Source: Nakazawaea peltata (taxonomy: Eukaryota > Ascomycota > Pichiomycetes > Alaninales > Pachysolenaceae). From it: a stretch of 64,000 nt of DNA. Positions 1 to 64,000 of the stretch are shown piece after piece (position 1 is the first letter of the stretch; the number at the start of each line of letters is the position of its first letter). The notes under the pieces were generated by a model. The model did no database searches. It was not told the origin of the DNA and saw nothing but the letters and a program-made list of their open reading frames with translations. Where the stretch lies: positions 751,249 to 815,248 of the forward strand of contig BCGQ01000004.1 in NCBI GenBank assembly GCA_001599355.1. The letters are read 5' to 3'. The position numbers and the translations under genes are program-made.

Positions 1-3000
1 ATTTGGGTCATTACCGTGAATTAGTTCCAACATTAAAGAATGTTCGTGTTCAATGTGTTCAGTTATCGAATATTTTCCATGAAAATGCCAAAGTTTCGCA
101 ACATAAATTACCTCAATTGGCCGTAGTTGTTCAAGGAGAACGTCAAGCTGGTCCTGATGCTTTCAGTATCGACCAAGCTACCAAATTCATCACAGAAACT
201 TATGAGAAATTGATCAAGAATTTGAGTCCAATGTATAGACTTTCATCTAGTAAACAGTTGGAAGATGCGAAACTGAGAGTTCAAATGGCTATAGAAGAAG
301 CTCAGAGAGCCAAGATTGATCGTGATACTTCTGTCAATGCTCTGTATGCGGCAGCTCTGTTGCTGTTGGGTGGATTACCAAAGAAATTGAATACGGTGAT
401 TCGTCCTCTTATGGATAGTATTAAATTGGAGCAACAAGAGCTTCTCCAGGCCCGTTCTGCCGATTCCATTTGTAAATTGGTGGTGGAATTCTTGAATGTA
501 GGAAAGAAAGGTCCAGCTGATAAGATCGTCAAGAATTTGTGTGCCTTCTTATGTGTGGATACTTCGGAAGTACCCGAGTTTTCACCTAATAAATCGTTCA
601 AGGACACGATCTTGTCATTGAAGAAAGAAGAACGGACCGAACTTGGAGATATTGCCGAGTTTGAACAAGCTGCTTTGGATCTGAAAATCAAACGTAGAGG
701 TGCTCAATTGTCACTTGTGAATTTCTTGTCATTTTATGGTGGTGAGGTGTTCAAAAGCATCCCTAAATTATATGAGATCATCTTTGAGTCATTGGAATTG
801 TTGAATAAAGATGTGGAGGAGTTGGATGAGACTCAAGGCCAGCAAATAATCGACGCTTTAGGAATCTTGAGAGCTCTTATCTCGAATATCGATTCTTCAT
901 TGTATGATATGATTCTAGATAAGCTTCCATTGTTACTTAGAGGGTTGAAATCGGAGTTGTCTGTGTTCAGATACTCGGTATCTAAGTGTCTCGCATCTAT
1001 TCTGTCTCAAATGGCAGTCAAAGTATTCCCATTCTTAATCAGATCCGTCTTACCTCTTTTAAAGAACTCAGGTATAAGAACAGATCGTCAAGGTGGTATT
1101 GAAAGTATTTATCATTTGTCTTCAGAGATGGGGTCAGGAATCTTACCATATGTAGTGTTTTTGATCGTGCCAGTATTGGGTAGAATGAGTGATTCCGATC
1201 AAGATGTCAGAACATTGGCAACTACCACCTTTGCCTCGATCATCAAATTAGTCCCATTAGAAGCCGGTATTCCGGACCCTGAAGGAATGCCTCAAGATTT
1301 GTTAGAAGGAAGAGACAGAGAAAGAGATTTCATTCAACAGATGATGGACCCATCGAAGATCAAGCCATTCGAGTTACCAGTCGCAATCAAGGCTACACTC
1401 CGTAAATACCAACAAGAAGGTGTCAATTGGTTACATTTCCTCAATAAATATCATTTGCATGGGATTTTGTGTGACGATATGGGGTTGGGAAAGACATTAC
1501 AAACGATTTGTATCGTTGCCAGTGATCATTTCTTAAGAGCTGAGAGTTTGAAACTGACTGGCAAAGAAGAATTCAGAGCATTACCTTCATTAATTGTCTG
1601 TCCACCATCATTAACAGGTCATTGGGAACAAGAATTCAATCAATATTCACCTGGATTGGAGATTTTAGTTTATGCTGGTGGACCATCGGTGAGAGCTCCA
1701 TTGAGATCAAGATTGGGTCAAGTAGATGTAGTTGTAACGAGTTATGATGTAGTGAGGAACGACATCGATATCATTTCTGAGCACGATTTCAATTATTGTG
1801 TACTTGATGAAGGTCATATCATTAAGAATTCCTCCACCAAGTTGTCCAAATGTATTAAGAAATTGAGAGCCGAGCATCGTTTGATCTTATCGGGAACTCC
1901 TATCCAGAACAATGTTCTTGAATTATGGTCATTATTCGATTTCTTAATGCCCGGGTTCTTGGGATCGGAGAAATTCTTCCAAGAGAAGTTCGCCAAACCA
2001 ATTGCTTCAAGTAGAAGTAGTAAAAGTTCTCCAAAAGAGCAGGAAGCTGGTGCTTTAGCATTAGAAAGTCTCCATAAACAGACTTTACCCTTCATGTTAC
2101 GTCGTTTGAAAGAAGATGTGTTATCAGATTTACCTCCAAAGATCATCCAAGATTATTACTGTGAATTAAGTGATTTACAGAAACAATTGTATAACGATTT
2201 TGTCAAGAAACAGAAGACTGTGGTGACTGAGGATGTGACTGATGTGGAGGAAGATTCAAGTAAGCAACATATCTTCCAACTGTTACAATATATGAGGAAA
2301 TTATGTAACCATCCTCTGTTGGTGATCTCGCCAACTCATCCACAGTTCAGTCAAGTTCAAAAGTATTTGAAGGAGTCTAATATGGAATTGCATGATTTAA
2401 GACATGCTCCGAAGTTACAATCTCTTCGTAATTTGTTATTGGAATGTGGAATTGGAGCTGCTGATATCAAGAGTAAGAGTAAGATGCCGACTCAAGACCC
2501 CTCAGATTTGGTCATCTCTCAACATAGAGCCTTGATCTTCTGTCAATTAAAAGATATGTTGGATATGGTTGAGAATGATTTGTTGAAGAAGCATTTACCA
2601 AGTGTCAGTTATATGAGATTAGATGGTAGTGTCGACCCTCGAGACCGTCAATCGATTGTTCGTAAATTCAATGAGGATCCTTCTATTGATGTGTTGTTAT
2701 TGACTACGAAAGTTGGTGGGTTAGGGTTGAATTTGACCGGTGCTGATACGGTAATCTTTGTAGAACATGACTGGAATCCGATGAATGATTTACAAGCTAT
2801 GGATAGAGCTCATAGATTAGGTCAGAAGAAGGTGGTCAATGTTTATAGGTTGATTACTAAGAATACGTTGGAGGAGAAGATTATGGGGCTTCAGAAATTC
2901 AAGATGAACATTGCTTCTACTATTATTAATCAACAGAATGCTGGGTTGGGATCTATGGATACTAATCAATTGTTGGATTTATTTGAAGTTGATGAGGAGA

Positions 3001-3164
3001 GTATGAAACTGAGTGAGAAAGAGAAGGAGAAGGGAGAAGAGATTGATGAGTCGGGATTAGGAGGTAAAGCCGGAGCTGCAGTTGGAGAACTTGGAGAATT
3101 ATGGGATAATTCTCAATATGAAGAGGAATATAATTTGGATAATTTTATTAAGAGTCTTCGATAA
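1..3164 (+). CDS. MOT1: MOT1, TBP-removing SNF2 ATPase (3' part only)
   Basis: Mot1 uses ATP to strip TATA-binding protein from DNA and redistribute it between promoters. The frame is open from the window edge, so the N-terminal part is missing: about 1053 residues are visible, against roughly 1870 in S. cerevisiae. In fragment numbering, HEAT-like helical repeats fill about 1-430. The SNF2 ATPase follows, with DDMGLGKT near 492, the family-typical DEGH box near 600 and SGTPIQNN near 630. The C-terminal helicase lobe has DGSVDPRDRQ near 873 and DRAHRLGQ near 937. The LGSMDTNQLLDLF stretch and acidic tail match Mot1 rather than remodellers of the Swi2/Ino80 type. The stop is TAA. Confidence 0.95.
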   Translation, partial: LGHYRELVPTLKNVRVQCVQLSNIFHENAKVSQHKLPQLAVVVQGERQAGPDAFSIDQATKFITETYEKLIKNLSPMYRLSSSKQLEDAKLRVQMAIEEAQRAKIDRDTSVNALYAAALLLLGGLPKKLNTVIRPLMDSIKLEQQELLQARSADSICKLVVEFLNVGKKGPADKIVKNLCAFLCVDTSEVPEFSPNKSFKDTILSLKKEERTELGDIAEFEQAALDLKIKRRGAQLSLVNFLSFYGGEVFKSIPKLYEIIFESLELLNKDVEELDETQGQQIIDALGILRALISNIDSSLYDMILDKLPLLLRGLKSELSVFRYSVSKCLASILSQMAVKVFPFLIRSVLPLLKNSGIRTDRQGGIESIYHLSSEMGSGILPYVVFLIVPVLGRMSDSDQDVRTLATTTFASIIKLVPLEAGIPDPEGMPQDLLEGRDRERDFIQQMMDPSKIKPFELPVAIKATLRKYQQEGVNWLHFLNKYHLHGILCDDMGLGKTLQTICIVASDHFLRAESLKLTGKEEFRALPSLIVCPPSLTGHWEQEFNQYSPGLEILVYAGGPSVRAPLRSRLGQVDVVVTSYDVVRNDIDIISEHDFNYCVLDEGHIIKNSSTKLSKCIKKLRAEHRLILSGTPIQNNVLELWSLFDFLMPGFLGSEKFFQEKFAKPIASSRSSKSSPKEQEAGALALESLHKQTLPFMLRRLKEDVLSDLPPKIIQDYYCELSDLQKQLYNDFVKKQKTVVTEDVTDVEEDSSKQHIFQLLQYMRKLCNHPLLVISPTHPQFSQVQKYLKESNMELHDLRHAPKLQSLRNLLLECGIGAADIKSKSKMPTQDPSDLVISQHRALIFCQLKDMLDMVENDLLKKHLPSVSYMRLDGSVDPRDRQSIVRKFNEDPSIDVLLLTTKVGGLGLNLTGADTVIFVEHDWNPMNDLQAMDRAHRLGQKKVVNVYRLITKNTLEEKIMGLQKFKMNIASTIINQQNAGLGSMDTNQLLDLFEVDEESMKLSEKEKEKGEEIDESGLGGKAGAAVGELGELWDNSQYEEEYNLDNFIKSLR

Positions 3165-3901
3165 TGCATATAGATTATTAGAGTGTTAGTAGGGAGAGGG
3201 AGTATGGAGTAGATATGAAATAAGTAGAGAGTAGAGAAGTAGGCAGGTTGAGTAGGAAGATAGAGAGAAGATTCATGTTTTCGTTGAGATAGAGGAGGGG
3301 TGGAATGTTGGAGGATCAAATGTGAGAGAAGGGAGATGTCACGTGCAAGAAAGTGAAGAATTGGGGGGTGCGCAGGGGTAAGCTGAGAGGGGAAAGCTGA
3401 GAAAATTCAGCTCAAACTAAGGCTGTGGAAGGGAAAATGAACGGCTGAAAAAAATAGCTGCCGTTGTGAAGAGAGCGAGAGGCGTGAGAGAGCGAAAACG
3501 TTGAAAAAATTACAGTGAGAGGTGAGCAGAGTGACTGGGCAAGTGGTGGAGCAGAGCAGGGAGTTAGGGAAAAAATTGAATTGGCAGCACTTAAGCTGAG
3601 AAAAGTAAGGGCCAGAAAATGTTAAGAAAAGGTGAGCAGGTGGGCAAAAACTAGGCAAAAACTAGGCAGAAAAGGCAGAAAAGGCAGAGAAATAAAGGCT
3701 GTGAAATTAGAGCTGAGAAATAGTAAAATACTCAGGAAACTTAGACATAAATACTAAGAGATTCTGAGCTTTTGAGCTAAGAAATACTGAGAGCGAGCAT
3801 AGTCAAGACCAAGAAACTGACTAAAGATCAGAACACAGAGCACACAGATCACACAGAGCACATAGATCACACAGAGCACATAGTCCCAGAATCCCATCGT
3901 C
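3165..3901. other. intergenic, 737 bp, purine-biased
   Basis: No gene is supported here. The + strand is strongly G/A-rich, with loose runs of GAGAG and GGCAGAAAA. Just before the next start (about 3835-3885) there are two copies of an approximately 20-bp CACACAGAGCACATAGAT-type repeat. The short antisense frames inside show no recognisable protein. Confidence 0.6.
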
Positions 3902-4351
3902 ATGTCCCTTCAACTGGAACTGAATGATCGTAAAGCAAAACTCGCCCTGCTTAGACTGCGGCGTGAAACTAACGACTCCATCTCAAAGAAACCAAAAACT
4001 ATAAAGCATAGAAATTACGTGGATAAGACCCTGTCAGGGCAAGATGATCCAGAGTCCAGGAACCCCGAAGAAGAACATATAGAGAGATTGGTGATCAATA
4101 ATAAAGAATCTGTAGAGACTGTGTCACGTGAATTACAAGAACAAACATTGAAGAAATATAATGAACTATCCAAGAAGGATTGGTTCGATATTTCTGGTAA
4201 TGATAATGAAGAACTTGGGAACAAATCGTCTGTACCATACAACCCCATAGATGAATACAAACAAAAGCTCAAACTCACAGAGCTTGAACTAAACAAAAGA
4301 ACCAAACAACTGATCCAAAAAATCAAATTACAATCTCTGCATAATGAATAA
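3902..4351 (+). CDS. CWF18: Cwf18/CCDC12-like pre-mRNA splicing factor
   Basis: This 149-residue charged, helical protein matches the Cwf18/CCDC12 family, a small component of the Prp19-associated activated spliceosome. The family signature is an N-terminal RK-x-L-x-x-LR segment followed by a (R)NY motif; here RKAKL and HRNYVD lie near residues 10-40. Two CTG codons fall in this signature. Read as Ala they give KLAALRARR, closer to the family than the Leu reading. The rest is coiled coil ending in a basic KLTELELNKRTKQL helix. S. cerevisiae, as I recall, lacks this protein, so its presence fits a yeast that keeps many introns. The family call is from motif memory. Confidence 0.7.
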   Translation: MSLQLELNDRKAKLALLRLRRETNDSISKKPKTIKHRNYVDKTLSGQDDPESRNPEEEHIERLVINNKESVETVSRELQEQTLKKYNELSKKDWFDISGNDNEELGNKSSVPYNPIDEYKQKLKLTELELNKRTKQLIQKIKLQSLHNE

Positions 4352-4391
4352 TCATAATGAATAAATATATATATATCTAAAGATCTATAAG

Positions 4392-5342
4392 TTACAGTTC
4401 ATGCTCTCCGAAAGCGGCATCGTAGAAGTACAAAACAGCAAAGATGAAGAAAGCAGCAGCACCTCCCAAAGTGACGTTTCTCATACTGATTCTAGTAGCC
4501 AAAAGTTTACCTCCAATGACGGCTCCACCAGTACAAACACCATGTCCGACAATGGCACCCAGAATGACCAGCCAGTAATCACTACCGGCAGCCATGGCAA
4601 TAGTGGCGATTTGAGATCTGTCACCCCATTCTCCCAAGAAGGTCATCACAAATACTTGGACGAACAACGGGGATAATATTAAAGATGACATTTGTTTTAA
4701 AGATTCCAACGTTTCCAGTAAAGTTTGCTTCCAACCACCCATGGCAATTGGAGATCCACCTCTTTCAGTGGCGTCCATTCTCTGATTGATATCACTCATA
4801 GCAATCTCTTCCTCTACCTCGGCCATTTCTTCGTCGACACCAACCTCTTTAGACATACTTAAACCTTCGTTCAATAATTTATAACCAAAGACAACAAAAA
4901 GAACACCGGCAAGGAATTGAGTGAACTGTTGTGGGATCAACAGAGGTAACAGGTGACCAACGATACCACTTAAGATGGTCATAATGGCCAAAGCGGCGAA
5001 CAGAGCTGAAAATACCACGACTCTGGACAGTTTCATCAGCATTAACAGCAGAATTAAGAAGGTCTTATCACCAATTTCAGATACAATGATCATGGAGACC
5101 GACATGACGAATGGGTTGGAGGCGGAGGATCCACCTTCCTCGACAGATTTCTCCTTCTTTTGATAGATATCGTCGTCGTCGTCACCATAAGTGGAAGATC
5201 CGCCCTTGGTAGGAATAGGAGCGTCGTGTTGGATGGAACCAACGACGTTTTTCTTGGATTCCACGTCCAGAATTCCGGCGGATGTCGTGGCGTATACGGC
5301 ACCGATGGCGATGGCGGTGGTGATCAACTGAGTGAGTTTCAT
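4392..5342 (-). CDS. GDT1: GDT1, Golgi Mn2+/Ca2+ transporter (UPF0016/TMEM165)
   Basis: Gdt1 carries Mn2+ and Ca2+ into the Golgi lumen and supports glycosylation and calcium tolerance. The 316-residue protein starts with a signal-like hydrophobic stretch. It has two clusters of three membrane helices, each opened by the family motif E-x-G-D-(K/R)-(T/S): EIGDKT near residue 88 and EWGDRS near 238. An acidic central loop separates the clusters, as in the family. Five CTG codons (on + at 5049-5051, 5046-5048, 5037-5039, 5028-5030, 5001-5003) follow the first motif. Decoded as Ala, four of them sit where S. cerevisiae Gdt1 has alanine (FLIAALMAM, FSAAF). The 3' end is 40 bp from the convergent Cwf18 gene. 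Confidence 0.95.
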   Translation of the reverse strand: MKLTQLITTAIAIGAVYATTSAGILDVESKKNVVGSIQHDAPIPTKGGSSTYGDDDDDIYQKKEKSVEEGGSSASNPFVMSVSMIIVSEIGDKTFLILLLMLMKLSRVVVFSALFAALAIMTILSGIVGHLLPLLIPQQFTQFLAGVLFVVFGYKLLNEGLSMSKEVGVDEEMAEVEEEIAMSDINQRMDATERGGSPIAMGGWKQTLLETLESLKQMSSLILSPLFVQVFVMTFLGEWGDRSQIATIAMAAGSDYWLVILGAIVGHGVCTGGAVIGGKLLATRISMRNVTLGGAAAFFIFAVLYFYDAAFGEHEL

Positions 5343-5700
5343 TTTGGTCCTGTTCAGGTGAGGTGTTGGTGAGGCTGAGGACGTGATCGGGATCTTATTT
5401 TTTAGGTGTTATCTTGAGAAAAGTTTTTCTGCCCTTTGCCGACGCGGAGGGGCAAGAAAGGTGCGCCGGAGGGCGGGCAAAAAAGGGGGAGGGCAGGGGA
5501 GGGCAGACAGAGCCAGTCACCAGTCACTGGACCAGTCACTGGAGCAGAAGGTCACATGATCAAAATGAGAACAGTTCAGTTGAGTCGAGCAGAGAGGTGG
5601 GGCCAGCACTATACACAGAGCTTGCCGGGCACAAAGCTTGCCGGGCACAAAGCTTGCCGGGCACAGGCACTACATTCTACATCTCTTAAATCATCATTTA
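5343..5700. other. intergenic with short direct repeats
   Basis: This lies upstream of GDT1 and downstream of the kinase gene. It holds three head-to-tail copies of a 16-bp unit, GCTTGCCGGGCACAAA, at about 5620-5667, the last one diverged at its end. A looser CCAGTCACTGGA repeat sits near 5513-5545. No coding gene is supported. Confidence 0.6.
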
Positions 5701-7080
5701 TTACGGCAATGGCTCATTAGACGAACTCAACCTGTTCAAATGAAGGTAAACATCCGTCCCATATCCCTCCATACTAATCAACTTCAAATCTCCCCCAAAA
5801 TACTTCGCATAAAGTCTGGAAATAGGTAACCCGTACCCAAATCCGGCCATTGGAGCTCTGAAATCTGACTTATTATGCTCAGGTTCAATATTTGGCAAGA
5901 GATCAACAGTAGTATATAAGTAGGTCCAGATCAATGGGATAGCACTTCTGGCAATTCCACCCCCTTCATCCGAAATCTTAATAGTTATATCTTCTTGTCC
6001 TTCAGCCACAATGATTTTAATAGGAGGGAACTCGATATCCTCAATGTCCACACCTGGGTTTTTCTTGATATGATGTTCTACAGTGGCACGGAGGGAATTC
6101 TTCAACGTTTCAAATAACATGTGCAAAAGATGACCAGGAACGTACATGAAATTCAAATCTTCAGGACAGTAAAGCTTCACCTTTGGGGCCTCAAATAATC
6201 CGTAATGCTCTTCACATACAAAACGAGCACTATCTATAGCATCATTCAGAATATCAGCAATGTTGGTATTCAAGCAAATGATCCCTACGTAGTCTTCATT
6301 CATAGCCGAGTATTCTTGACTGATCAGAATTTGCTGACCAATCAACATTCTGATCCCAATTCTCGAAAGATAAAACAGATCGAGGAAATTCTGGATTTGA
6401 GAGTCCAATAATAAGTTCTGATTCGATCTCTTCCATTCTTGTACACCTCTCAGTACAGTAGTCACAGTAGCATCGTGTCTTTTCTTGATCACTCTCAAAG
6501 TATCAGTGACCAACTTATTATATTCATACACTTCCAGTGGGTAGACAATATCGGAGGGAGAAGAGATGAAGTACGACTTTTTGTTCCCGTTAGGTCCATG
6601 GCCATGATGAGAATGAGGAGGATGTTGTCTAGGAGTCCTTATAATCAACCCATCGTCTTCGAAAATGGGTTTAGTTGGACCAAAAGTAGGCTCGGAGGTC
6701 ACCTCCGATTGGACTTGCAGTTGAATTGGAATCTGGAAATCATTCGAACCGTTCTTATAAAGCAACAGTTTCAAATCCAGATCGATCTTGGGTTTCGGGA
6801 GTGTAGTCAACTCCTCAAAAGACTGACTATACCAATCACGGACCTTCATGATGGAACTATTTTGGTTTAAACCGTACGGTAACTCGTCAAGCTCTTTAAC
6901 TCTATGCAGTAACCTCACCGGGAGTTCTTGGACTATGAATTCGGAGGCATGGAAAAGCGTTCCTGGAGAAGGTCTCGGTCCGAATTTGACCATATCTTTT
7001 AAAGATACTCCAGTGGCCTGCAACTTGCTGTATTCATAGATCTTGTTCTTTAATTCGTTGGTTAACTGCCACCTTGACAT
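5701..7080 (-). CDS. mitochondrial pyruvate dehydrogenase kinase (PDK/BCKDK family)
   Basis: PDK-family kinases phosphorylate and switch off the E1-alpha subunit of pyruvate dehydrogenase in the matrix. The 459-residue protein has the canonical N-terminal helical domain (ATGVSLKDMVKFG, PSPGTLFHASEF, ELPVRLLHRVKEL, VRDWY within residues 22-105). The GHKL ATP-binding domain follows, with the N-box ETLKNSLRA, the G1 box DEGGG and the G2 box GFGYGLP. Both halves are intact, so activity is expected. S. cerevisiae has two paralogues, PKP1 and PKP2; this sequence is close to the general PDK pattern and I cannot say which it is. No clear cleavable presequence is visible. Confidence 0.9.
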   Translation of the reverse strand: MSRWQLTNELKNKIYEYSKLQATGVSLKDMVKFGPRPSPGTLFHASEFIVQELPVRLLHRVKELDELPYGLNQNSSIMKVRDWYSQSFEELTTLPKPKIDLDLKLLLYKNGSNDFQIPIQLQVQSEVTSEPTFGPTKPIFEDDGLIIRTPRQHPPHSHHGHGPNGNKKSYFISSPSDIVYPLEVYEYNKLVTDTLRVIKKRHDATVTTVLRGVQEWKRSNQNLLLDSQIQNFLDLFYLSRIGIRMLIGQQILISQEYSAMNEDYVGIICLNTNIADILNDAIDSARFVCEEHYGLFEAPKVKLYCPEDLNFMYVPGHLLHMLFETLKNSLRATVEHHIKKNPGVDIEDIEFPPIKIIVAEGQEDITIKISDEGGGIARSAIPLIWTYLYTTVDLLPNIEPEHNKSDFRAPMAGFGYGLPISRLYAKYFGGDLKLISMEGYGTDVYLHLNRLSSSNEPLP

Positions 7081-7771
7081 TTTTATGCAGTACAGAGTCT
7101 ATCAGCTCAATATGTTTAACTGTTTCTTAAGACGATTTGAGTGTCGGACTATTTGTGGGGTGCTGGGGGTGTCAAAAATTGGGTGACTTTTTCTAGTTTG
7201 AACGGAGCAATGGATGGAAAGATCTGGATACCTGGATGGGGATTAACTTGATATTGAGATCAGCTGAATCTGATGTGGAGGCTGTATCGACGTGGAAATT
7301 GGATCTGAATTCGAGCGATACAATGAAATCTGTGTAAATATTCTACTCAAACTCTTCCGCAATCCAATCGAATAAAATAAAGAAAACCGAGTTTTTACGC
7401 ACAAAACCGACAAAATGACTGATTTTTTCGGTTAGTTTGGTGATGACTCAAATTAAGTATGGGGAAGGGTGGAAAATAGAAAATAAAATTAACTATAAAG
7501 TATATAGAAATTCAAAAAAACTATGAAGGAGGTGAGTGGAGAGTGTTCGACATGGCAGGTTACGTTTACTTCGATCATGCAAAGAGTGTATTAACGTTAA
7601 ATGCCATGTGATTTATCCCCTCTCTCTTCTTTAACCCCGGATCAATGGGCGGGCTCAGTGTGCGTAAAGGGCCGGGCGAAAAACTGTAAGTTGCTCAGTT
7701 AACCAAGGGAAACCGGGTCTCTGGGGGTGATACCAGGTAAAAGCAAGAGTGATATCAGTCAATTACCCTTC
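7081..7771. other. intergenic, 691 bp
   Basis: This is the promoter side of the kinase gene and the 3' side of the first GST-like gene. From about 7610 it is recognisably similar to 8895-9040, with a shared CCCCTCTC...CTTTAACCCCGGAT block and a later GGGGGTGATAC block, so it belongs to the tandem duplication. Nothing else is recognised. Confidence 0.6.
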
Positions 7772-8542
7772 TCAAATATACTGAGAAAGCCTCTTGTACC
7801 AAGCATACCAAATACTTTTAGTGTCATTGAATACTTCTAAGGCTGGTGCACCCCCCTTCTGAGCCAGTTTATGCCAAAGAATAGTACCGAAAAGATAGAA
7901 ATCGGAATAGATTGGTTTGTCTCCAGTAAGGAACTTGTGTTCACCTGAGAAGAACTTCTTCAAATCATGACGCGATTCAAGAGAGTTCAATGTTTCAGTA
8001 ACATCTTCGTTGATCAGGTCAAAATGTTCCTTTGGTTGCTTGACCAATTCTCTGACATCACCGAGACCTTTTTCCATTCTAGTCAAACGATAGAATTGTC
8101 TAGCGTCATCTTCTTCCTCGATAATATTATAAATGAAAGGAAAGGCCACTGGAAAAACCTTTCTTGCGACATCAAGAATAGACAGATCAATTTGCTTTCC
8201 AAGCAGTCTAATCTCCTCAGTAGCACCATAAATCTTTTCACCAACACCGTATCTTTCAGCAAGAGCATCTGGAATGAAATATTCACCCCCCATAACAGTC
8301 GTGCCTGTTTGTCTAAAAGTGACGGCAGGAAGACTATAGTGACAGTGCATGAAGACTCTTTGTTCTGCCCAAGATTTAACTCCGAGACCTTTTAAGGTGG
8401 AGGCAATTTCGGGGTATCTTAAAAATTTGGTCTCATATTTGATTCCAAGGTAACTCAATAAACAACGAATTTTGGTGGTACTTGGGGACCATGGTTCAGG
8501 GACAAGCTTAGAAGAGAGGTCGTAAAAAGTTAACTCACGCAT
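7772..8542 (-). CDS. GST-like protein, copy 1 of a tandem pair
   Basis: The 256-residue protein resembles fungal glutathione S-transferase-like proteins of the LigE/etherase-like type. An N-terminal thioredoxin-like half opens with LTFYDLSSKL and continues SPSTTKIRCLLSYLGIKY, with a conserved YPEI. An all-helical C-terminal half includes FLTGDKPIYSDFYLFGTILW. Such proteins normally bind glutathione; the substrate is unknown. It lies head-to-tail with a near-identical paralogue about 500 bp upstream. The two proteins differ mainly around residues 125-140. A role in detoxification is an inference from the family only. Confidence 0.8.
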   Translation of the reverse strand: MRELTFYDLSSKLVPEPWSPSTTKIRCLLSYLGIKYETKFLRYPEIASTLKGLGVKSWAEQRVFMHCHYSLPAVTFRQTGTTVMGGEYFIPDALAERYGVGEKIYGATEEIRLLGKQIDLSILDVARKVFPVAFPFIYNIIEEEDDARQFYRLTRMEKGLGDVRELVKQPKEHFDLINEDVTETLNSLESRHDLKKFFSGEHKFLTGDKPIYSDFYLFGTILWHKLAQKGGAPALEVFNDTKSIWYAWYKRLSQYI

Positions 8543-9040
8543 TGTAATTCACTTATGATTGAGGTGCAATTGAGATGTTCAATTAAGTTTATTGAATAAT
8601 AATTGTCAATTCTATCACTAAATCGCTTCCTCTTATATCATGTCAGATCAACAAGGTAACCCAATATCTCTCGCCTTATTATTCCTGTTATTACTCAGCA
8701 ATGTATTAATTTTACCCCGACCTTAGGCTGCCCCACTGCAAGATCAACTGATGCACTTTTTTTTTTTAATTTTCTGTTATTGGCTTGCTGATCTACCAGC
8801 TCATGTACTTGCTCAACTAATCTGCGTTATCACTCAGCAGTCTACTAATTATTCCCTTGATTGATTGGGAATTGCGCCATATTGTTCAGCAATATGATTG
8901 ATCCCCTCTCTTTTCTTTAACCCCGGATAAAGGCTCGATCGGTGCGTGTAAAAGGCAGGGAGGACATTTGTAAATTGCTAAGTAGACACAAGGGGGATAC
9001 CGGGGGTGATACTAGTCGTCAGACCAGTCCCTTACCCTTC
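8543..9040. other. intergenic between the GST-like paralogues
   Basis: This is the promoter of copy 1 and the 3' flank of copy 2. It contains three CTCAGCA/TTCAGCA elements (about 8694, 8833, 8885), matched by three in the promoter of copy 2. From about 8895 the sequence aligns with the flank downstream of copy 1, marking the junction of the duplicated units. Confidence 0.6.
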
Positions 9041-9811
9041 TTAAGCATATTGAGAAAGTCTTTGGTACCAAGCATACCAAATACTGTTAGTGTCATTGAA
9101 CACTTCTAAAGCTGGTGCACCCCCCTTCTGAGCCAGTTTATGCCAGAAGATGGTACCGAAAAGATTGAAGTCAGCATAAATTGGTCTGTCACCAGTAAGG
9201 AATTTATATTCACCGGAGAAGAACTTCTTCAAATCATGACGAGATTCAAGAGAGTTCAATGTTTCGGTAATATCTTTATTGATCAGATCAAAATGTTCCT
9301 TTGGTTGTTTAACCAATTCTCTGACATCACCGAGACCTTTTTCCATTCTAGTCAAACGGTAGAATTGTCTAGCGTCATCATCTTCCTCGATGATGTTGTA
9401 AGTGAAAGGACCGGCAACAGCAAGGACTTTACCTAAGATCTCAAGAATAGACAGATCAATTTGCTTTCCAAGCAGTTTGGTTTCTTCGGTGGCACCATAG
9501 ATCTTTTCACCAACATCGTATCTTTCAGCAAGAGCATCTGGGATGAAATACTCACCCCCCATAACGGTCGTGCCTGTTTGTCTAAAAGTGACTGCAGGAA
9601 CACTATAGTGACAGTGCATGAAGACTTTTTGTTCTGCCCAAGATTTGACTCCAAGACCTTTTAAGGTGGAGGCAATTTCGGGGTATCTTAAAAATTTGGT
9701 ATCATATTTGATTCCAAGGTAGTTCAATAAACCACGAACTTTAGTAGTATTTGGAGACCAGGCTTCAGGGACAAGCTTAGAAGAAAGGTCGTAGAAAGTT
9801 AAGTCAGACAT
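9041..9811 (-). CDS. GST-like protein, copy 2 of a tandem pair
   Basis: This 256-residue paralogue of the gene at 7772 has the same two-domain GST-like layout (LTFYDLSSKL, SPNTTKVRGLLNYLGIKY, YPEI, then FLTGDRPIYADFNLFGTIFW). The nucleotide sequence stays very close to copy 1 along most of its length. The clearest divergence is a block near residues 120-145 (LEILGKVLAVAGPFTY against LDVARKVFPVAFPFIY), in the first helices of the C-terminal domain, where GSTs usually bind the electrophilic substrate. That hints at substrate divergence, but it is inference. Both copies look intact. Confidence 0.8.
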   Translation of the reverse strand: MSDLTFYDLSSKLVPEAWSPNTTKVRGLLNYLGIKYDTKFLRYPEIASTLKGLGVKSWAEQKVFMHCHYSVPAVTFRQTGTTVMGGEYFIPDALAERYDVGEKIYGATEETKLLGKQIDLSILEILGKVLAVAGPFTYNIIEEDDDARQFYRLTRMEKGLGDVRELVKQPKEHFDLINKDITETLNSLESRHDLKKFFSGEYKFLTGDRPIYADFNLFGTIFWHKLAQKGGAPALEVFNDTNSIWYAWYQRLSQYA

Positions 9812-10215
9812 TGTTATTGATTTGTGATTGAGTTGTGATTGAGTTGTAATTGATTTATTTCAATTGAGTTGATTGAACAATAATTGTCAACTGTTTCGCT
9901 AAATCACTTCCTTTTATATCATTTCAAATCAGTAAGATCACCCAATCTTCCTCCCCTTTTTCCACTATCATTAATCAGCAATGTATCAATTTTTACCATG
10001 ATCACCTAATTGCATGAGTATTACTCAGCTCCCTACTAATTCTTTCCTTTATTGGTTAAAAATTGCGTCACATTTCTCAGCAATATATCACTTTTTCCTT
10101 ATTTTTTCCGCCTATTAATAAGCACTATGACTAAGAAAATAAAGCCCCAACAAATATAGATTAAAATTATATAGCATAAAAAAGGTCGTGTACACGACAA
10201 AAATTAGTAATTTAT
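9812..10215. other. promoter of GST-like copy 2
   Basis: The first 100 bp upstream of the start parallel the copy 1 promoter, with AATAATTGTCAA and then CTAAATC-CTTCCT-TTATATCAT. Three TCAGC elements lie at about 9974, 10023 and 10075, at spacings different from copy 1. No gene is seen. Confidence 0.55.
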
Positions 10216-13200
10216 TTAGCGAGTCATGTTGCTTAGACCTGCAGTTACAGCGGCATTGACGGAATTGAACATTCCTTCAACTCTTTCTCTGCCCAACATA
10301 AAGTTCAGTAAACTAAGACGTAAGAATTCTTGTGCTTTCTCGAGATGAGCCCCAATTCCTAATTGAGAATTGTTGAATCCCAAGACTAACAGAGCTGTAA
10401 TTAGTAAAAGAGGTAACCAGAAGAAGAATAACATCAGGTCACGTCTGATTGGTGTTGTTCTAGAAGAATTATCAAGGAAGAACCGGAAAGCCTTGTCATC
10501 CACTGGTTCATCTTCTACATGAACTTCTTCCAATTCTTCCTCTTGTTCCAGTTCAGCAGTGGTCTGGATCGATTTTGATCCCGTTGCACGACTAATCTCA
10601 TTTCTAGTCTTGACAAGTGATTTCAAAGATGCACTCGATGGGTAAAGATCATCATATTTAGGTAACAATTCCGGATCAGATTCATCTTTCTCGGTTTCAT
10701 CTGCTGTACGATTGTTATTAGTTCTGATATGTAATGAAGACAGATCACTTTCATCAGCAAATTCATCCTCATCATATTCTTCTTCGTAACTCTCGCTCTC
10801 TTCTTGAGCAACATCTCTTGTAGAACCTTCCACATCATCGTAAACCATTCTCGAAACATGTTGTCTGAGACTACCATCGATATCATTGAATATAGACGAC
10901 ATAGAGTCGATGGAACCACGTCTAGTATGACTTATAACAGAACCAACGGTCATTCCGGCCATCTCTTGAGGAATCAAATCCAATACATTTGAATTGGAAA
11001 TGTTCTCCAAAGTGATATTTGGACCAATCTTATTGTTCCTGTTAGCTCCACATTTCAATAATACTTCTATGATCTCTCTGTTACCATGGATAAACAGAAT
11101 GTGTAACGGAGTGAAATCATTGATATCTTTATGGTCAACCTTGGAGCCTCTCTTGATTAAGAACAATACCAAACTGAAATAATTCTTCAGAGCAGCCAAA
11201 TGCAACAAAGTTTGACCTTCCAAAGTGCAGATTCCCCAATTTGGTGCCATTACAGGAGCATTTGGTAAGTCAAGCAATGATAAAAATTTGAGTAAAATGT
11301 CCTCGAAATTAGATGAAATTTGACTTAATTCTTTTACCGTCTCAGTAGCCTTTGATAACCATTCATTATCGCAACTTTCTTGGTGAGAATTTGAACCAGA
11401 AGAACTTGTAGAAGTAGGAGCACTTCCATTCTCATTAGTGTTACCAATGATTCTCTTAGCAATATGTTTGGCATCTTCCAATTTACCGTTCATCTTCAAA
11501 CCTACAATTTGTAATGCCAATTCGATCAATTGACGATCGGTATCGTCAGTGTAAGTGAAGACTTGTTGTGGAGTCAGCAGCATGGACAGATCTGAGGACT
11601 CACCATCAGAGGAAGTTGGCTCTCCATTAGCATCCTCAAAAGTTACCAACACTTGTCCGGCAGTGCTGGTTGGAGGTAAATAAGTGACGATGGTGGAATT
11701 GGACCAACAATGGGTAGTTAACAGTTGGTTAGCACCGAATTTGACGATCAACCCAGGACGGAAATTGATTCCCAATAAAGTGACTTCGATTCCTCCACGG
11801 ATTGGACCTTGAGCTGGGATGATTCTTTGAATGCAAGGCTTCGTAGGAGACAACAGCAGCAGCATTTCCAGAAGATGTTGCAGTTGACGTGGAGGTAATG
11901 GAGCCTGTTTCTTAGGCAGAGTCGTGAAAGATGAGTTGGATGTGACAGATGTGATCGAGGTGGCCCTCTCAGGTGTAGTCATAAGATTATTGCCGAACAT
12001 ATTTGGAGATTTCTGGTGTTCACTGGCACTGTCGGCTGGAGAAATAGCATCACGATACTCGGAAAGCAAACCTTGTTGAGCAAATGATTGGGTCCTTTGT
12101 TGAGTGACACTATCTCTGTATGTAGAACCAGCAGACGTGAGGGTATTCGGAGACCAGTTACGTTTCCTCTTTGTAGGACGAGAGGAATCTGAGGCTGCAG
12201 TGAACAGTTCTGAAGAAGATTCTTCTAAAGAAGTAGGGGACAAAGGCTGTGATTTCTTTGAAGAACCAGCAACCTCGGTATTTCCAGTTGTGGACTTCTT
12301 TCTATCCATAATCATGATTGGAGACGAGAAACTCTTAGCTAAAATCTCACCTTTATGGTTTTTCAATGCAAAGAAAAGTCTGAAACCTTTGGTCTCTGAA
12401 TGATGTCTGCAATAACAAATGATTCTCGAAGAGATCTCGATACTCTTTTCATTTACAGTAGATAATTCGTCGTCAGTTTTGATGAAATCGTAAATCTGGT
12501 CACTGCTCTCTTCTCCTTGGACTGATTGGTGAAGTTGTTGCCTTAAAGCATTAGGAGGAGGGAAAGATATCACTTCTTTGCAGTTGAAAATAATAGCCCT
12601 CTTTGCCCCGGTCAAATCCCAGTTGAATCCATCCTCCAAATTAGCATTCTTTCTTCTAGAAGCTCTCTTCAATTCTCTTCTGATACATTTAGCACAAATA
12701 TTACAAGTCTTCATGTTCTTTGTCAAAGAAACAGATTCAGAGACATTGGAAGTCGGACTTATGCCAGCTTCGGACTCTGGAGAATTAGCAGCTGACTTCT
12801 TCTTACGTTTCCCATATTCTCCACTTGTCATAACATAAGTATCTAAGTACAACATATGTTCATTAGAAGACTCTGGGATCTCGTCTTTCAAACGAAGCTT
12901 AGATTTGGATATAGTGTCTCCTGGTAACTTCAAAAGGAACTGTGGAGGGGCTGGAGAAATAGAAACCTGAAGTTTGATCAGAGTTTCCACTCTGGAATGT
13001 TCGGGGAGTCCCGAGATTCTCATTTTATAAGGCAAATTTTCATTAGAGTCGTCATAATATTCGTCCGGCAAGGAATCCCCGAGAGAAATTGGGGTCGAAT
13101 CTTCGAGTTTCACTTTAGAAGGGATCGTAGTATTCAAAATGGTGGAACCAGCGTTAGCGGGCACGCCAAATTTGAGTTTCATCAACTCTTTTCTAGACAG

Positions 13201-13737
13201 TTCATATTCTTTGAATTCATCGGTTTGTAAATCTGCAATTTTTGATACCGACTCGTAGTATAACTTGTATTCTGGGTCCATTTCCATCATGTCCATGTCC
13301 ATGAGGTCCATATTATCGAGATTGAAGTTTGTATGGTGGTCATTTGGGGGTGTTTCAGGAGGGATGATGCTGTTATTACTGTCGTTGCTGCTATTGACCT
13401 TGAAGAGGATATCTTCGGCGGTGGGGATACCAGATGGCTTGTGAAGATAATCCTGTGATAACATGGAATAAAGGGGGTCCGAATCTTTAAGCGCCGAAGT
13501 GGTGTCGAGTGTGGCGTTGAGGGTGTTGGCGTTGAGCGCGGAGGTGTTAAGCGCGTTGGCGCCATGTCCAGTACTGCTGCTACTGCCGTCATAGATCTGG
13601 GTGTCTAAAAACTCATTCAAAAGATCATCCTCAGTATGTTCCATTTGTATATTATTTCTCTGTTGTTTCTTACCGCCGTTGTCGGGGAGTAGCTCCATAT
13701 TTAGGCTGGACATCGTGAGGGAGCTTAGGCAATTCAA
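10216..13737 (-). CDS. SPT23: SPT23/MGA2, ER-anchored transcription factor for fatty-acid desaturation
   Basis: Spt23 and Mga2 are made as inactive precursors in the ER/nuclear membrane. When membranes are too saturated they are clipped by the ubiquitin-proteasome system, and the freed N-terminal part activates OLE1. The 1173-residue protein has an acidic N-terminus and a conserved region with a CxxC...C cluster near 348. An IPT/TIG fold follows at about 627-710 (IIPAQGPIRGG, GINFRPGLIVKFG). Two ankyrin repeats lie at about 840-905 (GQTLLHLAA, FTPLHILFIHG), and a single C-terminal membrane helix at about 1099-1120. S. cerevisiae has two paralogues from genome duplication; this is probably the single pre-duplication form. 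Confidence 0.93.
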   Translation of the reverse strand: MNCLSSLTMSSLNMELLPDNGGKKQQRNNIQMEHTEDDLLNEFLDTQIYDGSSSSTGHGANALNTSALNANTLNATLDTTSALKDSDPLYSMLSQDYLHKPSGIPTAEDILFKVNSSNDSNNSIIPPETPPNDHHTNFNLDNMDLMDMDMMEMDPEYKLYYESVSKIADLQTDEFKEYELSRKELMKLKFGVPANAGSTILNTTIPSKVKLEDSTPISLGDSLPDEYYDDSNENLPYKMRISGLPEHSRVETLIKLQVSISPAPPQFLLKLPGDTISKSKLRLKDEIPESSNEHMLYLDTYVMTSGEYGKRKKKSAANSPESEAGISPTSNVSESVSLTKNMKTCNICAKCIRRELKRASRRKNANLEDGFNWDLTGAKRAIIFNCKEVISFPPPNALRQQLHQSVQGEESSDQIYDFIKTDDELSTVNEKSIEISSRIICYCRHHSETKGFRLFFALKNHKGEILAKSFSSPIMIMDRKKSTTGNTEVAGSSKKSQPLSPTSLEESSSELFTAASDSSRPTKRKRNWSPNTLTSAGSTYRDSVTQQRTQSFAQQGLLSEYRDAISPADSASEHQKSPNMFGNNLMTTPERATSITSVTSNSSFTTLPKKQAPLPPRQLQHLLEMLLLLSPTKPCIQRIIPAQGPIRGGIEVTLLGINFRPGLIVKFGANQLLTTHCWSNSTIVTYLPPTSTAGQVLVTFEDANGEPTSSDGESSDLSMLLTPQQVFTYTDDTDRQLIELALQIVGLKMNGKLEDAKHIAKRIIGNTNENGSAPTSTSSSGSNSHQESCDNEWLSKATETVKELSQISSNFEDILLKFLSLLDLPNAPVMAPNWGICTLEGQTLLHLAALKNYFSLVLFLIKRGSKVDHKDINDFTPLHILFIHGNREIIEVLLKCGANRNNKIGPNITLENISNSNVLDLIPQEMAGMTVGSVISHTRRGSIDSMSSIFNDIDGSLRQHVSRMVYDDVEGSTRDVAQEESESYEEEYDEDEFADESDLSSLHIRTNNNRTADETEKDESDPELLPKYDDLYPSSASLKSLVKTRNEISRATGSKSIQTTAELEQEEELEEVHVEDEPVDDKAFRFFLDNSSRTTPIRRDLMLFFFWLPLLLITALLVLGFNNSQLGIGAHLEKAQEFLRLSLLNFMLGRERVEGMFNSVNAAVTAGLSNMTR

Positions 13738-14653
13738 ATTGGTAAGTTGTTCACAGTGGTTGGTAGTTTGATATGGAGGGGTTTTTTGGGTGATGGGATG
13801 GTGTTTTGTATGGTTCGAAGTAGTGTTGAATTGATGATTAGGTTGTCTTAGGAGGTTAAAATGAGAGTGGAAGAAAATTTTGATTTTGAGATTGGGAGTG
13901 CACGACTTTTTGGGAGGGAAGGCAGGGGAAGGGGGAGTGGGAGTGGGAGCAAAGAGCTAGATAAGGAGGGGGCACTGAGAATACAGAGACGGAGGATACA
14001 GAAGATACAGAGGATACAGATTAGAGATGGCGTTGAGAAGGACAGGGTGGAATTAGCTGAAGGCATTTTGTTGTGTTGAGTAATTTTATGTTTAGGGTCT
14101 TTGAGTCTCGACGCGTTCCCTTAATTTCCGTTTTAGGTAATTGTCTCAGATTAGACAAGAAGTCATTCAAATTGCTGAGCAATGTGCAACAGGAACAATA
14201 AGTGGTGGGCAGATGGAGAGGGCAAGAGGGCGGAGTAAGCTGAGCTGTAAAGAGGGTAGGTTAGTAGGGGAGATGGGCAGTAAAGGATTCTGAATTTTGG
14301 GATTTGTGATCCTCAATTACTGGTGAAACTCATACTGCTGTGCTGCTATGCTGCCCTGCTGCCACTTCCACCTCCCATACTGCCACCTCCCATACTGCCC
14401 AACACTAACACTCCGCCTCATCTCATCTTCTTATCTGTTTGTTGGGCATCTCTCCGAAAACGAAACGCAATTTCTTTTTTACCGTTACAATCCCAGATCT
14501 CTAAACGATCACCGAAAAGTCGTGTACCCCCAATCCTCAAAGTCGTGCAATATCAATTCTGTCTCAGCAGTTTACGAATCTTCATATAAAAATTTTTATG
14601 TGAAAAATTCTCTAGCTCATCACGAAGACCTCTGGAGAAGACAAGGGCACAAC
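13738..14653. other. divergent promoter SPT23 / UTP9
   Basis: This 916-bp stretch separates two divergently transcribed genes. A long frame runs through 14348-14653 into UTP9, but its 5' part encodes a low-complexity Pro/Leu-rich stretch and is not used here as coding. On the minus strand a TACTAAC near 14259 followed by TTTACAG could be the end of a 5'-UTR intron of SPT23, but the only nearby donor is a weak GTATGA. No other gene is seen. Confidence 0.5.
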
Positions 14654-16357
14654 ATGGGCGTTAGCAAATTTGTCACTGGGATAGTCGATCCGAGCAGCAG
14701 CTTTGTTGCTGTGTCTATTCAGACCGCTAATAGAAGTGAGGTTCAGATCCATCATATCCTGACTCAAAAGATAATTGCAAATTTCGAATTGGATTCAGAG
14801 GATAAAATCAGTACCGCCGCTTGGACAGTTGCATCATCTGTGGTCAAAAAATCACCACTGAAAAGATCACGTAAGAGAAATCATGATGGTGTTGATGAAA
14901 ATCAAGAAAATGAATCAACTCCTCATCTTATAGTGGCTTTAGAGCAAGGAGATATCTTAGTACTTTCCCCTTTCCTGAAAGAGATCGTTAATAAGATCTC
15001 CAATGATTCTCAAGTGATATCGGTGATTGAGTCGAGGGATTCGAGATTTTATGGACTTGACAATCAGGGGAATATCAAGTTATTCCCGCTTTTTGAGAAT
15101 AAGATTTTGGAAACTCTCCCTTTCTCCTCAGATAAATCATTACAATTATTAAAGAAAGCTGTGACTGAAGATGAAGAAGAGTACTTCTTTGCTGCTTCTA
15201 ATGCTCTTTACCATGCTGAAATCGTTGATTCCGATGAAGTGGAGGTTGGTTTCAGACTCCCAGTCCCAAGAAATCATTCTACTCCAATTAATAGCATTGT
15301 TCAATCTAGTTTGAATCCTGATCTCATCGCTACTTCAAGACACCAAGACTCCACTATTCATATATACACTAAACGGGCTAACACATGTATTCTGAGATGC
15401 TCATCGAATGTGACAAATTTGAGTATCATTAAGGCCGGTGATATTGAGTACTTAGCTGCTGTCGTCGATAACGGTACTATCGAGTTATTCAAATCTTTTG
15501 AAGAGAAGAGGCTGAAAGTGGACGAATTAAAACCATTTGTATGTATTGAGTCGCTGAACCCTTTGGATTCCGTGTTTGTACTGGATGACAAGATCCATAT
15601 CGTATGGTTTGATAATATGAGATTACAAATTTCTGAGATTGAATTGAATTCTGAGGTAATTGTCATTGAGGCTCCTCAACAATCCAATGGAAAGGCTCAA
15701 GTATCAAACGAAATCACCAAACAAGTCGAGGAAGATGAAGATTATAGTATGGATGAAGATGAAGGAGATGACGAGGATCTTGAGGACGATAATTCCACCG
15801 TCTTTGTAGGTACTGTAGATGAGTTATATGGATCTCTTGTCAGTGCACTTGAATCTGAGGAAGATGAGAGATTGGTCTCCATTTGTAACTCTAAAAACTC
15901 CGACTTGAACATCAAGCAGACTTTATTGAAGCATGTGACTCTGGAACAATCTCTGTTGATTTTCAAGAAATTGGCTACCAAACTTTCAGAGACTCCTTCG
16001 GAATCTTCTCCATTGTCTTTCTGGTTGAAATCGCTTCTATTGATCCATGGTAATAACATTATCAAGGGAGAAGGTAATGTTCAGACTTTGAAATCGTTGA
16101 GAGGATCTCTTTTAGAGACGACTAAGGACTTACCAAACTTGATCCTGTTACAAGGAAGATTACAATTATTGAAATCACAGTTACAATTGAGAAATGAGAT
16201 GGCTAATTTGAGCGTTGAAGATGAGGAAGAGGAGGATGAAGTTTACAATGATACTGTTGATGGGTTAGAAGAGGTGGAAGAGGCTACATATATAAATGGA
16301 GAGGGGGATGATGAGGTTATAGATAATTTTGAGGAGGAGGAGGAAGATAGTGAGTGA
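14654..16357 (+). CDS. UTP9: UTP9, U3 snoRNP / t-UTP protein of the small-subunit processome
   Basis: Utp9 is part of the UTP-A (t-UTP) complex that binds nascent pre-rRNA and starts 18S processing in the nucleolus. I start at the ATG at 14654, giving 567 residues with MGVSKFV, because it matches the short N-terminus of S. cerevisiae Utp9 (about 575 aa). The longer frame upstream adds a Pro/Leu-rich stretch with no counterpart. The first two thirds form a degenerate beta-propeller. Residues about 390-520 form a Utp12-type helical domain (LYGSLVSALESEEDERL to LQLRNEM). The end is highly acidic, as is common in processome proteins. Confidence 0.82.
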   Translation: MGVSKFVTGIVDPSSSFVAVSIQTANRSEVQIHHILTQKIIANFELDSEDKISTAAWTVASSVVKKSPLKRSRKRNHDGVDENQENESTPHLIVALEQGDILVLSPFLKEIVNKISNDSQVISVIESRDSRFYGLDNQGNIKLFPLFENKILETLPFSSDKSLQLLKKAVTEDEEEYFFAASNALYHAEIVDSDEVEVGFRLPVPRNHSTPINSIVQSSLNPDLIATSRHQDSTIHIYTKRANTCILRCSSNVTNLSIIKAGDIEYLAAVVDNGTIELFKSFEEKRLKVDELKPFVCIESLNPLDSVFVLDDKIHIVWFDNMRLQISEIELNSEVIVIEAPQQSNGKAQVSNEITKQVEEDEDYSMDEDEGDDEDLEDDNSTVFVGTVDELYGSLVSALESEEDERLVSICNSKNSDLNIKQTLLKHVTLEQSLLIFKKLATKLSETPSESSPLSFWLKSLLLIHGNNIIKGEGNVQTLKSLRGSLLETTKDLPNLILLQGRLQLLKSQLQLRNEMANLSVEDEEEEDEVYNDTVDGLEEVEEATYINGEGDDEVIDNFEEEEEDSE

Positions 16358-16784
16358 ATGCATTGTGATTGAGAAGGTTGTAGGTTTTGTAGAGCCCTCG
16401 GAAAATTGAGAGTCCTTGGTGTGTGTGCCCTCGGAAAATTGTGAGCACCCTCGGAGTACTGAGTCACCCTCGGAGTGCGGAGTCACCCTCGAAGAACTGA
16501 CTGTCCACTAACTACTCACTGAGTTCGTCTCACTCAGCTCGGAATCACGTCGATTCTCCTAATGTCACTCTAAATTCCCAACACACTCCAGCACCGGGTC
16601 ACTCCAGAACCGGGTCACTCCAATCACCTCCAACTATACCCCTATTCAGACTATCCCCCATCCTACGTCTTTCTATTATTCGTATAACGCTCGAAAAAGA
16701 AATAAATATGTGAAAATATGAGATGAGCCTTAAAAAAATTTTTAACCTCCTAAACTCAAACATATTCAGCCAACTTATCCCAAG
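16358..16784. repeat. intergenic with CCCTCGGA direct repeats
   Basis: Five copies of a CCCTCGRA-led element start at 16395, 16428, 16448, 16467 and 16486 (steps 33, 20, 19, 19). The spacer is similar each time (AAATTG or AGTACTG followed by AGTCA or AGAGT). A second small repeat, ACCGGGTCACTCCA, occurs twice near 16595-16622. The rest, just upstream of HPT1, is A/T-rich promoter. No gene. Confidence 0.75.
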
Positions 16785-17423
16785 ATGTCAGGAACTCCAG
16801 AACCTGTAGAAAAGTTATACATCCACTACAACTACGTGCATAAGTTGTGCCAAATTGGAGCTGAGCAAATCAGAGCCAAAGTCGGAAAGCCAGATATCAT
16901 CATCCTGATTGGAGGTGGTGGTTTTATTCCAGCTAGAATCTTGAGATCCTTCATTAAAAAACCAGAAGAAAAAAATATCCCTATTCAACTGATTGGATTG
17001 TCTTTGTACGAAGATTTAGGTACCGGTGGTGAAGGTGTCATTGGTAAAGAGGTCATTAGAACTCAGTGGTTGGATTTTGGTGCCTTGGCCGAGCATTTCG
17101 ATACTTTGATCGGCAAAAATATCCTCATCGTAGATGAGGTCGATGACACCAGAACTACTTTGCATTATCTGTTGAGCGAATTACAAAAAGATGTACTGGA
17201 ACAAGCTGAAAAATTGGGTAGATCCAACGAGGAGACCAAATTTTCCATCTTTGTCTTGATTAATAAGGACAAACCAAAGAAGGCTCAATTACCAGAGGAG
17301 ATGTTTGCCGAGGGCAGATACTTCTCTCCTAGAATTTGTGGTGATGCTTGGTGTAACTTCCCTTGGGAAGCCGTTGACATCGATCAACACAGTAAATTTG
17401 CTGAGCAACAGGGTAATATCTAG
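16785..17423 (+). CDS. HPT1: HPT1, hypoxanthine-guanine phosphoribosyltransferase
   Basis: This enzyme salvages hypoxanthine and guanine by joining them to PRPP, giving IMP and GMP. The 212-residue protein has the type I PRTase core: IGGGGFIPARILRSF at about 42-56, SLYEDL, RTQWLDF and the PRPP loop IVDEVDDTRTTLHY at about 113-126. Length is close to S. cerevisiae Hpt1 (221). CTG codons at 16905, 17169 and 17196, read as Ala, restore IIIAIGGGG, LHYALSEL and KDVAEQA, which are the S. cerevisiae residues as I recall them. XPT1-type xanthine PRTases are related, so substrate choice between hypoxanthine and xanthine is slightly uncertain. Confidence 0.92.
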   Translation: MSGTPEPVEKLYIHYNYVHKLCQIGAEQIRAKVGKPDIIILIGGGGFIPARILRSFIKKPEEKNIPIQLIGLSLYEDLGTGGEGVIGKEVIRTQWLDFGALAEHFDTLIGKNILIVDEVDDTRTTLHYLLSELQKDVLEQAEKLGRSNEETKFSIFVLINKDKPKKAQLPEEMFAEGRYFSPRICGDAWCNFPWEAVDIDQHSKFAEQQGNI

Positions 17424-17483
17424 ACAGCCCCAATTGCCTACTTCGGTAATACTAGAAATTGTATACATTACATCGATTATTCA

Positions 17484-20246
17484 TTATTTAATTTGTAACT
17501 CCACCAATTGTTGGACCTGTTCTTTACATAATTCTTTCAAATCTGCGACATCGGCTGTCAATTCTTCCACTCTCTCGGATTTCTCTCCCAAAATCTCCAA
17601 TGTTCTTTGGTATTTCTTATCTAAAGCAGCCAATTTCTCTTCAAGTTGAGCTTTGGCTTCTCTTAAAGACGAAACTTCAGAGTTTTCTTTCAATAATTTG
17701 ACAATCTCATTGTTCAGTTCACTCTTTTGCTGGCTTAAACTTGCTAATTCCGATTTCAAGGCGGAAGATTCAACCTCAAGTCTTCTGATTTGGGCCGATA
17801 ATTTGCCTATTATTTGAATGCTTTTATTGGCTGCCGTTCCTGGTAAGCTTCCGATGGTACTTGGAGCTGCCTGGTCTTTGTTCATAAGTGTGAACTTGGA
17901 TGAATGTTGACTGGAAGGAGAATTTGGACTGGTATTATTGAAATCTTCATCGAAATCTTCCTCAAATCCATCTTCCTCTTGAGTCAAATTATATGAATCA
18001 TCGTAAACTTGAGGAGATTCTCCAGCTTTTGGAGATTCAAAGAACCGAGGCAGACTCTCTCCCATTGGAGTTCTTAAAGCTCCATTAGGGAAATATTGTT
18101 GACTCAATACATTACTGGAAGTCTTTCTTGAATTCATCAGTGTGGTTCTTGGTGTGGTAGATGACTCTCCTACGGCGATATTATCGTTGAAATTGAAACT
18201 CAAGTTGGAAACTGATCTTGTCTTGAGGAACGATGGGTTAGGTAAGAGATCATTCAAATAGAATTGTTGTTGTTGAATAGACCCTTCAGATTTCAATTTC
18301 TCCAATTCTTTCTCGTACTTGACTTGTTGTTTACTCAATTCTTCCTTGAGTTGTTGCAGAGAAGTTTTGGAATCGTCTAATTCTTTCGAGAGCGACTGGA
18401 TTTTGTCTTGTAACTGCTTGATCTCCTCTTCTTTTTGACGAATATTCTCTTTAAGTGAACCCAACTCTCCTGCTATTATTGATTCGTTATTCAAAACCTC
18501 CTCGAGTTCTTCATTCTTGGCCTTCAATTCATTACTTAACAGTTTGAATTTCTTATTGCTCATCAAATCCTTCTGTTTCAAAGTATTGATATCGGCCTCC
18601 AGCTGAGCCAATTTATTCAAATAAGAACTCTCAATAAGCTTCCAATTCTCTTGCAGTTGGGTATATTGGGTTTGCAAGAGATCGTTCGAGGCAGTAAGTT
18701 TCTTGACTGATTCGTTGGACGTAGTGGAATCACTGAAAGAGGCAGAGGTCTCATTGACCATTCTCCAGGATTCCATTTTATCCTCTAATCTCTTGATCTC
18801 CGCAGCATTCTCCTCTTCTAATGCTCTATATCTCTCCTTCTCTCTACTGAGTTTCTCTTCCAATTCTGAGAGATCATGTTTGGCTTCTTCATTGGCCAAC
18901 TTCAATCTTATCTTCAATTCAGATAATTCCAATGTGAGTTGCTTATTCTTCAGAATTTCATCATCTAATTTGACCTTTGTAGCTTCCAATTGCTGTTCGA
19001 ATCTTTGGGATTTCAAGTCTTTGAATTGTTGAGAGACTTTGGCATGATCATCTTGGAGCTTTGAGTGTTTTGTGTGTAAATCCAGCAAACTTTTCAAAGT
19101 CTGTTCTTTCTCTTGCTCGAAATCTTTCAATTCTCGATCTCTCAGTTCGTAATTGGCCAATTTCGACAACTCTTGGTCTAATCTATCTTGTAAATCTTGG
19201 ATCAAAGAGGCGTCTTCAGCCGATTTTGCCTTGAGTTTCTTAATAGTCTGCGACAAGTTCAATTCTGTCATAGATAATTTGGAACCCTCTTCCATCAACT
19301 CTTTTATTATGGATTCTTTCTCTTCTAACTTCTTTTGTAATGCAGATTGGTTGCCAGACAGAGATAATTTCGATATTTCGAGAGATTTCAGTTTAAGATC
19401 GGACTCTTTCAGAGCGAGCTCATTCTTGAGGGTAGTTTTTTCTTTGGAATGAGTCAGCTTGAGGTCGTTAAAGACAGTGATACCTTTTTTGATGGCCTTT
19501 AATAACAGCAGATGATCTAATTCTTCATAATTGGATGGTAAGAAATGATCATCTGGTTCCTCTTTACCGAGTTGTGAAAGTGACAGAGATGAGGAGTCAC
19601 GTTCAAGATCTAAGGATGAAGGTCTGTCTTGAAGGTCTGAACTTGATCTAGGTGTAGGTTCTGAGGACAGATCTTTTGATTTTTTGGCGTTTTTGTTACC
19701 TTTTGCGGCTGCTAAAGCGAGTCTTTCCAGTAAAGTGAGTCTTTTCTTCTTCGGGAGTTCTGGGGTTGGTTGAGAAGTTGGATTAGCATTGCCATTGGCA
19801 TCAGCATTTGCATTGGCATCAGCGGTGGTCTCAGATTTGGCATCACCATTGGAATTAGCGGTGGATTCAGTGGCAGGTTCAGCGGCAGGCTGAGTGGCAG
19901 GTTCAGTGGTAGCCTCAGCAGTCTCGGTTTGAGATACCGCGTTAGGCTCAGCTGAAGTCACCGCGTTAGGCTCTACCTCAGGTTCTGCTTTGATCTCCTC
20001 ATTCTTAGCCTCTGTCTCAGCAATTGTTTCTACCTCAGGCTCCACCTTTGTCTCTACCTCAGGCTCCACCTTTGCCTCTACTTCAGGCTCCACCCCTGCC
20101 TCTACTTGCCTGGTGTCTCCCTCGGCCTCGGCCTCTCCCTTAAGATCCTCACCATTCCTTTCCATCTCCGTATTCTGAACGTCTAACTGTTCCCCCTCTT
20201 TCTCCTTCATCGCCACTTGTACAGCAATCGCCCCTTCTATGTCCAT
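17484..20246 (-). CDS. SGM1: SGM1/TMF-type golgin
   Basis: This is a 920-residue coiled-coil protein of the TMF/ARA160 family. S. cerevisiae Sgm1 is an effector of the Rab6-like GTPase Ypt6 at the Golgi. The N-terminal 165 residues are a repetitive acidic Glu/Pro/Thr/Ala stretch encoded by 20-30-bp imperfect repeats. The family N-terminal motif RLTLLERLALAAAKG follows near 170-185. Long coiled coils span about 240-680. The conserved TMF C-terminal Rab-binding coiled coil lies at about 815-920 (KLSAQIRRLEVESS to ELCKEQVQQLVELQ). Between them is a Ser/Asn-rich linker. It is convergent with HPT1, 60 bp apart. Confidence 0.85.
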   Translation of the reverse strand: MDIEGAIAVQVAMKEKEGEQLDVQNTEMERNGEDLKGEAEAEGDTRQVEAGVEPEVEAKVEPEVETKVEPEVETIAETEAKNEEIKAEPEVEPNAVTSAEPNAVSQTETAEATTEPATQPAAEPATESTANSNGDAKSETTADANANADANGNANPTSQPTPELPKKKRLTLLERLALAAAKGNKNAKKSKDLSSEPTPRSSSDLQDRPSSLDLERDSSSLSLSQLGKEEPDDHFLPSNYEELDHLLLLKAIKKGITVFNDLKLTHSKEKTTLKNELALKESDLKLKSLEISKLSLSGNQSALQKKLEEKESIIKELMEEGSKLSMTELNLSQTIKKLKAKSAEDASLIQDLQDRLDQELSKLANYELRDRELKDFEQEKEQTLKSLLDLHTKHSKLQDDHAKVSQQFKDLKSQRFEQQLEATKVKLDDEILKNKQLTLELSELKIRLKLANEEAKHDLSELEEKLSREKERYRALEEENAAEIKRLEDKMESWRMVNETSASFSDSTTSNESVKKLTASNDLLQTQYTQLQENWKLIESSYLNKLAQLEADINTLKQKDLMSNKKFKLLSNELKAKNEELEEVLNNESIIAGELGSLKENIRQKEEEIKQLQDKIQSLSKELDDSKTSLQQLKEELSKQQVKYEKELEKLKSEGSIQQQQFYLNDLLPNPSFLKTRSVSNLSFNFNDNIAVGESSTTPRTTLMNSRKTSSNVLSQQYFPNGALRTPMGESLPRFFESPKAGESPQVYDDSYNLTQEEDGFEEDFDEDFNNTSPNSPSSQHSSKFTLMNKDQAAPSTIGSLPGTAANKSIQIIGKLSAQIRRLEVESSALKSELASLSQQKSELNNEIVKLLKENSEVSSLREAKAQLEEKLAALDKKYQRTLEILGEKSERVEELTADVADLKELCKEQVQQLVELQIK

Positions 20247-20711
20247 TACTTCGATTGGTTCTCTATTAATCCCTCCTCAATCATCAACTCTTAAGCGCCA
20301 AAGGGACAAACGAAAATGATCTCTAGGGACAACACAGAGAGAGAAAATCAGAGGGCAAATAAGCGAAAATGAGCGAGAAGCGGAGAGGGCAAGTCAGAAA
20401 GAGGGCAAACTTAGATAAAGTTGGGCAAGTCAGGCACTTGTGAAGTCAGGGGTGTCGATCTTGAAGATCGGGGCAGACAGCGGCTAACTACTAGGATTAT
20501 GTTGAGTGTGTTTAGTGCGCTCAGTTAGGTTAGTTAGGCTGAGTACGGTGAGTACGCTCAGTTTAGCTCGCTCAGTTAAGCTCGCTCAGTCAAGCTCCTC
20601 ATTACGCTCGCCTATTATACACTCAATTATAATTAGGGTCATAGTTAACTTATAGTCTGATTTTTCTACATTAACTCTGCTATAAGGACTTAGACTGGAG
20701 AGTGCATTGGT

Positions 20712-21285
20712 TTAGAGTACTCTACTACTATACTCTACTACTGTACTCTACTACTATACTCTACTACTATACTCTACTACTGTACTCTACTACTATACTC
20801 TACTACTATACTCTACTACTATACTCTACTACTATACTATACTATACTATACTTCTATACTACTCTACTACTGTACTCTACTGCTGTACTATACTCTACT
20901 ACTATACTATACTACTATACNNNNNNNNNNNNNNNNNNNNNNNNNNNNNNNNNNNNNNNNNNNNNNNNNNNNNNNNNNNNNNNNNNNNNNNNNNNNNNNN
21001 NNNNNNNNNNNNNNNNNNNNCTACTACTATACTATACTATACTATACTTCTATACTACTCTACTACTGTACTCTACTGCTGTACTATACTCTACTACTAT
21101 ACTATACTACTATACTATACTATACTATACTCTACTATACTATACTCTACTGCACTACCCTACTACTATACTATACTATACTATACTCTACTGCACTACC
21201 CTACTACTATACTATACTATACTATACTATACTACTATACTACTCTAGTATTATACTACTACTATACTATACCACTACATCTCTC
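20712..21285 (+). repeat. TACTA/CTACTATACT microsatellite interrupted by gap
   Basis: About 570 bp are built from CTACTACTATACT, CTACTGTACT and TATACTATACT words, mostly permutations of TAC/TACTA with no fixed long period. The segment left of the gap (about 20828-20920) recurs almost word for word right of the gap (21021 onward), so a higher-order repeat crosses the unresolved part. The true length in the genome is unknown. Confidence 0.9.
20921..21020. other. assembly gap (100 N)
   Basis: Exactly 100 N lie inside the microsatellite, a conventional placeholder for a gap of unknown size. Duplicated flanks suggest that the assembler could not pass the repeat. Confidence 0.98.
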
Positions 21286-21315
21286 TATCCACTATTCCCA
21301 TTCATATATACATGC

Positions 21316-22044
21316 TCAGTTATAAAGTCCCATCTTCTCCATCTCCTCTCTTCCAGCAGACTTAACAAACTTTCTGATCAAATTCTTTTGAATACTCTTC
21401 TTCACAGTATCCTGTTTACCGATCTTCTCCAATACAGCATTCAATTTCTCCTCATCCTCAACAATATGCTTTATAAGATACTCAGAATCAAATTTGATCC
21501 TCAAGTTAGCCAAATCTTTCTCCAATTTTTCAAGATCCAACTCCACTTTCACATTATCACCAGTTGGTGGCCATGATGTTATGCCATATTTTCTCTTCAA
21601 TTCTTCAATTTCAGCAATCTCGGTCTCAGAAACTTGATCCAGAGGTGTACTTACAGCCAACTTCTGGATTTTGTACAATTCCTCCACCAAAGATAACTTG
21701 GAAGATTCCTCTCTTTTCTGTAAAAATTCCTGATGTTTGCGAACTTCTTCCTCATGAACAGCCACCTCAGCTTCCTTCTCATAAGTAGCAAACTCGGAAC
21801 CCTTATTTCTCTTGATCTCAGCAACGGCAAAGAACTTACGTGCCGACAAAGGTCTAGTAGCTTCAATACGTACAATATCACCTTCTCTACAAATGTTCCC
21901 TTCGTCGTGTACCAAAAAATCCTTTCTCTTGATGGTGTCTTTATTGATGACTCTGTTGTAGGCGGTTCTTTGGACTCTTACTTTTACGGTTTTGTTCATC
22001 TTTCCTTGTGAGACCACAAGACCGATGAAATTCTGACGAGCCAT
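21316..22044 (-). CDS. MRPS17: MRPS17, mitochondrial ribosomal protein uS17m
   Basis: This is a 242-residue small-subunit mitoribosomal protein. The first 85 residues are the bacterial S17-like OB fold ([51 protein letters not shown]), which binds 16S-type rRNA. A fungal C-terminal extension of about 150 residues, charged and helical, follows, as in S. cerevisiae Mrps17 (237 aa). The start ATG begins the conserved domain directly, as in the homologue. It shares a 231-bp divergent promoter with HIS5. Confidence 0.93.
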
Positions 22045-22192
22045 CTTAATCTTTGCTCTACCTTGCTCTGCCTTGCTCTACCTTTCGTCAATACCTTTCC
22101 TCCTCTTCTCAACCGCCAAATCTCGATGGAGAAAAAATTTTGTACCTTATTGACACAGTGAAAAATAAGTTTCCCGATCCCTTTTGGCAGAC

Positions 22193-22199
22193 TGACTCA
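22193..22199 (+). promoter_or_regulatory. Gcn4-type TGACTCA site of HIS5
   Basis: A perfect TGACTCA lies 77 bp upstream of the HIS5 start, with a TATATATA stretch between them (about 22210-22217). Gcn4 control of histidine genes is established in S. cerevisiae; use here is inferred from the site. Confidence 0.75.
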
Positions 22200-22275
22200 C
22201 CACTTATCTTTATATATAGGCGAGGGGATCGGCTAGGGCAGCTTAATATTTGGTGGTGATACAATTAGAAGGAAG

Positions 22276-23469
22276 ATGGGTTTCGATTTGAAAACATTGG
22301 CTAGACCAAATATTTTGTCTTTAGAGCCATATCGTTGTGCTAGAGACGATTACCAAGAGGGGATTTTATTGGACGCCAATGAGAACACTCATGGCCCTGC
22401 CGCCGCTGCTCTGTTAAGTGAGCTGGAGAAAGCTTTGGAGTTGAACAGATACCCTGATCCTCATCAAATTGTTCTTAAACAACAGATCTGTGATTTCCGT
22501 AATGAGGAGCTGTCTTTGGATTCTGCAGAGATCAAGTTGGCCGACTGTGGTTCCCCTTTGAAACCTGAGAATTTATGCCTTGGTGTAGGTTCTGATGAAA
22601 GTATTGACCTGTTGATCAGATGTTTCTGTGTCCCAGGTAAGGATAAGATGTTGACTTGTCCTCCTACTTATGGAATGTACTCTGTTTGTGCTACTGTGAA
22701 TGATATTGAAATTGTCAAGCTGCCTCTTGATTTGACCACTTTTGAGATCCAACCTGACCTCATCAATGAACTGCTCAACAAGGATCCCTCGATTAAATTG
22801 GTTTATATCACAACTCCAGGTAATCCTACTCTGAAGAAAGTCGATTTCTCTCTTGTTGAGAAGGTCTTACTTAATGAGAATTGGAATGGTGTTGTCATTT
22901 GTGATGAACTGTACATTGATTTTGCTCCATTGGGTTCTTCTGTCGCTCCATTAGTGAACAAATATCCTAATTTGGTCGTTTTACAGACATTATCTAAGTC
23001 TTTCGGTTTGGCCGGTGTCAGATTGGGTATCTGTTACTCGGACCCACTGATTAGTATTTTGTTGAACTCCATGAAATACCCTTATAATATCTCCAATTTG
23101 TCTTCGGATGTTGCTTTAAGAGCCACTACCAAAGACGCTATCAAGGCCATGAGAGCTTCTTGTGAGGTTTTGATCAAGAATCGTGAAATTTTACTGGAAC
23201 AATTGCTTGCCTTACCTAATATTGGTAGAAATATCGGTGGAATGGATGCCAATTTCATCTTGATTGAGGTCTTGGATGCCGCTGGTAAGCCTTCTAATGA
23301 GATCGCCAACAAGTTGTACTTGAAATTGGCTACTGAGAAGAAGGTTGTCGTTAGATTCAGAGGAAAGGAATTGGGATGTTTCGGTGCTCTTAGAGTAACT
23401 GTAGGTACTGTTGAAGAAAACAAGATCTTGGTACAAAAGTTCGACGAGGCATTGAAGGAGATCCTCTAA
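22276..23469 (+). CDS. HIS5: HIS5, histidinol-phosphate aminotransferase
   Basis: His5 is a PLP enzyme that makes histidinol phosphate from imidazole-acetol phosphate with glutamate as amino donor (histidine pathway). The 397-residue protein has LDANENTHGP near the N-terminus, GVGSDESIDLLIRCFC, TPGNPT, the PLP-lysine region TLSKSFGLAGVRLG and a final FRGKELG arginine segment. CTG at 22909 lies in the family motif DEAYIDF: the standard code gives DELYIDF, the Ala reading restores it. Length equals the usual HisC/His5 size. A Gcn4 site lies upstream. The 3' end is 19 bp from the convergent SAY1-like gene. Confidence 0.95.
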   Translation: MGFDLKTLARPNILSLEPYRCARDDYQEGILLDANENTHGPAAAALLSELEKALELNRYPDPHQIVLKQQICDFRNEELSLDSAEIKLADCGSPLKPENLCLGVGSDESIDLLIRCFCVPGKDKMLTCPPTYGMYSVCATVNDIEIVKLPLDLTTFEIQPDLINELLNKDPSIKLVYITTPGNPTLKKVDFSLVEKVLLNENWNGVVICDELYIDFAPLGSSVAPLVNKYPNLVVLQTLSKSFGLAGVRLGICYSDPLISILLNSMKYPYNISNLSSDVALRATTKDAIKAMRASCEVLIKNREILLEQLLALPNIGRNIGGMDANFILIEVLDAAGKPSNEIANKLYLKLATEKKVVVRFRGKELGCFGALRVTVGTVEENKILVQKFDEALKEIL

Positions 23470-23488
23470 ATAAGATTTAATTAATAGA

Positions 23489-24789
23489 CTAAACAAATTT
23501 CTCATCTATATGAATTGGAATTTTCGAAGATTCGGACCCTTGGAAGTATAAATATGACTTGCATAGTAGTAGTTGGGCGATAAATCCGGCGATTTTGTTG
23601 AGTGGTTCTTCTTTATCATCGACATTTCGTTCTGTTGAGTAGATGAGAATAGGTGAATTATGGACGTGAGTATGATGTTTGATTACTTTAACCACTTGTG
23701 AGTTCTCTTGTAATTTGGAAATGAAATCTTCTATTTCATTTCCTAATAATTCTTCTGATCCATAGGAGATAATAATTGGGATTTGAGTGAGCAGGGGAAA
23801 GAATGTTTGAAGGTTCTTCGGAATCGCCAACAGCTCTAATTGAGAAGTATCTGATTCTAGATTAATTCCTTCAGTATATCTTAACCCAATTTCCATCACA
23901 ATTTCTGGACTCAATAGATCTTCATTTTTTAAATATTCAATTTCACTAAGTTTTATGTTATATTTGGTGATTGGGGAGATTAAAAGCACTAGATCAGGCA
24001 ACCGTAGAGATGGTAGTGTAATCTCATTGAATTTCGCAGTCTCTTGCATTGCAATCATTAATGTGATCGCTTCTGTCGCTCCTAATGAATCTCCTGATAA
24101 CACTATCAAAGCTTTCTCTTCTTCAACACATACCCTCTCATAAGCTGCTAATAACTGTGGAATACGAGATCTAAAAGTATATGGTGACCCCACTACCGGT
24201 ATCAATATAGCTGGATTCACAAATCCTTGTTCTTGTAAAGTCAAGACAAGTTTTTGGAAAAATTCTAAATGAGTAAATACTGATCTCCAACCAAAATAAG
24301 CGCCCTGGATATGAAAAACAATAAGATCATGATGTTCATTCTTCTTAGATTCAGAATGAATCAAAATCCCTTCTTTGTGTTCTGAGTAACCAATATCTCC
24401 TAATCCATCATTAGATTGAGTAGTTACTCTATAGCGGTAAAATAGCTTATTGACGTTGTCATTCATTATTAGGGGTTCTGTTGAGGACCCAACCAGTTGA
24501 GATAATACATATCTAACTAACCGCACTATAAAATACTCGAAACAAGAAGCTCTCAATGAATACAGAGTCTTCCATTCATACGGTTTCAAGATTTTATTTA
24601 ATACCACCATCCTTGGTAATTCAACAACTGAAAAGGTTAGCGCTTAATCAAATAATCATCCTAATTAAACTTACGCATAAAATATGAATAGGACACAAGC
24701 TGCCTCAAAGATACATCCTGCCCAATAACACTAACATAAACCGAAATCATCACATATACCATGGAATCAACCCAAGATATCTCCAACAT
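23489..24789 (-). CDS. SAY1: SAY1-like membrane-anchored alpha/beta hydrolase (spliced)
   Basis: Say1 of S. cerevisiae deacetylates acetylated sterols at the ER. Exon 2 (24627..23489) carries the hydrolase, with the nucleophile elbow GDSLG, an oxyanion-side HIQGAYFGWR and a late His in THVHNSPI. I add exon 1 (24789..24675, 115 nt). Its donor GTAAGT at 24674 and the acceptor CAG ending at 24628 bound a 47-nt intron with a GCTAAC branch. Splicing joins the frames exactly and adds about 44 residues including a hydrophobic stretch (VYVMISVYVSVIG), giving about 417 aa, near the S. cerevisiae length of 424. That stretch would be the ER anchor. The catalytic loop differs from classic HGGG, so the substrate is uncertain. 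Confidence 0.75.
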
Positions 24790-24902
24790 TATTCCCAAAC
24801 CTTTCCAAATCTTCACTATAAAAAAGGGGGTTATATAATTAATTTTTTCCTTACTAAAAATATTTTATATACTTTAAAATTGGGGGTAATTCATTAAATT
24901 AT

Positions 24903-26318
24903 TTAGTAGGAAGACAAGACGGTTTCGAGGGCGGAGAGGAAAATGTCGGCATGTTTGTTTTCGAAAGTCAAGGTTGGACGTAAACGAACACCGATCTCAG
25001 CACAACCACCTACATTGACACCATTTTTCTTCATATCAGCCAATAATTGATTTCTGGCTTCTGGGGTTGGAGAGTCCCAAGCGATGAAACAAGCACGGTC
25101 TTTACCACGCAAGTTTTGGATATGGGTTGGGAACTTCTTTTGTAAGGCTTCCAATTTGGCGAATAAGTAGTCACCGGTGGCCTTGATTTTGGAGACTAAA
25201 TCGTTGTCGATGACTTCTTTTGTGATGGCACCAGCAATGATCATTCTAGCTGGGTCACCACACCAGGTGTTGAATTGTCTATACAGTTGAGGAGGGACGA
25301 TTTCTGGGTCGTGGAAGAAGTAACCGGCAGATTGGAACTTTTTGGAGAAAGTGACTAAATCAGCTGGTGGGGACAACTCGAAATGTTCGTGAGCCCACAT
25401 CTTACCAGTAGCACCTACACCGGTTTGAACTTCGTCCATGATCAACAAGGCACCGTATTTAACGGTGAGATCTCTTAAACCTTGGAAGAATTCCTTAGAA
25501 CCGTGGTTATCACCACCTTCAGATTGGATTGGCTCAGCAATGACACCGGCAATTGGGCAATGCCATGTCTTGAAGAGGGTCTCGACGATCTCCAAACAAC
25601 GTTGGTCCTCCTTCTTGTTGTACTCAACGTTCTCATCCAATGGGTATTTGTACAGAGGGTATTGAGCTTTAGGCCATTTGAAAGATGGCAAATCAATCTT
25701 GTGGATTGGTTTAGAACAAGTGACAGAGGCAGAAGCGAAAAGACGTCCATGGAAGGCTCTCTCGAAAGATAAAATGGCCAATTCTGGAGAACCTGGGGAT
25801 TGGTTCTTCATAGTGGTGTTTTCCTCTTCATTGGTGAACTGAGTAGTGTAACCTCTCTTCTTACCTTGGTAGTACATGAAGACAGCCTTGAAAGCCAACT
25901 CATTGGCATCAGCACCTGATAAACCAGACCAAACTTGGTTTTGTCCTTCTGGAGCCAGTTTCAAAATATCACCTAAGATATCAGCCAAATCATCAGATGG
26001 GAAGTTACCAATAGCTGGTCTCTCTACCAAGTGGTTGATCATTCTTTGGGACTTGGCCAGCTCGATCAAAGCAGGGTTATTATAACCTAAAGCAATGGAA
26101 GCAATCTGGGCATAGACATCCAATAAAACGTTACCATCGACATCAGCAATATAGTTACCGATGGACTTATTGTAGTCAGCAACAAAGTAGCAAGGTCTAG
26201 TATCGAAGACCTTGGATAATTTGTCCAATTGTTTCTTGGATTCTGGACCTGGGATAGTCTCAGTCTTCACAATAGGAGCAGATGGCTCCTGTGGGTAGTA
26301 TTTTTCAGCAATAGACAT
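24903..26318 (-). CDS. UGA1: UGA1, 4-aminobutyrate aminotransferase
   Basis: Uga1 transfers the amino group of GABA to 2-oxoglutarate, giving succinate semialdehyde, in the GABA shunt. The 471-residue protein equals the S. cerevisiae length. Seen are the PLP-site motifs SGADANELAFKAVF, SFERAFHGR, AEPIQSEGGDNHGS and the MDEVQTGVG aspartate. The PLP lysine lies in TFSKKFQSAGYFFHD, and TWCGDPARM is also present. No mitochondrial presequence is evident, consistent with a cytosolic enzyme. The upstream region carries two CGG-N8-CCG palindromes that may be the GABA-response sites. Confidence 0.96.
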   Translation of the reverse strand: MSIAEKYYPQEPSAPIVKTETIPGPESKKQLDKLSKVFDTRPCYFVADYNKSIGNYIADVDGNVLLDVYAQIASIALGYNNPALIELAKSQRMINHLVERPAIGNFPSDDLADILGDILKLAPEGQNQVWSGLSGADANELAFKAVFMYYQGKKRGYTTQFTNEEENTTMKNQSPGSPELAILSFERAFHGRLFASASVTCSKPIHKIDLPSFKWPKAQYPLYKYPLDENVEYNKKEDQRCLEIVETLFKTWHCPIAGVIAEPIQSEGGDNHGSKEFFQGLRDLTVKYGALLIMDEVQTGVGATGKMWAHEHFELSPPADLVTFSKKFQSAGYFFHDPEIVPPQLYRQFNTWCGDPARMIIAGAITKEVIDNDLVSKIKATGDYLFAKLEALQKKFPTHIQNLRGKDRACFIAWDSPTPEARNQLLADMKKNGVNVGGCAEIGVRLRPTLTFENKHADIFLSALETVLSSY

Positions 26319-27714
26319 TGTATAGAGAAATAATAAGGATAAATACTAAGGATAAATTTAAGAGATGTGTCGGTTTAAATATTCCATCACCCCCAAATTT
26401 AAGCGATGAGCTTAGCGGAAAAAAAACCGCTTAGAGTTTAGCGGGAAAAATGTGGAGAAATCGCGGAAAGCCAACCGCGATAAAAGTTGTAAAATATGAG
26501 CAATAGAGATGAGCAATATACGAATTTAGTATTTCCTGATTGGTAAATAGTTAAACAAAGTAAGACAGGGGAGGGAGGGCAGGTGGGAGGGACAGGGAGT
26601 TAGAGAGCACAGATAACAAGACAGCAACAGAGGGATAAACAACACAAAGTAAACACTTACAACTAATCTCAAGTTCAATAGACTATCAGGTATATTCAAT
26701 TCTCTCATTCTTCATAATTGTTCTTCCTCCTCACCTTCCCCATCACCATCTTGTTCACAAACATCTTCCCCTTCTTGTTCACCCTCCTCACCTTTAAAGT
26801 ATGAACCTTTTTGTTTCACTTTCTTTTCTGTGCGCCAAAAGGAAATAATCAAGGGCAGATCAGATCTGAAAAAAAAAACTAGGCTACAATGTTGGGAACG
26901 CAAACTCATCTAAAATGTCAATTCCAATTCCCTCCCCCAAAAGAATCCCTCTTCACCTCCCTCCCCTACTCTACTAACCCCCTATCCAATCTCCTTACGT
27001 CTCTCCAAGATTCTGTTTGTCCCATGCATCGAGAACAGATCTCAACGCATAAAATTTTTTTCTTGTGCCCTTTGTTGTTTTTTTTTTCTGAAAAGAGTAA
27101 TAAATCGGTTCTTGAGACAAAGGGCATGAGGAAGTTAAACACAACCTTATCGAGGGATCAACCTGTCGGGGTGACGTAGACTGCCCGGCTGACGCAGTTC
27201 CCATCCTCCGCTTATCCAGTAGTCTTCACATATCCACTATCTTTCCCCTTCCCTATCTTTTACCTGCCCTCTTAATCCCATTTGTATCACCCAACCTTTA
27301 TGCCCCTGCCCCATTTTCTCCTATGTAGCTCAACTTTGCCCTAAACACAACACCAACAACAAAAATCAAATACACTTTTTGGTCAATTAGACTTAATAAT
27401 TCAATACATTGGACACAGTCTATAACTGGAGAGAGTGGTATAAAAAGTAGACGCCGTTACAGAACCAGACTCTAATTGTTAAGCGCCGCGTGTAATCACC
27501 TCAATACTGTGCCCATATCATACAAAACGCCTCACTTTATCAGCTTAATTTAAGGTGATACAACTGACCCACTAAGTCTTTCATTCAGTTGATCACATCA
27601 GATCATAACCACGTTAAGTCATAACCAGATCACAATCACATTAAGTCACGCATATCACATTGATATCGCGGTCATTAAACCAGCCCACGTCTTATAGTCC
27701 AATCTCTCATTAAT
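26319..27714. other. divergent intergenic UGA1 / LRG1, 1.4 kb
   Basis: This is the longest gene-poor stretch. Apart from the UGA1 palindromes it holds poly-T/poly-A tracts near 26869 and 27065, and small frames of low credibility. Just before LRG1 (about 27605-27670) there are imperfect repeats of ATCACATTAAGTCA/ATAACCAGATCACA. A TACTAAC near 26956 has no convincing donor. An ncRNA cannot be excluded by eye. Confidence 0.5.
26414..26481 (-). promoter_or_regulatory. two CGG-N8-CCG palindromes upstream of UGA1
   Basis: AGCGG-N8-CCGCT spans 26414-26431, and the perfect 7-bp-arm palindrome ATCGCGG-N8-CCGCGAT spans 26460-26481. An extra GCGGG half lies at 26440-26444. All are about 95-165 bp upstream of the UGA1 start. 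Paired CGG triplets are typical Zn2Cys6 factor sites. S. cerevisiae Uga3 recognises GCGG followed by T-rich DNA, and the first site reads GCGGTTTTT on the gene strand. Confidence 0.6.
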
Positions 27715-30700
27715 ATGGATCACCAGGGATCAACTATCCCCCCAAATTGGTCGGCGTTATACGACCAAACTCCAGAGACTCCAAAATCCCATCCTTATAG
27801 AAATAGAGTGGCGACTCCGACCTCTCAGAGGACTCCGAGTTCACAAAAGACTCCTCCACGTATGGAGATGACGCCACCTGAGAGTCGAAGACCGTCTCAG
27901 AACCAACTCCAACAGAACCATCTCCAACAGCACCAACCCCAACAGAACCAACTCCAACCAGCTGACACACCTAAAAAAGTACCCAAATATTGCCACACTT
28001 GCAACCAACGTCTTACTGGTCAATTCGTAAGAGCTTTAGGAAACGTCTACCATCTTGCTTGTTTCTGTTGCCATGATTGTGGTGACGAATGTGCCTCAAA
28101 GTTCTTCTCTTCAGACCTGAAGGACCCTCAAACTGGCCTGGAAATCAAAGTGGCCTTATGTGAACAGTGTTACTTCAAAAAATTGGATCTTGTTTGTTAT
28201 AAATGTCAACAGCTGTTAAGAGGACCCTACGTTACTCTGCTCAATAGGAAATATCACCTTGAACATTTCACATGCTCTAGCTGTGATAAAGTTTTTGCCA
28301 AAGATGAGAGCTTTTATGAGCATGCTGGTGAAATTTACTGCCATTTACATTACTCAAAGTTGTACGCTTCTCATTGTGAAGGTTGTCAGGCTCCAATTCT
28401 CAAACAATATGCCGAGATTTTTAGAGGTGGAAGGATCCAACAATGGCATCCCGAATGTTTTATGGTCCATAAGTTTTGGAGTATCACGGTGACGCTGGAA
28501 TATGCTGGGCTACCGTCCAATTTAGCCAGACTTATCACTCGTGATGGAAATGTCCCACTAGCTGATGTCTCACCTGAACAGTTATTTGCTCTGGAACAAC
28601 GTATGGAACAGGCAGTGATGTCTATTTGGTTGACATTCTCGTCTTATGAAGAGGCTACTCTGGCATCTATATCGAATATGCTTCAGTTTGCCTCTACAGG
28701 ACAACAGATCAAAGGTTTACATGCTACAGGAAAGTTAATTGTTATGGTGGAGAAATTATTCAATGGAATAAACGTACTTCATGGATTGGGAGTGGAGAAT
28801 TTGGCGTCTGCAGACTCCAAATACCAGAGTTTAAAGAAAGAACCAAGATCTCTTTCGGCCAAGATCATGACATATTTACTGATTCTTAGGAAATCCAATC
28901 AAACAGGCAGATCTCCTCTGCAACATTCGAAAGAATTGTTGTCATTGATCACAGGGTTGGCTCATTACTTGAAATTGATAATCAGATATGGTTTATATCA
29001 TGCTTTGCAGTACAATAGGTTCTCGCATTCGAGTTTGGCATTGGACAGGTTCTCTAAAGAGGTGACTGGTCATGAGAGTATTCCAGATGACGTATTTTCG
29101 ACCTTGGATGTGCCTGCCACCTCCACAGATTGTTGTCCAGTATGTAAAAAGAGTATCGAAGAGGATTGTATTCTGTTCCAGTCTCATAGATGGCATTTGG
29201 ATTGTTTGAATTGTCAGCAATGTGGTAAAGGTTTCACCAAATCGACTATATCGGACGCTGCTTATATTGACAATAGGATATTCTGTGCCGAATGTTCACC
29301 TCAAGATCTGGATCGTGGATTTGAGATTGTTTCAAGATTATCACAGTTGATTTATTTGTTGAAGATCGCCCTTGTGAGGTCTAAAGTCATTATGGATAGA
29401 GATATTGACTCGGGTCGGATCAAGCCTTCAACTGCTGATCAGAATGTATCCAATCAAGAGACTGAACTGAGATACAAGAAGACTCTTACTGATATCAAGA
29501 GAATGAGATCGACTAGAAGAGACCAGAAGATCAACACACTGCTGAAACAAGAAGCTCGTCGTTCAAGAATCATCGAGGCTCCCGACCTGGATCACGCTAT
29601 AACGATGTTTGACCAGAACAATTTACAATTCTTGGATTCCAATAATGAATTGGGAGAACGTAAGACCAGATTAATCGTTAAAGATGATGAGGAGGATGAT
29701 GTTCTTGGTCCTCTTGGAGTGTCTCCGAAGGCTAAAGGTGATGCTAAGTATTTGGGAAGGACTACGGATCTTTTGAAGAGTCAAAAATCGTTGACATTGG
29801 ACGATATTCCTAGAATTGTGTCCCTGGAAGAAGCTCGTGAACAAAGACCTAATCTGTTTAGACATCTGACTCATTCCAACACTACATCTATTGATCCTAA
29901 GCCTAGATCTATGAAATTGGCTCTGCGTAGTACTACAGATGCCGAGACTGATACTTCAATTTCGAGTATTCAAAGACAGCAACTTGACCTGCCAAATACT
30001 CCTCAAGCACAACAACAAGATCAGGCTTCTCAACGTCAATTCAGTGGGTCTCAAACTAAACAAATGTATTACTCAGAATTGAGCCCACAGCAGCACTTCA
30101 TTTTACGTCATATCGCGGTATTGTCGTTGTTGAATACAAGCAGTTCAACATTCACTCGTGAAGAGTTGCTTCTGATGATCCCAACAAAGAAATCGCCTAA
30201 CTTTTGGGGTAGAATTTTCAAGTCTTCAGACTCTGTTTCTACCAAAGGAACAACTGCTCAGACTGCTGTCTTTGGTACTGCATTAGAAACACTCACTATG
30301 AAATTCGGAGTTGAAACTGATCTTGGAGTTGGTCCTCTGAAATTGAATATCCCTCTTCTTGTCGACGAATGTATCTCACTGATGCACCAAATGGATATGT
30401 CTGTAGAAGGTGTGTTCCGTAAGAATGGTAATATCAAAGGATTACGTTTATTGACTGAGGCCATCGATCGCGAACCAACTAGATTGCCTGATTTGACCAA
30501 GGAAACTCCCGTTCAACTTGCTGCATTACTTAAGAAATTCTTACGTGAGTTGCCTGATCCATTGTTAACATTCAAATTGTACGATTTATGGATCTCTTCT
30601 CAAACGGTCAAGAATGAGTCTCAGAAGTATCGTATATTGAAGCTTTGTAACTGTATGCTTCCATCGGCTCATCGTGATTCCACTGAAGTGTTGTTATTCT

Positions 30701-31125
30701 TCTTGAGATGGGTCACATCTTTTGCATATATCGACAAAGATACAGGTTCCAAGATGCATACTCATAACTTGGCTACAGTGATAACTCCTAATATTTTGTA
30801 CTCCAATCCCCATGGGGCACAAAACTCGTCGTCTAATGGTTCGTCAAACACAGATCCAATCCCTGGTGGAGAACTGTATTTCTTACTGATCGAGGTGATC
30901 GATACTTTATTGCAGAAGCCGGAGGATTTCGCAGTGGTGCCTGGTTATTTATATGATTTCTACGTTCAAGCCGGGTTTGAAAGTGGAACTCAACCGGAAC
31001 TTTCTACTAAAGAGATTTTACAGAAATGTGATATATTTTTGAAGAAGAATCCTAATTTCTTTGAGATGGCCTTTGCTGAGGATGATAAGGCGCATATGGA
31101 ATATCTTACAGAGAGTAATGTATAG
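27715..31125 (+). CDS. LRG1: LRG1, LIM-domain Rho1 GTPase-activating protein
   Basis: Lrg1 accelerates GTP hydrolysis by Rho1 and tunes cell-wall glucan synthesis and Pkc1 signalling. The 1136-residue protein opens with a Gln/Pro-rich tail. LIM1 follows at about 92-152 (CHTCNQRL...CEQCYF) and LIM2 at about 157-212 (CYKCQQLL...CHLHYS). A degenerate zinc segment (CEGCQAPIL...WHPECF) comes next, then a helical linker and a third LIM at about 472-530 (CPVCKKS...CAECSP). RhoGAP lies at about 850-1065, with the arginine finger in EGVFRKNGN near 900. Three LIMs plus a C-terminal RhoGAP fit Lrg1, not Rga1/Rga2 (two LIMs). The family arginine is present, so activity is expected. Confidence 0.93.
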   Translation: MDHQGSTIPPNWSALYDQTPETPKSHPYRNRVATPTSQRTPSSQKTPPRMEMTPPESRRPSQNQLQQNHLQQHQPQQNQLQPADTPKKVPKYCHTCNQRLTGQFVRALGNVYHLACFCCHDCGDECASKFFSSDLKDPQTGLEIKVALCEQCYFKKLDLVCYKCQQLLRGPYVTLLNRKYHLEHFTCSSCDKVFAKDESFYEHAGEIYCHLHYSKLYASHCEGCQAPILKQYAEIFRGGRIQQWHPECFMVHKFWSITVTLEYAGLPSNLARLITRDGNVPLADVSPEQLFALEQRMEQAVMSIWLTFSSYEEATLASISNMLQFASTGQQIKGLHATGKLIVMVEKLFNGINVLHGLGVENLASADSKYQSLKKEPRSLSAKIMTYLLILRKSNQTGRSPLQHSKELLSLITGLAHYLKLIIRYGLYHALQYNRFSHSSLALDRFSKEVTGHESIPDDVFSTLDVPATSTDCCPVCKKSIEEDCILFQSHRWHLDCLNCQQCGKGFTKSTISDAAYIDNRIFCAECSPQDLDRGFEIVSRLSQLIYLLKIALVRSKVIMDRDIDSGRIKPSTADQNVSNQETELRYKKTLTDIKRMRSTRRDQKINTLLKQEARRSRIIEAPDLDHAITMFDQNNLQFLDSNNELGERKTRLIVKDDEEDDVLGPLGVSPKAKGDAKYLGRTTDLLKSQKSLTLDDIPRIVSLEEAREQRPNLFRHLTHSNTTSIDPKPRSMKLALRSTTDAETDTSISSIQRQQLDLPNTPQAQQQDQASQRQFSGSQTKQMYYSELSPQQHFILRHIAVLSLLNTSSSTFTREELLLMIPTKKSPNFWGRIFKSSDSVSTKGTTAQTAVFGTALETLTMKFGVETDLGVGPLKLNIPLLVDECISLMHQMDMSVEGVFRKNGNIKGLRLLTEAIDREPTRLPDLTKETPVQLAALLKKFLRELPDPLLTFKLYDLWISSQTVKNESQKYRILKLCNCMLPSAHRDSTEVLLFFLRWVTSFAYIDKDTGSKMHTHNLATVITPNILYSNPHGAQNSSSNGSSNTDPIPGGELYFLLIEVIDTLLQKPEDFAVVPGYLYDFYVQAGFESGTQPELSTKEILQKCDIFLKKNPNFFEMAFAEDDKAHMEYLTESNV

Positions 31126-31275
31126 AGCCTCTACTGGCAACCATCTGCTGGTAGCCAGCTACTGTCTGTGCTACTGATAACTATTGATAGCTACTGACTG
31201 TGCTACTAACAGCCCCTACTAACAGCTACTGAGGACACCCTACATTATATACCTAATTAATTCTAATGAACTATA
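31126..31275. repeat. imperfect GCTACTG/TACTAAC repeats downstream of LRG1
   Basis: Between about 31135 and 31232 the words GCTACTG, CTACTAACAGC and TACTGAT recur at 15-20-bp steps. They have no coding content and may form part of the 3' UTR. Confidence 0.5.
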
Positions 31276-31949
31276 TTAACGTACACTAGCATTTCTTAAT
31301 CCCTCCACTCTACAAACATCACCTCTGCTATTTACAAGTAAATGACCATCATATACCACCCTAGATTGGTCATCAGTTCTCAACAATTTGGTAACCCCCT
31401 CTAATTGCTTAGATTTTAATTTCAGAACCGGTTGACCATCTTCAAATCCTTGGAAATGCAATTGTTCTCCAATTATCGAACTTTCAGGAGGTCTAACTAC
31501 CTCGACGATCTCATTCCCATCCTCAATGGAAGACAGTGCCAATAACATCAGCTCAGATTTTTCACCTCTCATTTTAGACGGCTTTAAATTTTTCACTATG
31601 ACGATTTTAGTGCCTAACAAATGGGCTTTGTCTATGAAGGGCACTAAACCAGAGCAGATTTGTAAGGGAGGGATAGTTTCATCCGGGTCATGTTGTACTT
31701 GTGACACATACAATTTGTTGGCGTTCGGATGGATATCTATCAGTATAATTTTAGCAACTTTTAGCGAGAGTAAACTTGGGGGGTCTAAATTGTTAGTATG
31801 GAGGACATGGCGAGAAAGGCCGGTGGGCAGGGCAGGGCTGGCAGGACTGGGCTGGCAGGACCAGAACACTTACATGTCGATTGTAAACGGCGAGCAATAC
31901 TGAAACCAAAACGGCTGGAGCCTACTATCAAACGACTTCTCATAAACAT
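31276..31949 (-). CDS. tRNA-binding (EMAP II/Arc1-C-like) OB-fold protein with mitochondrial presequence, spliced
   Basis: Exon 2 (31784..31276) encodes a stand-alone tRNA-binding OB fold like the C-terminal domain of Arc1 and EMAP II: SLKVAKI, HPNANKLYVSQV, ICSGLVPFI, VIVKNLKPSKMRGEKSELM, FEGF-like FQGFEDG, and an Arc1-like ending with NASVR. Exon 1 (31949..31874, 76 nt) has an MFMRSRLIV start and is joined over an 89-nt intron (donor GTAAGT at 31873, TACTAAC at 31798-31792, TTTAG ending at 31785). It adds 25 residues rich in Arg/Ser with no acidic residue, a typical mitochondrial presequence. The spliced product is 194 aa. It lacks the GST-like N-domain of Arc1, so a mitochondrial tRNA-binding or aminoacylation co-factor is inferred. 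Confidence 0.78.
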
Positions 31950-32296
31950 TTCGCTCTTCTGTGTTCTTCTCTCAGTTTCTCTTCCTCGTGTGTTCTTCTC
32001 CGTCTGTCTACTTCTGCGTGCTTTTCTGTACTTTTCTGTCTCTGTCTCTTTTCCTCGAACTCCTCGAAATTTATTTTTTTCCTTCGATGCCCTCGGCGCA
32101 AACCGTTAGATTTAACGTTCTTTGGCTTAGCTAAGAAGAGTATTATTAGAAGGAGGTGAATCAGAGTAGGAGGTTTAGTGACAGATCACAGCTGAAAGCG
32201 GAGATTGAGACTGAGAGACTGATAGATCATACAGAGATCACAGATCATTTCATATCATACAGATCATACATTTATACTATAGATCATATTGATGAA
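31950..32296. other. divergent promoter of the tRNA-binding gene and the zinc-finger gene
   Basis: The region is pyrimidine-rich with repeated TTCTC and CTGTCT words, then ATAGATCATACAGAGATCACAG-type repeats near 32220-32285. The zinc-finger frame stays open back to about 32156, but this extension is Arg/Ser/Asp-rich and repetitive, so it is treated as 5' UTR. Confidence 0.5.
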
Positions 32297-33286
32297 ATGA
32301 GTGAAGAACCGAGGGTAGAACCGAGGGCACATCCAACAGCGGATCCAACGCCCGTACAAAAACCAGATACAAATTCAGTGATATCAAATCACCACATCCA
32401 TACAGATCCAGATGATGATAACACATCAGGTGCGACAAAAGATCCATCCATTTCAAATTTGGTGGCTTCTAAAGAGAGTCTTATAGGACCAGAACAAATG
32501 CTGACAGCACAAACTGATACCCCACCGCCAGTTATAGCCCCAACTACGCTCCCACTTCTTATATCACAAGCAGCAAAATTACCCTACACTTCACCATCAC
32601 ATCTTTTCGCACCTCAGGGAGCGACAAGAGAAATGTATTCCACAAATACCGGACGGGGTCTGAACCTGTTTCTGCAACTTCCACCACCGGTACCACAGAC
32701 AGGTCATATTCTGCTGTATCAAACGTACCCTTATGATAAAAACCTGATAACAATGCTGAATGAGGCAAACAAGGGCAACAACAGCAGAGAACCAAGAATC
32801 AAAGCCAAACCTGGAAGACCCCCTAAAGAACTGACTATGAAATTACTACAAACATCTACAGATGACCCACAAAAAATACTACAAGAAGGAATCTCCTGTG
32901 CGGGACTGCCTAAAAAGAAAAGACCCTTTAAATGCCAAAGTAAAGGATGTGACTGGTCCTTTGCCAGACTCAGTGACCTTAAAAGGCATATGAGGTCACA
33001 TCTGCCCCCACAGCATACTTGCCCTTACTGGCAAAATGATCCAACCTGTCATAGAAATGGAGGTGCATTCAACAGGATGGATGTTTTAAAAAGACATTTA
33101 CGACTCGTACACTACATACAAGATAAGACCCCAACGGCTGGACCCGAACAAGGTTGGTGCAGGGCATGCCAAGGGGAATTTGATTCTATAAAACCATTTC
33201 TTGACCATGTTGCTGGATGTGCACGTGATGCTGCTCGGGCCAAATGGGAGTTCAAGCAGAGACAGCAACAGCAACAGCAACCATAA
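32297..33286 (+). CDS. STP-family C2H2 zinc-finger transcription factor
   Basis: I start at the ATG at 32297 (MSEEPRVEP), giving 329 residues; an upstream in-frame ATG near 32156 would add 47. The C-terminal third has the unusual Stp1/Stp2/Stp3/Stp4 finger set. Finger 1 is CQSKGC-x12-HMRSH. A long-loop finger 2 follows, CPYWQNDPTCHRNGGAFNRM then HLRLVH. The third, CRACQGEF-x-H-x-C, is followed by a poly-Gln end. An AT-hook-like KPGRPPKE lies ahead. Stp1/2 respond to external amino acids and are clipped by Ssy5; I do not recognise their N-terminal retention motifs here, so this may be closer to Stp3/Stp4. Targets are unknown. Confidence 0.72.
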   Translation: MSEEPRVEPRAHPTADPTPVQKPDTNSVISNHHIHTDPDDDNTSGATKDPSISNLVASKESLIGPEQMLTAQTDTPPPVIAPTTLPLLISQAAKLPYTSPSHLFAPQGATREMYSTNTGRGLNLFLQLPPPVPQTGHILLYQTYPYDKNLITMLNEANKGNNSREPRIKAKPGRPPKELTMKLLQTSTDDPQKILQEGISCAGLPKKKRPFKCQSKGCDWSFARLSDLKRHMRSHLPPQHTCPYWQNDPTCHRNGGAFNRMDVLKRHLRLVHYIQDKTPTAGPEQGWCRACQGEFDSIKPFLDHVAGCARDAARAKWEFKQRQQQQQQP

Positions 33287-33579
33287 TGACAATAAAAGCT
33301 TTCACCTTTCCACACTGTAGCTAATGCTTTTACCGTATGAACGGAGCTAGTGACAGCAGTCAGATCTGCCCTTGATCTGCCCACTTGACCTGCCCCCACA
33401 CAGATCTCGCCTAAATTTCGCGCGCCTCTCTTTTCTCCCAAAAGAGTAAGACCGCGTCAACACGAAAATTCCTCGTTATAGTAGAGAATTTTTGATTTAG
33501 GGAGAAAAAAATTTTATAAGAGTGGGATGCATTCACTTGAAGGATCAAAAAGTGATAAGTCAGGATTCGGTGAATCATC

Positions 33580-34337
33580 ATGAGAGGTAAGTAGATGACA
33601 AAATTAGATTATACAACTGGTACTAACACATTGAAGACTACAAACTTGTCGTTTTAGGAGCAGGTGGTGTAGGAAAATCCTCCATCACAGTACAATTTGT
33701 TCAAGGTGTTTATGTCGAAAGTTATGACCCAACCATTGAAGATTCATATCGTAAGCAAATAGAAGTTGATGGACGCGCATGTGATTTAGAAATCTTAGAT
33801 ACCGCTGGTGTTCTGCAATTCACGGCTATGCGCGAATTGTATATCAAATCAGGAAAAGGATTCTTGTTAGTGTACTCAGTTACCGACGAGACGTCATTAC
33901 AAGAATTAGAAAGCATTAGACAGCAATTGGTTAGAATCAAGGACACCGAAAATGTTCCAATGCTGCTCATAGGAAACAAATGTGACTTAGATGATGAGAG
34001 GAAAGTCACTGCCGAGGACGGGATCCTGGTATCACAAAGATGGGGTAAAGTTCCATTCTATGAAACGAGTGCTATGTATAAGACAAATGTAGAGGAACTG
34101 TTTGTCGATGTTGTTCGTCAAATTATTAGAAAAGAGGTCAATCCGAACCCTCCAGCCCTGCAAGCTCTGCCTGTCGCTGCTCCAAGAGCTTCTACTGCAC
34201 CTTCTGCACCATCATCTCTGTCCAAGATTCCTGACACTCAACCATCTTCAAAGGGTGCAGAGGCTAAGAAACCACTGACTACTACAACTCAACCTAAAAA
34301 GAGGAAAATGAAAAAAATGAAGTGTGTCATCTTATAA
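33580..34337 (+). CDS. RSR1: RSR1/BUD1, Ras-like bud-site GTPase (spliced)
   Basis: Rsr1 marks the bud site and recruits Cdc24/Cdc42. Exon 1 is only 7 nt (33580..33586, ATG AGA G). A 50-nt intron follows, with donor GTAAGT at 33587, TACTAAC at 33621-33627 and AAG ending at 33636. Exon 2 runs 33637..34337. Splicing gives [18 protein letters not shown], the exact Rsr1 start, and a 235-aa protein. Seen are the P-loop, DPTIEDSYR effector loop, DTAG, GNKCDL and ETSA. An Ala/Pro-rich linker, a basic tail and CVIL (a prenylation box favouring geranylgeranyl) end the protein. CTG at 33813 read as Ala restores [15 protein letters not shown]. Confidence 0.96.
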
Positions 34338-34671
34338 TTACTTCTTTGTCAGCACTATATTCACTTCAATGATGTCTAATTAATGCAATCACTATTAATA
34401 ATCAACCTTACTCGTATTCTCGGCGCCCTACCCAATCCCCGTACTCTTCTCTAATTTGAAAGATTCGATCTGTGCGGCGCATCCCCGCCTAAAATTATTG
34501 CTTGCTTCTTACTAAGAATTTATGTAAGCGCTTACTAAAAGTGCGCTGCAATTTGCTCTGCAATTTGCGCTGCAATTTCTGCCATTTTCTCTCCTTTAAT
34601 TGACATCATTTCTTATATAAAGAGGGCGATGGGATGAGCTCGATTGACTGAACCAACATCATCTAACTACA
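34338..34671. other. intergenic RSR1 / ECM4
   Basis: This 334-bp stretch holds the RSR1 3' UTR and the ECM4 promoter. Besides the sites listed separately there is a TTATATAAAG TATA box near 34612-34622. No gene. Confidence 0.6.
34509..34538 (+). promoter_or_regulatory. two Yap1-type TTACTAA sites upstream of ECM4
   Basis: TTACTAA occurs at 34509-34515 and again at 34532-34538, 134-163 bp upstream of the ECM4 start. The second overlaps a perfect 12-bp palindrome, GTAAGCGCTTAC (34524-34535). Three 12-bp-spaced CTGCAATTT words follow (34546, 34558, 34570). Yap1 control of glutathione genes is known in yeasts; use here is inferred. Confidence 0.6.
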
Positions 34672-35640
34672 ATGTCACAAAAATTGGATATTTTGAAATT
34701 CGCTAATAAAGATGGAGAATACAAGAGATTGGCCTCATCATTCCGTGATGAGGTTTCTCTGGCTCCTGGTCTGAAGTTTGCCCCAGAAAAGGGAAGATAT
34801 CATTTGTATGTCAGTTATGCTTGCCCATGGGCCACTAGAACTTTGATTGTTCGTCGTTTGAAGGGATTACTGTCAATTATTGGACTCAGTGTTGTTCATT
34901 GGCATATGGACTCCAATGGCTGGAGATTCCTTAAAGATGGCGATGAAGAATGTGAGGGCGCTACCGAAGAACCTCTTTATGGATTCAAGAGAATCAAGGA
35001 ATTGTATTACAAGGCCAATCCAAATTACGAAGGCAGATTCACCGTCCCTGTCTTATGGGATAAGAAGTTGGAAACCGTTGTCAACAATGAAAGTTCCGAG
35101 ATTATCAGAATGTTTAACCATTCGTTCGACAGTTTGCTCAGTGAACCATTCCAAAAGATTGATTTCTATCCTACTGATTTAAGATTGAAAATTGACGGTT
35201 TGAACGATTGGATCTACAATAACATCAATAACGGTGTTTACAAAGCTGGTTTCGCAACTAAACAAGAAGTTTACGAAAAGGAAGTCAAGAATGTATTTGA
35301 AAACCTCGACAGAGTGGAGAAAGTTTTGGCTGATGTGCAAGCCAAGGGTCAAAATTATTTGACCGGTGAAAGACTTACCGAACTGGATATCAGATTATTT
35401 GTCACCATCATCAGATTCGACCCTGTCTATGTCCAACATTTCAAGTGTAATATCGGTATGATCAGATATGACTACCCTCTGATTCATAAATGGTTGCGCC
35501 ATTTATATTGGGAGATTCCAGGTTTCAAAGAGGAGACCAATTTCGATCATATCAAATTCCATTACACCAAATCTCATCCTCTGATCAATCCTCATGCCAT
35601 TACCCCACTCGGTCCTGCTCAAAATATTTTACCTTTATAA
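34672..35640 (+). CDS. ECM4: ECM4/GTO-type omega-like glutathione transferase
   Basis: This is a 322-residue cytosolic or peroxisomal glutathione transferase of the Ecm4/Gto2 (xi/omega-like, glutathionyl-hydroquinone reductase) class. The thioredoxin-like half has YVSYACPWATRTLIVR near residues 44-60, with the catalytic Cys in ACPWA. SVVHWHMD and the VPVLWD/NNESSEI glutathione-binding segment follow. The C-domain has LTGERLTELDIRLFVTIIRFD and the diagnostic Tyr-rich YPLIHKWLRHLYW. The active cysteine and Tyr segment are both present, so quinone reductase or thiol-transferase activity is expected. Its promoter carries two TTACTAA sites. Confidence 0.93.
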   Translation: MSQKLDILKFANKDGEYKRLASSFRDEVSLAPGLKFAPEKGRYHLYVSYACPWATRTLIVRRLKGLLSIIGLSVVHWHMDSNGWRFLKDGDEECEGATEEPLYGFKRIKELYYKANPNYEGRFTVPVLWDKKLETVVNNESSEIIRMFNHSFDSLLSEPFQKIDFYPTDLRLKIDGLNDWIYNNINNGVYKAGFATKQEVYEKEVKNVFENLDRVEKVLADVQAKGQNYLTGERLTELDIRLFVTIIRFDPVYVQHFKCNIGMIRYDYPLIHKWLRHLYWEIPGFKEETNFDHIKFHYTKSHPLINPHAITPLGPAQNILPL

Positions 35641-35863
35641 TTGAAATAAAAATTATTGCCGCTTTCTCGTTCCCAGCCTTACGGCTTCAAGCATTATTTA
35701 AGGCTATCACTCACGTGCCCCTCTTTTTTCCCTTTCGTTCAGGGCGCACCTTCCAGCTATTTAGGCGGAGGGGTTTGCAACGATAAGTGGGAAAAATTTT
35801 CTTTTGGGATTTATCGAGTTGTCGGTTGACTGAGGAGGGGAGCTCACGGTAGCGAAGTAGAAG

Positions 35864-36775
35864 ATGCTTCAGTTTATTGGACCTTGGGTCCCACTGTTCA
35901 AGAGTTGTATAGATTCCGAACTGAGCGATTTCACCACTTTCTCTTTTGCTACGGTCGATTCTAATGGCAGACCAAAAGTCAGAACATGTGTATTTAGAGG
36001 GTTTTTGTTTAATAATTCAAAGACCAATGTATTGACGTTTACCACCGATAAGAGGATGATGAAATTCAAGGAATTACAAGAAGATTGTCATTTCGAGCTG
36101 TGTTTTTATTTCCACAAATCTAAAAAACAATTCAGACTTAGTGGATCACTGAAGATTATCAATGAACAAGTTTACCCTCAAATTGTAATGCCTAAATTGG
36201 ATCAACTTGTCGAGCAGATTAATATTAATAACGACAATAACGATGATGAATCTAATGATAATGAAGAAAATGACGAGACAGAGAAATTAGTTATGGAAAA
36301 GGTATCTAAATACACTACCGAGAGAGAAAAGGACCAAAAAACTGGACTTTTAGAGCCATTGAATTATCCTTTGATTTCCCCGGCAATAGTGGAAAAATAT
36401 AAGAAGCTCGAATTCGATGAGAATGATCATTATTCTGGAGTGTCTTCCCCGGGAGTTGAGCTTGAACCTCCTACTAAGGAAGAATGGCTGAGCGAATTGC
36501 AAAGACATTGGGATAGTCTCTCGAGAACGATGAAATCTACGTTTAGAAAACCGGTTCCTGGTTCTCAAATTACTCAAGAAAAGAGAACTTTGTTGGATCT
36601 GATCAGTCGTAGAGTAGATGGTAAGAAAGATGAGGTAGGATTAGAGAATTTTTGTGTCGTTTGTATGTTTGTTAATGTGGTGGATTTTGTTGATTTGGAT
36701 AATTTAAATAATAGAAGATGGATCATGAGAAGAGGCAAGGCCGATCATTGGAAGGAATATGAGGTCTGTCCTTAA
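35864..36775 (+). CDS. FMN-binding PNPOx-like protein (Alr4036/YLR456W type)
   Basis: This 303-residue protein is of the pyridoxamine-phosphate oxidase-like split-barrel group with an Alr4036-type FMN-binding domain. S. cerevisiae has YLR456W and YPR172W of this kind. Residues 1-105 form the barrel (FTTFSFATVDSNGRPKVRTCVFRGF, LTFTTDKRMMKFKEL, FYFHKSKKQFRLSG). A middle Asn/Asp/Glu-rich insertion of about 30 residues is low complexity. The C-terminus has RHWDSLSRTMKSTFRKPVPG and the closing RRWIMRRGKADHWKEYEVCP. True PLP synthesis is not shown for this group, so the reaction is left open. Confidence 0.8.
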   Translation: MLQFIGPWVPLFKSCIDSELSDFTTFSFATVDSNGRPKVRTCVFRGFLFNNSKTNVLTFTTDKRMMKFKELQEDCHFELCFYFHKSKKQFRLSGSLKIINEQVYPQIVMPKLDQLVEQININNDNNDDESNDNEENDETEKLVMEKVSKYTTEREKDQKTGLLEPLNYPLISPAIVEKYKKLEFDENDHYSGVSSPGVELEPPTKEEWLSELQRHWDSLSRTMKSTFRKPVPGSQITQEKRTLLDLISRRVDGKKDEVGLENFCVVCMFVNVVDFVDLDNLNNRRWIMRRGKADHWKEYEVCP

Positions 36776-37488
36776 CTGTATATATTGTAATGATAAGATT
36801 TACCCCATAGTATGATTACCCTTTTAGGCAATCGAGTAACTGTTTTCGGAAAGCGAGAGATTTATGCACTCGGCATAGAGAAGGCGTAGAGGGAGCGGAG
36901 AGGGGCAGAGAGGCGTGTAATCATTGAGGCACAGTAAACATTGAATTTGAGGGAATCACACTGTAACAACTCCCGGATCCCCAAATGGTTTCGTCAGTCC
37001 TCCCCCACACTTGTAAACCCAATCTTCCCCTCATATTCTTTGCCCGTCCTTTTCCCTCCTCAAACCCAACCACCCAACTGACACTAAAAATGGAATAAAA
37101 AAAGAAATTCTTCGTGTACACAAAAGGAAAAAACACACACACAGAATCCCTCGAGTTGATTCAACGAAAAGCAGAAAAAAAAGACAGAAATCGTTGACGG
37201 GATCAAGAATCAGCAGTCGAGAGTCTGGACAGAGATAGTATAATCCATCTTGAGAGCTTGCTTGGAACCCTTGTTTTATAGAGGGAATAGACACGGGGAT
37301 ACAGATTATAAAGAATCGTGTCGAATCTGTTAGAAAAGTCACGAAAAGACCGAGAGCAAAGCAAGACTTGAAAGCGGGATAGAATTGTATTGCATGTTAG
37401 TTGACACCAAAGTGATTCGAGTCGATCTTGCTTCCATTCATTTATCTTAAATTCTTCTGTTTCATTAGTTCATTTCATTATCGCATTC
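36776..37488. other. intergenic upstream of YCK2, 713 bp
   Basis: This holds the 3' UTR of the FMN-binding gene and a long YCK2 leader region. There are A-rich tracts near 37100 and 37170. No credible gene is seen on either strand; two minus-strand frames here lack family features. Confidence 0.55.
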
Positions 37489-39009
37489 ATGTCTACTAGA
37501 GATATTCCACCATCGACTTCAGCTGCTGCTGCTCAAGCTGCTTTGGCCGGATCTTCCACCAATCTTAATGCCGCATCTCAACAGCCATCATACAGTAACC
37601 TCAACGCTGCTGCTGGAGCCAATAACAATAACAACTCTGGTCTGCTGGCACCACAACAATCTTTAGCATCGTCTTCCAGTAGTTCTGGTGGCAACTCTCA
37701 AATCGTTGGTTTACACTACAAATTGGGTAAGAAAGTAGGCGAAGGTTCGTTTGGTGTTATCTTTGAAGGTACCAATATGATCAATGGTGTTCCAGTGGCT
37801 ATCAAATTCGAACCTAGAAAGACCGAGGCTCCACAATTGAGAGATGAATACAGAACTTACAAACATCTCAGTGGATCTCCAGGTATTCCAAACCTGTATT
37901 ATTTTGGTCAAGAAGGTTTACACAACATTTTAGTCATTGATTTGTTAGGTCCATCTTTAGAAGATTTGTTCGATTGGTGTAACCGTCGTTTCACCATTAA
38001 GACTGTAGTTCAAGTCCTGGTTCAAATGATTACTTTGATTGAAGAAGTTCATCTGCATGATTTGATCTACAGAGATATCAAGCCAGATAACTTCCTTATT
38101 GGAAGACCAGGATTAGCTGATGAACATCAAGTTCATTTGATCGATTTCGGTATGCTGAAGCAATACAGAGATCCAAGAACCAAGCAACACATTCCTTATC
38201 GTGAGAAGAAATCTTTGAGTGGAACTCTGCGTTACATGTCTGTTAATACTCATTTAGGTAGAGAGCAAAGTAGAAGAGACGATTTGGAGCTGTTGGGTCA
38301 CGTTTTCTTCTACTTCTTAAGAGGTCAATTGCCATGGCAAGGATTGAAGCTGCCAACCAACAAACAAAAATACGAAAAGATTGGTGAAAAGAAGAGAACC
38401 ACTCCAGTTTTAGATTTATGTGCCGGGTTACCAAAACAATTTGCCATTTATTTGGAAACCGTTAGAGGATTACTGTTTGACCTGGAACCAGATTACAATT
38501 ATTTGCGTAACTTGTTGTTATCACTGTTGGATGATTTAGGAGACGAGCCAGATGGAAGTTATGACTGGCAAAAGTTGAATGGAGGTCGTGGTTGGGATCT
38601 GCTGATCAATAAAAAACCAAACTTGCATGGTTATGGTCATCCAAACCCACCAGGTGAAAGAGATAGACGTCATCATCACGGTCATCATCACAACTCCCAA
38701 CAACAACAACAACTGCAATTACAACAACTGCAAAGAAGAAACCAACAATCAAGAACTCAGCAATACTCTTCTCTGCAATTACAACAACAACAACAACAAC
38801 AAATGCAACAACAATTTGTTTCTAGTGCTAGAAACAATAGCAGACCGTTACCTCAAGTTCCTTCTCAAACTCAATTGATGCAACAACTGGACTATCCTCA
38901 ATACAAGTCCAAGCAGGAGCCAATACTAGACAACACAGACAATGGCATCTCTAGACAAGAAATGAACAACCAAGATGACGAAAAGAAAAAGTTCTGTTTC
39001 TGTTTCTAG
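37489..39009 (+). CDS. YCK2: YCK2-type plasma-membrane casein kinase I
   Basis: Yck1/2 are membrane-bound casein kinases acting in nutrient sensing, endocytosis and morphogenesis. The 506-residue protein has a Ser/Ala/Asn-rich head and a kinase domain at about 76-355 (GEGSFGVIFEG, AIKFEPR, YRDIKPDNF, IDFGM, HIPYREKKSLSGT). A His and Gln-rich tail (CAA runs near 38700 and 38785) follows. It ends in FCFCF, two cysteines likely palmitoylated in place of the usual CC. Six CTG codons (38017, 38053, 38155, 38227, 38290, 38350) fall on kinase positions where I recall Ala in S. cerevisiae Yck2 at nearly all (VQVAVQM, HAHDL, DFGMAKQY, GTARYM, LKAP). YCK1/YCK2 are post-duplication paralogues; here one gene. 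Confidence 0.95.
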   Translation: MSTRDIPPSTSAAAAQAALAGSSTNLNAASQQPSYSNLNAAAGANNNNNSGLLAPQQSLASSSSSSGGNSQIVGLHYKLGKKVGEGSFGVIFEGTNMINGVPVAIKFEPRKTEAPQLRDEYRTYKHLSGSPGIPNLYYFGQEGLHNILVIDLLGPSLEDLFDWCNRRFTIKTVVQVLVQMITLIEEVHLHDLIYRDIKPDNFLIGRPGLADEHQVHLIDFGMLKQYRDPRTKQHIPYREKKSLSGTLRYMSVNTHLGREQSRRDDLELLGHVFFYFLRGQLPWQGLKLPTNKQKYEKIGEKKRTTPVLDLCAGLPKQFAIYLETVRGLLFDLEPDYNYLRNLLLSLLDDLGDEPDGSYDWQKLNGGRGWDLLINKKPNLHGYGHPNPPGERDRRHHHGHHHNSQQQQQLQLQQLQRRNQQSRTQQYSSLQLQQQQQQQMQQQFVSSARNNSRPLPQVPSQTQLMQQLDYPQYKSKQEPILDNTDNGISRQEMNNQDDEKKKFCFCF

Positions 39010-39487
39010 ATCATTGTGCCATATCTCCGTTGTGGTTAGAAAAAGTTTGAAAATGAAAAACCTAAAAAAAAAACTTCTAATTGATCGTTGAAGTGGTATC
39101 ACATCGACTTTATTTTATTTTATAGTATATTTACTCTTAATGTTTTGATAATTAAATGATTGGGATGTAGAATGGAGTTGAGGGAGGGGGAGGCGGGATG
39201 GTAGGGACGATAGGGAGGCAGGGAGGCAGGGATTTGTATGTTGTTGTGGTTTAGATGTAATGATGAATCCAGTGCCCTTTTAGCATTACCCTTACCTCAC
39301 CGCTCACCCCACCCCTTAGCCCCTCGCTTATTTTACCCCTTTACCCCTTTACGGCCCTTTTTTCCTTCTAATTGATCTCATCGATTTCCTCAAATTTTAT
39401 TCATTTCCCTGCAATTTCTGATTTTCTTAAGAAAAATTCACTCTCCAATAAACTTAATTCTCATCTCTTAACTAAACCCTCACCAAG
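39010..39487. other. intergenic YCK2 / 88-aa gene
   Basis: This contains a G-rich block near 39180-39235 (GGGAGGCAGGGAGGCAGGG) and, opposite in bias, a C-rich block at about 39300-39355 with repeated TTACCCCTTTACCCC words. No gene seen. Confidence 0.55.
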
Positions 39488-39754
39488 ATGTCCGAAACTT
39501 CAATGGAATATCCAAAATTCTTAGACGACAACACTCCTCCAACCTTAACTTTGGAGGAGTATGACTGTGCCCCTTGGATGAACAAAACATGTATCGATCA
39601 TGACGCTACAACCGACACTTACTTGATTGTAGAGGTGAATGAAGAAGGTGGTCCAGACAACTATAAAAGAACGATCCTGAAGATCGACCTGCGCGACAAA
39701 CAAACTTTGGATCTGATTTTCAAGAGTCTGCAGGATAAATTTAAGAACATGTGA
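39488..39754 (+). CDS. small conserved-looking protein, 88 aa, unknown
   Basis: I do not recognise this protein. It is 88 residues, acidic in the first half, with two cysteines in a short CAPWMNKTC segment (residues 28-36) and a C-terminal helical part (KQTLDLIFKSLQDKFKNM). There is no signal peptide, membrane helix or presequence. Codon use is well ordered, as in the neighbours, and a clean CACCAAG leader precedes the ATG, which supports a real gene. Function is left open. Confidence 0.65.
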   Translation: MSETSMEYPKFLDDNTPPTLTLEEYDCAPWMNKTCIDHDATTDTYLIVEVNEEGGPDNYKRTILKIDLRDKQTLDLIFKSLQDKFKNM

Positions 39755-39830
39755 TTATATAAGCGGGGGGATGCATTATATGTATATAAAGGATATTAAT
39801 ATTATAGTGTTAACATAGGAGGGATGTAAA

Positions 39831-41854
<2,024 letters not shown>

Positions 41855-42550
41855 ATGGCGATCCACCAGGAAAACACTCGCCGTAAAGTCACCTCTTTAA
41901 GTCGACTTTGTGTCCTCAAACTCTCATCGAATCTTACTCGACTTAAAGAGGTACCTCATCTTTCAACTTATTATCATCTTTTGGAGCCGGTATTCAGCAA
42001 ACTTTCGAAACATCAGCTTTTCATACTCGAGACAAATGATCCAGACTTGATTCCAATGACTGGACCCCTTTGGGATAAACTTCTACAACTGAAATTCCCC
42101 AAGCAACTGAACTCCAAACATAGGGACCAACTGTTAAGCTCAAGGGATTTATATTTGAAGTTGGAGACCGAACAAAATTTGAAGCATGAACATCTGAAAC
42201 AAAAGCTTCGTATGCATACTAAACTGTTGGAACAACGTAAAAATTCCAACAGAATAGAAGTCATCGATCACGTGCCCACAAGGGCAGAGCTTAGACAACA
42301 ACAGTTGCAAAAACCCCAGTTCAAAAGCTCGATATTACAAAAGATCAAGAAAGATTTCTCGGGGAAAGAAGGTAAATTCAAGCATGATATCAAGTTTACA
42401 CAACAACAGCAAATATCTAGGAAGAGATCATCTCCAACAATGCCGGACACTGTTGTGAAGATGCAGAAATCTCAACCTCTGCGGAAACCTTTACCTTCAT
42501 TACCACCTCAGCAAAAGAAATCTTCTATTTTCATCAAAATAGGACGATAA
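41855..42550 (+). CDS. ELA1: ELA1, elongin A-like
   Basis: Elongin A is the substrate-recognition subunit of an elongin B/C-Cul3-type ubiquitin ligase that removes stalled RNA polymerase II. The 231-residue protein has the N-terminal elongin-A/F-box-like region (SLSRLCVLKLSSNLTRLKEVPHL, then YYHLLEPVFSKLSKHQLFILE and PLWDKLLQLKFP) within residues 14-85. A long basic helix follows, with a Lys/Gln/Pro-rich tail. It is shorter than S. cerevisiae Ela1 (379), mainly in the tail. The family call rests on the N-terminal pattern. Confidence 0.75.
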   Translation: MAIHQENTRRKVTSLSRLCVLKLSSNLTRLKEVPHLSTYYHLLEPVFSKLSKHQLFILETNDPDLIPMTGPLWDKLLQLKFPKQLNSKHRDQLLSSRDLYLKLETEQNLKHEHLKQKLRMHTKLLEQRKNSNRIEVIDHVPTRAELRQQQLQKPQFKSSILQKIKKDFSGKEGKFKHDIKFTQQQQISRKRSSPTMPDTVVKMQKSQPLRKPLPSLPPQQKKSSIFIKIGR

Positions 42551-42585
42551 CTAGGACATTTAATCATCATTTAATATACATTCGT

Positions 42586-43419
42586 TTATACACGTTTGAA
42601 CTTCTTTTTCTGTCTCTGTAGCAGCGATTCTTCTACGTCTTCTATACTTCTTTTATCACTGGTGACATCTCTAACAAGTTGTTTGTAACTTTTGAATCTC
42701 AAATGACCGTTTAATATGACTTTTAATGCGATTTCAGACATCGATTTGATGCAGCTATTATGATCTAAACCTAAGACGATTAAGAGGTTGGTGACGTCGA
42801 ATTGCAGTTTCAAATTGACGGCACTAGTTGCTCCACTCGAGATGACTAACCCACGAGATCTAGAAGCCCTAATTAAAGAAAGTGTGTTCAGGTAAAATTG
42901 TCTCTTGGCTGAGGACACAGAAGTGAATAATGGCAGGTAAACGATCTCAAATTTGATTCCTTTCTCTACTGCACTATTGACAAGCTTGTGTCTTAAGAAA
43001 CAAGGTAATTTTTGGTCGAATTTGAATGAAATCAAGTCAATATCTTGATTCACCAGCAACATGACCAGTTTCTCACTTAATGGTTGGACACTAATGATAT
43101 CAAATTGGGATCCAAATTTGGCTAAATTGACAGAGTTGGAAGTCTCTTCGACAACCAAGGTGAGTCTGGTATATATCTTCATGGTTTTTAATTTGGGTTC
43201 AGATTCGATGAAACTAAGATCAATAGGGTTCAAATTTCCTTTCTGTTGTTTAGTGATGTTCTTCAAGTTGTCCTGATTGAGAGTGAAATTGATCAGTATG
43301 TGGGTGTATTGTAAAGTATTAGCGAACAATAAGGTCAGTTTCAACTGAGAAAGTTGTTGGTTTGTCGGCACTGAGTAATCGTTGCATGGCCATGGTATAT
43401 TTAAGTCGCATAAGACCAT
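42586..43419 (-). CDS. RPP1: RPP1, RNase P/MRP subunit (p30 family)
   Basis: Rpp1 is a TIM-barrel-like protein subunit of nuclear RNase P and RNase MRP, which process tRNA and rRNA precursors. I start at the ATG at 43419 (MVLCDLNIPWP), giving 277 residues, because S. cerevisiae Rpp1 begins MLVDLNVPWP. The frame continues upstream into a Phe/Leu/Ser-rich stretch that looks untranslated. Seen are YTHILINFTLN, NPIDLSF, IYTRLTLVVEE, QDIDLISFKFDQKLPCFLRHK, KGIKFEIVYLP, RASRSRGLVISSGA and LNGHLRFKSYKQL, all in the family order. The tail is basic. Confidence 0.9.
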   Translation of the reverse strand: MVLCDLNIPWPCNDYSVPTNQQLSQLKLTLLFANTLQYTHILINFTLNQDNLKNITKQQKGNLNPIDLSFIESEPKLKTMKIYTRLTLVVEETSNSVNLAKFGSQFDIISVQPLSEKLVMLLVNQDIDLISFKFDQKLPCFLRHKLVNSAVEKGIKFEIVYLPLFTSVSSAKRQFYLNTLSLIRASRSRGLVISSGATSAVNLKLQFDVTNLLIVLGLDHNSCIKSMSEIALKVILNGHLRFKSYKQLVRDVTSDKRSIEDVEESLLQRQKKKFKRV

Positions 43420-44027
43420 TTTGGGAGTACTAGAGAGGGACTTGACTTGATAGGGATGAAAATTTTTGTCTATAGGAAAATTATGAGAAGGTAGTGGAAA
43501 ATAGTAAGGAAAAACAGTGAGTGAAAGTAGGGAAATAGTAAGGGAAAATAGTGAGGAAAAACAGTGGGAAAAACAGTAGGCAAAACAGGGAAATACTAAG
43601 AAATGATGGAGCTTCAAAGAGTAAAAATAAGCTAAGAAATTAAGAGATGAGATGAGCAAAATATCAATAACATTACAATAACATTACAAGGATATAAAAT
43701 AAAGTCATTGAGGTTTACCGGCAGGTGTTCAGATTTCTAAATTCTGAACATCTCATCTTTACCGATCTGAGCACTGAATTTGCGCTCATTCAGAATCGTA
43801 CGTGTTCCGCTTCCTCCGTCCCCCTCTCTGTCCCACAACTGTCCCTCCTTCTATCCCCTTCCATTCTCCAGATCCTCATTTGTAAGCGAAATCTCGCGCA
43901 CTGCATAAATCGAGGAACAATCTCACTCACAAGAGGTGGCAATACACTGGTGGCAACAGTGGCAATAGTCACATATAAAAGAGTGGAACACCTATCTCAT
44001 CTGTCAACTTATCCATATCATCCAACC
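43420..44027. other. divergent promoter RPP1 / CUZ1
   Basis: The RPP1 side has repeated GGAAAAACAGT/GAAATAGTAAGG words (about 43495-43590). Frames on both strands extend through here from the true genes, but no conserved protein is encoded. No further gene. Confidence 0.55.
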
Positions 44028-44879
44028 ATGACCCAACCAACTACAGCTTCTTATTCCCTGCAGGACAACTTTGACAAATCCCGTACTATGATGGATAACA
44101 TAGGGGAACATTGTGTGGAATGTAATCAGTTAGATTTCCTTCCATTCACATGTCATTTATGTCATAAATCATATTGTTCACTGCATCGTCTGTTATATAA
44201 TGAGCATGAGTGTGTGAAGAAGAGTATTCAGACCAAGACATCGAGCACTAGCTCCAATACTGGGACCAGCACTGGCTCCGGCTCTGTCAAACTGTTGTTT
44301 CCTGACCGCGCTAAACAATGGGAAGAAGGTCAAGCTGCAGCTTTAAAGAATAAATCAAACTCAATATTAGGTCAAATGGAACTGAAAGAAGATAATTTGG
44401 CCAAATCCCTGCTACTTAAGTTAAAAAAGTTCCTCAAGAAGCAACAAAAGACAGGAATCCTGTCCAAATTCGCTAAGAAATCTACAAGCACAGTTACAAG
44501 CAGAATAGTGGAAGTTGCAAAATTGAAGAAAATCGCTATTGGTGATCTGAAGGTACCCTCTTCAGAGAGATTATATATATATGTGAGGTATGTTCCTTCA
44601 TTAGAGGAAAGCAAAGCCGACAAAGATGGCAAATTAATAGGTATTTGGGTCTCAAGAACATGGCCAATAGGTAGACTTCTTGATCAAGCATCATTACATT
44701 TGAAAATTAAGAATGAAAATAACAGGACTCAAGATCCCGAAAAAAAATTGACCATCTTCAGAGCTCCTAGACATTCAGAAACCGATAAAGAACCGGTATA
44801 TATTCCAGCTAATTCACGTGTTATTAAAGAAGTCGAAGATGGAGATACTCTTTATGTGGTCAGAGGTGCAGCTATTTAG
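44028..44879 (+). CDS. CUZ1: CUZ1, Cdc48-associated AN1 zinc-finger protein
   Basis: Cuz1 links the Cdc48/p97 ATPase to the proteasome and helps in arsenite tolerance. I start at 44028 (MTQPTTASYS), giving 283 residues (S. cerevisiae 274). The open frame reaches further upstream into a promoter-like, Ser-rich stretch. The AN1 finger is CVECNQLDFLPFTCHLCHKSYCSLH then HEC at about residues 35-62. A Ser/Thr linker and basic helix follow. The C-terminal ubiquitin-like domain has LYIYVRYVP, IWVSRTWPIGRLLDQAS and the end GDTLYVVRG. Its stop overlaps that of the convergent CSL4 gene by 4 bp. Confidence 0.9.
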   Translation: MTQPTTASYSLQDNFDKSRTMMDNIGEHCVECNQLDFLPFTCHLCHKSYCSLHRLLYNEHECVKKSIQTKTSSTSSNTGTSTGSGSVKLLFPDRAKQWEEGQAAALKNKSNSILGQMELKEDNLAKSLLLKLKKFLKKQQKTGILSKFAKKSTSTVTSRIVEVAKLKKIAIGDLKVPSSERLYIYVRYVPSLEESKADKDGKLIGIWVSRTWPIGRLLDQASLHLKIKNENNRTQDPEKKLTIFRAPRHSETDKEPVYIPANSRVIKEVEDGDTLYVVRGAAI

Positions 44880-45748
44880 AAAGGCTTTGCACATTTTCTC
44901 AATTCGACATCTCCAGTGGATATTTCAATCATAGTCTCCCAATCCAACAGGAACATGGATTCTCCTTCACCATTTTTCAGCTTGGCAAATACGACTCCGA
45001 GATCATTACGGGCCGTACTCAAATAATAATTAGATCCATCTCCCTTTGAGATGATTATCAGTCTTAAGACATCTCCGGGTTTAAAATTCTCATAAATCTT
45101 CAACTTATCACGTTCTGTAGATCTAATATCTTGTAATCTAATAATACCTTTGAAGTTTTCTCCCACATCAGCAGAGTTGTTACTCAAGGCCGTAGTTGCA
45201 ACGGTAGAAAAGGTCGAAGGGTTCAGGTTCTGAGAAATTTCACTCAGATCTATACCGGAATCCTTAGTGATTAAACCTCTATTTTCCACAGCTATGATCT
45301 CTACATTCAGTTGACGGTTGGAGATCCTCATAACACGACATAGTACCACGTCATTCTCTTGAGGTAACAAACTAGACGAAGTGGTGTTCAGTAATATTTT
45401 TTCACCTTCTTTACTAATCTTAATGGGGGTTAAATCAATGTCCATAGAATTGGTATTCTGATCAGTGGTAAAGTCAGAATAATCATTATTCTTGTTTATC
45501 ACACTGAGTATGTATTCATGGGTTGTTTCATGGTTTTCTTCATCAATTTCTCTCTCATATACCCTGACATGGCCTAAAAGAGTAGAAGTCACCACAGTAA
45601 CAGGTTTACCTTCTACTTCAATAGACTGTAAACGGGTCCCAGGACCCGGAATATACTTAATAATGCTTTTATCCAGTTCTACATCGAACTGAGGAGCCAA
45701 TGGTTGACCAGGAACGGCTACTTTCGGTATTTCAATCATATTTTCCAA
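44876..45748 (-). CDS. CSL4: CSL4, RNA exosome cap subunit
   Basis: Csl4 is one of three S1/KH cap proteins of the RNA exosome. The 290-residue protein (S. cerevisiae 292) has an N-terminal domain with VAVPGQPLAP and YIPGPGTRLQSIEVEGKPVTVVTSTLLG. An S1 fold follows (DVVLCRVMRISNRQLNVEII, GENFKGIIRLQDIRSTERDKLKIYENFKPGDVLRLIIISKG), and then a zinc-ribbon-like C-terminal domain (YYLSTARNDLGVVFAK, then the end VELRKCAKPF). The YLSTARNDLGVVFA segment is strongly typical of the family. Confidence 0.93.
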   Translation of the reverse strand: MENMIEIPKVAVPGQPLAPQFDVELDKSIIKYIPGPGTRLQSIEVEGKPVTVVTSTLLGHVRVYEREIDEENHETTHEYILSVINKNNDYSDFTTDQNTNSMDIDLTPIKISKEGEKILLNTTSSSLLPQENDVVLCRVMRISNRQLNVEIIAVENRGLITKDSGIDLSEISQNLNPSTFSTVATTALSNNSADVGENFKGIIRLQDIRSTERDKLKIYENFKPGDVLRLIIISKGDGSNYYLSTARNDLGVVFAKLKNGEGESMFLLDWETMIEISTGDVELRKCAKPF

Positions 45749-45968
45749 TCTTCCTTCATCATCTTCATCTCTCTTCCTGCCTTTACTTAAAAATTTTACT
45801 TAAAATTTTGCCAGAGCATATTACGAATCTACAGATGATATACATGAGCATATTACGAATTATATTATTTTGAGGTGCTGAGCAGTTTACGAATTACCTC
45901 CCTAGAAAAAGTGGACAACAAAACAAAACAGCGGCTAATCCCAAACCATTAAATTAACCGAGGTAGAG

Positions 45969-47456
45969 ATGGTTGAAGTATCGTTAACAATTGGTAAATT
46001 GGATGCGTCTTTGGCATTGTTATTGACCAAAGACCACCATTTGATCGAGTTCCCGACAATTTTATTGCCTGATGGAGTTGTCGCCGGATCCGTCGTTAAG
46101 ATCAAATGTGATAGAGATCTCGAGTCTGAGACTAAAGAGAAGAATGAATTTGAAGAGATGCAGAGACAAATTCTCAGTACTTTTGGAGAGAAATTCCCTA
46201 AACTGCCTACTTTGACCGTTAAGAATGTCACTCAGACCAGTTGTGTTTTAGAATGGGATAGATTGGACTTGGCTACCTCTTCTATTAAGTCTTTGAGTTT
46301 GTATAAGGATGGGGTTAAATTGGGACAGATCCCGAATCCATTACAAAATACTACTACCAAATTGAGTGGGTTGCCAATTGACACCGAATATAAATTCCAA
46401 TTGAAGTTATCGACCACTGCTGGTGTTTTCAATAGTAATGAAGTCGTGGTGAAGACTCATAAGATGACCGATTTATCAGGTATTACGGTATGTATTGGAG
46501 AGATTGATGATGCTAGAATTTCGAGGGAGAAGATCGAAGAGTGTTTGAAGAATATGAATGCCAAGCCTTTACAGGAGAAAGTTCTGGTGGATACTACTCA
46601 TTTTATTTGCACAAAACCTAATGGTAAGGAATGGAAGAAGCTGTTAGATGGGAATATTCCAGTAGTAAGGCCAGAATGGTTGAAAGCATGTGAGTTGGAA
46701 AGACGTATTATTGGTGTTAGGATGTTTTATTTGGATGCGGATGAGGATATTTTATCTCAGAGGGATTATTGGGGAACGGGAGAATCTAGTGTGGGGGCTG
46801 AGCAGGAGCTGAAGGAGCTGGAGCCTAGTGCTCTGGAATCGACTGCTCTGGAGCTGACTGAGCTGGAACCAACTGCTCTGGAGCCAATTGAGCCAGAACA
46901 AGATGAGCCAAAGCAACCTGAGCCTTTACCTAAAGATGATGTCGAGGTTCCTGTGACGGAGGAGAAACTTGATGAAATTCCATTGGATTCTAGTGAGGCT
47001 CTGCTGAGTGAACCAGTTGAAGAGACTGTTGAACCTGCAACTGAGGAGCTGGTTACCGAAGAAGCTGTAGTTGAGGAACCTGCCGCTGAACCTGTAATTG
47101 AAGAACCTGTTGCTGAAGAACCTGTTGCTGAAGAACCTGTTGCTGAAGAACCTGTTGCTGAAGAACCTGTTGCTGAAGAACCTGTAACTGAAGAGCCTGC
47201 AACTGAAGAGACTGTTGCTGAAGCTTCAACTGAGGAACCTGCAATTGAAGAACCTGTGGTTGAGGAGCCTGTTGCTGAAGCTGCTCCAGTATCTACTGAT
47301 GAACCTGCCGATGAAACTCCTGCCGATGATCAAGACACCGCAGATGGTACAGTATCTCCAGTAGACACAACAGACATCCCAACCCCTACAACCACCTCCA
47401 ACGGTGCCTCCAAATCCAACAAGAAAAAGAAAAAGAACAACAAGAAGAAGAAATAA
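45969..47456 (+). CDS. CHS5: CHS5, exomer scaffold
   Basis: Chs5 is the core of exomer, the Golgi coat that sorts chitin synthase Chs3 to the surface. The 495-residue protein has the N-terminal dimerisation segment ([29 protein letters not shown]), an FN3 domain at about 75-165 ([29 protein letters not shown]) and a BRCT domain at about 170-262 ([38 protein letters not shown]). A low-complexity acidic repeat region follows, with about six AEEPV units encoded by 15-bp repeats near 47095-47190. It ends in a Lys-rich tail, as S. cerevisiae Chs5 does. Confidence 0.94.
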
Positions 47457-47573
47457 TCATCCTAGATAACAATTGTGTACTTTTACAAGACATATAAATA
47501 GTAATCATTCTTTAATTGTGGTGTATAAAATGCAAGAAACACATTTGATCGTGAATTGAATATATAAGTGGAT

Positions 47574-47936
47574 CTACTCCCCAAACAATCTTCTAACCCT
47601 TCTTAAGACACTGTCCTTTTCTGGATCGTATGGGTGGTCCTTGGATGGAATCTCCAATATAGCTGGGAACAGTTTGGTGAAAGTGTCAACCTTGTATCTA
47701 ATTTTCTCGGCAATATGTTGATTGATCAATAAAATAGCAATATCATCCCTTGTCTCGGTGAAGAGGTCGAACGATTTCTCAATCTCCTCGTCCAGAGTCT
47801 TGGAGTCCACGACGATGAAGTTCTTCTCTTTATTCAATTCGGAGGAAACGGCTCCAACTCCGGCCAATAACATACCAGTTACGGTATCTTCGTCACCAAT
47901 CACCAGGATCAAGGTTCTATTCTTGTTATCAGACAT
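47574..47936 (-). CDS. VMA7: VMA7, V-ATPase subunit F
   Basis: Subunit F sits in the rotating central stalk of the vacuolar H+-ATPase V1 sector. I start at the ATG at 47936 ([19 protein letters not shown]), giving 120 residues, equal to the family (118 in S. cerevisiae); the upstream extension is not conserved. Seen are [31 protein letters not shown] and [30 protein letters not shown], the standard C-terminus. Confidence 0.96.
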
Positions 47937-48138
47937 CTTACGGTATCCTCTAGACCTCCAACACGGGCTAAGTTTTGGGCCTCTCATAAATTTCGCAGGC
48001 GAAAATGGGCAATATTTGCAGCAGGGTAGGAATTGGTTGGCAGTGCACGACCTTTTAATTTTTAGGGGTGGAAATCCAAGGTGAAAAATTGGAGGAGTTG
48101 AGTTAGATGGGCTACTGTTGGGGGATAGCTGAGAAGAG

Positions 48139-48963
48139 ATGTTCGGTATTTCTAGAAGTATTTTGAGGGCCAGTGTTCCTCGGAATTATAGAGCATTAAG
48201 TTCGACTGGATATCCATTGGCCGGCCACTCTAAATGGGCTAATATCAGACATGGTAAGGCTAAAAATGACCTGCAAAGAGCCGATTTGGCTTTCAAAATG
48301 GCTCAACAAATCACTATTCTGGTAAGATTAGGAGGACCAGATCCAGATGGGAACCCTCTGTTACTGAATTGTTTGGAACGTGCTAAGAAACTGAGTGTGC
48401 CTAAGAAAGTGGTAGATAACGCTATAAAGAGAGCCTCAGGTCAGGTAGATTCTAAGGAAAATTTAGAGGCCGTCACATACGAAGGGATGGGACCTCATGG
48501 TGTGGCTGTTATAGTGGAACTGTTGACTGATAACAAAAGTAGAACTATTGGGTTCGTCAAGCCTTGTTTCGGTAAGGCTGGAGGACAGTTATCTCCTACA
48601 TTGTTCATGTTTGATAAGAAGGGATTCCTCACCATTGACCGTGGAGAAAAAGAATTCGATGATCTTTTCGAGGACGTTTTAGAATCGGGAGCTGAAGATC
48701 TCGAGGAATTGCCAATTGATGCGCAGGAAAATCCAGAAGGTAAATTAGTGGAGATCATTTCTGACCCATCCGAAACTGCTACAGTACAGAAGAACTTGAA
48801 AGAGATGGGATATCTGGTGAAGGATATGAGTATCGGATATAAAGCTAAGGATGATATGATGGTGGAGTTGACCGAGGAACAACAACTGGGTGTAGACAAA
48901 TTCCTCTCAAAATTGGACGAAGTCAGCGATGTAAGTTGTGTCTACACTAACATTAAAGAATGA
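48139..48963 (+). CDS. DPC29: DPC29, mitochondrial YebC/TACO1 family translation factor
   Basis: This is a 274-residue mitochondrial member of the YebC/TACO1 family, which assists mitochondrial translation. Residues 1-28 form a basic presequence ([19 protein letters not shown]). The YebC core follows with [16 protein letters not shown], ending in [24 protein letters not shown] codons at 48319, 48358 and 48364, read as Ala, give [27 protein letters not shown], matching the general YebC pattern (I-x-V-A-V-R-x-GG-x-DP, NP-x-L). The gene name follows S. cerevisiae YGR021W. Confidence 0.88.
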
Positions 48964-49160
48964 ACCAAATCTTGTATATAAATAATTGCAGTTGGATTGA
49001 TCCTATATATGAGTACATCCCATAGAGAGACATAATAAATTATTTAAAATATTCAAAAATCAATGGTAACATGATGATTGAGAGTCTTGTTTTAGTGCGA
49101 GTATAGGTGAATTAACTTGTGAAATGAATGGAATATTTGTGTGAATCAGTCGTAGTGCAT

Positions 49161-49664
49161 TTACTCCTTTTGGTTAATGACCTCTTCGTACTTCTCTGGG
49201 AAAGTTGGGTTAGTTCTACCCAATCTCAAAGTCTTGTCAGTTCTGATCTTCTTGGTACTGAAGAAGATAGCGGCTATTCTAGAGTTAGTATTATGCGAAT
49301 CTTGTAAAAAATATCACTATTTCAAATACATACAACAACAAGCGACACCACAGGCAACGACTATAAATTAGTTAGTATAAAAGGGCACAATCAATACTGG
49401 ACAATCAATGATAAACTTACACAATGGGGTCAATTCAACTGGGATTTGTCTAAGGAAAGAACCAGACTTCTTCTATATCGATATGTTAGTATTTGATTTC
49501 GCATATTTGGCGATCTGACCTCGATGATGAAATATGGTCTTATTTTTTGGAGCAATCAAAAACTCATCGCGCCCAACCATCATCTATCGAATTCGAGCCC
49601 AGTTTTCGCTCCAATCATATCATGTACATACAGCAGCTTGGAAAGTGTATGGAGTAGCTCTCAT
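49161..49664 (-). CDS. hidden four-exon gene, 74-aa single-membrane-span protein, B12D/NDUFA4-like
   Basis: Four exons can be read on the minus strand: 49664..49632, 49472..49421, 49360..49334 and 49273..49161. Introns of 159, 60 and 60 nt have donors GTATGT, GTAAGT, GTATGT, TACTAAC branch points and TAG acceptors. Joined, they give 225 nt, one open frame and 74 residues. The N-terminus is MRATPYTFQAAKK. A hydrophobic span PLFVACGVACCSAIFF is followed by basic STKKIRT, and the end is NPTFPEKYEEVINQKE. The layout (AKK, short turn, PLFV-span, basic stop, NP) resembles small mitochondrial NDUFA4/B12D proteins of complex I or IV. Gene structure is well supported; the family is a suggestion. Confidence 0.75.
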
Positions 49665-49935
49665 TTTTAATAACTGTTATCGTTTACTGATACTCTGTTT
49701 GTATGATAAATTAAATATAATCTATTGGCGGTTTGATACGAAAAAACAAAAACGTGAAAAAAGGAAGAAAAGAGGAAAAATTTTGGACAAATTTGATTTG
49801 TCGCTTAGAGACCCGGGAATTTTTGGGGCCGATGACTTTTGGCAGATTTAATGTAGCATTTTATCGAGATTAGTAGTGTCACGTGACAATAATATATAAA
49901 AAGTATACAGGGAATGGTCATTGCTTCGTTAAAAG
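49665..49935. promoter_or_regulatory. promoter of the four-exon gene with GTCACGTGAC
   Basis: A perfect 10-bp palindrome GTCACGTGAC (E-box, Cbf1/Pho4-type) lies at 49878-49887, about 215 bp upstream of the four-exon gene start and 50 bp past the end of the carrier gene. An A-rich tract lies near 49740-49790. Confidence 0.5.
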
Positions 49936-50895
49936 TTATTTCTTCATGGCTTCTCTAATAAGTTCGTAAGTTGTCCATTGAATGGCCATTTGCGGAATGA
50001 TTTTGAATAAATTGGCCCATAATCCTTTGTATAATCCTCTTGGGCCTTCTACTTTGACGATGGTAGTTAACAGGTGCCAAATACCGTTATATTTGAATCC
50101 CATTTCACTATTACCCATGGTTGCAACTTGGAATCTTCTTCTTAAAAGGTCAAATGGGTAAATTAAACTCTGCAGTAAAGCCCCACTAAATCCACCTATG
50201 GCTAATTTGGAATACAGTTGGTCTGTGAAGCTGCTTGGAAGCCATTCTTTGATTTGTTCGTAAAATGTGAAACTCAATGAAGTGTATGGTGCTACGCCCA
50301 TTGCGGTTGGAAAGAAACCTCTATATAACAGTTTAATTCCCCCTTCTGTTTTGTAAATCTTGATAACCGATTTCAATACTCCTGGTGGTTTTTGTTGTTT
50401 CAGATCAACTTTAGATTCACTTAAATTCTTAAGAGATGCAGTCTGAATAGAAAGTCTGGTCTTGACCAAATCCATAGGATATGTGGCTCCAACAGATGCT
50501 ACACCTGCAACTGCACCACTCAGCAATTTCTGCTCAGTATTCAATTCAGTCGAATCCGTTCCCTTCAATAAATAATCTTTGATGTTTTGGTATGTCAGAT
50601 ACTGAACGGCACTGTACGGAATCACTCTGATACAATTGATACCATTACCTCTAAAATATCCTTTGAATCCTTCTTCTCTTCCAATTTTCAAAAGAGTCTT
50701 TGCAATTCCATCATTATAAGACAGTTGTCCCGGTCCTTGAACTTGATATAAAACTTTGATTCTCTCAAAGGGCGCGCTAGCGGTTCTCGATAACAGACCT
50801 GCAATTCCACCGGGCACAAAGGAGGTAACAACATCATTTCGAAGAAAGTTTCGAACTGGAGTTAATATTCCAGTTTCTTCTGATAAAGACGTCAT
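49936..50895 (-). CDS. mitochondrial carrier, YPR011C-like (APS/PAPS transporter type)
   Basis: This is a 319-residue inner-membrane carrier with three SolCar repeats. The signatures are PFERIKV (repeat 1), YPMDLVKTRLS (repeat 2) and YPFDLLRRRFQV (repeat 3), each followed by a GxxGLYRG-type segment (GYFRGNGINCIRVIPYSAVQYL; LYRGFFPTAMGVAPY; GLYKGLWANLFKIIP). Repeat sequences match S. cerevisiae YPR011C, which carries adenosine 5'-phosphosulfate and PAPS. CTG codons on + at 50794-50796 and 50173-50175, read as Ala, give GGIAGALSRT and GALAQSLIYP, as expected for carriers. Substrate is inferred from the homologue. Confidence 0.85.
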   Translation of the reverse strand: MTSLSEETGILTPVRNFLRNDVVTSFVPGGIAGLLSRTASAPFERIKVLYQVQGPGQLSYNDGIAKTLLKIGREEGFKGYFRGNGINCIRVIPYSAVQYLTYQNIKDYLLKGTDSTELNTEQKLLSGAVAGVASVGATYPMDLVKTRLSIQTASLKNLSESKVDLKQQKPPGVLKSVIKIYKTEGGIKLLYRGFFPTAMGVAPYTSLSFTFYEQIKEWLPSSFTDQLYSKLAIGGFSGALLQSLIYPFDLLRRRFQVATMGNSEMGFKYNGIWHLLTTIVKVEGPRGLYKGLWANLFKIIPQMAIQWTTYELIREAMKK

Positions 50896-51865
50896 TTTCC
50901 CTGCCTCTCAGACTCTCAGCTACTAGTTAGTGTTCGGTGAAGAAAAGATCTCAAATCTTAAACTCCTCTCTTTGACTAAAAAATTTTTTCTCATCTTTGG
51001 TGGGGTTGAAAAAGCTTTGTTTGTACGAGCTGAGCTTAAGCGGGAAATTACGAGATATGAAAGAAGGGGGGTAGCGGGGTTATAAGCGATAACCTAGATT
51101 TTAGTTTGGGGGTTTTGGTTAGGTACTTAGGGATTTGGGTAGGGTTAGGGATTTGATTAGGGATTTGATTGGGATTTGACTGACTTCCACCCAGAAATAG
51201 GCCTGTACACAGAACGCTAACCCGATAAGTGCCAATATATGTAGCACTTCCTTTCACCCTACACCGACACTGCTTCATATATTAACTGTCATTTAAACTA
51301 GCTCATCTATTACACAAGGAAGAACGGAACCGTAATTTATGAGCAAAAAATCAATACGAAAATTATTTTGTATGGGGGAACGGGGCCGCAACTCGTACTA
51401 CTTTGAATGGATCCATAAACGGTAAGAGCATGTTCGGGTGGTGAATTAAAAACCCGGGAAATTATGTTAACTTGCTACGAATTCGTTTCTTAAGATAACA
51501 ATAGCTCTAGCTTTACATCTCTCTAACAACTAACTAGCAACCAAGTTGTCATGTGGAAATATCGAATCACCGGGCCATCGCTCGCTCTTACTTCCCCTGA
51601 ATTAGCATGTGTTTTTCGCTTCCTTTTTCATAACGGAAGAAGGGATCTATGACACATTGCGCCTTCCTTTTTTCCTTCTTATCTTTGTAAATAACCCCGG
51701 AATTTTTTCAGATGAGTCAGAAAAGTTCCGATAGTCCATTTCTTAACGGTGCAAAGAAAAATAACGTCAGATTTAGACACCCCCAAAGATGGGCTGAGAA
51801 TTTCGAATATATAAAGCAAAGGATATTTCCAAAGCTGGGGTAAATTCTGGTCTCATAAATCATTA
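50896..51865. other. divergent intergenic, 970 bp, with GGGATTTG repeats
   Basis: At about 51126-51176 the + strand has four GGGATTTG words and one GGGTAGGGTTAGGG stretch, which includes the TTAGGG hexamer. Nearer to the next gene are CCCGGG (near 51453) and CCCCT (51594-51598, STRE-like). No gene is seen in either strand. Confidence 0.55.
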
Positions 51866-52219
51866 ATGAACAATATGATGAATTCTGTCAAATCCATTTC
51901 CTCTTTAAGAACCGCTTCTAGATGCTTCGTGCCTATTGAGAAGACAAGGCAATTTGCTGGGTTATCAAATAACCCTATTTTTTACTCCCAGATGACTTAC
52001 AACAGAGTTATCACCGACTACAATTTCCAACATCATCCTTTAGTCAATAACAATGGTGCTACTGAGCAATCAAATACTCAAATCGAAGGTGAGAAATTAT
52101 ACATCGACAACACAAATTTGAATAAGAGACGTGGAGACGCTTCTGGAGAGAAATTCGAGCCTGTTGTCTACAGTCAAGATGATGATGTACACTCTATTGG
52201 CGGAAATGTCATCCGTTAA
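51866..52219 (+). CDS. unknown 117-aa protein, possibly mitochondrial
   Basis: I do not recognise this protein. The first 30 residues contain five basic and one acidic residue with Ser/Met (SVKSISSLRTASRCFVPIEKTRQFAG), like a mitochondrial presequence ending at RQFAG. The rest is polar and Asn/Asp-rich with no membrane helix. A TATATAAAG box lies near 51808-51816, about 50 bp upstream, and the promoter is unusually long. This suggests a regulated gene, but that is inference. Confidence 0.6.
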   Translation: MNNMMNSVKSISSLRTASRCFVPIEKTRQFAGLSNNPIFYSQMTYNRVITDYNFQHHPLVNNNGATEQSNTQIEGEKLYIDNTNLNKRRGDASGEKFEPVVYSQDDDVHSIGGNVIR

Positions 52220-52334
52220 ACCCATTTGCATCATCAGCATGATGTAACCTTGTGCTGGTCACATAGTTATATTTGCTCTTACATACCATCGAATATATGA
52301 ATTATGTGTTTTTATGCTAATGTAGTTAAATAAA

Positions 52335-52964
52335 TTACAAGACAAAGTCAAACACTTCGTAGCCGACTCTGCCACCTCTCATTGAGTTATGGACGTTTCT
52401 CTTGAATGTGTTGCGATCTTTTTTGAAGTCATTCAGAGCCTCTTTGTTCAACGGATCGTTTGGATTAGGCTCCAAAAATAACAACTGTAAACCTGCCAAT
52501 ACTGCATGTAATGTTAACACGGGACTCCAGTCCTCTCTCAAAATATTCAAGCAGATATTCCCTTCTAAATCGATATTCGGATGATAAATCTTCTGTAAAC
52601 ATTTCAACTTTGGTGGTTGAATCGGATAGTTCGACGGTATCTCGCAAATGAATTTGAACCGCCCACTACGATAGTATCCTTCGTTTGGTTGGATCAATAT
52701 ATCGAATCTCATCAAGTCGTCAACATCAGGGAATGACAATTTGATAGTATTAGGTAATGACAACTCTCCGATATCCTTTTGGGCTCTTATTCTGGCCGGA
52801 TCTGTTTGCTGTGGTCTCTGGGTTATAGCGGTGCCACTTTGAGATCCGTTACTACCGCCCTCTTGCTGTTCCTGTTGTTTTTGTTTTTGTAATTGACGGA
52901 TTTTCAACTGAATCACGGTTAGTATATTCGATCAGTCGCATAACAAGCATTATTTACTTACCAT
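52335..52964 (-). CDS. UBC12: UBC12, NEDD8/Rub1-conjugating enzyme (spliced)
   Basis: Ubc12 passes Rub1/NEDD8 to cullins. Exon 1 is just the ATG (52964..52962). A 54-nt intron follows (donor GTAAGT from 52961, TACTAAC on + 52918-52924 reversed, CAG ending at 52908). Exon 2 is 52907..52335, giving 191 residues starting MLKIRQLQKQKQQ, matching S. cerevisiae Ubc12 (MLKLRQLQKKKQ), whose gene also has an intron right at the start. Seen are YPIQPPKLKCLQKIYHPNID, the catalytic Cys in GNICLNILREDW, and FLEPNPNDPLNKEA. A frame starting with GTG at 52916 is an artefact of reading into the intron. Confidence 0.95.
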
Positions 52965-53269
52965 CTCCACGGTATTAGGTACAGGTCTTCGATTATCTAA
53001 GGCGCTTGATGACTTTTTGATTTGAGATGATTTTTTTAACCGATTTGCTTTTTCTTTAAACTGCTTTATTTAAAGAAGGGGGCAAGGAGGGCGAGGTACA
53101 AAAGGGAAGAATCGTGACGGCGAATAGCGTCTCATATTGTGATCTGCTCTGCCTCATGAGACTCTGCCCGTTCTGACCACTTCTAGATACTTCTCTGTGG
53201 AAGATGCAAAAAAAAACTAAATCCTCCTTTTCCCCCAATTCACATTAACAACTAAAGTGTAAAAAGTAT
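52965..53269. other. intergenic UBC12 / tRNA-Leu
   Basis: This is the UBC12 promoter, with T/A-rich stretches near 53020-53075. A T5 run on the minus strand (A5 at 53261-53265) just past the tRNA 3' end is the likely Pol III terminator. Nothing else. Confidence 0.6.
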
Positions 53270-53477
53270 TGAGGGATGCGGGATTCGAACCCGCGCTTCA
53301 TTTGGAATCTGAAACCACAGTTTTCAATGTATTCACTTACACGCACACAAATTTCTTGAAATTAGTATGGAAAAAAGTTTCCAGTACTACGAAATTGGTA
53401 GTGTACATGCAAAAGAATACACCAAAACTTTTTTTGTACACCTAAATGTGGCGCCTTAACCACTCGGCCAAACCCTC
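53270..53477 (-). tRNA. tRNA-Leu(UAG) with a 120-nt intron
   Basis: The acceptor strands are GAGGGTT (53477-53471) and ATCCCTC plus discriminator A73. The A box TGGCCGAGTGG and B box GGTTCGAATCC are intact. The anticodon stem CCACA/TGTGG encloses a loop with T33 and anticodon TAG (53444-53442), then G37. The intron runs from 53440 to 53321, directly after position 37, as in eukaryotic tRNAs. The mature length is about 88 nt with a long variable arm, fitting Leu. One T6:T67 mismatch is seen in the acceptor stem. A T5 terminator follows. Confidence 0.93.
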
Positions 53478-53783
53478 TCGTAATATATGCCTGTAGTGAA
53501 TTTTGTGGTACATATGGTTTTTGGAGTTTTTTTAGGGGCCATAACCGTATTAGATATTCGGTTAAGAGATATTATATTTGTTCTGCGGGGGATTTGGAAT
53601 CCGATGATGGGAATAGATAAGAGGAACTAATTTACGGTATGTAGCGGGCAGTGTTTTGTAGAGAGGTTCATTTTTGATAACCACCTACTTATATTTTGAT
53701 GAGCTTAAAAAACAAGCTCCAAGGGGGTCTTCAAGGGTATCTTTAATTTATTTGGAAAAGCTCCAGGCCTATATAAGCTTTGA
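53478..53783. other. intergenic tRNA-Leu / secreted-protein gene
   Basis: A/T-rich, 306 bp. It holds the 5' flank of the tRNA and the 3' UTR of the two-exon gene. No other feature. Confidence 0.55.
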
Positions 53784-54179
53784 TTAATTGCATAATTGTT
53801 GATCGGATAATTTGTTTCCTTTGTTATCGCAATATTGGTAAGATAATGTGTAAGCTTTACCTTGTCCAGTAGAAACAGATCCCGGAGGTAAAGTAACACC
53901 GCTGGTGTGCCATTGAGAGCAGGTAGAAGCGGTCACCGTTACTAAGACAACAGATGTAGAAACAGATGTAGTTGTGACAGTTTGAGTAACAGATACGACT
54001 CCTCCGTTCCCTCCGTTATCTCCACCACCCCAGCCTCTACGCTGGAGGAAATTACCTTCTGCTGAAGCAGCTGTTGCAAAAATGCATTGTTAGTACCCAT
54101 ACAAATCCTAAAAGGGAAGTAATTTCGACGTACCCAAAATGAATCCAAAAACTAAAGCGACAAATCTGAAAATTTGCAT
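53784..54179 (-). CDS. hidden two-exon gene, small secreted Thr/Val/Ser-rich protein (110 aa)
   Basis: Exon 1 (54179..54134, 46 nt) and exon 2 (54070..53784) are joined across a 63-nt intron (donor GTACGT at 54133, TACTAAC near 54093, CAACAG ending at 54071). The product begins MQIFRFVALVFGFILAASA, a clear signal peptide with an A-x-A cleavage site. FLQRR follows, a possible Kex2-like site, then a Gly/Asn stretch and a Val/Thr/Ser-rich segment (VSVTQTVTTTSVSTSVVLVTV). Three cysteines (CSQW, YCDN, LCN) lie in the rest. There is no GPI tail. I do not know the family; a secreted or wall-associated protein is inferred. Confidence 0.75.
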
Positions 54180-54465
54180 TTTGATGATATTGGACCGAAT
54201 TCAAAATCAAACGGTTAAGCACAACGGAGAAGCACCTCATTTATATACATAGGCCCTGGATTAATGAATGGAGAATTTTTCGTCTCAGCCCCAACATGCA
54301 TCAGGGCGTACAAATTATTGAGGCGTACAGGGCGAACAAAGGGAAAAAAAGAAAGGCGAGAGAAGCGCAGAATAAGGCGAGATTTTCCTTCCATGCATAT
54401 CTGAGATCCCGAGATTCATTGACTACATATCGATGGAAAAATTACCGGTACATGAAGAGAGCGTA

Positions 54466-56070
54466 TTACTTGGTGTATTTGTGGAAAAGAATTGTTAAGA
54501 AGAATGAGAGGAGAGCTGCAATGATGATCAGCTCTTGTATGTAGAACCCTAAATCCCATCTCACTTTTGCTACACCAGAATTTCTCAGTAAAGTAGACGC
54601 ACGGAAGACGTATTCTAGCTCTATTGCCCAAATAGCTGTAAGTACTGCCAAAGCAACGAACTGTGATGCTAACGCTAGAGACGACAACTGTCTCGCTTTG
54701 CAAATTAGAAAATTCGGTTTCTTGATAACCACTGGCATCCACAAGATCATTATAAAATATAGCAGATTGAAGAGGGTGGTGAAAAAGGAAACCATCGAGA
54801 GATATCCTAGCCAAATATTGATCATGTCCAACTTTTTCGCTTGATCGACAAAGCCACCTTTCTCGCTTAATATCGTGTTAGGATCTTGTGCGATACTATT
54901 AAGTAAAACCTTGTACAGGAGGACAAAAGATTCTCCCATTTTTTTGCTGTCAGTTCTGTTTGTCATCTGCAGAAGCTGTATACCTGAGTCTCTAATCAAT
55001 GTAGAAACTATATCCATTCCAAAACAAGGTGAACACTGTCTTTCATTGGTGGCCATATTGTGTCTGCAATATCCAAGGAAATTCATAGCGTAAATATTGT
55101 CAAAAGAGAATGTGTTAATGGTTTTGGTGTAATCTTGCTCTTTAATATCTTCTATATTCGAACCTAAATCCATGGCAACATAAGATAAAACATTCAACAG
55201 TTCTTTTGCTGATTCTAAAGCTTCGTTCTTTTCTTGACTAAAATTATCAAACTGAAGTGTGAATTGGGGAAGACATAGAAGGTCCCCAGATCTACAAGAT
55301 GATGTCACACCTAAGATCATCACTGGAATGAATGAAAGAAGGATCATGACCAAGCATCCGAACAGAATAAGTTTCCTTCTATTTAAAATTCTCCTGTATT
55401 TCTCCTGTAGTAATTGAGACTCAGGTGACCTATTTGAAATTTTCAGTCCAAACGAGTTACTACTGAAGTTAGATTTGGTAGGGCTGTCACTTTTGGAGGA
55501 ATGGTTGAATAAAGATGATATTTTAGAACCTGATCCTGTTTGGAGTTTTGAACTCTCATCATCTTGTTGTGCTTGTTCCAATTTATAAGCTCTTTGGAAG
55601 GGGTTAGCATTGATTGGTGTTTTATTCTGAGAAACAGGAACGTTGTTTATTCCTGAGTTGAAATTGGTAATTGGATTAGCCAAATCATTCATAAATTCGA
55701 GATTCAGAAACAACGGTGAATCTTCTTCCTCATCAGTCAGTTTGGAATCAACCACCGCTATTGCTTGATTGGAAACTTCTTTACGCAGTTGATCAGACCT
55801 TCTAAGCTCTGGTTTATTGCCAATAATCTTACTGGAACCAATCTCCGAAGATTGGAAAGGAAGCGCCGTCACATAATACAGACTATCTTTAACTTTTGTC
55901 TCTACAGAACCAACACCAATTGAAAGAGGACTCGATCCTGTAGAGATCTCGGAAAGTTTTGGAATAGGTTTAGATTTCTCTTCCAGCAGCAATGCTTTAG
56001 TTCTTCTTCGTTGTAACTCGCTCCCAATCCTCTTGAACGGATTGGAATAGAACTCTCCATTGCTAAACAT
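54466..56070 (-). CDS. four-span membrane protein, SUR7/PalI (claudin)-like candidate
   Basis: The 534-residue protein has a polar N-terminal cytosolic domain of about 230 residues. A membrane helix lies near 233-257 (LFGCLVMILLSFIPVMILGV). An external region of about 150 residues has Cys pairs (SSCRSGDLLC; GYCRHN...CSPC). Three more helices occupy the last 120 residues, ending FLTILFHKYTK. One helix, a Cys-containing loop, then three helices is the layout of fungal SUR7/PalI-type proteins, but I cannot assign an orthologue. It lies head-to-tail with another four-span protein of similar layout. Confidence 0.6.
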   Translation of the reverse strand: MFSNGEFYSNPFKRIGSELQRRRTKALLLEEKSKPIPKLSEISTGSSPLSIGVGSVETKVKDSLYYVTALPFQSSEIGSSKIIGNKPELRRSDQLRKEVSNQAIAVVDSKLTDEEEDSPLFLNLEFMNDLANPITNFNSGINNVPVSQNKTPINANPFQRAYKLEQAQQDDESSKLQTGSGSKISSLFNHSSKSDSPTKSNFSSNSFGLKISNRSPESQLLQEKYRRILNRRKLILFGCLVMILLSFIPVMILGVTSSCRSGDLLCLPQFTLQFDNFSQEKNEALESAKELLNVLSYVAMDLGSNIEDIKEQDYTKTINTFSFDNIYAMNFLGYCRHNMATNERQCSPCFGMDIVSTLIRDSGIQLLQMTNRTDSKKMGESFVLLYKVLLNSIAQDPNTILSEKGGFVDQAKKLDMINIWLGYLSMVSFFTTLFNLLYFIMILWMPVVIKKPNFLICKARQLSSLALASQFVALAVLTAIWAIELEYVFRASTLLRNSGVAKVRWDLGFYIQELIIIAALLSFFLTILFHKYTK

Positions 56071-56176
56071 CTCTTCACTACACTTAACTCTACATTAATA
56101 AGATGTGACCACAAAAACACTAAAAAAATATATTGAGTCTAAGAGGAAAAAAGGGGGTAATTTTAAGGTTCGTTTT

Positions 56177-57634
56177 TTAAAGCTCATTAGGGGGGTCTTT
56201 CAGAAGAAGCAAGTTCTCCCGTTTCATGATATAACGGTCATCTTCGGTAAGGAAGATGTCACTATTGATATATTTGGTCTCATCGATGAGTGGGACACTC
56301 TTTTTACGTGGGATATTAGCCAGTAGTGGTTCCGGGGAGGATTTGGTCGACTTGTGCAAGAATCTCGCAAGACGTGGATGCGCCGACGTGCTTCCAGAGC
56401 TTTTTCCACGACGTTTCTTCTGCGCGGACTCATCCTCTTCAGATGATCCAACTGTATGTGTGACTGATTGGATCTTGGAGTTGTTCTCATCAAATGGATT
56501 CAAATCATCGAGTTCATGATCTTCATCGACGTCTTTATATTCTTTGAATGGATTTGTCTTATTTTTCACAAGTGGGGTGCCAATGTATGCTGCATCGTCA
56601 TCGAGATCATCTTCATCTTCATCGTCATGATCATCAATTCGGATCAGATTCTCGGGAGCTCCACACCATATAGGACCAGCCCAGGCACAAGCTTGCATAG
56701 CCGAAGCGCACACGGCGATCCAAGCTAATGAGAACCACGCTCTTCCAAGATGCGAGGATATACCAAAACTACCAAGTTCATTTTTGATTTCGGCTCTTAC
56801 TTTGATCGAGATTGCAGTCATGATCCCAACTCCCGTAGTGGTGGCTATAAAATCCAGGGTGGAGATACTTGCAAGTATTTGTCTCAAGAGCACAGGGGCT
56901 CCGGTCTCATCCTTTTTATATCCTCTACTGCCATACATGATCAACCCCAATATGAAGCAAAGCAAGTTAAGAGCTGTGGCTGCAATGAGTAATGAAGAAG
57001 CAGATCCACTCAACTTCTTACGTGTGTCTAAAAGAGATAAATATGCCAGATCAGGTGTGTATTCCTGAGACTCGACTCCAGTTCGAGATAAAGAGTTATC
57101 ATCATATGCATAAGCAAGGATAATCGTTAATCCAATAGTTTGTAATTCCCCACGATAGTCATAAACATAATGTCTATCTGAATGAGTACAATATTCAAAG
57201 ATATATTTCCTGTGATATACGGTATCACCTTGTCTTGTCTCTGTCTCGGTCAAGTTATAGTTACCAAAACACCAGTTGAACACGTTAGATTTAATATATT
57301 GGGGACAGTTCTCCACTTTGGCCTGGGTATACTCCGATAAGAGTTCGATCTCGGAGGCTGTGAGACCAGGACCATAATTATCCGATAAAGAGTCCGAGTT
57401 ATCGGAAACGTTATCTCTCAAGACGGTGAATAACCCTGAAGACACATCCACATGTGAACAATCAAGACGATTCACGTATAATTCTGTATCTGAGAAGGCC
57501 CCTGTGAGGATCACAATCAAGAAGATGAACCCTGAGACGCTTAAAAATAGACGAGCTATCTGTAGTACCCTAGCTCTCGGTTCAAGGTTCAAGAATGGTT
57601 TCTTCAACAGGAATGACAAGCTACTCCACCTCAT
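56177..57634 (-). CDS. four-span membrane protein, SUR7/PalI-like, possibly ECM7-like
   Basis: This is a 485-residue protein. The first helix is near 26-47 (LFLSVSGFIFLIVILTGAF). A loop follows with LDCSHVDVSSGLF and further cysteines (NCPQY, NWCFGNYNLT, EYCTHSD). Then come three helices at about 207-228, 255-276 and 298-320 (SSLLIAATALNLLCFILGLIMY; LDFIATTTGVGIMTAI; AWFSLAWIAVCASAMQACAWAG) and a long acidic and basic cytosolic tail. The layout and the loop opening are like fungal PalI/Sur7/Ecm7 claudin-like proteins. Ecm7 helps calcium entry through Cch1-Mid1 in S. cerevisiae; that role is only a suggestion here. Confidence 0.6.
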   Translation of the reverse strand: MRWSSLSFLLKKPFLNLEPRARVLQIARLFLSVSGFIFLIVILTGAFSDTELYVNRLDCSHVDVSSGLFTVLRDNVSDNSDSLSDNYGPGLTASEIELLSEYTQAKVENCPQYIKSNVFNWCFGNYNLTETETRQGDTVYHRKYIFEYCTHSDRHYVYDYRGELQTIGLTIILAYAYDDNSLSRTGVESQEYTPDLAYLSLLDTRKKLSGSASSLLIAATALNLLCFILGLIMYGSRGYKKDETGAPVLLRQILASISTLDFIATTTGVGIMTAISIKVRAEIKNELGSFGISSHLGRAWFSLAWIAVCASAMQACAWAGPIWCGAPENLIRIDDHDDEDEDDLDDDAAYIGTPLVKNKTNPFKEYKDVDEDHELDDLNPFDENNSKIQSVTHTVGSSEEDESAQKKRRGKSSGSTSAHPRLARFLHKSTKSSPEPLLANIPRKKSVPLIDETKYINSDIFLTEDDRYIMKRENLLLLKDPPNEL

Positions 57635-57785
57635 CTCCTTATACTATTGCTTACTTCCGGTATCCACTCCCGATGAGATTAGTCAAATTTCCTTTTTTAG
57701 ATATTTAGTTACGTATTTTTCATGCATTTTTCAAGCTTTTTAAGGTGTCGATTTTGGCGTCGTAGACAGAAGAGTAGGGGGCACA

Positions 57786-60044
57786 ATGGCTAGAAATGAG
57801 AAACTGTTGAACAGTTGGAGTTATCATCTTGAAGATGAGAATGCAGATGGTGAAATTAGTGCGACTGCTACTCCATCTCGTCGTCGGTTGAGGGGAAGAA
57901 ATCAAGGTATAATCTTAAGACGTGCCAAAGATGGGTTGGAATTGAAGAAAGGTGATTGTGTATTGGTTGATGAAGGGGAGGGGGAAGGACAAGAAGAGCC
58001 TGGAATTGCATTGATTGAAGAAATCAAATTTGGAATCCATGATTTCATAGAGATAATTGTCGGTTGGTTTGTACGAGCATCTGGTATTGAGGAAAGTGTC
58101 ACCGATAAAATGGAGCCTTTGCCCGAGAGTGTCGCCTCCAATGAGGTATTTCTTACACTTTTACAAGAGAAAGTGTATGTTGAGGGGATCATTGGGAAGG
58201 CTGTTATCCTTCTGCCTCATGAGTTACCCCAAGATGATGGTCATTTTGATAAATCTTGTATGTATATTTGTAGAAGATGTAGTAATGAGACTGGAACTTA
58301 TTTATCTGAAGAGATTAAATGGGATGTTATGAAGAAATTGCTTGAAAATAGTGTGAATGATTTCTTAGAGGTTGTGAAAGAGATGACAGTACCAGTTTCT
58401 AAGGTTCTGAAGAGGAGAATTAAGACTGGAGGTAGGACTAAACTGAGACTGGAGACTCCAGATGTTCCTGTAGAAATTGATGATAGCTCTGATGCAATTA
58501 TAAGTTCTGAAAGTGATATAGATCTTGAAGATTCAGATGATGAATTTAAGGGCAAAAAGAGAGGACGTAAGACCCCTAATCGTACTCCTAAGAAACCTAA
58601 AAGCTCTCTGAAACCTTCCCCAAGAAAATCAAGAACTGTTACTAAACAAAAATCACCAGTTGAAGAACCTGAATTTCCGTCATTACCTAAATCTACTCTC
58701 AATTTCGGAGATGGACTCGCCAATGAGCTGGATGAAGATCCTTCCGAATTGAAGACCCCCATCTTCAAGCAACTGAGAAAAAGATTACATGCTAATGCCA
58801 AATTGAAATCGTTACCATGTCGAGAACTGGAGTTTCTGCAAATCACTCAAAATGTCCAGGATGCCATTGATACCGAAAGAGGATCATGTATTTATGTAAG
58901 TGGTACCCCAGGTACTGGTAAGACGGCTACAATCAGAGAAGTGGTAAGACAATTACTGGAATTATATCTTGCTAACGGAAATGATAATCTGTTTGATTAC
59001 CTTGAGATTAATGGTTTAAAATTAGTTAGCCCCCAATCCGCATATGAAGTGTTATGGGAAAAACTCAGTGGACAAAGAGTATCAGCAGCTAATGCTGCTA
59101 GTTATTTAGATTCGTACTTCCAGAGACTGGATTCTAAAAGAGTACCTTTGGTGGTTTTAATGGACGAATTAGATCAAATGGTGACTAAAACTCAGACGGT
59201 TATGTATAATTTTTTCAATTGGCCGACATATTTCGATTCCAAATTGATTGTTATTGCTGTTCTGAACACTATGGATCTCCCGGAGAGAATGTTATCTAAC
59301 AAAATTTCTAGTAGACTTGGATTGAAGAGATTGCAATTCCCTGGATATGATCATAAACAATTATCTGAGATTATCAAGCATAGATTAGAAGATTTGGAGA
59401 GATTAAATTCGGGAAAATTGGTGATTAAGAAAGATGCCATTGAATTTGCTGCGCGGAAAGTGGCCAGTGTCAGTGGGGATGCCAGAAGAGCGTTGATTAT
59501 TTGTAGACGGGCCATTGAGATTGCCGAATGGGAATATTTCAAAGAGAAGCAGACCGAAAATAGCGTAGTCGATTTGGATGTGGAAGGGAAATTCGTCGTT
59601 CAAATCATGCACATAATGAAACTGGTCAATGAAACTACCAGCTCTCCAGTGACACAATTCATCCAGTCACTCTCGTTTGTGTCAAAATTATTCTTGATCT
59701 GCATGTTAGCTAGGAAAAAAAAGACAGGTTTAGCCGAGAATTCGTTAGAGTCGATTATTGAGGAGATGAATAATTCTATTACTATGCAGACATCTAGTCA
59801 TTTGAACAGGAGTTTATTGAAGGAACGAATTGATTTACTGGGGATGTTGTATGGTCCAAAGAGAGGCAATCTCCGGATTCGTGGATTTAAATTTGTGGTG
59901 GAAGAATTATTAGAGAGTGGGATTCTTTTCCAGAGTAATGATGCGGCTGAGAGATTGGCTGTTGTAAAATTGAATGTGAGTGATGATGAGATCATCAATG
60001 TATTTAAAAGAGACGAGACGTTGAGGGGAATATCGGGATTTTAA
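57786..60044 (+). CDS. ORC1: ORC1, origin recognition complex subunit 1
   Basis: Orc1 is the AAA+ ATPase subunit of ORC, which marks replication origins and loads Mcm2-7. The 752-residue protein has an N-terminal BAH domain at about 45-195 (GDCVLVDE, EIIVGWFVRAS, NEVFLTLLQEKVYVEGIIGKAVILL, CMYICRRCSNETGTYLSEEI). A basic, Ser/Pro-rich disordered region follows at about 210-320 (GRKTPNRTPKKPKSSLKPSPRKS). The AAA+ ATPase has Walker A GTPGTGKT near 373, Walker B VVLMDELDQM near 457 and sensor NTMDLPERML. A winged-helix C-terminus ends the protein. All motifs are intact. Confidence 0.96.
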   Translation: MARNEKLLNSWSYHLEDENADGEISATATPSRRRLRGRNQGIILRRAKDGLELKKGDCVLVDEGEGEGQEEPGIALIEEIKFGIHDFIEIIVGWFVRASGIEESVTDKMEPLPESVASNEVFLTLLQEKVYVEGIIGKAVILLPHELPQDDGHFDKSCMYICRRCSNETGTYLSEEIKWDVMKKLLENSVNDFLEVVKEMTVPVSKVLKRRIKTGGRTKLRLETPDVPVEIDDSSDAIISSESDIDLEDSDDEFKGKKRGRKTPNRTPKKPKSSLKPSPRKSRTVTKQKSPVEEPEFPSLPKSTLNFGDGLANELDEDPSELKTPIFKQLRKRLHANAKLKSLPCRELEFLQITQNVQDAIDTERGSCIYVSGTPGTGKTATIREVVRQLLELYLANGNDNLFDYLEINGLKLVSPQSAYEVLWEKLSGQRVSAANAASYLDSYFQRLDSKRVPLVVLMDELDQMVTKTQTVMYNFFNWPTYFDSKLIVIAVLNTMDLPERMLSNKISSRLGLKRLQFPGYDHKQLSEIIKHRLEDLERLNSGKLVIKKDAIEFAARKVASVSGDARRALIICRRAIEIAEWEYFKEKQTENSVVDLDVEGKFVVQIMHIMKLVNETTSSPVTQFIQSLSFVSKLFLICMLARKKKTGLAENSLESIIEEMNNSITMQTSSHLNRSLLKERIDLLGMLYGPKRGNLRIRGFKFVVEELLESGILFQSNDAAERLAVVKLNVSDDEIINVFKRDETLRGISGF

Positions 60045-60079
60045 AACTAGATCGTATAAAGAATTGAATAATGCATTAA

Positions 60080-60784
60080 TTAATTGTTTTGATAAACAAG
60101 TATTGGTTCTCCAAGGTTGGTGATCTCCGGTATCGTCAACTTCAAATCGAACAGTTTGCTCAATACAATTTTGAAGATTTTTTGCACATTGATTGAGTGA
60201 CTAGTGGAACAGAAGATTAGACTGGATTTCATCAGTTTGGCAAATCTGCCTGCTTGCTTGGTAATTTCTGCTTGATCTTCTTCTGGTAATTCGATGAAAA
60301 TATCGTATTTAGTTCCCACTAAGAATGGGATCAGTGTCTTATTAAAACCTCTCAGTTGACGATACCATTCTTTAATTGAGTTCAAAGTCGATTTCCTCGT
60401 AAGATCGAACATGAACAATATCAGTACCAGGTCTGATGATACTAAGGGTAACATATTAACGAATTCCCTTTGACCCCCTAAATCCCAAAGCGAGAATGTG
60501 ATTTGTGTTTGTTTAATATTTATTGTCTTTTCCATGAAGTTAACACCCAATGTTTGAACATAATCTTCATCAAAACATCCTTCCACGTATTTTACCATCA
60601 ATGAGGTTTTGCCTATTTGGGCGTCACCTATCAATCCTATCTTTAATGCTACTTGATTCTTGGTCTCATCTTCTTTGCCTTTATGTGTAGAAGAAGTCGA
60701 GCTGGTTCTGGCAGAAATACTTGGTGCCGACTCAGACACCACTCTACTGCTTGCCATTTGTGTGCTATGATTTCCTTGATCCAT
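60080..60784 (-). CDS. TEM1: TEM1, mitotic exit network GTPase
   Basis: Tem1 (Spg1 in fission yeast) sits at spindle pole bodies and starts the mitotic exit network. The 234-residue protein has a Ser/Thr-rich N-tail of about 42 residues. The GTPase follows with G1 GDAQIGKTSLMVKYV near 52-66, TLGVNFMEKTI, G3 WDLGGQREF, and GTKYD. The GGQ-R-E-F and IGKTSLMVKYVEG-FDEDY features are typical of Tem1/Spg1, not Rab. No C-terminal CAAX is present, as expected for this family. Confidence 0.95.
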   Translation of the reverse strand: MDQGNHSTQMASSRVVSESAPSISARTSSTSSTHKGKEDETKNQVALKIGLIGDAQIGKTSLMVKYVEGCFDEDYVQTLGVNFMEKTINIKQTQITFSLWDLGGQREFVNMLPLVSSDLVLILFMFDLTRKSTLNSIKEWYRQLRGFNKTLIPFLVGTKYDIFIELPEEDQAEITKQAGRFAKLMKSSLIFCSTSHSINVQKIFKIVLSKLFDLKLTIPEITNLGEPILVYQNN

Positions 60785-61376
60785 ATGGATGTACCAGACT
60801 ATCCAATACAGTTACTTAATATCGGTTATTTTGATTTCATGTTTGAGTTCAAATGTAAACAAATGATCTAATGCGGAAGGATGAGAAGAGGGGCGATTAA
60901 CATCGTAACACCACCGTCGGTATGGAGAGCCCTTGTTTCATCACGTGCGCGGGACTGCAAAACCACAGTCACATCTCCGTATTTTTATGCGCACAACAAA
61001 TTCTTGGTGTTATGATGTTAAAAAATACGATGCTAACTGTTTATCAGAAACAAGATTCGTAAACATCACTGTAAATGGGATTAAAGTCCACTCACATGAG
61101 TCTTGCAGTATAGGGTTACTATTTGCTGCGCACCCTACACGTTTGGGATTCTATCAAAATTTCATAAAAGTCTCACTACTTTTTCACTCCACCTCTGTGA
61201 AAAAAACCTCCTTCCTTAAGCTGTTAAGAAAAAAAAATTTTTCCTCCTTTTTCGTCACACAGTAACAAAGGAAAGTTAGGAAAAGTTTTCACTTGAAAAA
61301 AACAGAAATATATATAGAATTATCGTTGATAGGATTGTAGTATCATCACCAAAAGTATATATTACTGAGTATCATC
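60785..61376. promoter_or_regulatory. RPS1 promoter with Tbf1-like CCCTA motifs
   Basis: Upstream of RPS1, AGGGTTA lies at 61112-61118 and, 15 bp on in the opposite sense, CACCCTAC at 61131-61138. Both fit the R-M-CCCTA core bound by Tbf1 at ribosomal protein genes in many yeasts. A CACGTG at 60942-60947 lies further off. A frame through this region (from 60933) shows no protein features and is taken as promoter and leader. Long A and T tracts near 61199-61245 are usual for strong yeast promoters. Confidence 0.55.
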
Positions 61377-62147
61377 ATGGCTGTTGGTAAGAACAAGAGA
61401 CTCTCCAAGGGTAAGAAAGGTATCAAGAAGAAGGTTGTCGACCCATTCACCAGAAAGGACTGGTTCGACATTAAGGCCCCATCCACTTTTGAGAACAGAA
61501 ACGTTGGTAAGACTTTGATCAACAGATCCACCGGTTTGAAGAACGCTGCCGATGGTTTGAAGGGTAGAGTCTTCGAAGTTAGTTTGGCTGACTTGCAAGG
61601 TTCTGAGGACCACTCTTTCAAGAAGGTTAAGTTGAGAGTTGATGAGGTTCAAGGTAAGAACTTGTTGACCAACTTCCACGGTTTCGACTTCACCTCNGAC
61701 AAGGTTAGATCTTTAGTAAGAAAATGGCAATCTTTGGTCGAGGCTAATGTNACCGTTAAGACTGCTGACGACTACGTTATCAGAATTTTCGCCATTGCCT
61801 TCACCAAGAGACAAGCTAACCAAATCAAGAAGACCACATACGCTCAATCTTCCCAATTGAGAGAAGTTAGAAAGAAGATGATCGAGATCATGACCAGAGA
61901 GGCTTCTACTTCTACTTTGTCCCAATTGACTTCTAAGTTGATTCCAGAAGTTATCTCCAGAGAGATTGAGAAGTCCACTCAATCTATCTACCCATTGCAA
62001 AACGTCCACATCAGAAAGGTTAAGTTGTTGAAACAACCAAAGTTCGACTTGGGTGCTTTGTTGTCCTTACACGGTGAGGGTTCTACCGAAGAGAAGGGTA
62101 AGAAGGTCAAGACCGACTTCAAGGATGTCGTTTTGGAAACCGTCTAA
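61377..62147 (+). CDS. RPS1: RPS1, cytosolic 40S ribosomal protein eS1
   Basis: eS1 (yeast Rps1/Rps3a) lies near the mRNA exit channel of the 40S subunit. The 256-residue protein matches the family length (255) with [75 protein letters not shown] and a C-terminal HGEGS segment. Codon use is extremely biased (TTG, AGA, GGT, GCC), and no in-frame CTG occurs, as expected for a highly expressed gene. Two N bases (61697, 61751) both lie at third positions of TCN and GTN, so Ser107 and Val125 are still certain. Confidence 0.97.
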
Positions 62148-62791
62148 ACTAATCAAAATATCGAGACATAGTCTTAACACAAACATAATAAAAATCATAT
62201 ATTAATAAGTGTAGGTAGAGTAAGGGAGGAGTAGTGAGAAAGTGAAGGTTAGGTGAAGATAGTGTAGGAGTGTGGATCGTGTGTTATCGGACACTATTCC
62301 CTGATAACTGGTCTCAAATTAGTAGCAGTAATTTCGCCTAACAATCTCCCCTACTTATCCCCCCTAACAAATTTCCCCTACTAATCCCCCATAAGAATTT
62401 CCCTAATGATTTTCCCTGACAATTTCCCATAGTAATTTCCTTAACAAATTTCTCCTAACAAGTATCCCTCTCTCCTAGAATTTTTCCCCTAATAATTCCC
62501 CCTATAATTTCTGCTAACATATTTCCTAACAATTTCCTAACAATTTCCCTAACATTTTCCCTAACATTTTCCCTAACATTTTCCCTAACATTTTCCCTAA
62601 CATTTTCCCTAACATTTTCCCTAACATTTTCCCTAACATTTTCCCTAACATTTTCCCTAACATTTTCCCTATAATTCTCCCCCATAATCCCCGCTAATAA
62701 TTTCCCTATCAATCCCCCCTTTCTCCTGCAATCTCTACACTCTCCCTTACATTCCTTACCTATTAAATATCAATTTTGTTATATATTCTAA
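62148..62791. other. convergent intergenic RPS1 / IMPDH
   Basis: From about 62330 the + strand is pyrimidine-rich, with degenerate TTTCCCTAACAATT words. These lead into a perfect 12-bp minisatellite (listed separately) and again into degenerate copies up to about 62720. A minus-strand frame here only encodes the repeat and is not called as a gene. Confidence 0.65.
62547..62666 (+). repeat. 12-bp tandem repeat, ten perfect copies
   Basis: The unit CCCTAACATTTT is repeated ten times without change in exactly 120 bp, followed by a partial CCCT. On the minus strand the unit is AAAATGTTAGGG, so each copy has one TTAGGG hexamer. Flanks are degenerate versions of the unit. Confidence 0.95.
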
Positions 62792-63911
62792 CTAATTGTG
62801 CAAACGCTTCTCATAAGAGTGCAAGTTATGAACACCACCCTCTAATTGAGCAGAAGCAGTTCTGAACTCGAATCTGGTGTTACCATCCAAAACACTCTTT
62901 CTCAACTCTGGAACAGATTGAACACCAATGTCTTGCAAAGAATGTTGTAAACCGTTGTACAAGTATGGGACGAATTTGTTGATAGAACCCTTGTCAACGA
63001 CGGAACCACTGACACCTTGAGCAACAAGCACTTTGTCACCTTCAGAGAAGTATCTGGAAGTAGAAGCATTGGCATTAGTAGCAGTTTGTTGCATGGCCTC
63101 GATGGAACCCATACCTCTGTAAGCCTTTAATCTCTTACCTTCAGAGTAGAAGTATTCACCTGGAGATTCGGTAGTACCAGCTAACATACCACCCATCATG
63201 ACGGTGGAAGCACCAAGAGCCAAAGCCTTGGTGATGTGACCAATGTTTTGGACACCACCATCGGCAATACATGGGACACCAAATTGGTTAGCGAATTCGG
63301 TGACATTGTAAACGGCAGTACCTTGTGGTCTACCACAGGCCATAACTTCTTGGGTGATACAGATGGAACCAGAACCCATACCGATTCTTAAACCATCGGC
63401 ACCGGCAGCAATCAAAGAAGCAGCTTGCTCTCTGGTGACAACGTTACCGGCAATAACTTCCAAATCTGGGAAGGTCTCCTTGATCCATTTGATCATGTTC
63501 AATTGGAAAAGAGAGTTACCTTGGGAAGAGTCCAAGACAACAACGTCCAAACCAGCAGCAACCAATTTGGCCAATCTTTCCTTGTCTTGTTCAATAGTAC
63601 CAATAGCAGCACCACATAACAATTGCTTGGAGTGGAAAGATTTAGAAGCCAATGGGTAATCCAAGTTCTTTTGTAAATCGGTTCTAGATAACATGGAAAC
63701 CAAGTTACCTTCCTCGTCAATGATTGGTAATTTACCCTTCTTAGACTTGGTCAAGATTTCGTTACCGGTAGTCAAGTCAATACCGTGCTTACCGGTGACC
63801 AATTCCTTAGTCATAACCTCGGAAACCTTAGCATCGTCATCATCGTGGAATTGAACATCTCTTGAAGTGACAATACCAACCAATTTACTTCCAATCTTAC
63901 CGGATTCTAAT
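62792..63911 (-). CDS. IMP dehydrogenase (IMD type), 3' exon; 5' exon outside the window
   Basis: IMPDH oxidises IMP to XMP, the first committed step of GMP synthesis. The visible exon encodes 372 residues: the second half of the CBS pair ([34 protein letters not shown]) and most of the TIM barrel. Seen are [19 protein letters not shown], the catalytic Cys in [32 protein letters not shown] and the end HSYEKRLHN. Upstream of 63911 the homology stops at a splice acceptor: TACTAAC at + 63917-63923 (reversed) then TATAG. The 5' exon, about 140 residues, must lie past the window edge. The ATG at 63949 is inside this intron and is not the real start. Confidence 0.92.
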
Positions 63912-64000
63912 CTATAGTTAGTAAATTTACTCTTATCAATCTCACACATTTTTAAACCTCATGAATCAGGTAAAGTTTTCTCCACAAGATCGTTTGATCA

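Follow-up and report, generated by a model that had tools for sequence, protein, structure and literature searches.

The window, that is, the whole stretch of 64,000 nucleotides analysed, was compact budding-yeast DNA with about 40% G+C and many long open frames, interrupted by an assembly gap (a run of 100 N at 20921-21020). We selected 36 frames from 48, excluding 12 that were nested, antisense or short, and CTG represented 309 of the 15,170 codons of these frames (frequency 0.020). Gene names rest on matches to solved structures and to Pfam families, save for CHS5, UTP9, SPT23, RPS1, IMD, UBC12 and MRPS17, names assigned tentatively from the appearance of the sequences.

The original prediction had been that CTG codons in this DNA are read as alanine, and all the CTG codons that it listed were present and in frame. 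The genes that it had flagged encode a GDT1-like transporter (4392..5342, minus strand, 12 CTG), an HPT1-like hypoxanthine phosphoribosyltransferase (16785..17423, plus, 4 CTG), a HIS5-like histidinol-phosphate aminotransferase (22276..23469, plus, 10 CTG), an RSR1-like GTPase (33580..34337, plus, 8 CTG), a YCK2-like casein kinase (37489..39009, plus, 18 CTG), a PDR16-like lipid transfer protein (39831..40904, minus, 10 CTG), a DPC29/TACO1-like protein (48139..48963, plus, 8 CTG) and a mitochondrial carrier (49936..50895, minus, 9 CTG). The in-frame cluster of CTG announced for GDT1 within 5001-5051 was there, but it held five codons and not four. The RSR1-like gene contained a 50-base intron (33587-33636, GTAAGT ... 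TACTAAC ... AAG) within its third codon; the frame counted starts at an inner ATG, so that the CTG at 33813 was missed in the 36-frame count. An intron was also seemingly located directly after the start codon of the UBC12-like gene (upstream of 52712, minus strand), with GTAAGT and TACTAAC upstream of the frame.

Five unflagged genes were also analysed, encoding an ECM4-like glutathione transferase (34672..35640, plus, 6 CTG), an RPP1-like RNase P/MRP subunit (42586..43419, minus, 8 CTG), a CSL4-like exosome subunit (44876..45739, minus, 8 CTG), a VMA7-like V-ATPase subunit F (47574..47987, minus, 3 CTG) and an ORC1-like protein (57786..60044, plus, 16 CTG). The VMA7-like frame extends 18 codons upstream of the ATG that agrees with the homologues, and its true start is probably at 47933. 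Two further genes had no CTG at all: an RPS1-like ribosomal protein gene (61377..62147, plus, 13 GCN codons), as had been noted in advance, with two single N in its frame (61697 and 61751), and an IMP-dehydrogenase-like gene (62792..63949, minus, 29 GCN codons).

Two other features proved to be of no use for deciding the code. Two GST-like genes arranged in tandem on the minus strand (7772-8542 and 9041-9811) were identical at 685 of 771 bases and had all four CTG positions in common, which makes the comparison of these paralogues uninformative. The acidic tail of the CHS5-like protein (46809-47050 and following, plus strand) mixed CTG with GCT and then continued in near-identical EEPVA repeats with Ala written as GCT; the CTG interleaved with GCT in this Ala/Glu-rich stretch fits alanine and proves nothing.

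Residues facing CTG in masked alignments

Twelve proteins, in which every CTG was replaced by X, were matched to homologues of solved structure; 18 stretches of these homologues were then aligned anew, and the residues facing each codon were counted. These stretches of solved chains were hand-picked among the matches listed, at most five per search (two of four matched stretches in the case of ORC1), and the test covered 12 of the 36 frames. One main homologue per gene was picked after the alignments had been seen; the figures for all 18 stretches are independent of that pick.

The 82 CTG columns obtained with the main homologues faced Ala 37 times and Leu and Ser only twice each, the rest being 7 Glu, 7 Gly, 5 Asn, 4 Val, 3 each of Gln, Ile and Lys, 2 each of Asp, Arg and Thr, and 1 each of Cys, Phe and Pro. 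In the same alignments, GCN codons had Ala opposite them in 59 of 129 columns, the standard Leu codons except CTG had Leu in 60% of 300 columns, and Ser codons had Ser in 32% of 180 columns. Seen from the homologues, 37 of 216 Ala columns were written CTG, as were 2 of 294 Leu columns. The pattern named beforehand as speaking against alanine, CTG columns falling mostly on Leu or Ser, was thus absent from the 12 proteins. When the likelihood of the 82 columns was calculated, Ala was the best among the 20 residues, with Ser second and 30.1 nats below, and Leu 122.5 nats below. All 18 stretches gave 121 CTG columns with 56 Ala, 3 Leu and 3 Ser, and placed Ser 48.6 and Leu 173.8 nats below Ala.

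Resampling gave the same picture. In 20,000 draws of 82 Ala-codon columns the mean was 37.5 Ala, practically the 37 observed for CTG. Equal numbers of draws from Leu-codon columns never exceeded 11 Ala nor fell below 33 Leu, and those from Ser-codon columns never exceeded 27 Ala nor fell below 11 Ser. When the genes were bootstrapped (12 genes, 1000 rounds), the best residue was Ala 977 times, Ser 15, Gln 6, Gly once and Cys once.

Standard leucine, with the Ala matches arising by chance or from the choice of examples, would have required far more than the two Leu columns found, HIS5 codon 112 (where the two homologues tabulated both have Leu) and ORC1 codon 391, and it is also at odds with the unflagged genes, in which CTG faced Ala as well. 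Ala stood in 24 of 52 CTG columns and 37 of 82 GCN columns of the seven flagged genes, and in 13 of 30 CTG columns and 22 of 47 GCN columns of the five unflagged ones. Because these shares are similar, we ruled out that the signal had been created by the selection of examples in the original prediction.

Single genes varied. Ala was found in all four columns of HPT1 (against 2jky), in seven of ten aligned columns of YCK2 (against 5x18, with no Leu), in five of seven of CSL4, in two of three of VMA7, in five of nine of the carrier (against 1okc, homologue identity 32%), in four of eight of DPC29 (against 1lfp), in four of eight of ORC1 (with one Leu) and in three of eight of PDR16 (no Leu or Ser). 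It was scarce in ECM4 (one of five, no Leu or Ser), RPP1 (one of seven, with one Ser and no Leu) and HIS5, a weak case (one of nine, the codon at 22909, with one Leu and a homologue identity of 35%), and absent from the four aligned columns of RSR1 (against Rap-1b, no Leu or Ser). Of the 16 sites named individually outside GDT1, 14 had Ala in the main solved homologue and none had Leu or Ser. The two exceptions were in-frame CTG codons at which the announced alanine match was not found: RSR1 33813, Glu in Rap-1b (the match claimed referred to yeast RSR1), and DPC29 48358, Arg in 1lfp and Ser in 5ekz. A second homologue was not Ala at YCK2 38053 (Arg and Glu) and 38155 (Val).

Mixed decoding, in which CUG would be mainly alanine with a real share of leucine or serine, has precedents, namely about 3% Leu in C. 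albicans and a tRNA-Leu(CAG) beside the tRNA-Ser(CAG) in the Ser2 clade (PMC5951914), and a small share would be invisible to alignments. Against it, the 2 Leu and 2 Ser among the 82 columns showed no excess over the means of the GCN draws (1.9 and 6.3), and CTG was located at Ala sites common to all three kinase homologues tabulated (YCK2 codons 177, 247, 268 and 288). We consider such a mixture unlikely, and alanine as the regular meaning of CUG remains the preferred reading.

Among the codons scored, CTG was the only one with a strong departure from its standard meaning (122.5 nats). For AGC (n = 10), CAG (n = 24) and TCG (n = 20) another residue was better by 5.6-6.6 nats; CGA, CGC, CGG, CTA and GCG had fewer than five columns each, and ATG, TGG and TGT were unscored. 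The deviations of AGC, CAG and TCG, similar in size, were all taken as noise. In the case of TCG as a possible Ala codon (5 Ala and 3 Ser in 20 columns), the columns were scattered, also with Gly, Lys, Phe, Arg, Glu and Asp.

Pfam scores under three codes

Pfam searches were run on twenty proteins, in which CTG was translated as Ala, Leu or Ser by means of NCBI tables 26, 1 and 12, respectively. The summed score over 31 domains was 3675.1 bits with Ala, 3610.8 with Ser and 3542.3 with Leu. Domain by domain, Ala won against Leu in 26 cases, lost in 4 and tied in 1, and against Ser it won in 22, lost in 7 and tied in 2. The sums omitted Pribosyltran of HPT1, a gene that attains its family at the threshold used with Ala alone, and 12 overlapping families (PK_Tyr_Ser-Thr, Pkinase_fungal, Roc, Gtr1_RagA, Arf, GST_C, GST_C_3, Cdc6-ORC-like_ATPase_lid, AAA_16, AAA_22, ATPase_2 and PNPOx_N), one of which, PNPOx_N, preferred Leu (32.2 bits vs 29.8 with Ala) and another, AAA_16, Ala (44.9 bits vs 38.7 with Leu). 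HIS5 reached 202.3 bits with Ala, 187.5 with Ser and 185.3 with Leu, and RPP1 202.1, 196.4 and 188.9 bits, respectively. None of 10 solved matches had its best stretch in GDT1, which was evaluated by Pfam alone (142.9 bits with Ala, 141.6 with Ser and 131.5 with Leu); with such close scores, Ala and Ser are indistinguishable in this gene.

Serine, the meaning of CUG in the Candida clade and in Ascoidea/Saccharomycopsis, was the second-best residue by likelihood and the better one in seven of the 31 domains, including the YCK2 kinase domain, with two ties. Nevertheless, it lay 64 bits below Ala in the Pfam sum in addition to the deficit in nats, and its two columns out of 82 compare with the 32% of Ser codons and with the minimum of the corresponding draws, which makes it extremely improbable. 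Leucine, with higher scores in only 4 of the 31 domains, fell 133 bits below Ala, and together with its deficit in the columns this leaves the standard reading practically untenable. The claim that leucine and serine fit the CTG sites less well than alanine was borne out by both the columns and the profiles. CTG sites resemble Ala codons in the alignments and in the profile scores and, as judged from these comparisons of predicted proteins, alanine fits CUG far better than leucine or serine in flagged and unflagged genes alike. By alignment and profile alone, CUG would specify alanine as in NCBI table 26, and neither serine nor leucine.

Use of CTG among alanine codons

CTG made up 309 of the 1094 alanine codons (CTG plus GCN) of the 36 frames, a share of 28%. 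A homologue's Ala stood opposite 37 of the 108 CTG codons of the 12 aligned genes and opposite 59 of their 194 GCN codons (Fisher P = 0.52), although the absolute figures may be high, because seven of these genes came from the list of the original prediction. Aligned regions covered 82 of the 108 CTG codons and 3091 of the 4057 codons of all kinds in the same genes. CTA was also scarce: with CTG set aside, the 36 frames had 1435 Leu codons, 41 of them CTA.

The RPS1-like and IMP-dehydrogenase-like genes together had 0 CTG and 42 GCN codons, an outcome with a probability of 4.5e-07 if the CTG rate of the remaining frames applied, though the pair had been picked post hoc. In 35 frames the CTG share fell weakly with the share of codons generally favoured in yeast (Spearman -0.37, P = 0.03). 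The CTG-free pair and the negative correlation suggest that CUG may be a less favoured alanine codon in highly expressed genes. We lean, without great confidence, towards CUG being an everyday alanine codon here, which would match GCN in frequency at conserved Ala sites and be avoided only where expression is highest.

Comparison with known codes

With a probability of about 0.97, we interpret the window as nuclear DNA from a budding yeast in which CUG is translated as alanine (NCBI table 26), presumably by means of a tRNA-Ala(CAG). This is an already known, rare change of the genetic code and, as had been acknowledged from the start, not a new one: the CUG-Ala code, dated to 2016, has been reported in a single clade formed by Pachysolen, Nakazawaea and Peterozyma, whose tRNA-Ala(CAG) derives from a tRNA-Ala gene (PMC5951914). 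The likeliest home of this DNA would be the order Alaninales, with these three genera, and an independent reassignment of CUG to alanine in a species outside the known clade seems very unlikely. According to the literature, the reader of CUG would be a tRNA-Ala with its anticodon changed to CAG, and the ancestral tRNA-Leu(CAG) would have been lost. Particular anticodon bases are not needed by the alanyl- and seryl-tRNA synthetases (PMC5951914), and owing to this indifference the tRNA-Ala(CAG) would still be charged with alanine. Neither ARAGORN (bacterial code) nor Rfam found a tRNA in the window. As the standard code would misread the 309 CTG codons of the 36 frames, table 26 should be used for annotation, family searches and structure prediction.

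The likeness to the CUG-Ala code lies in CUG acting as alanine, with no comparable departure among the other codons that had enough columns to be judged. The CUG-Ser codes of the Candida clade and of Ascoidea/Saccharomycopsis involve the same codon and, likewise, a new tRNA(CAG) taken from the tRNA of an anticodon-independent synthetase (PMC5951914), but serine is 30 nats below alanine in the window. As in the standard code, the other Leu codons with enough columns keep leucine (CTC in 13 of 23 columns, CTT in 11 of 29, TTG in 73 of 126 and TTA in 83 of 121), in contrast to CTG, which faces Leu in 2 of its 82 columns.

The heavy use of CTG, conserved sites included, is the one less expected point and is worth following. 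In the passages of the literature available, no genome-wide CUG frequency was met for any species of the alanine clade, although one may exist in print, and one study excluded the five CUG-Ala genomes (PMC6701816). Another reports that, in species with a reassigned CUG, the codon averages 0.005, 0.003 and 0.006 in three GAL genes (PMC8084343), against 0.020 in the 36 frames counted here. In clades with a changed code, CUG is described as relatively rare and located mostly off conserved sites (PMC5951914), whereas here CTG represents more than a quarter (28%) of the alanine codons and is present at conserved Ala sites. Given that published picture, should the heavy use at conserved sites hold genome-wide, this species would be well suited to study how far the uptake of a reassigned codon can go.
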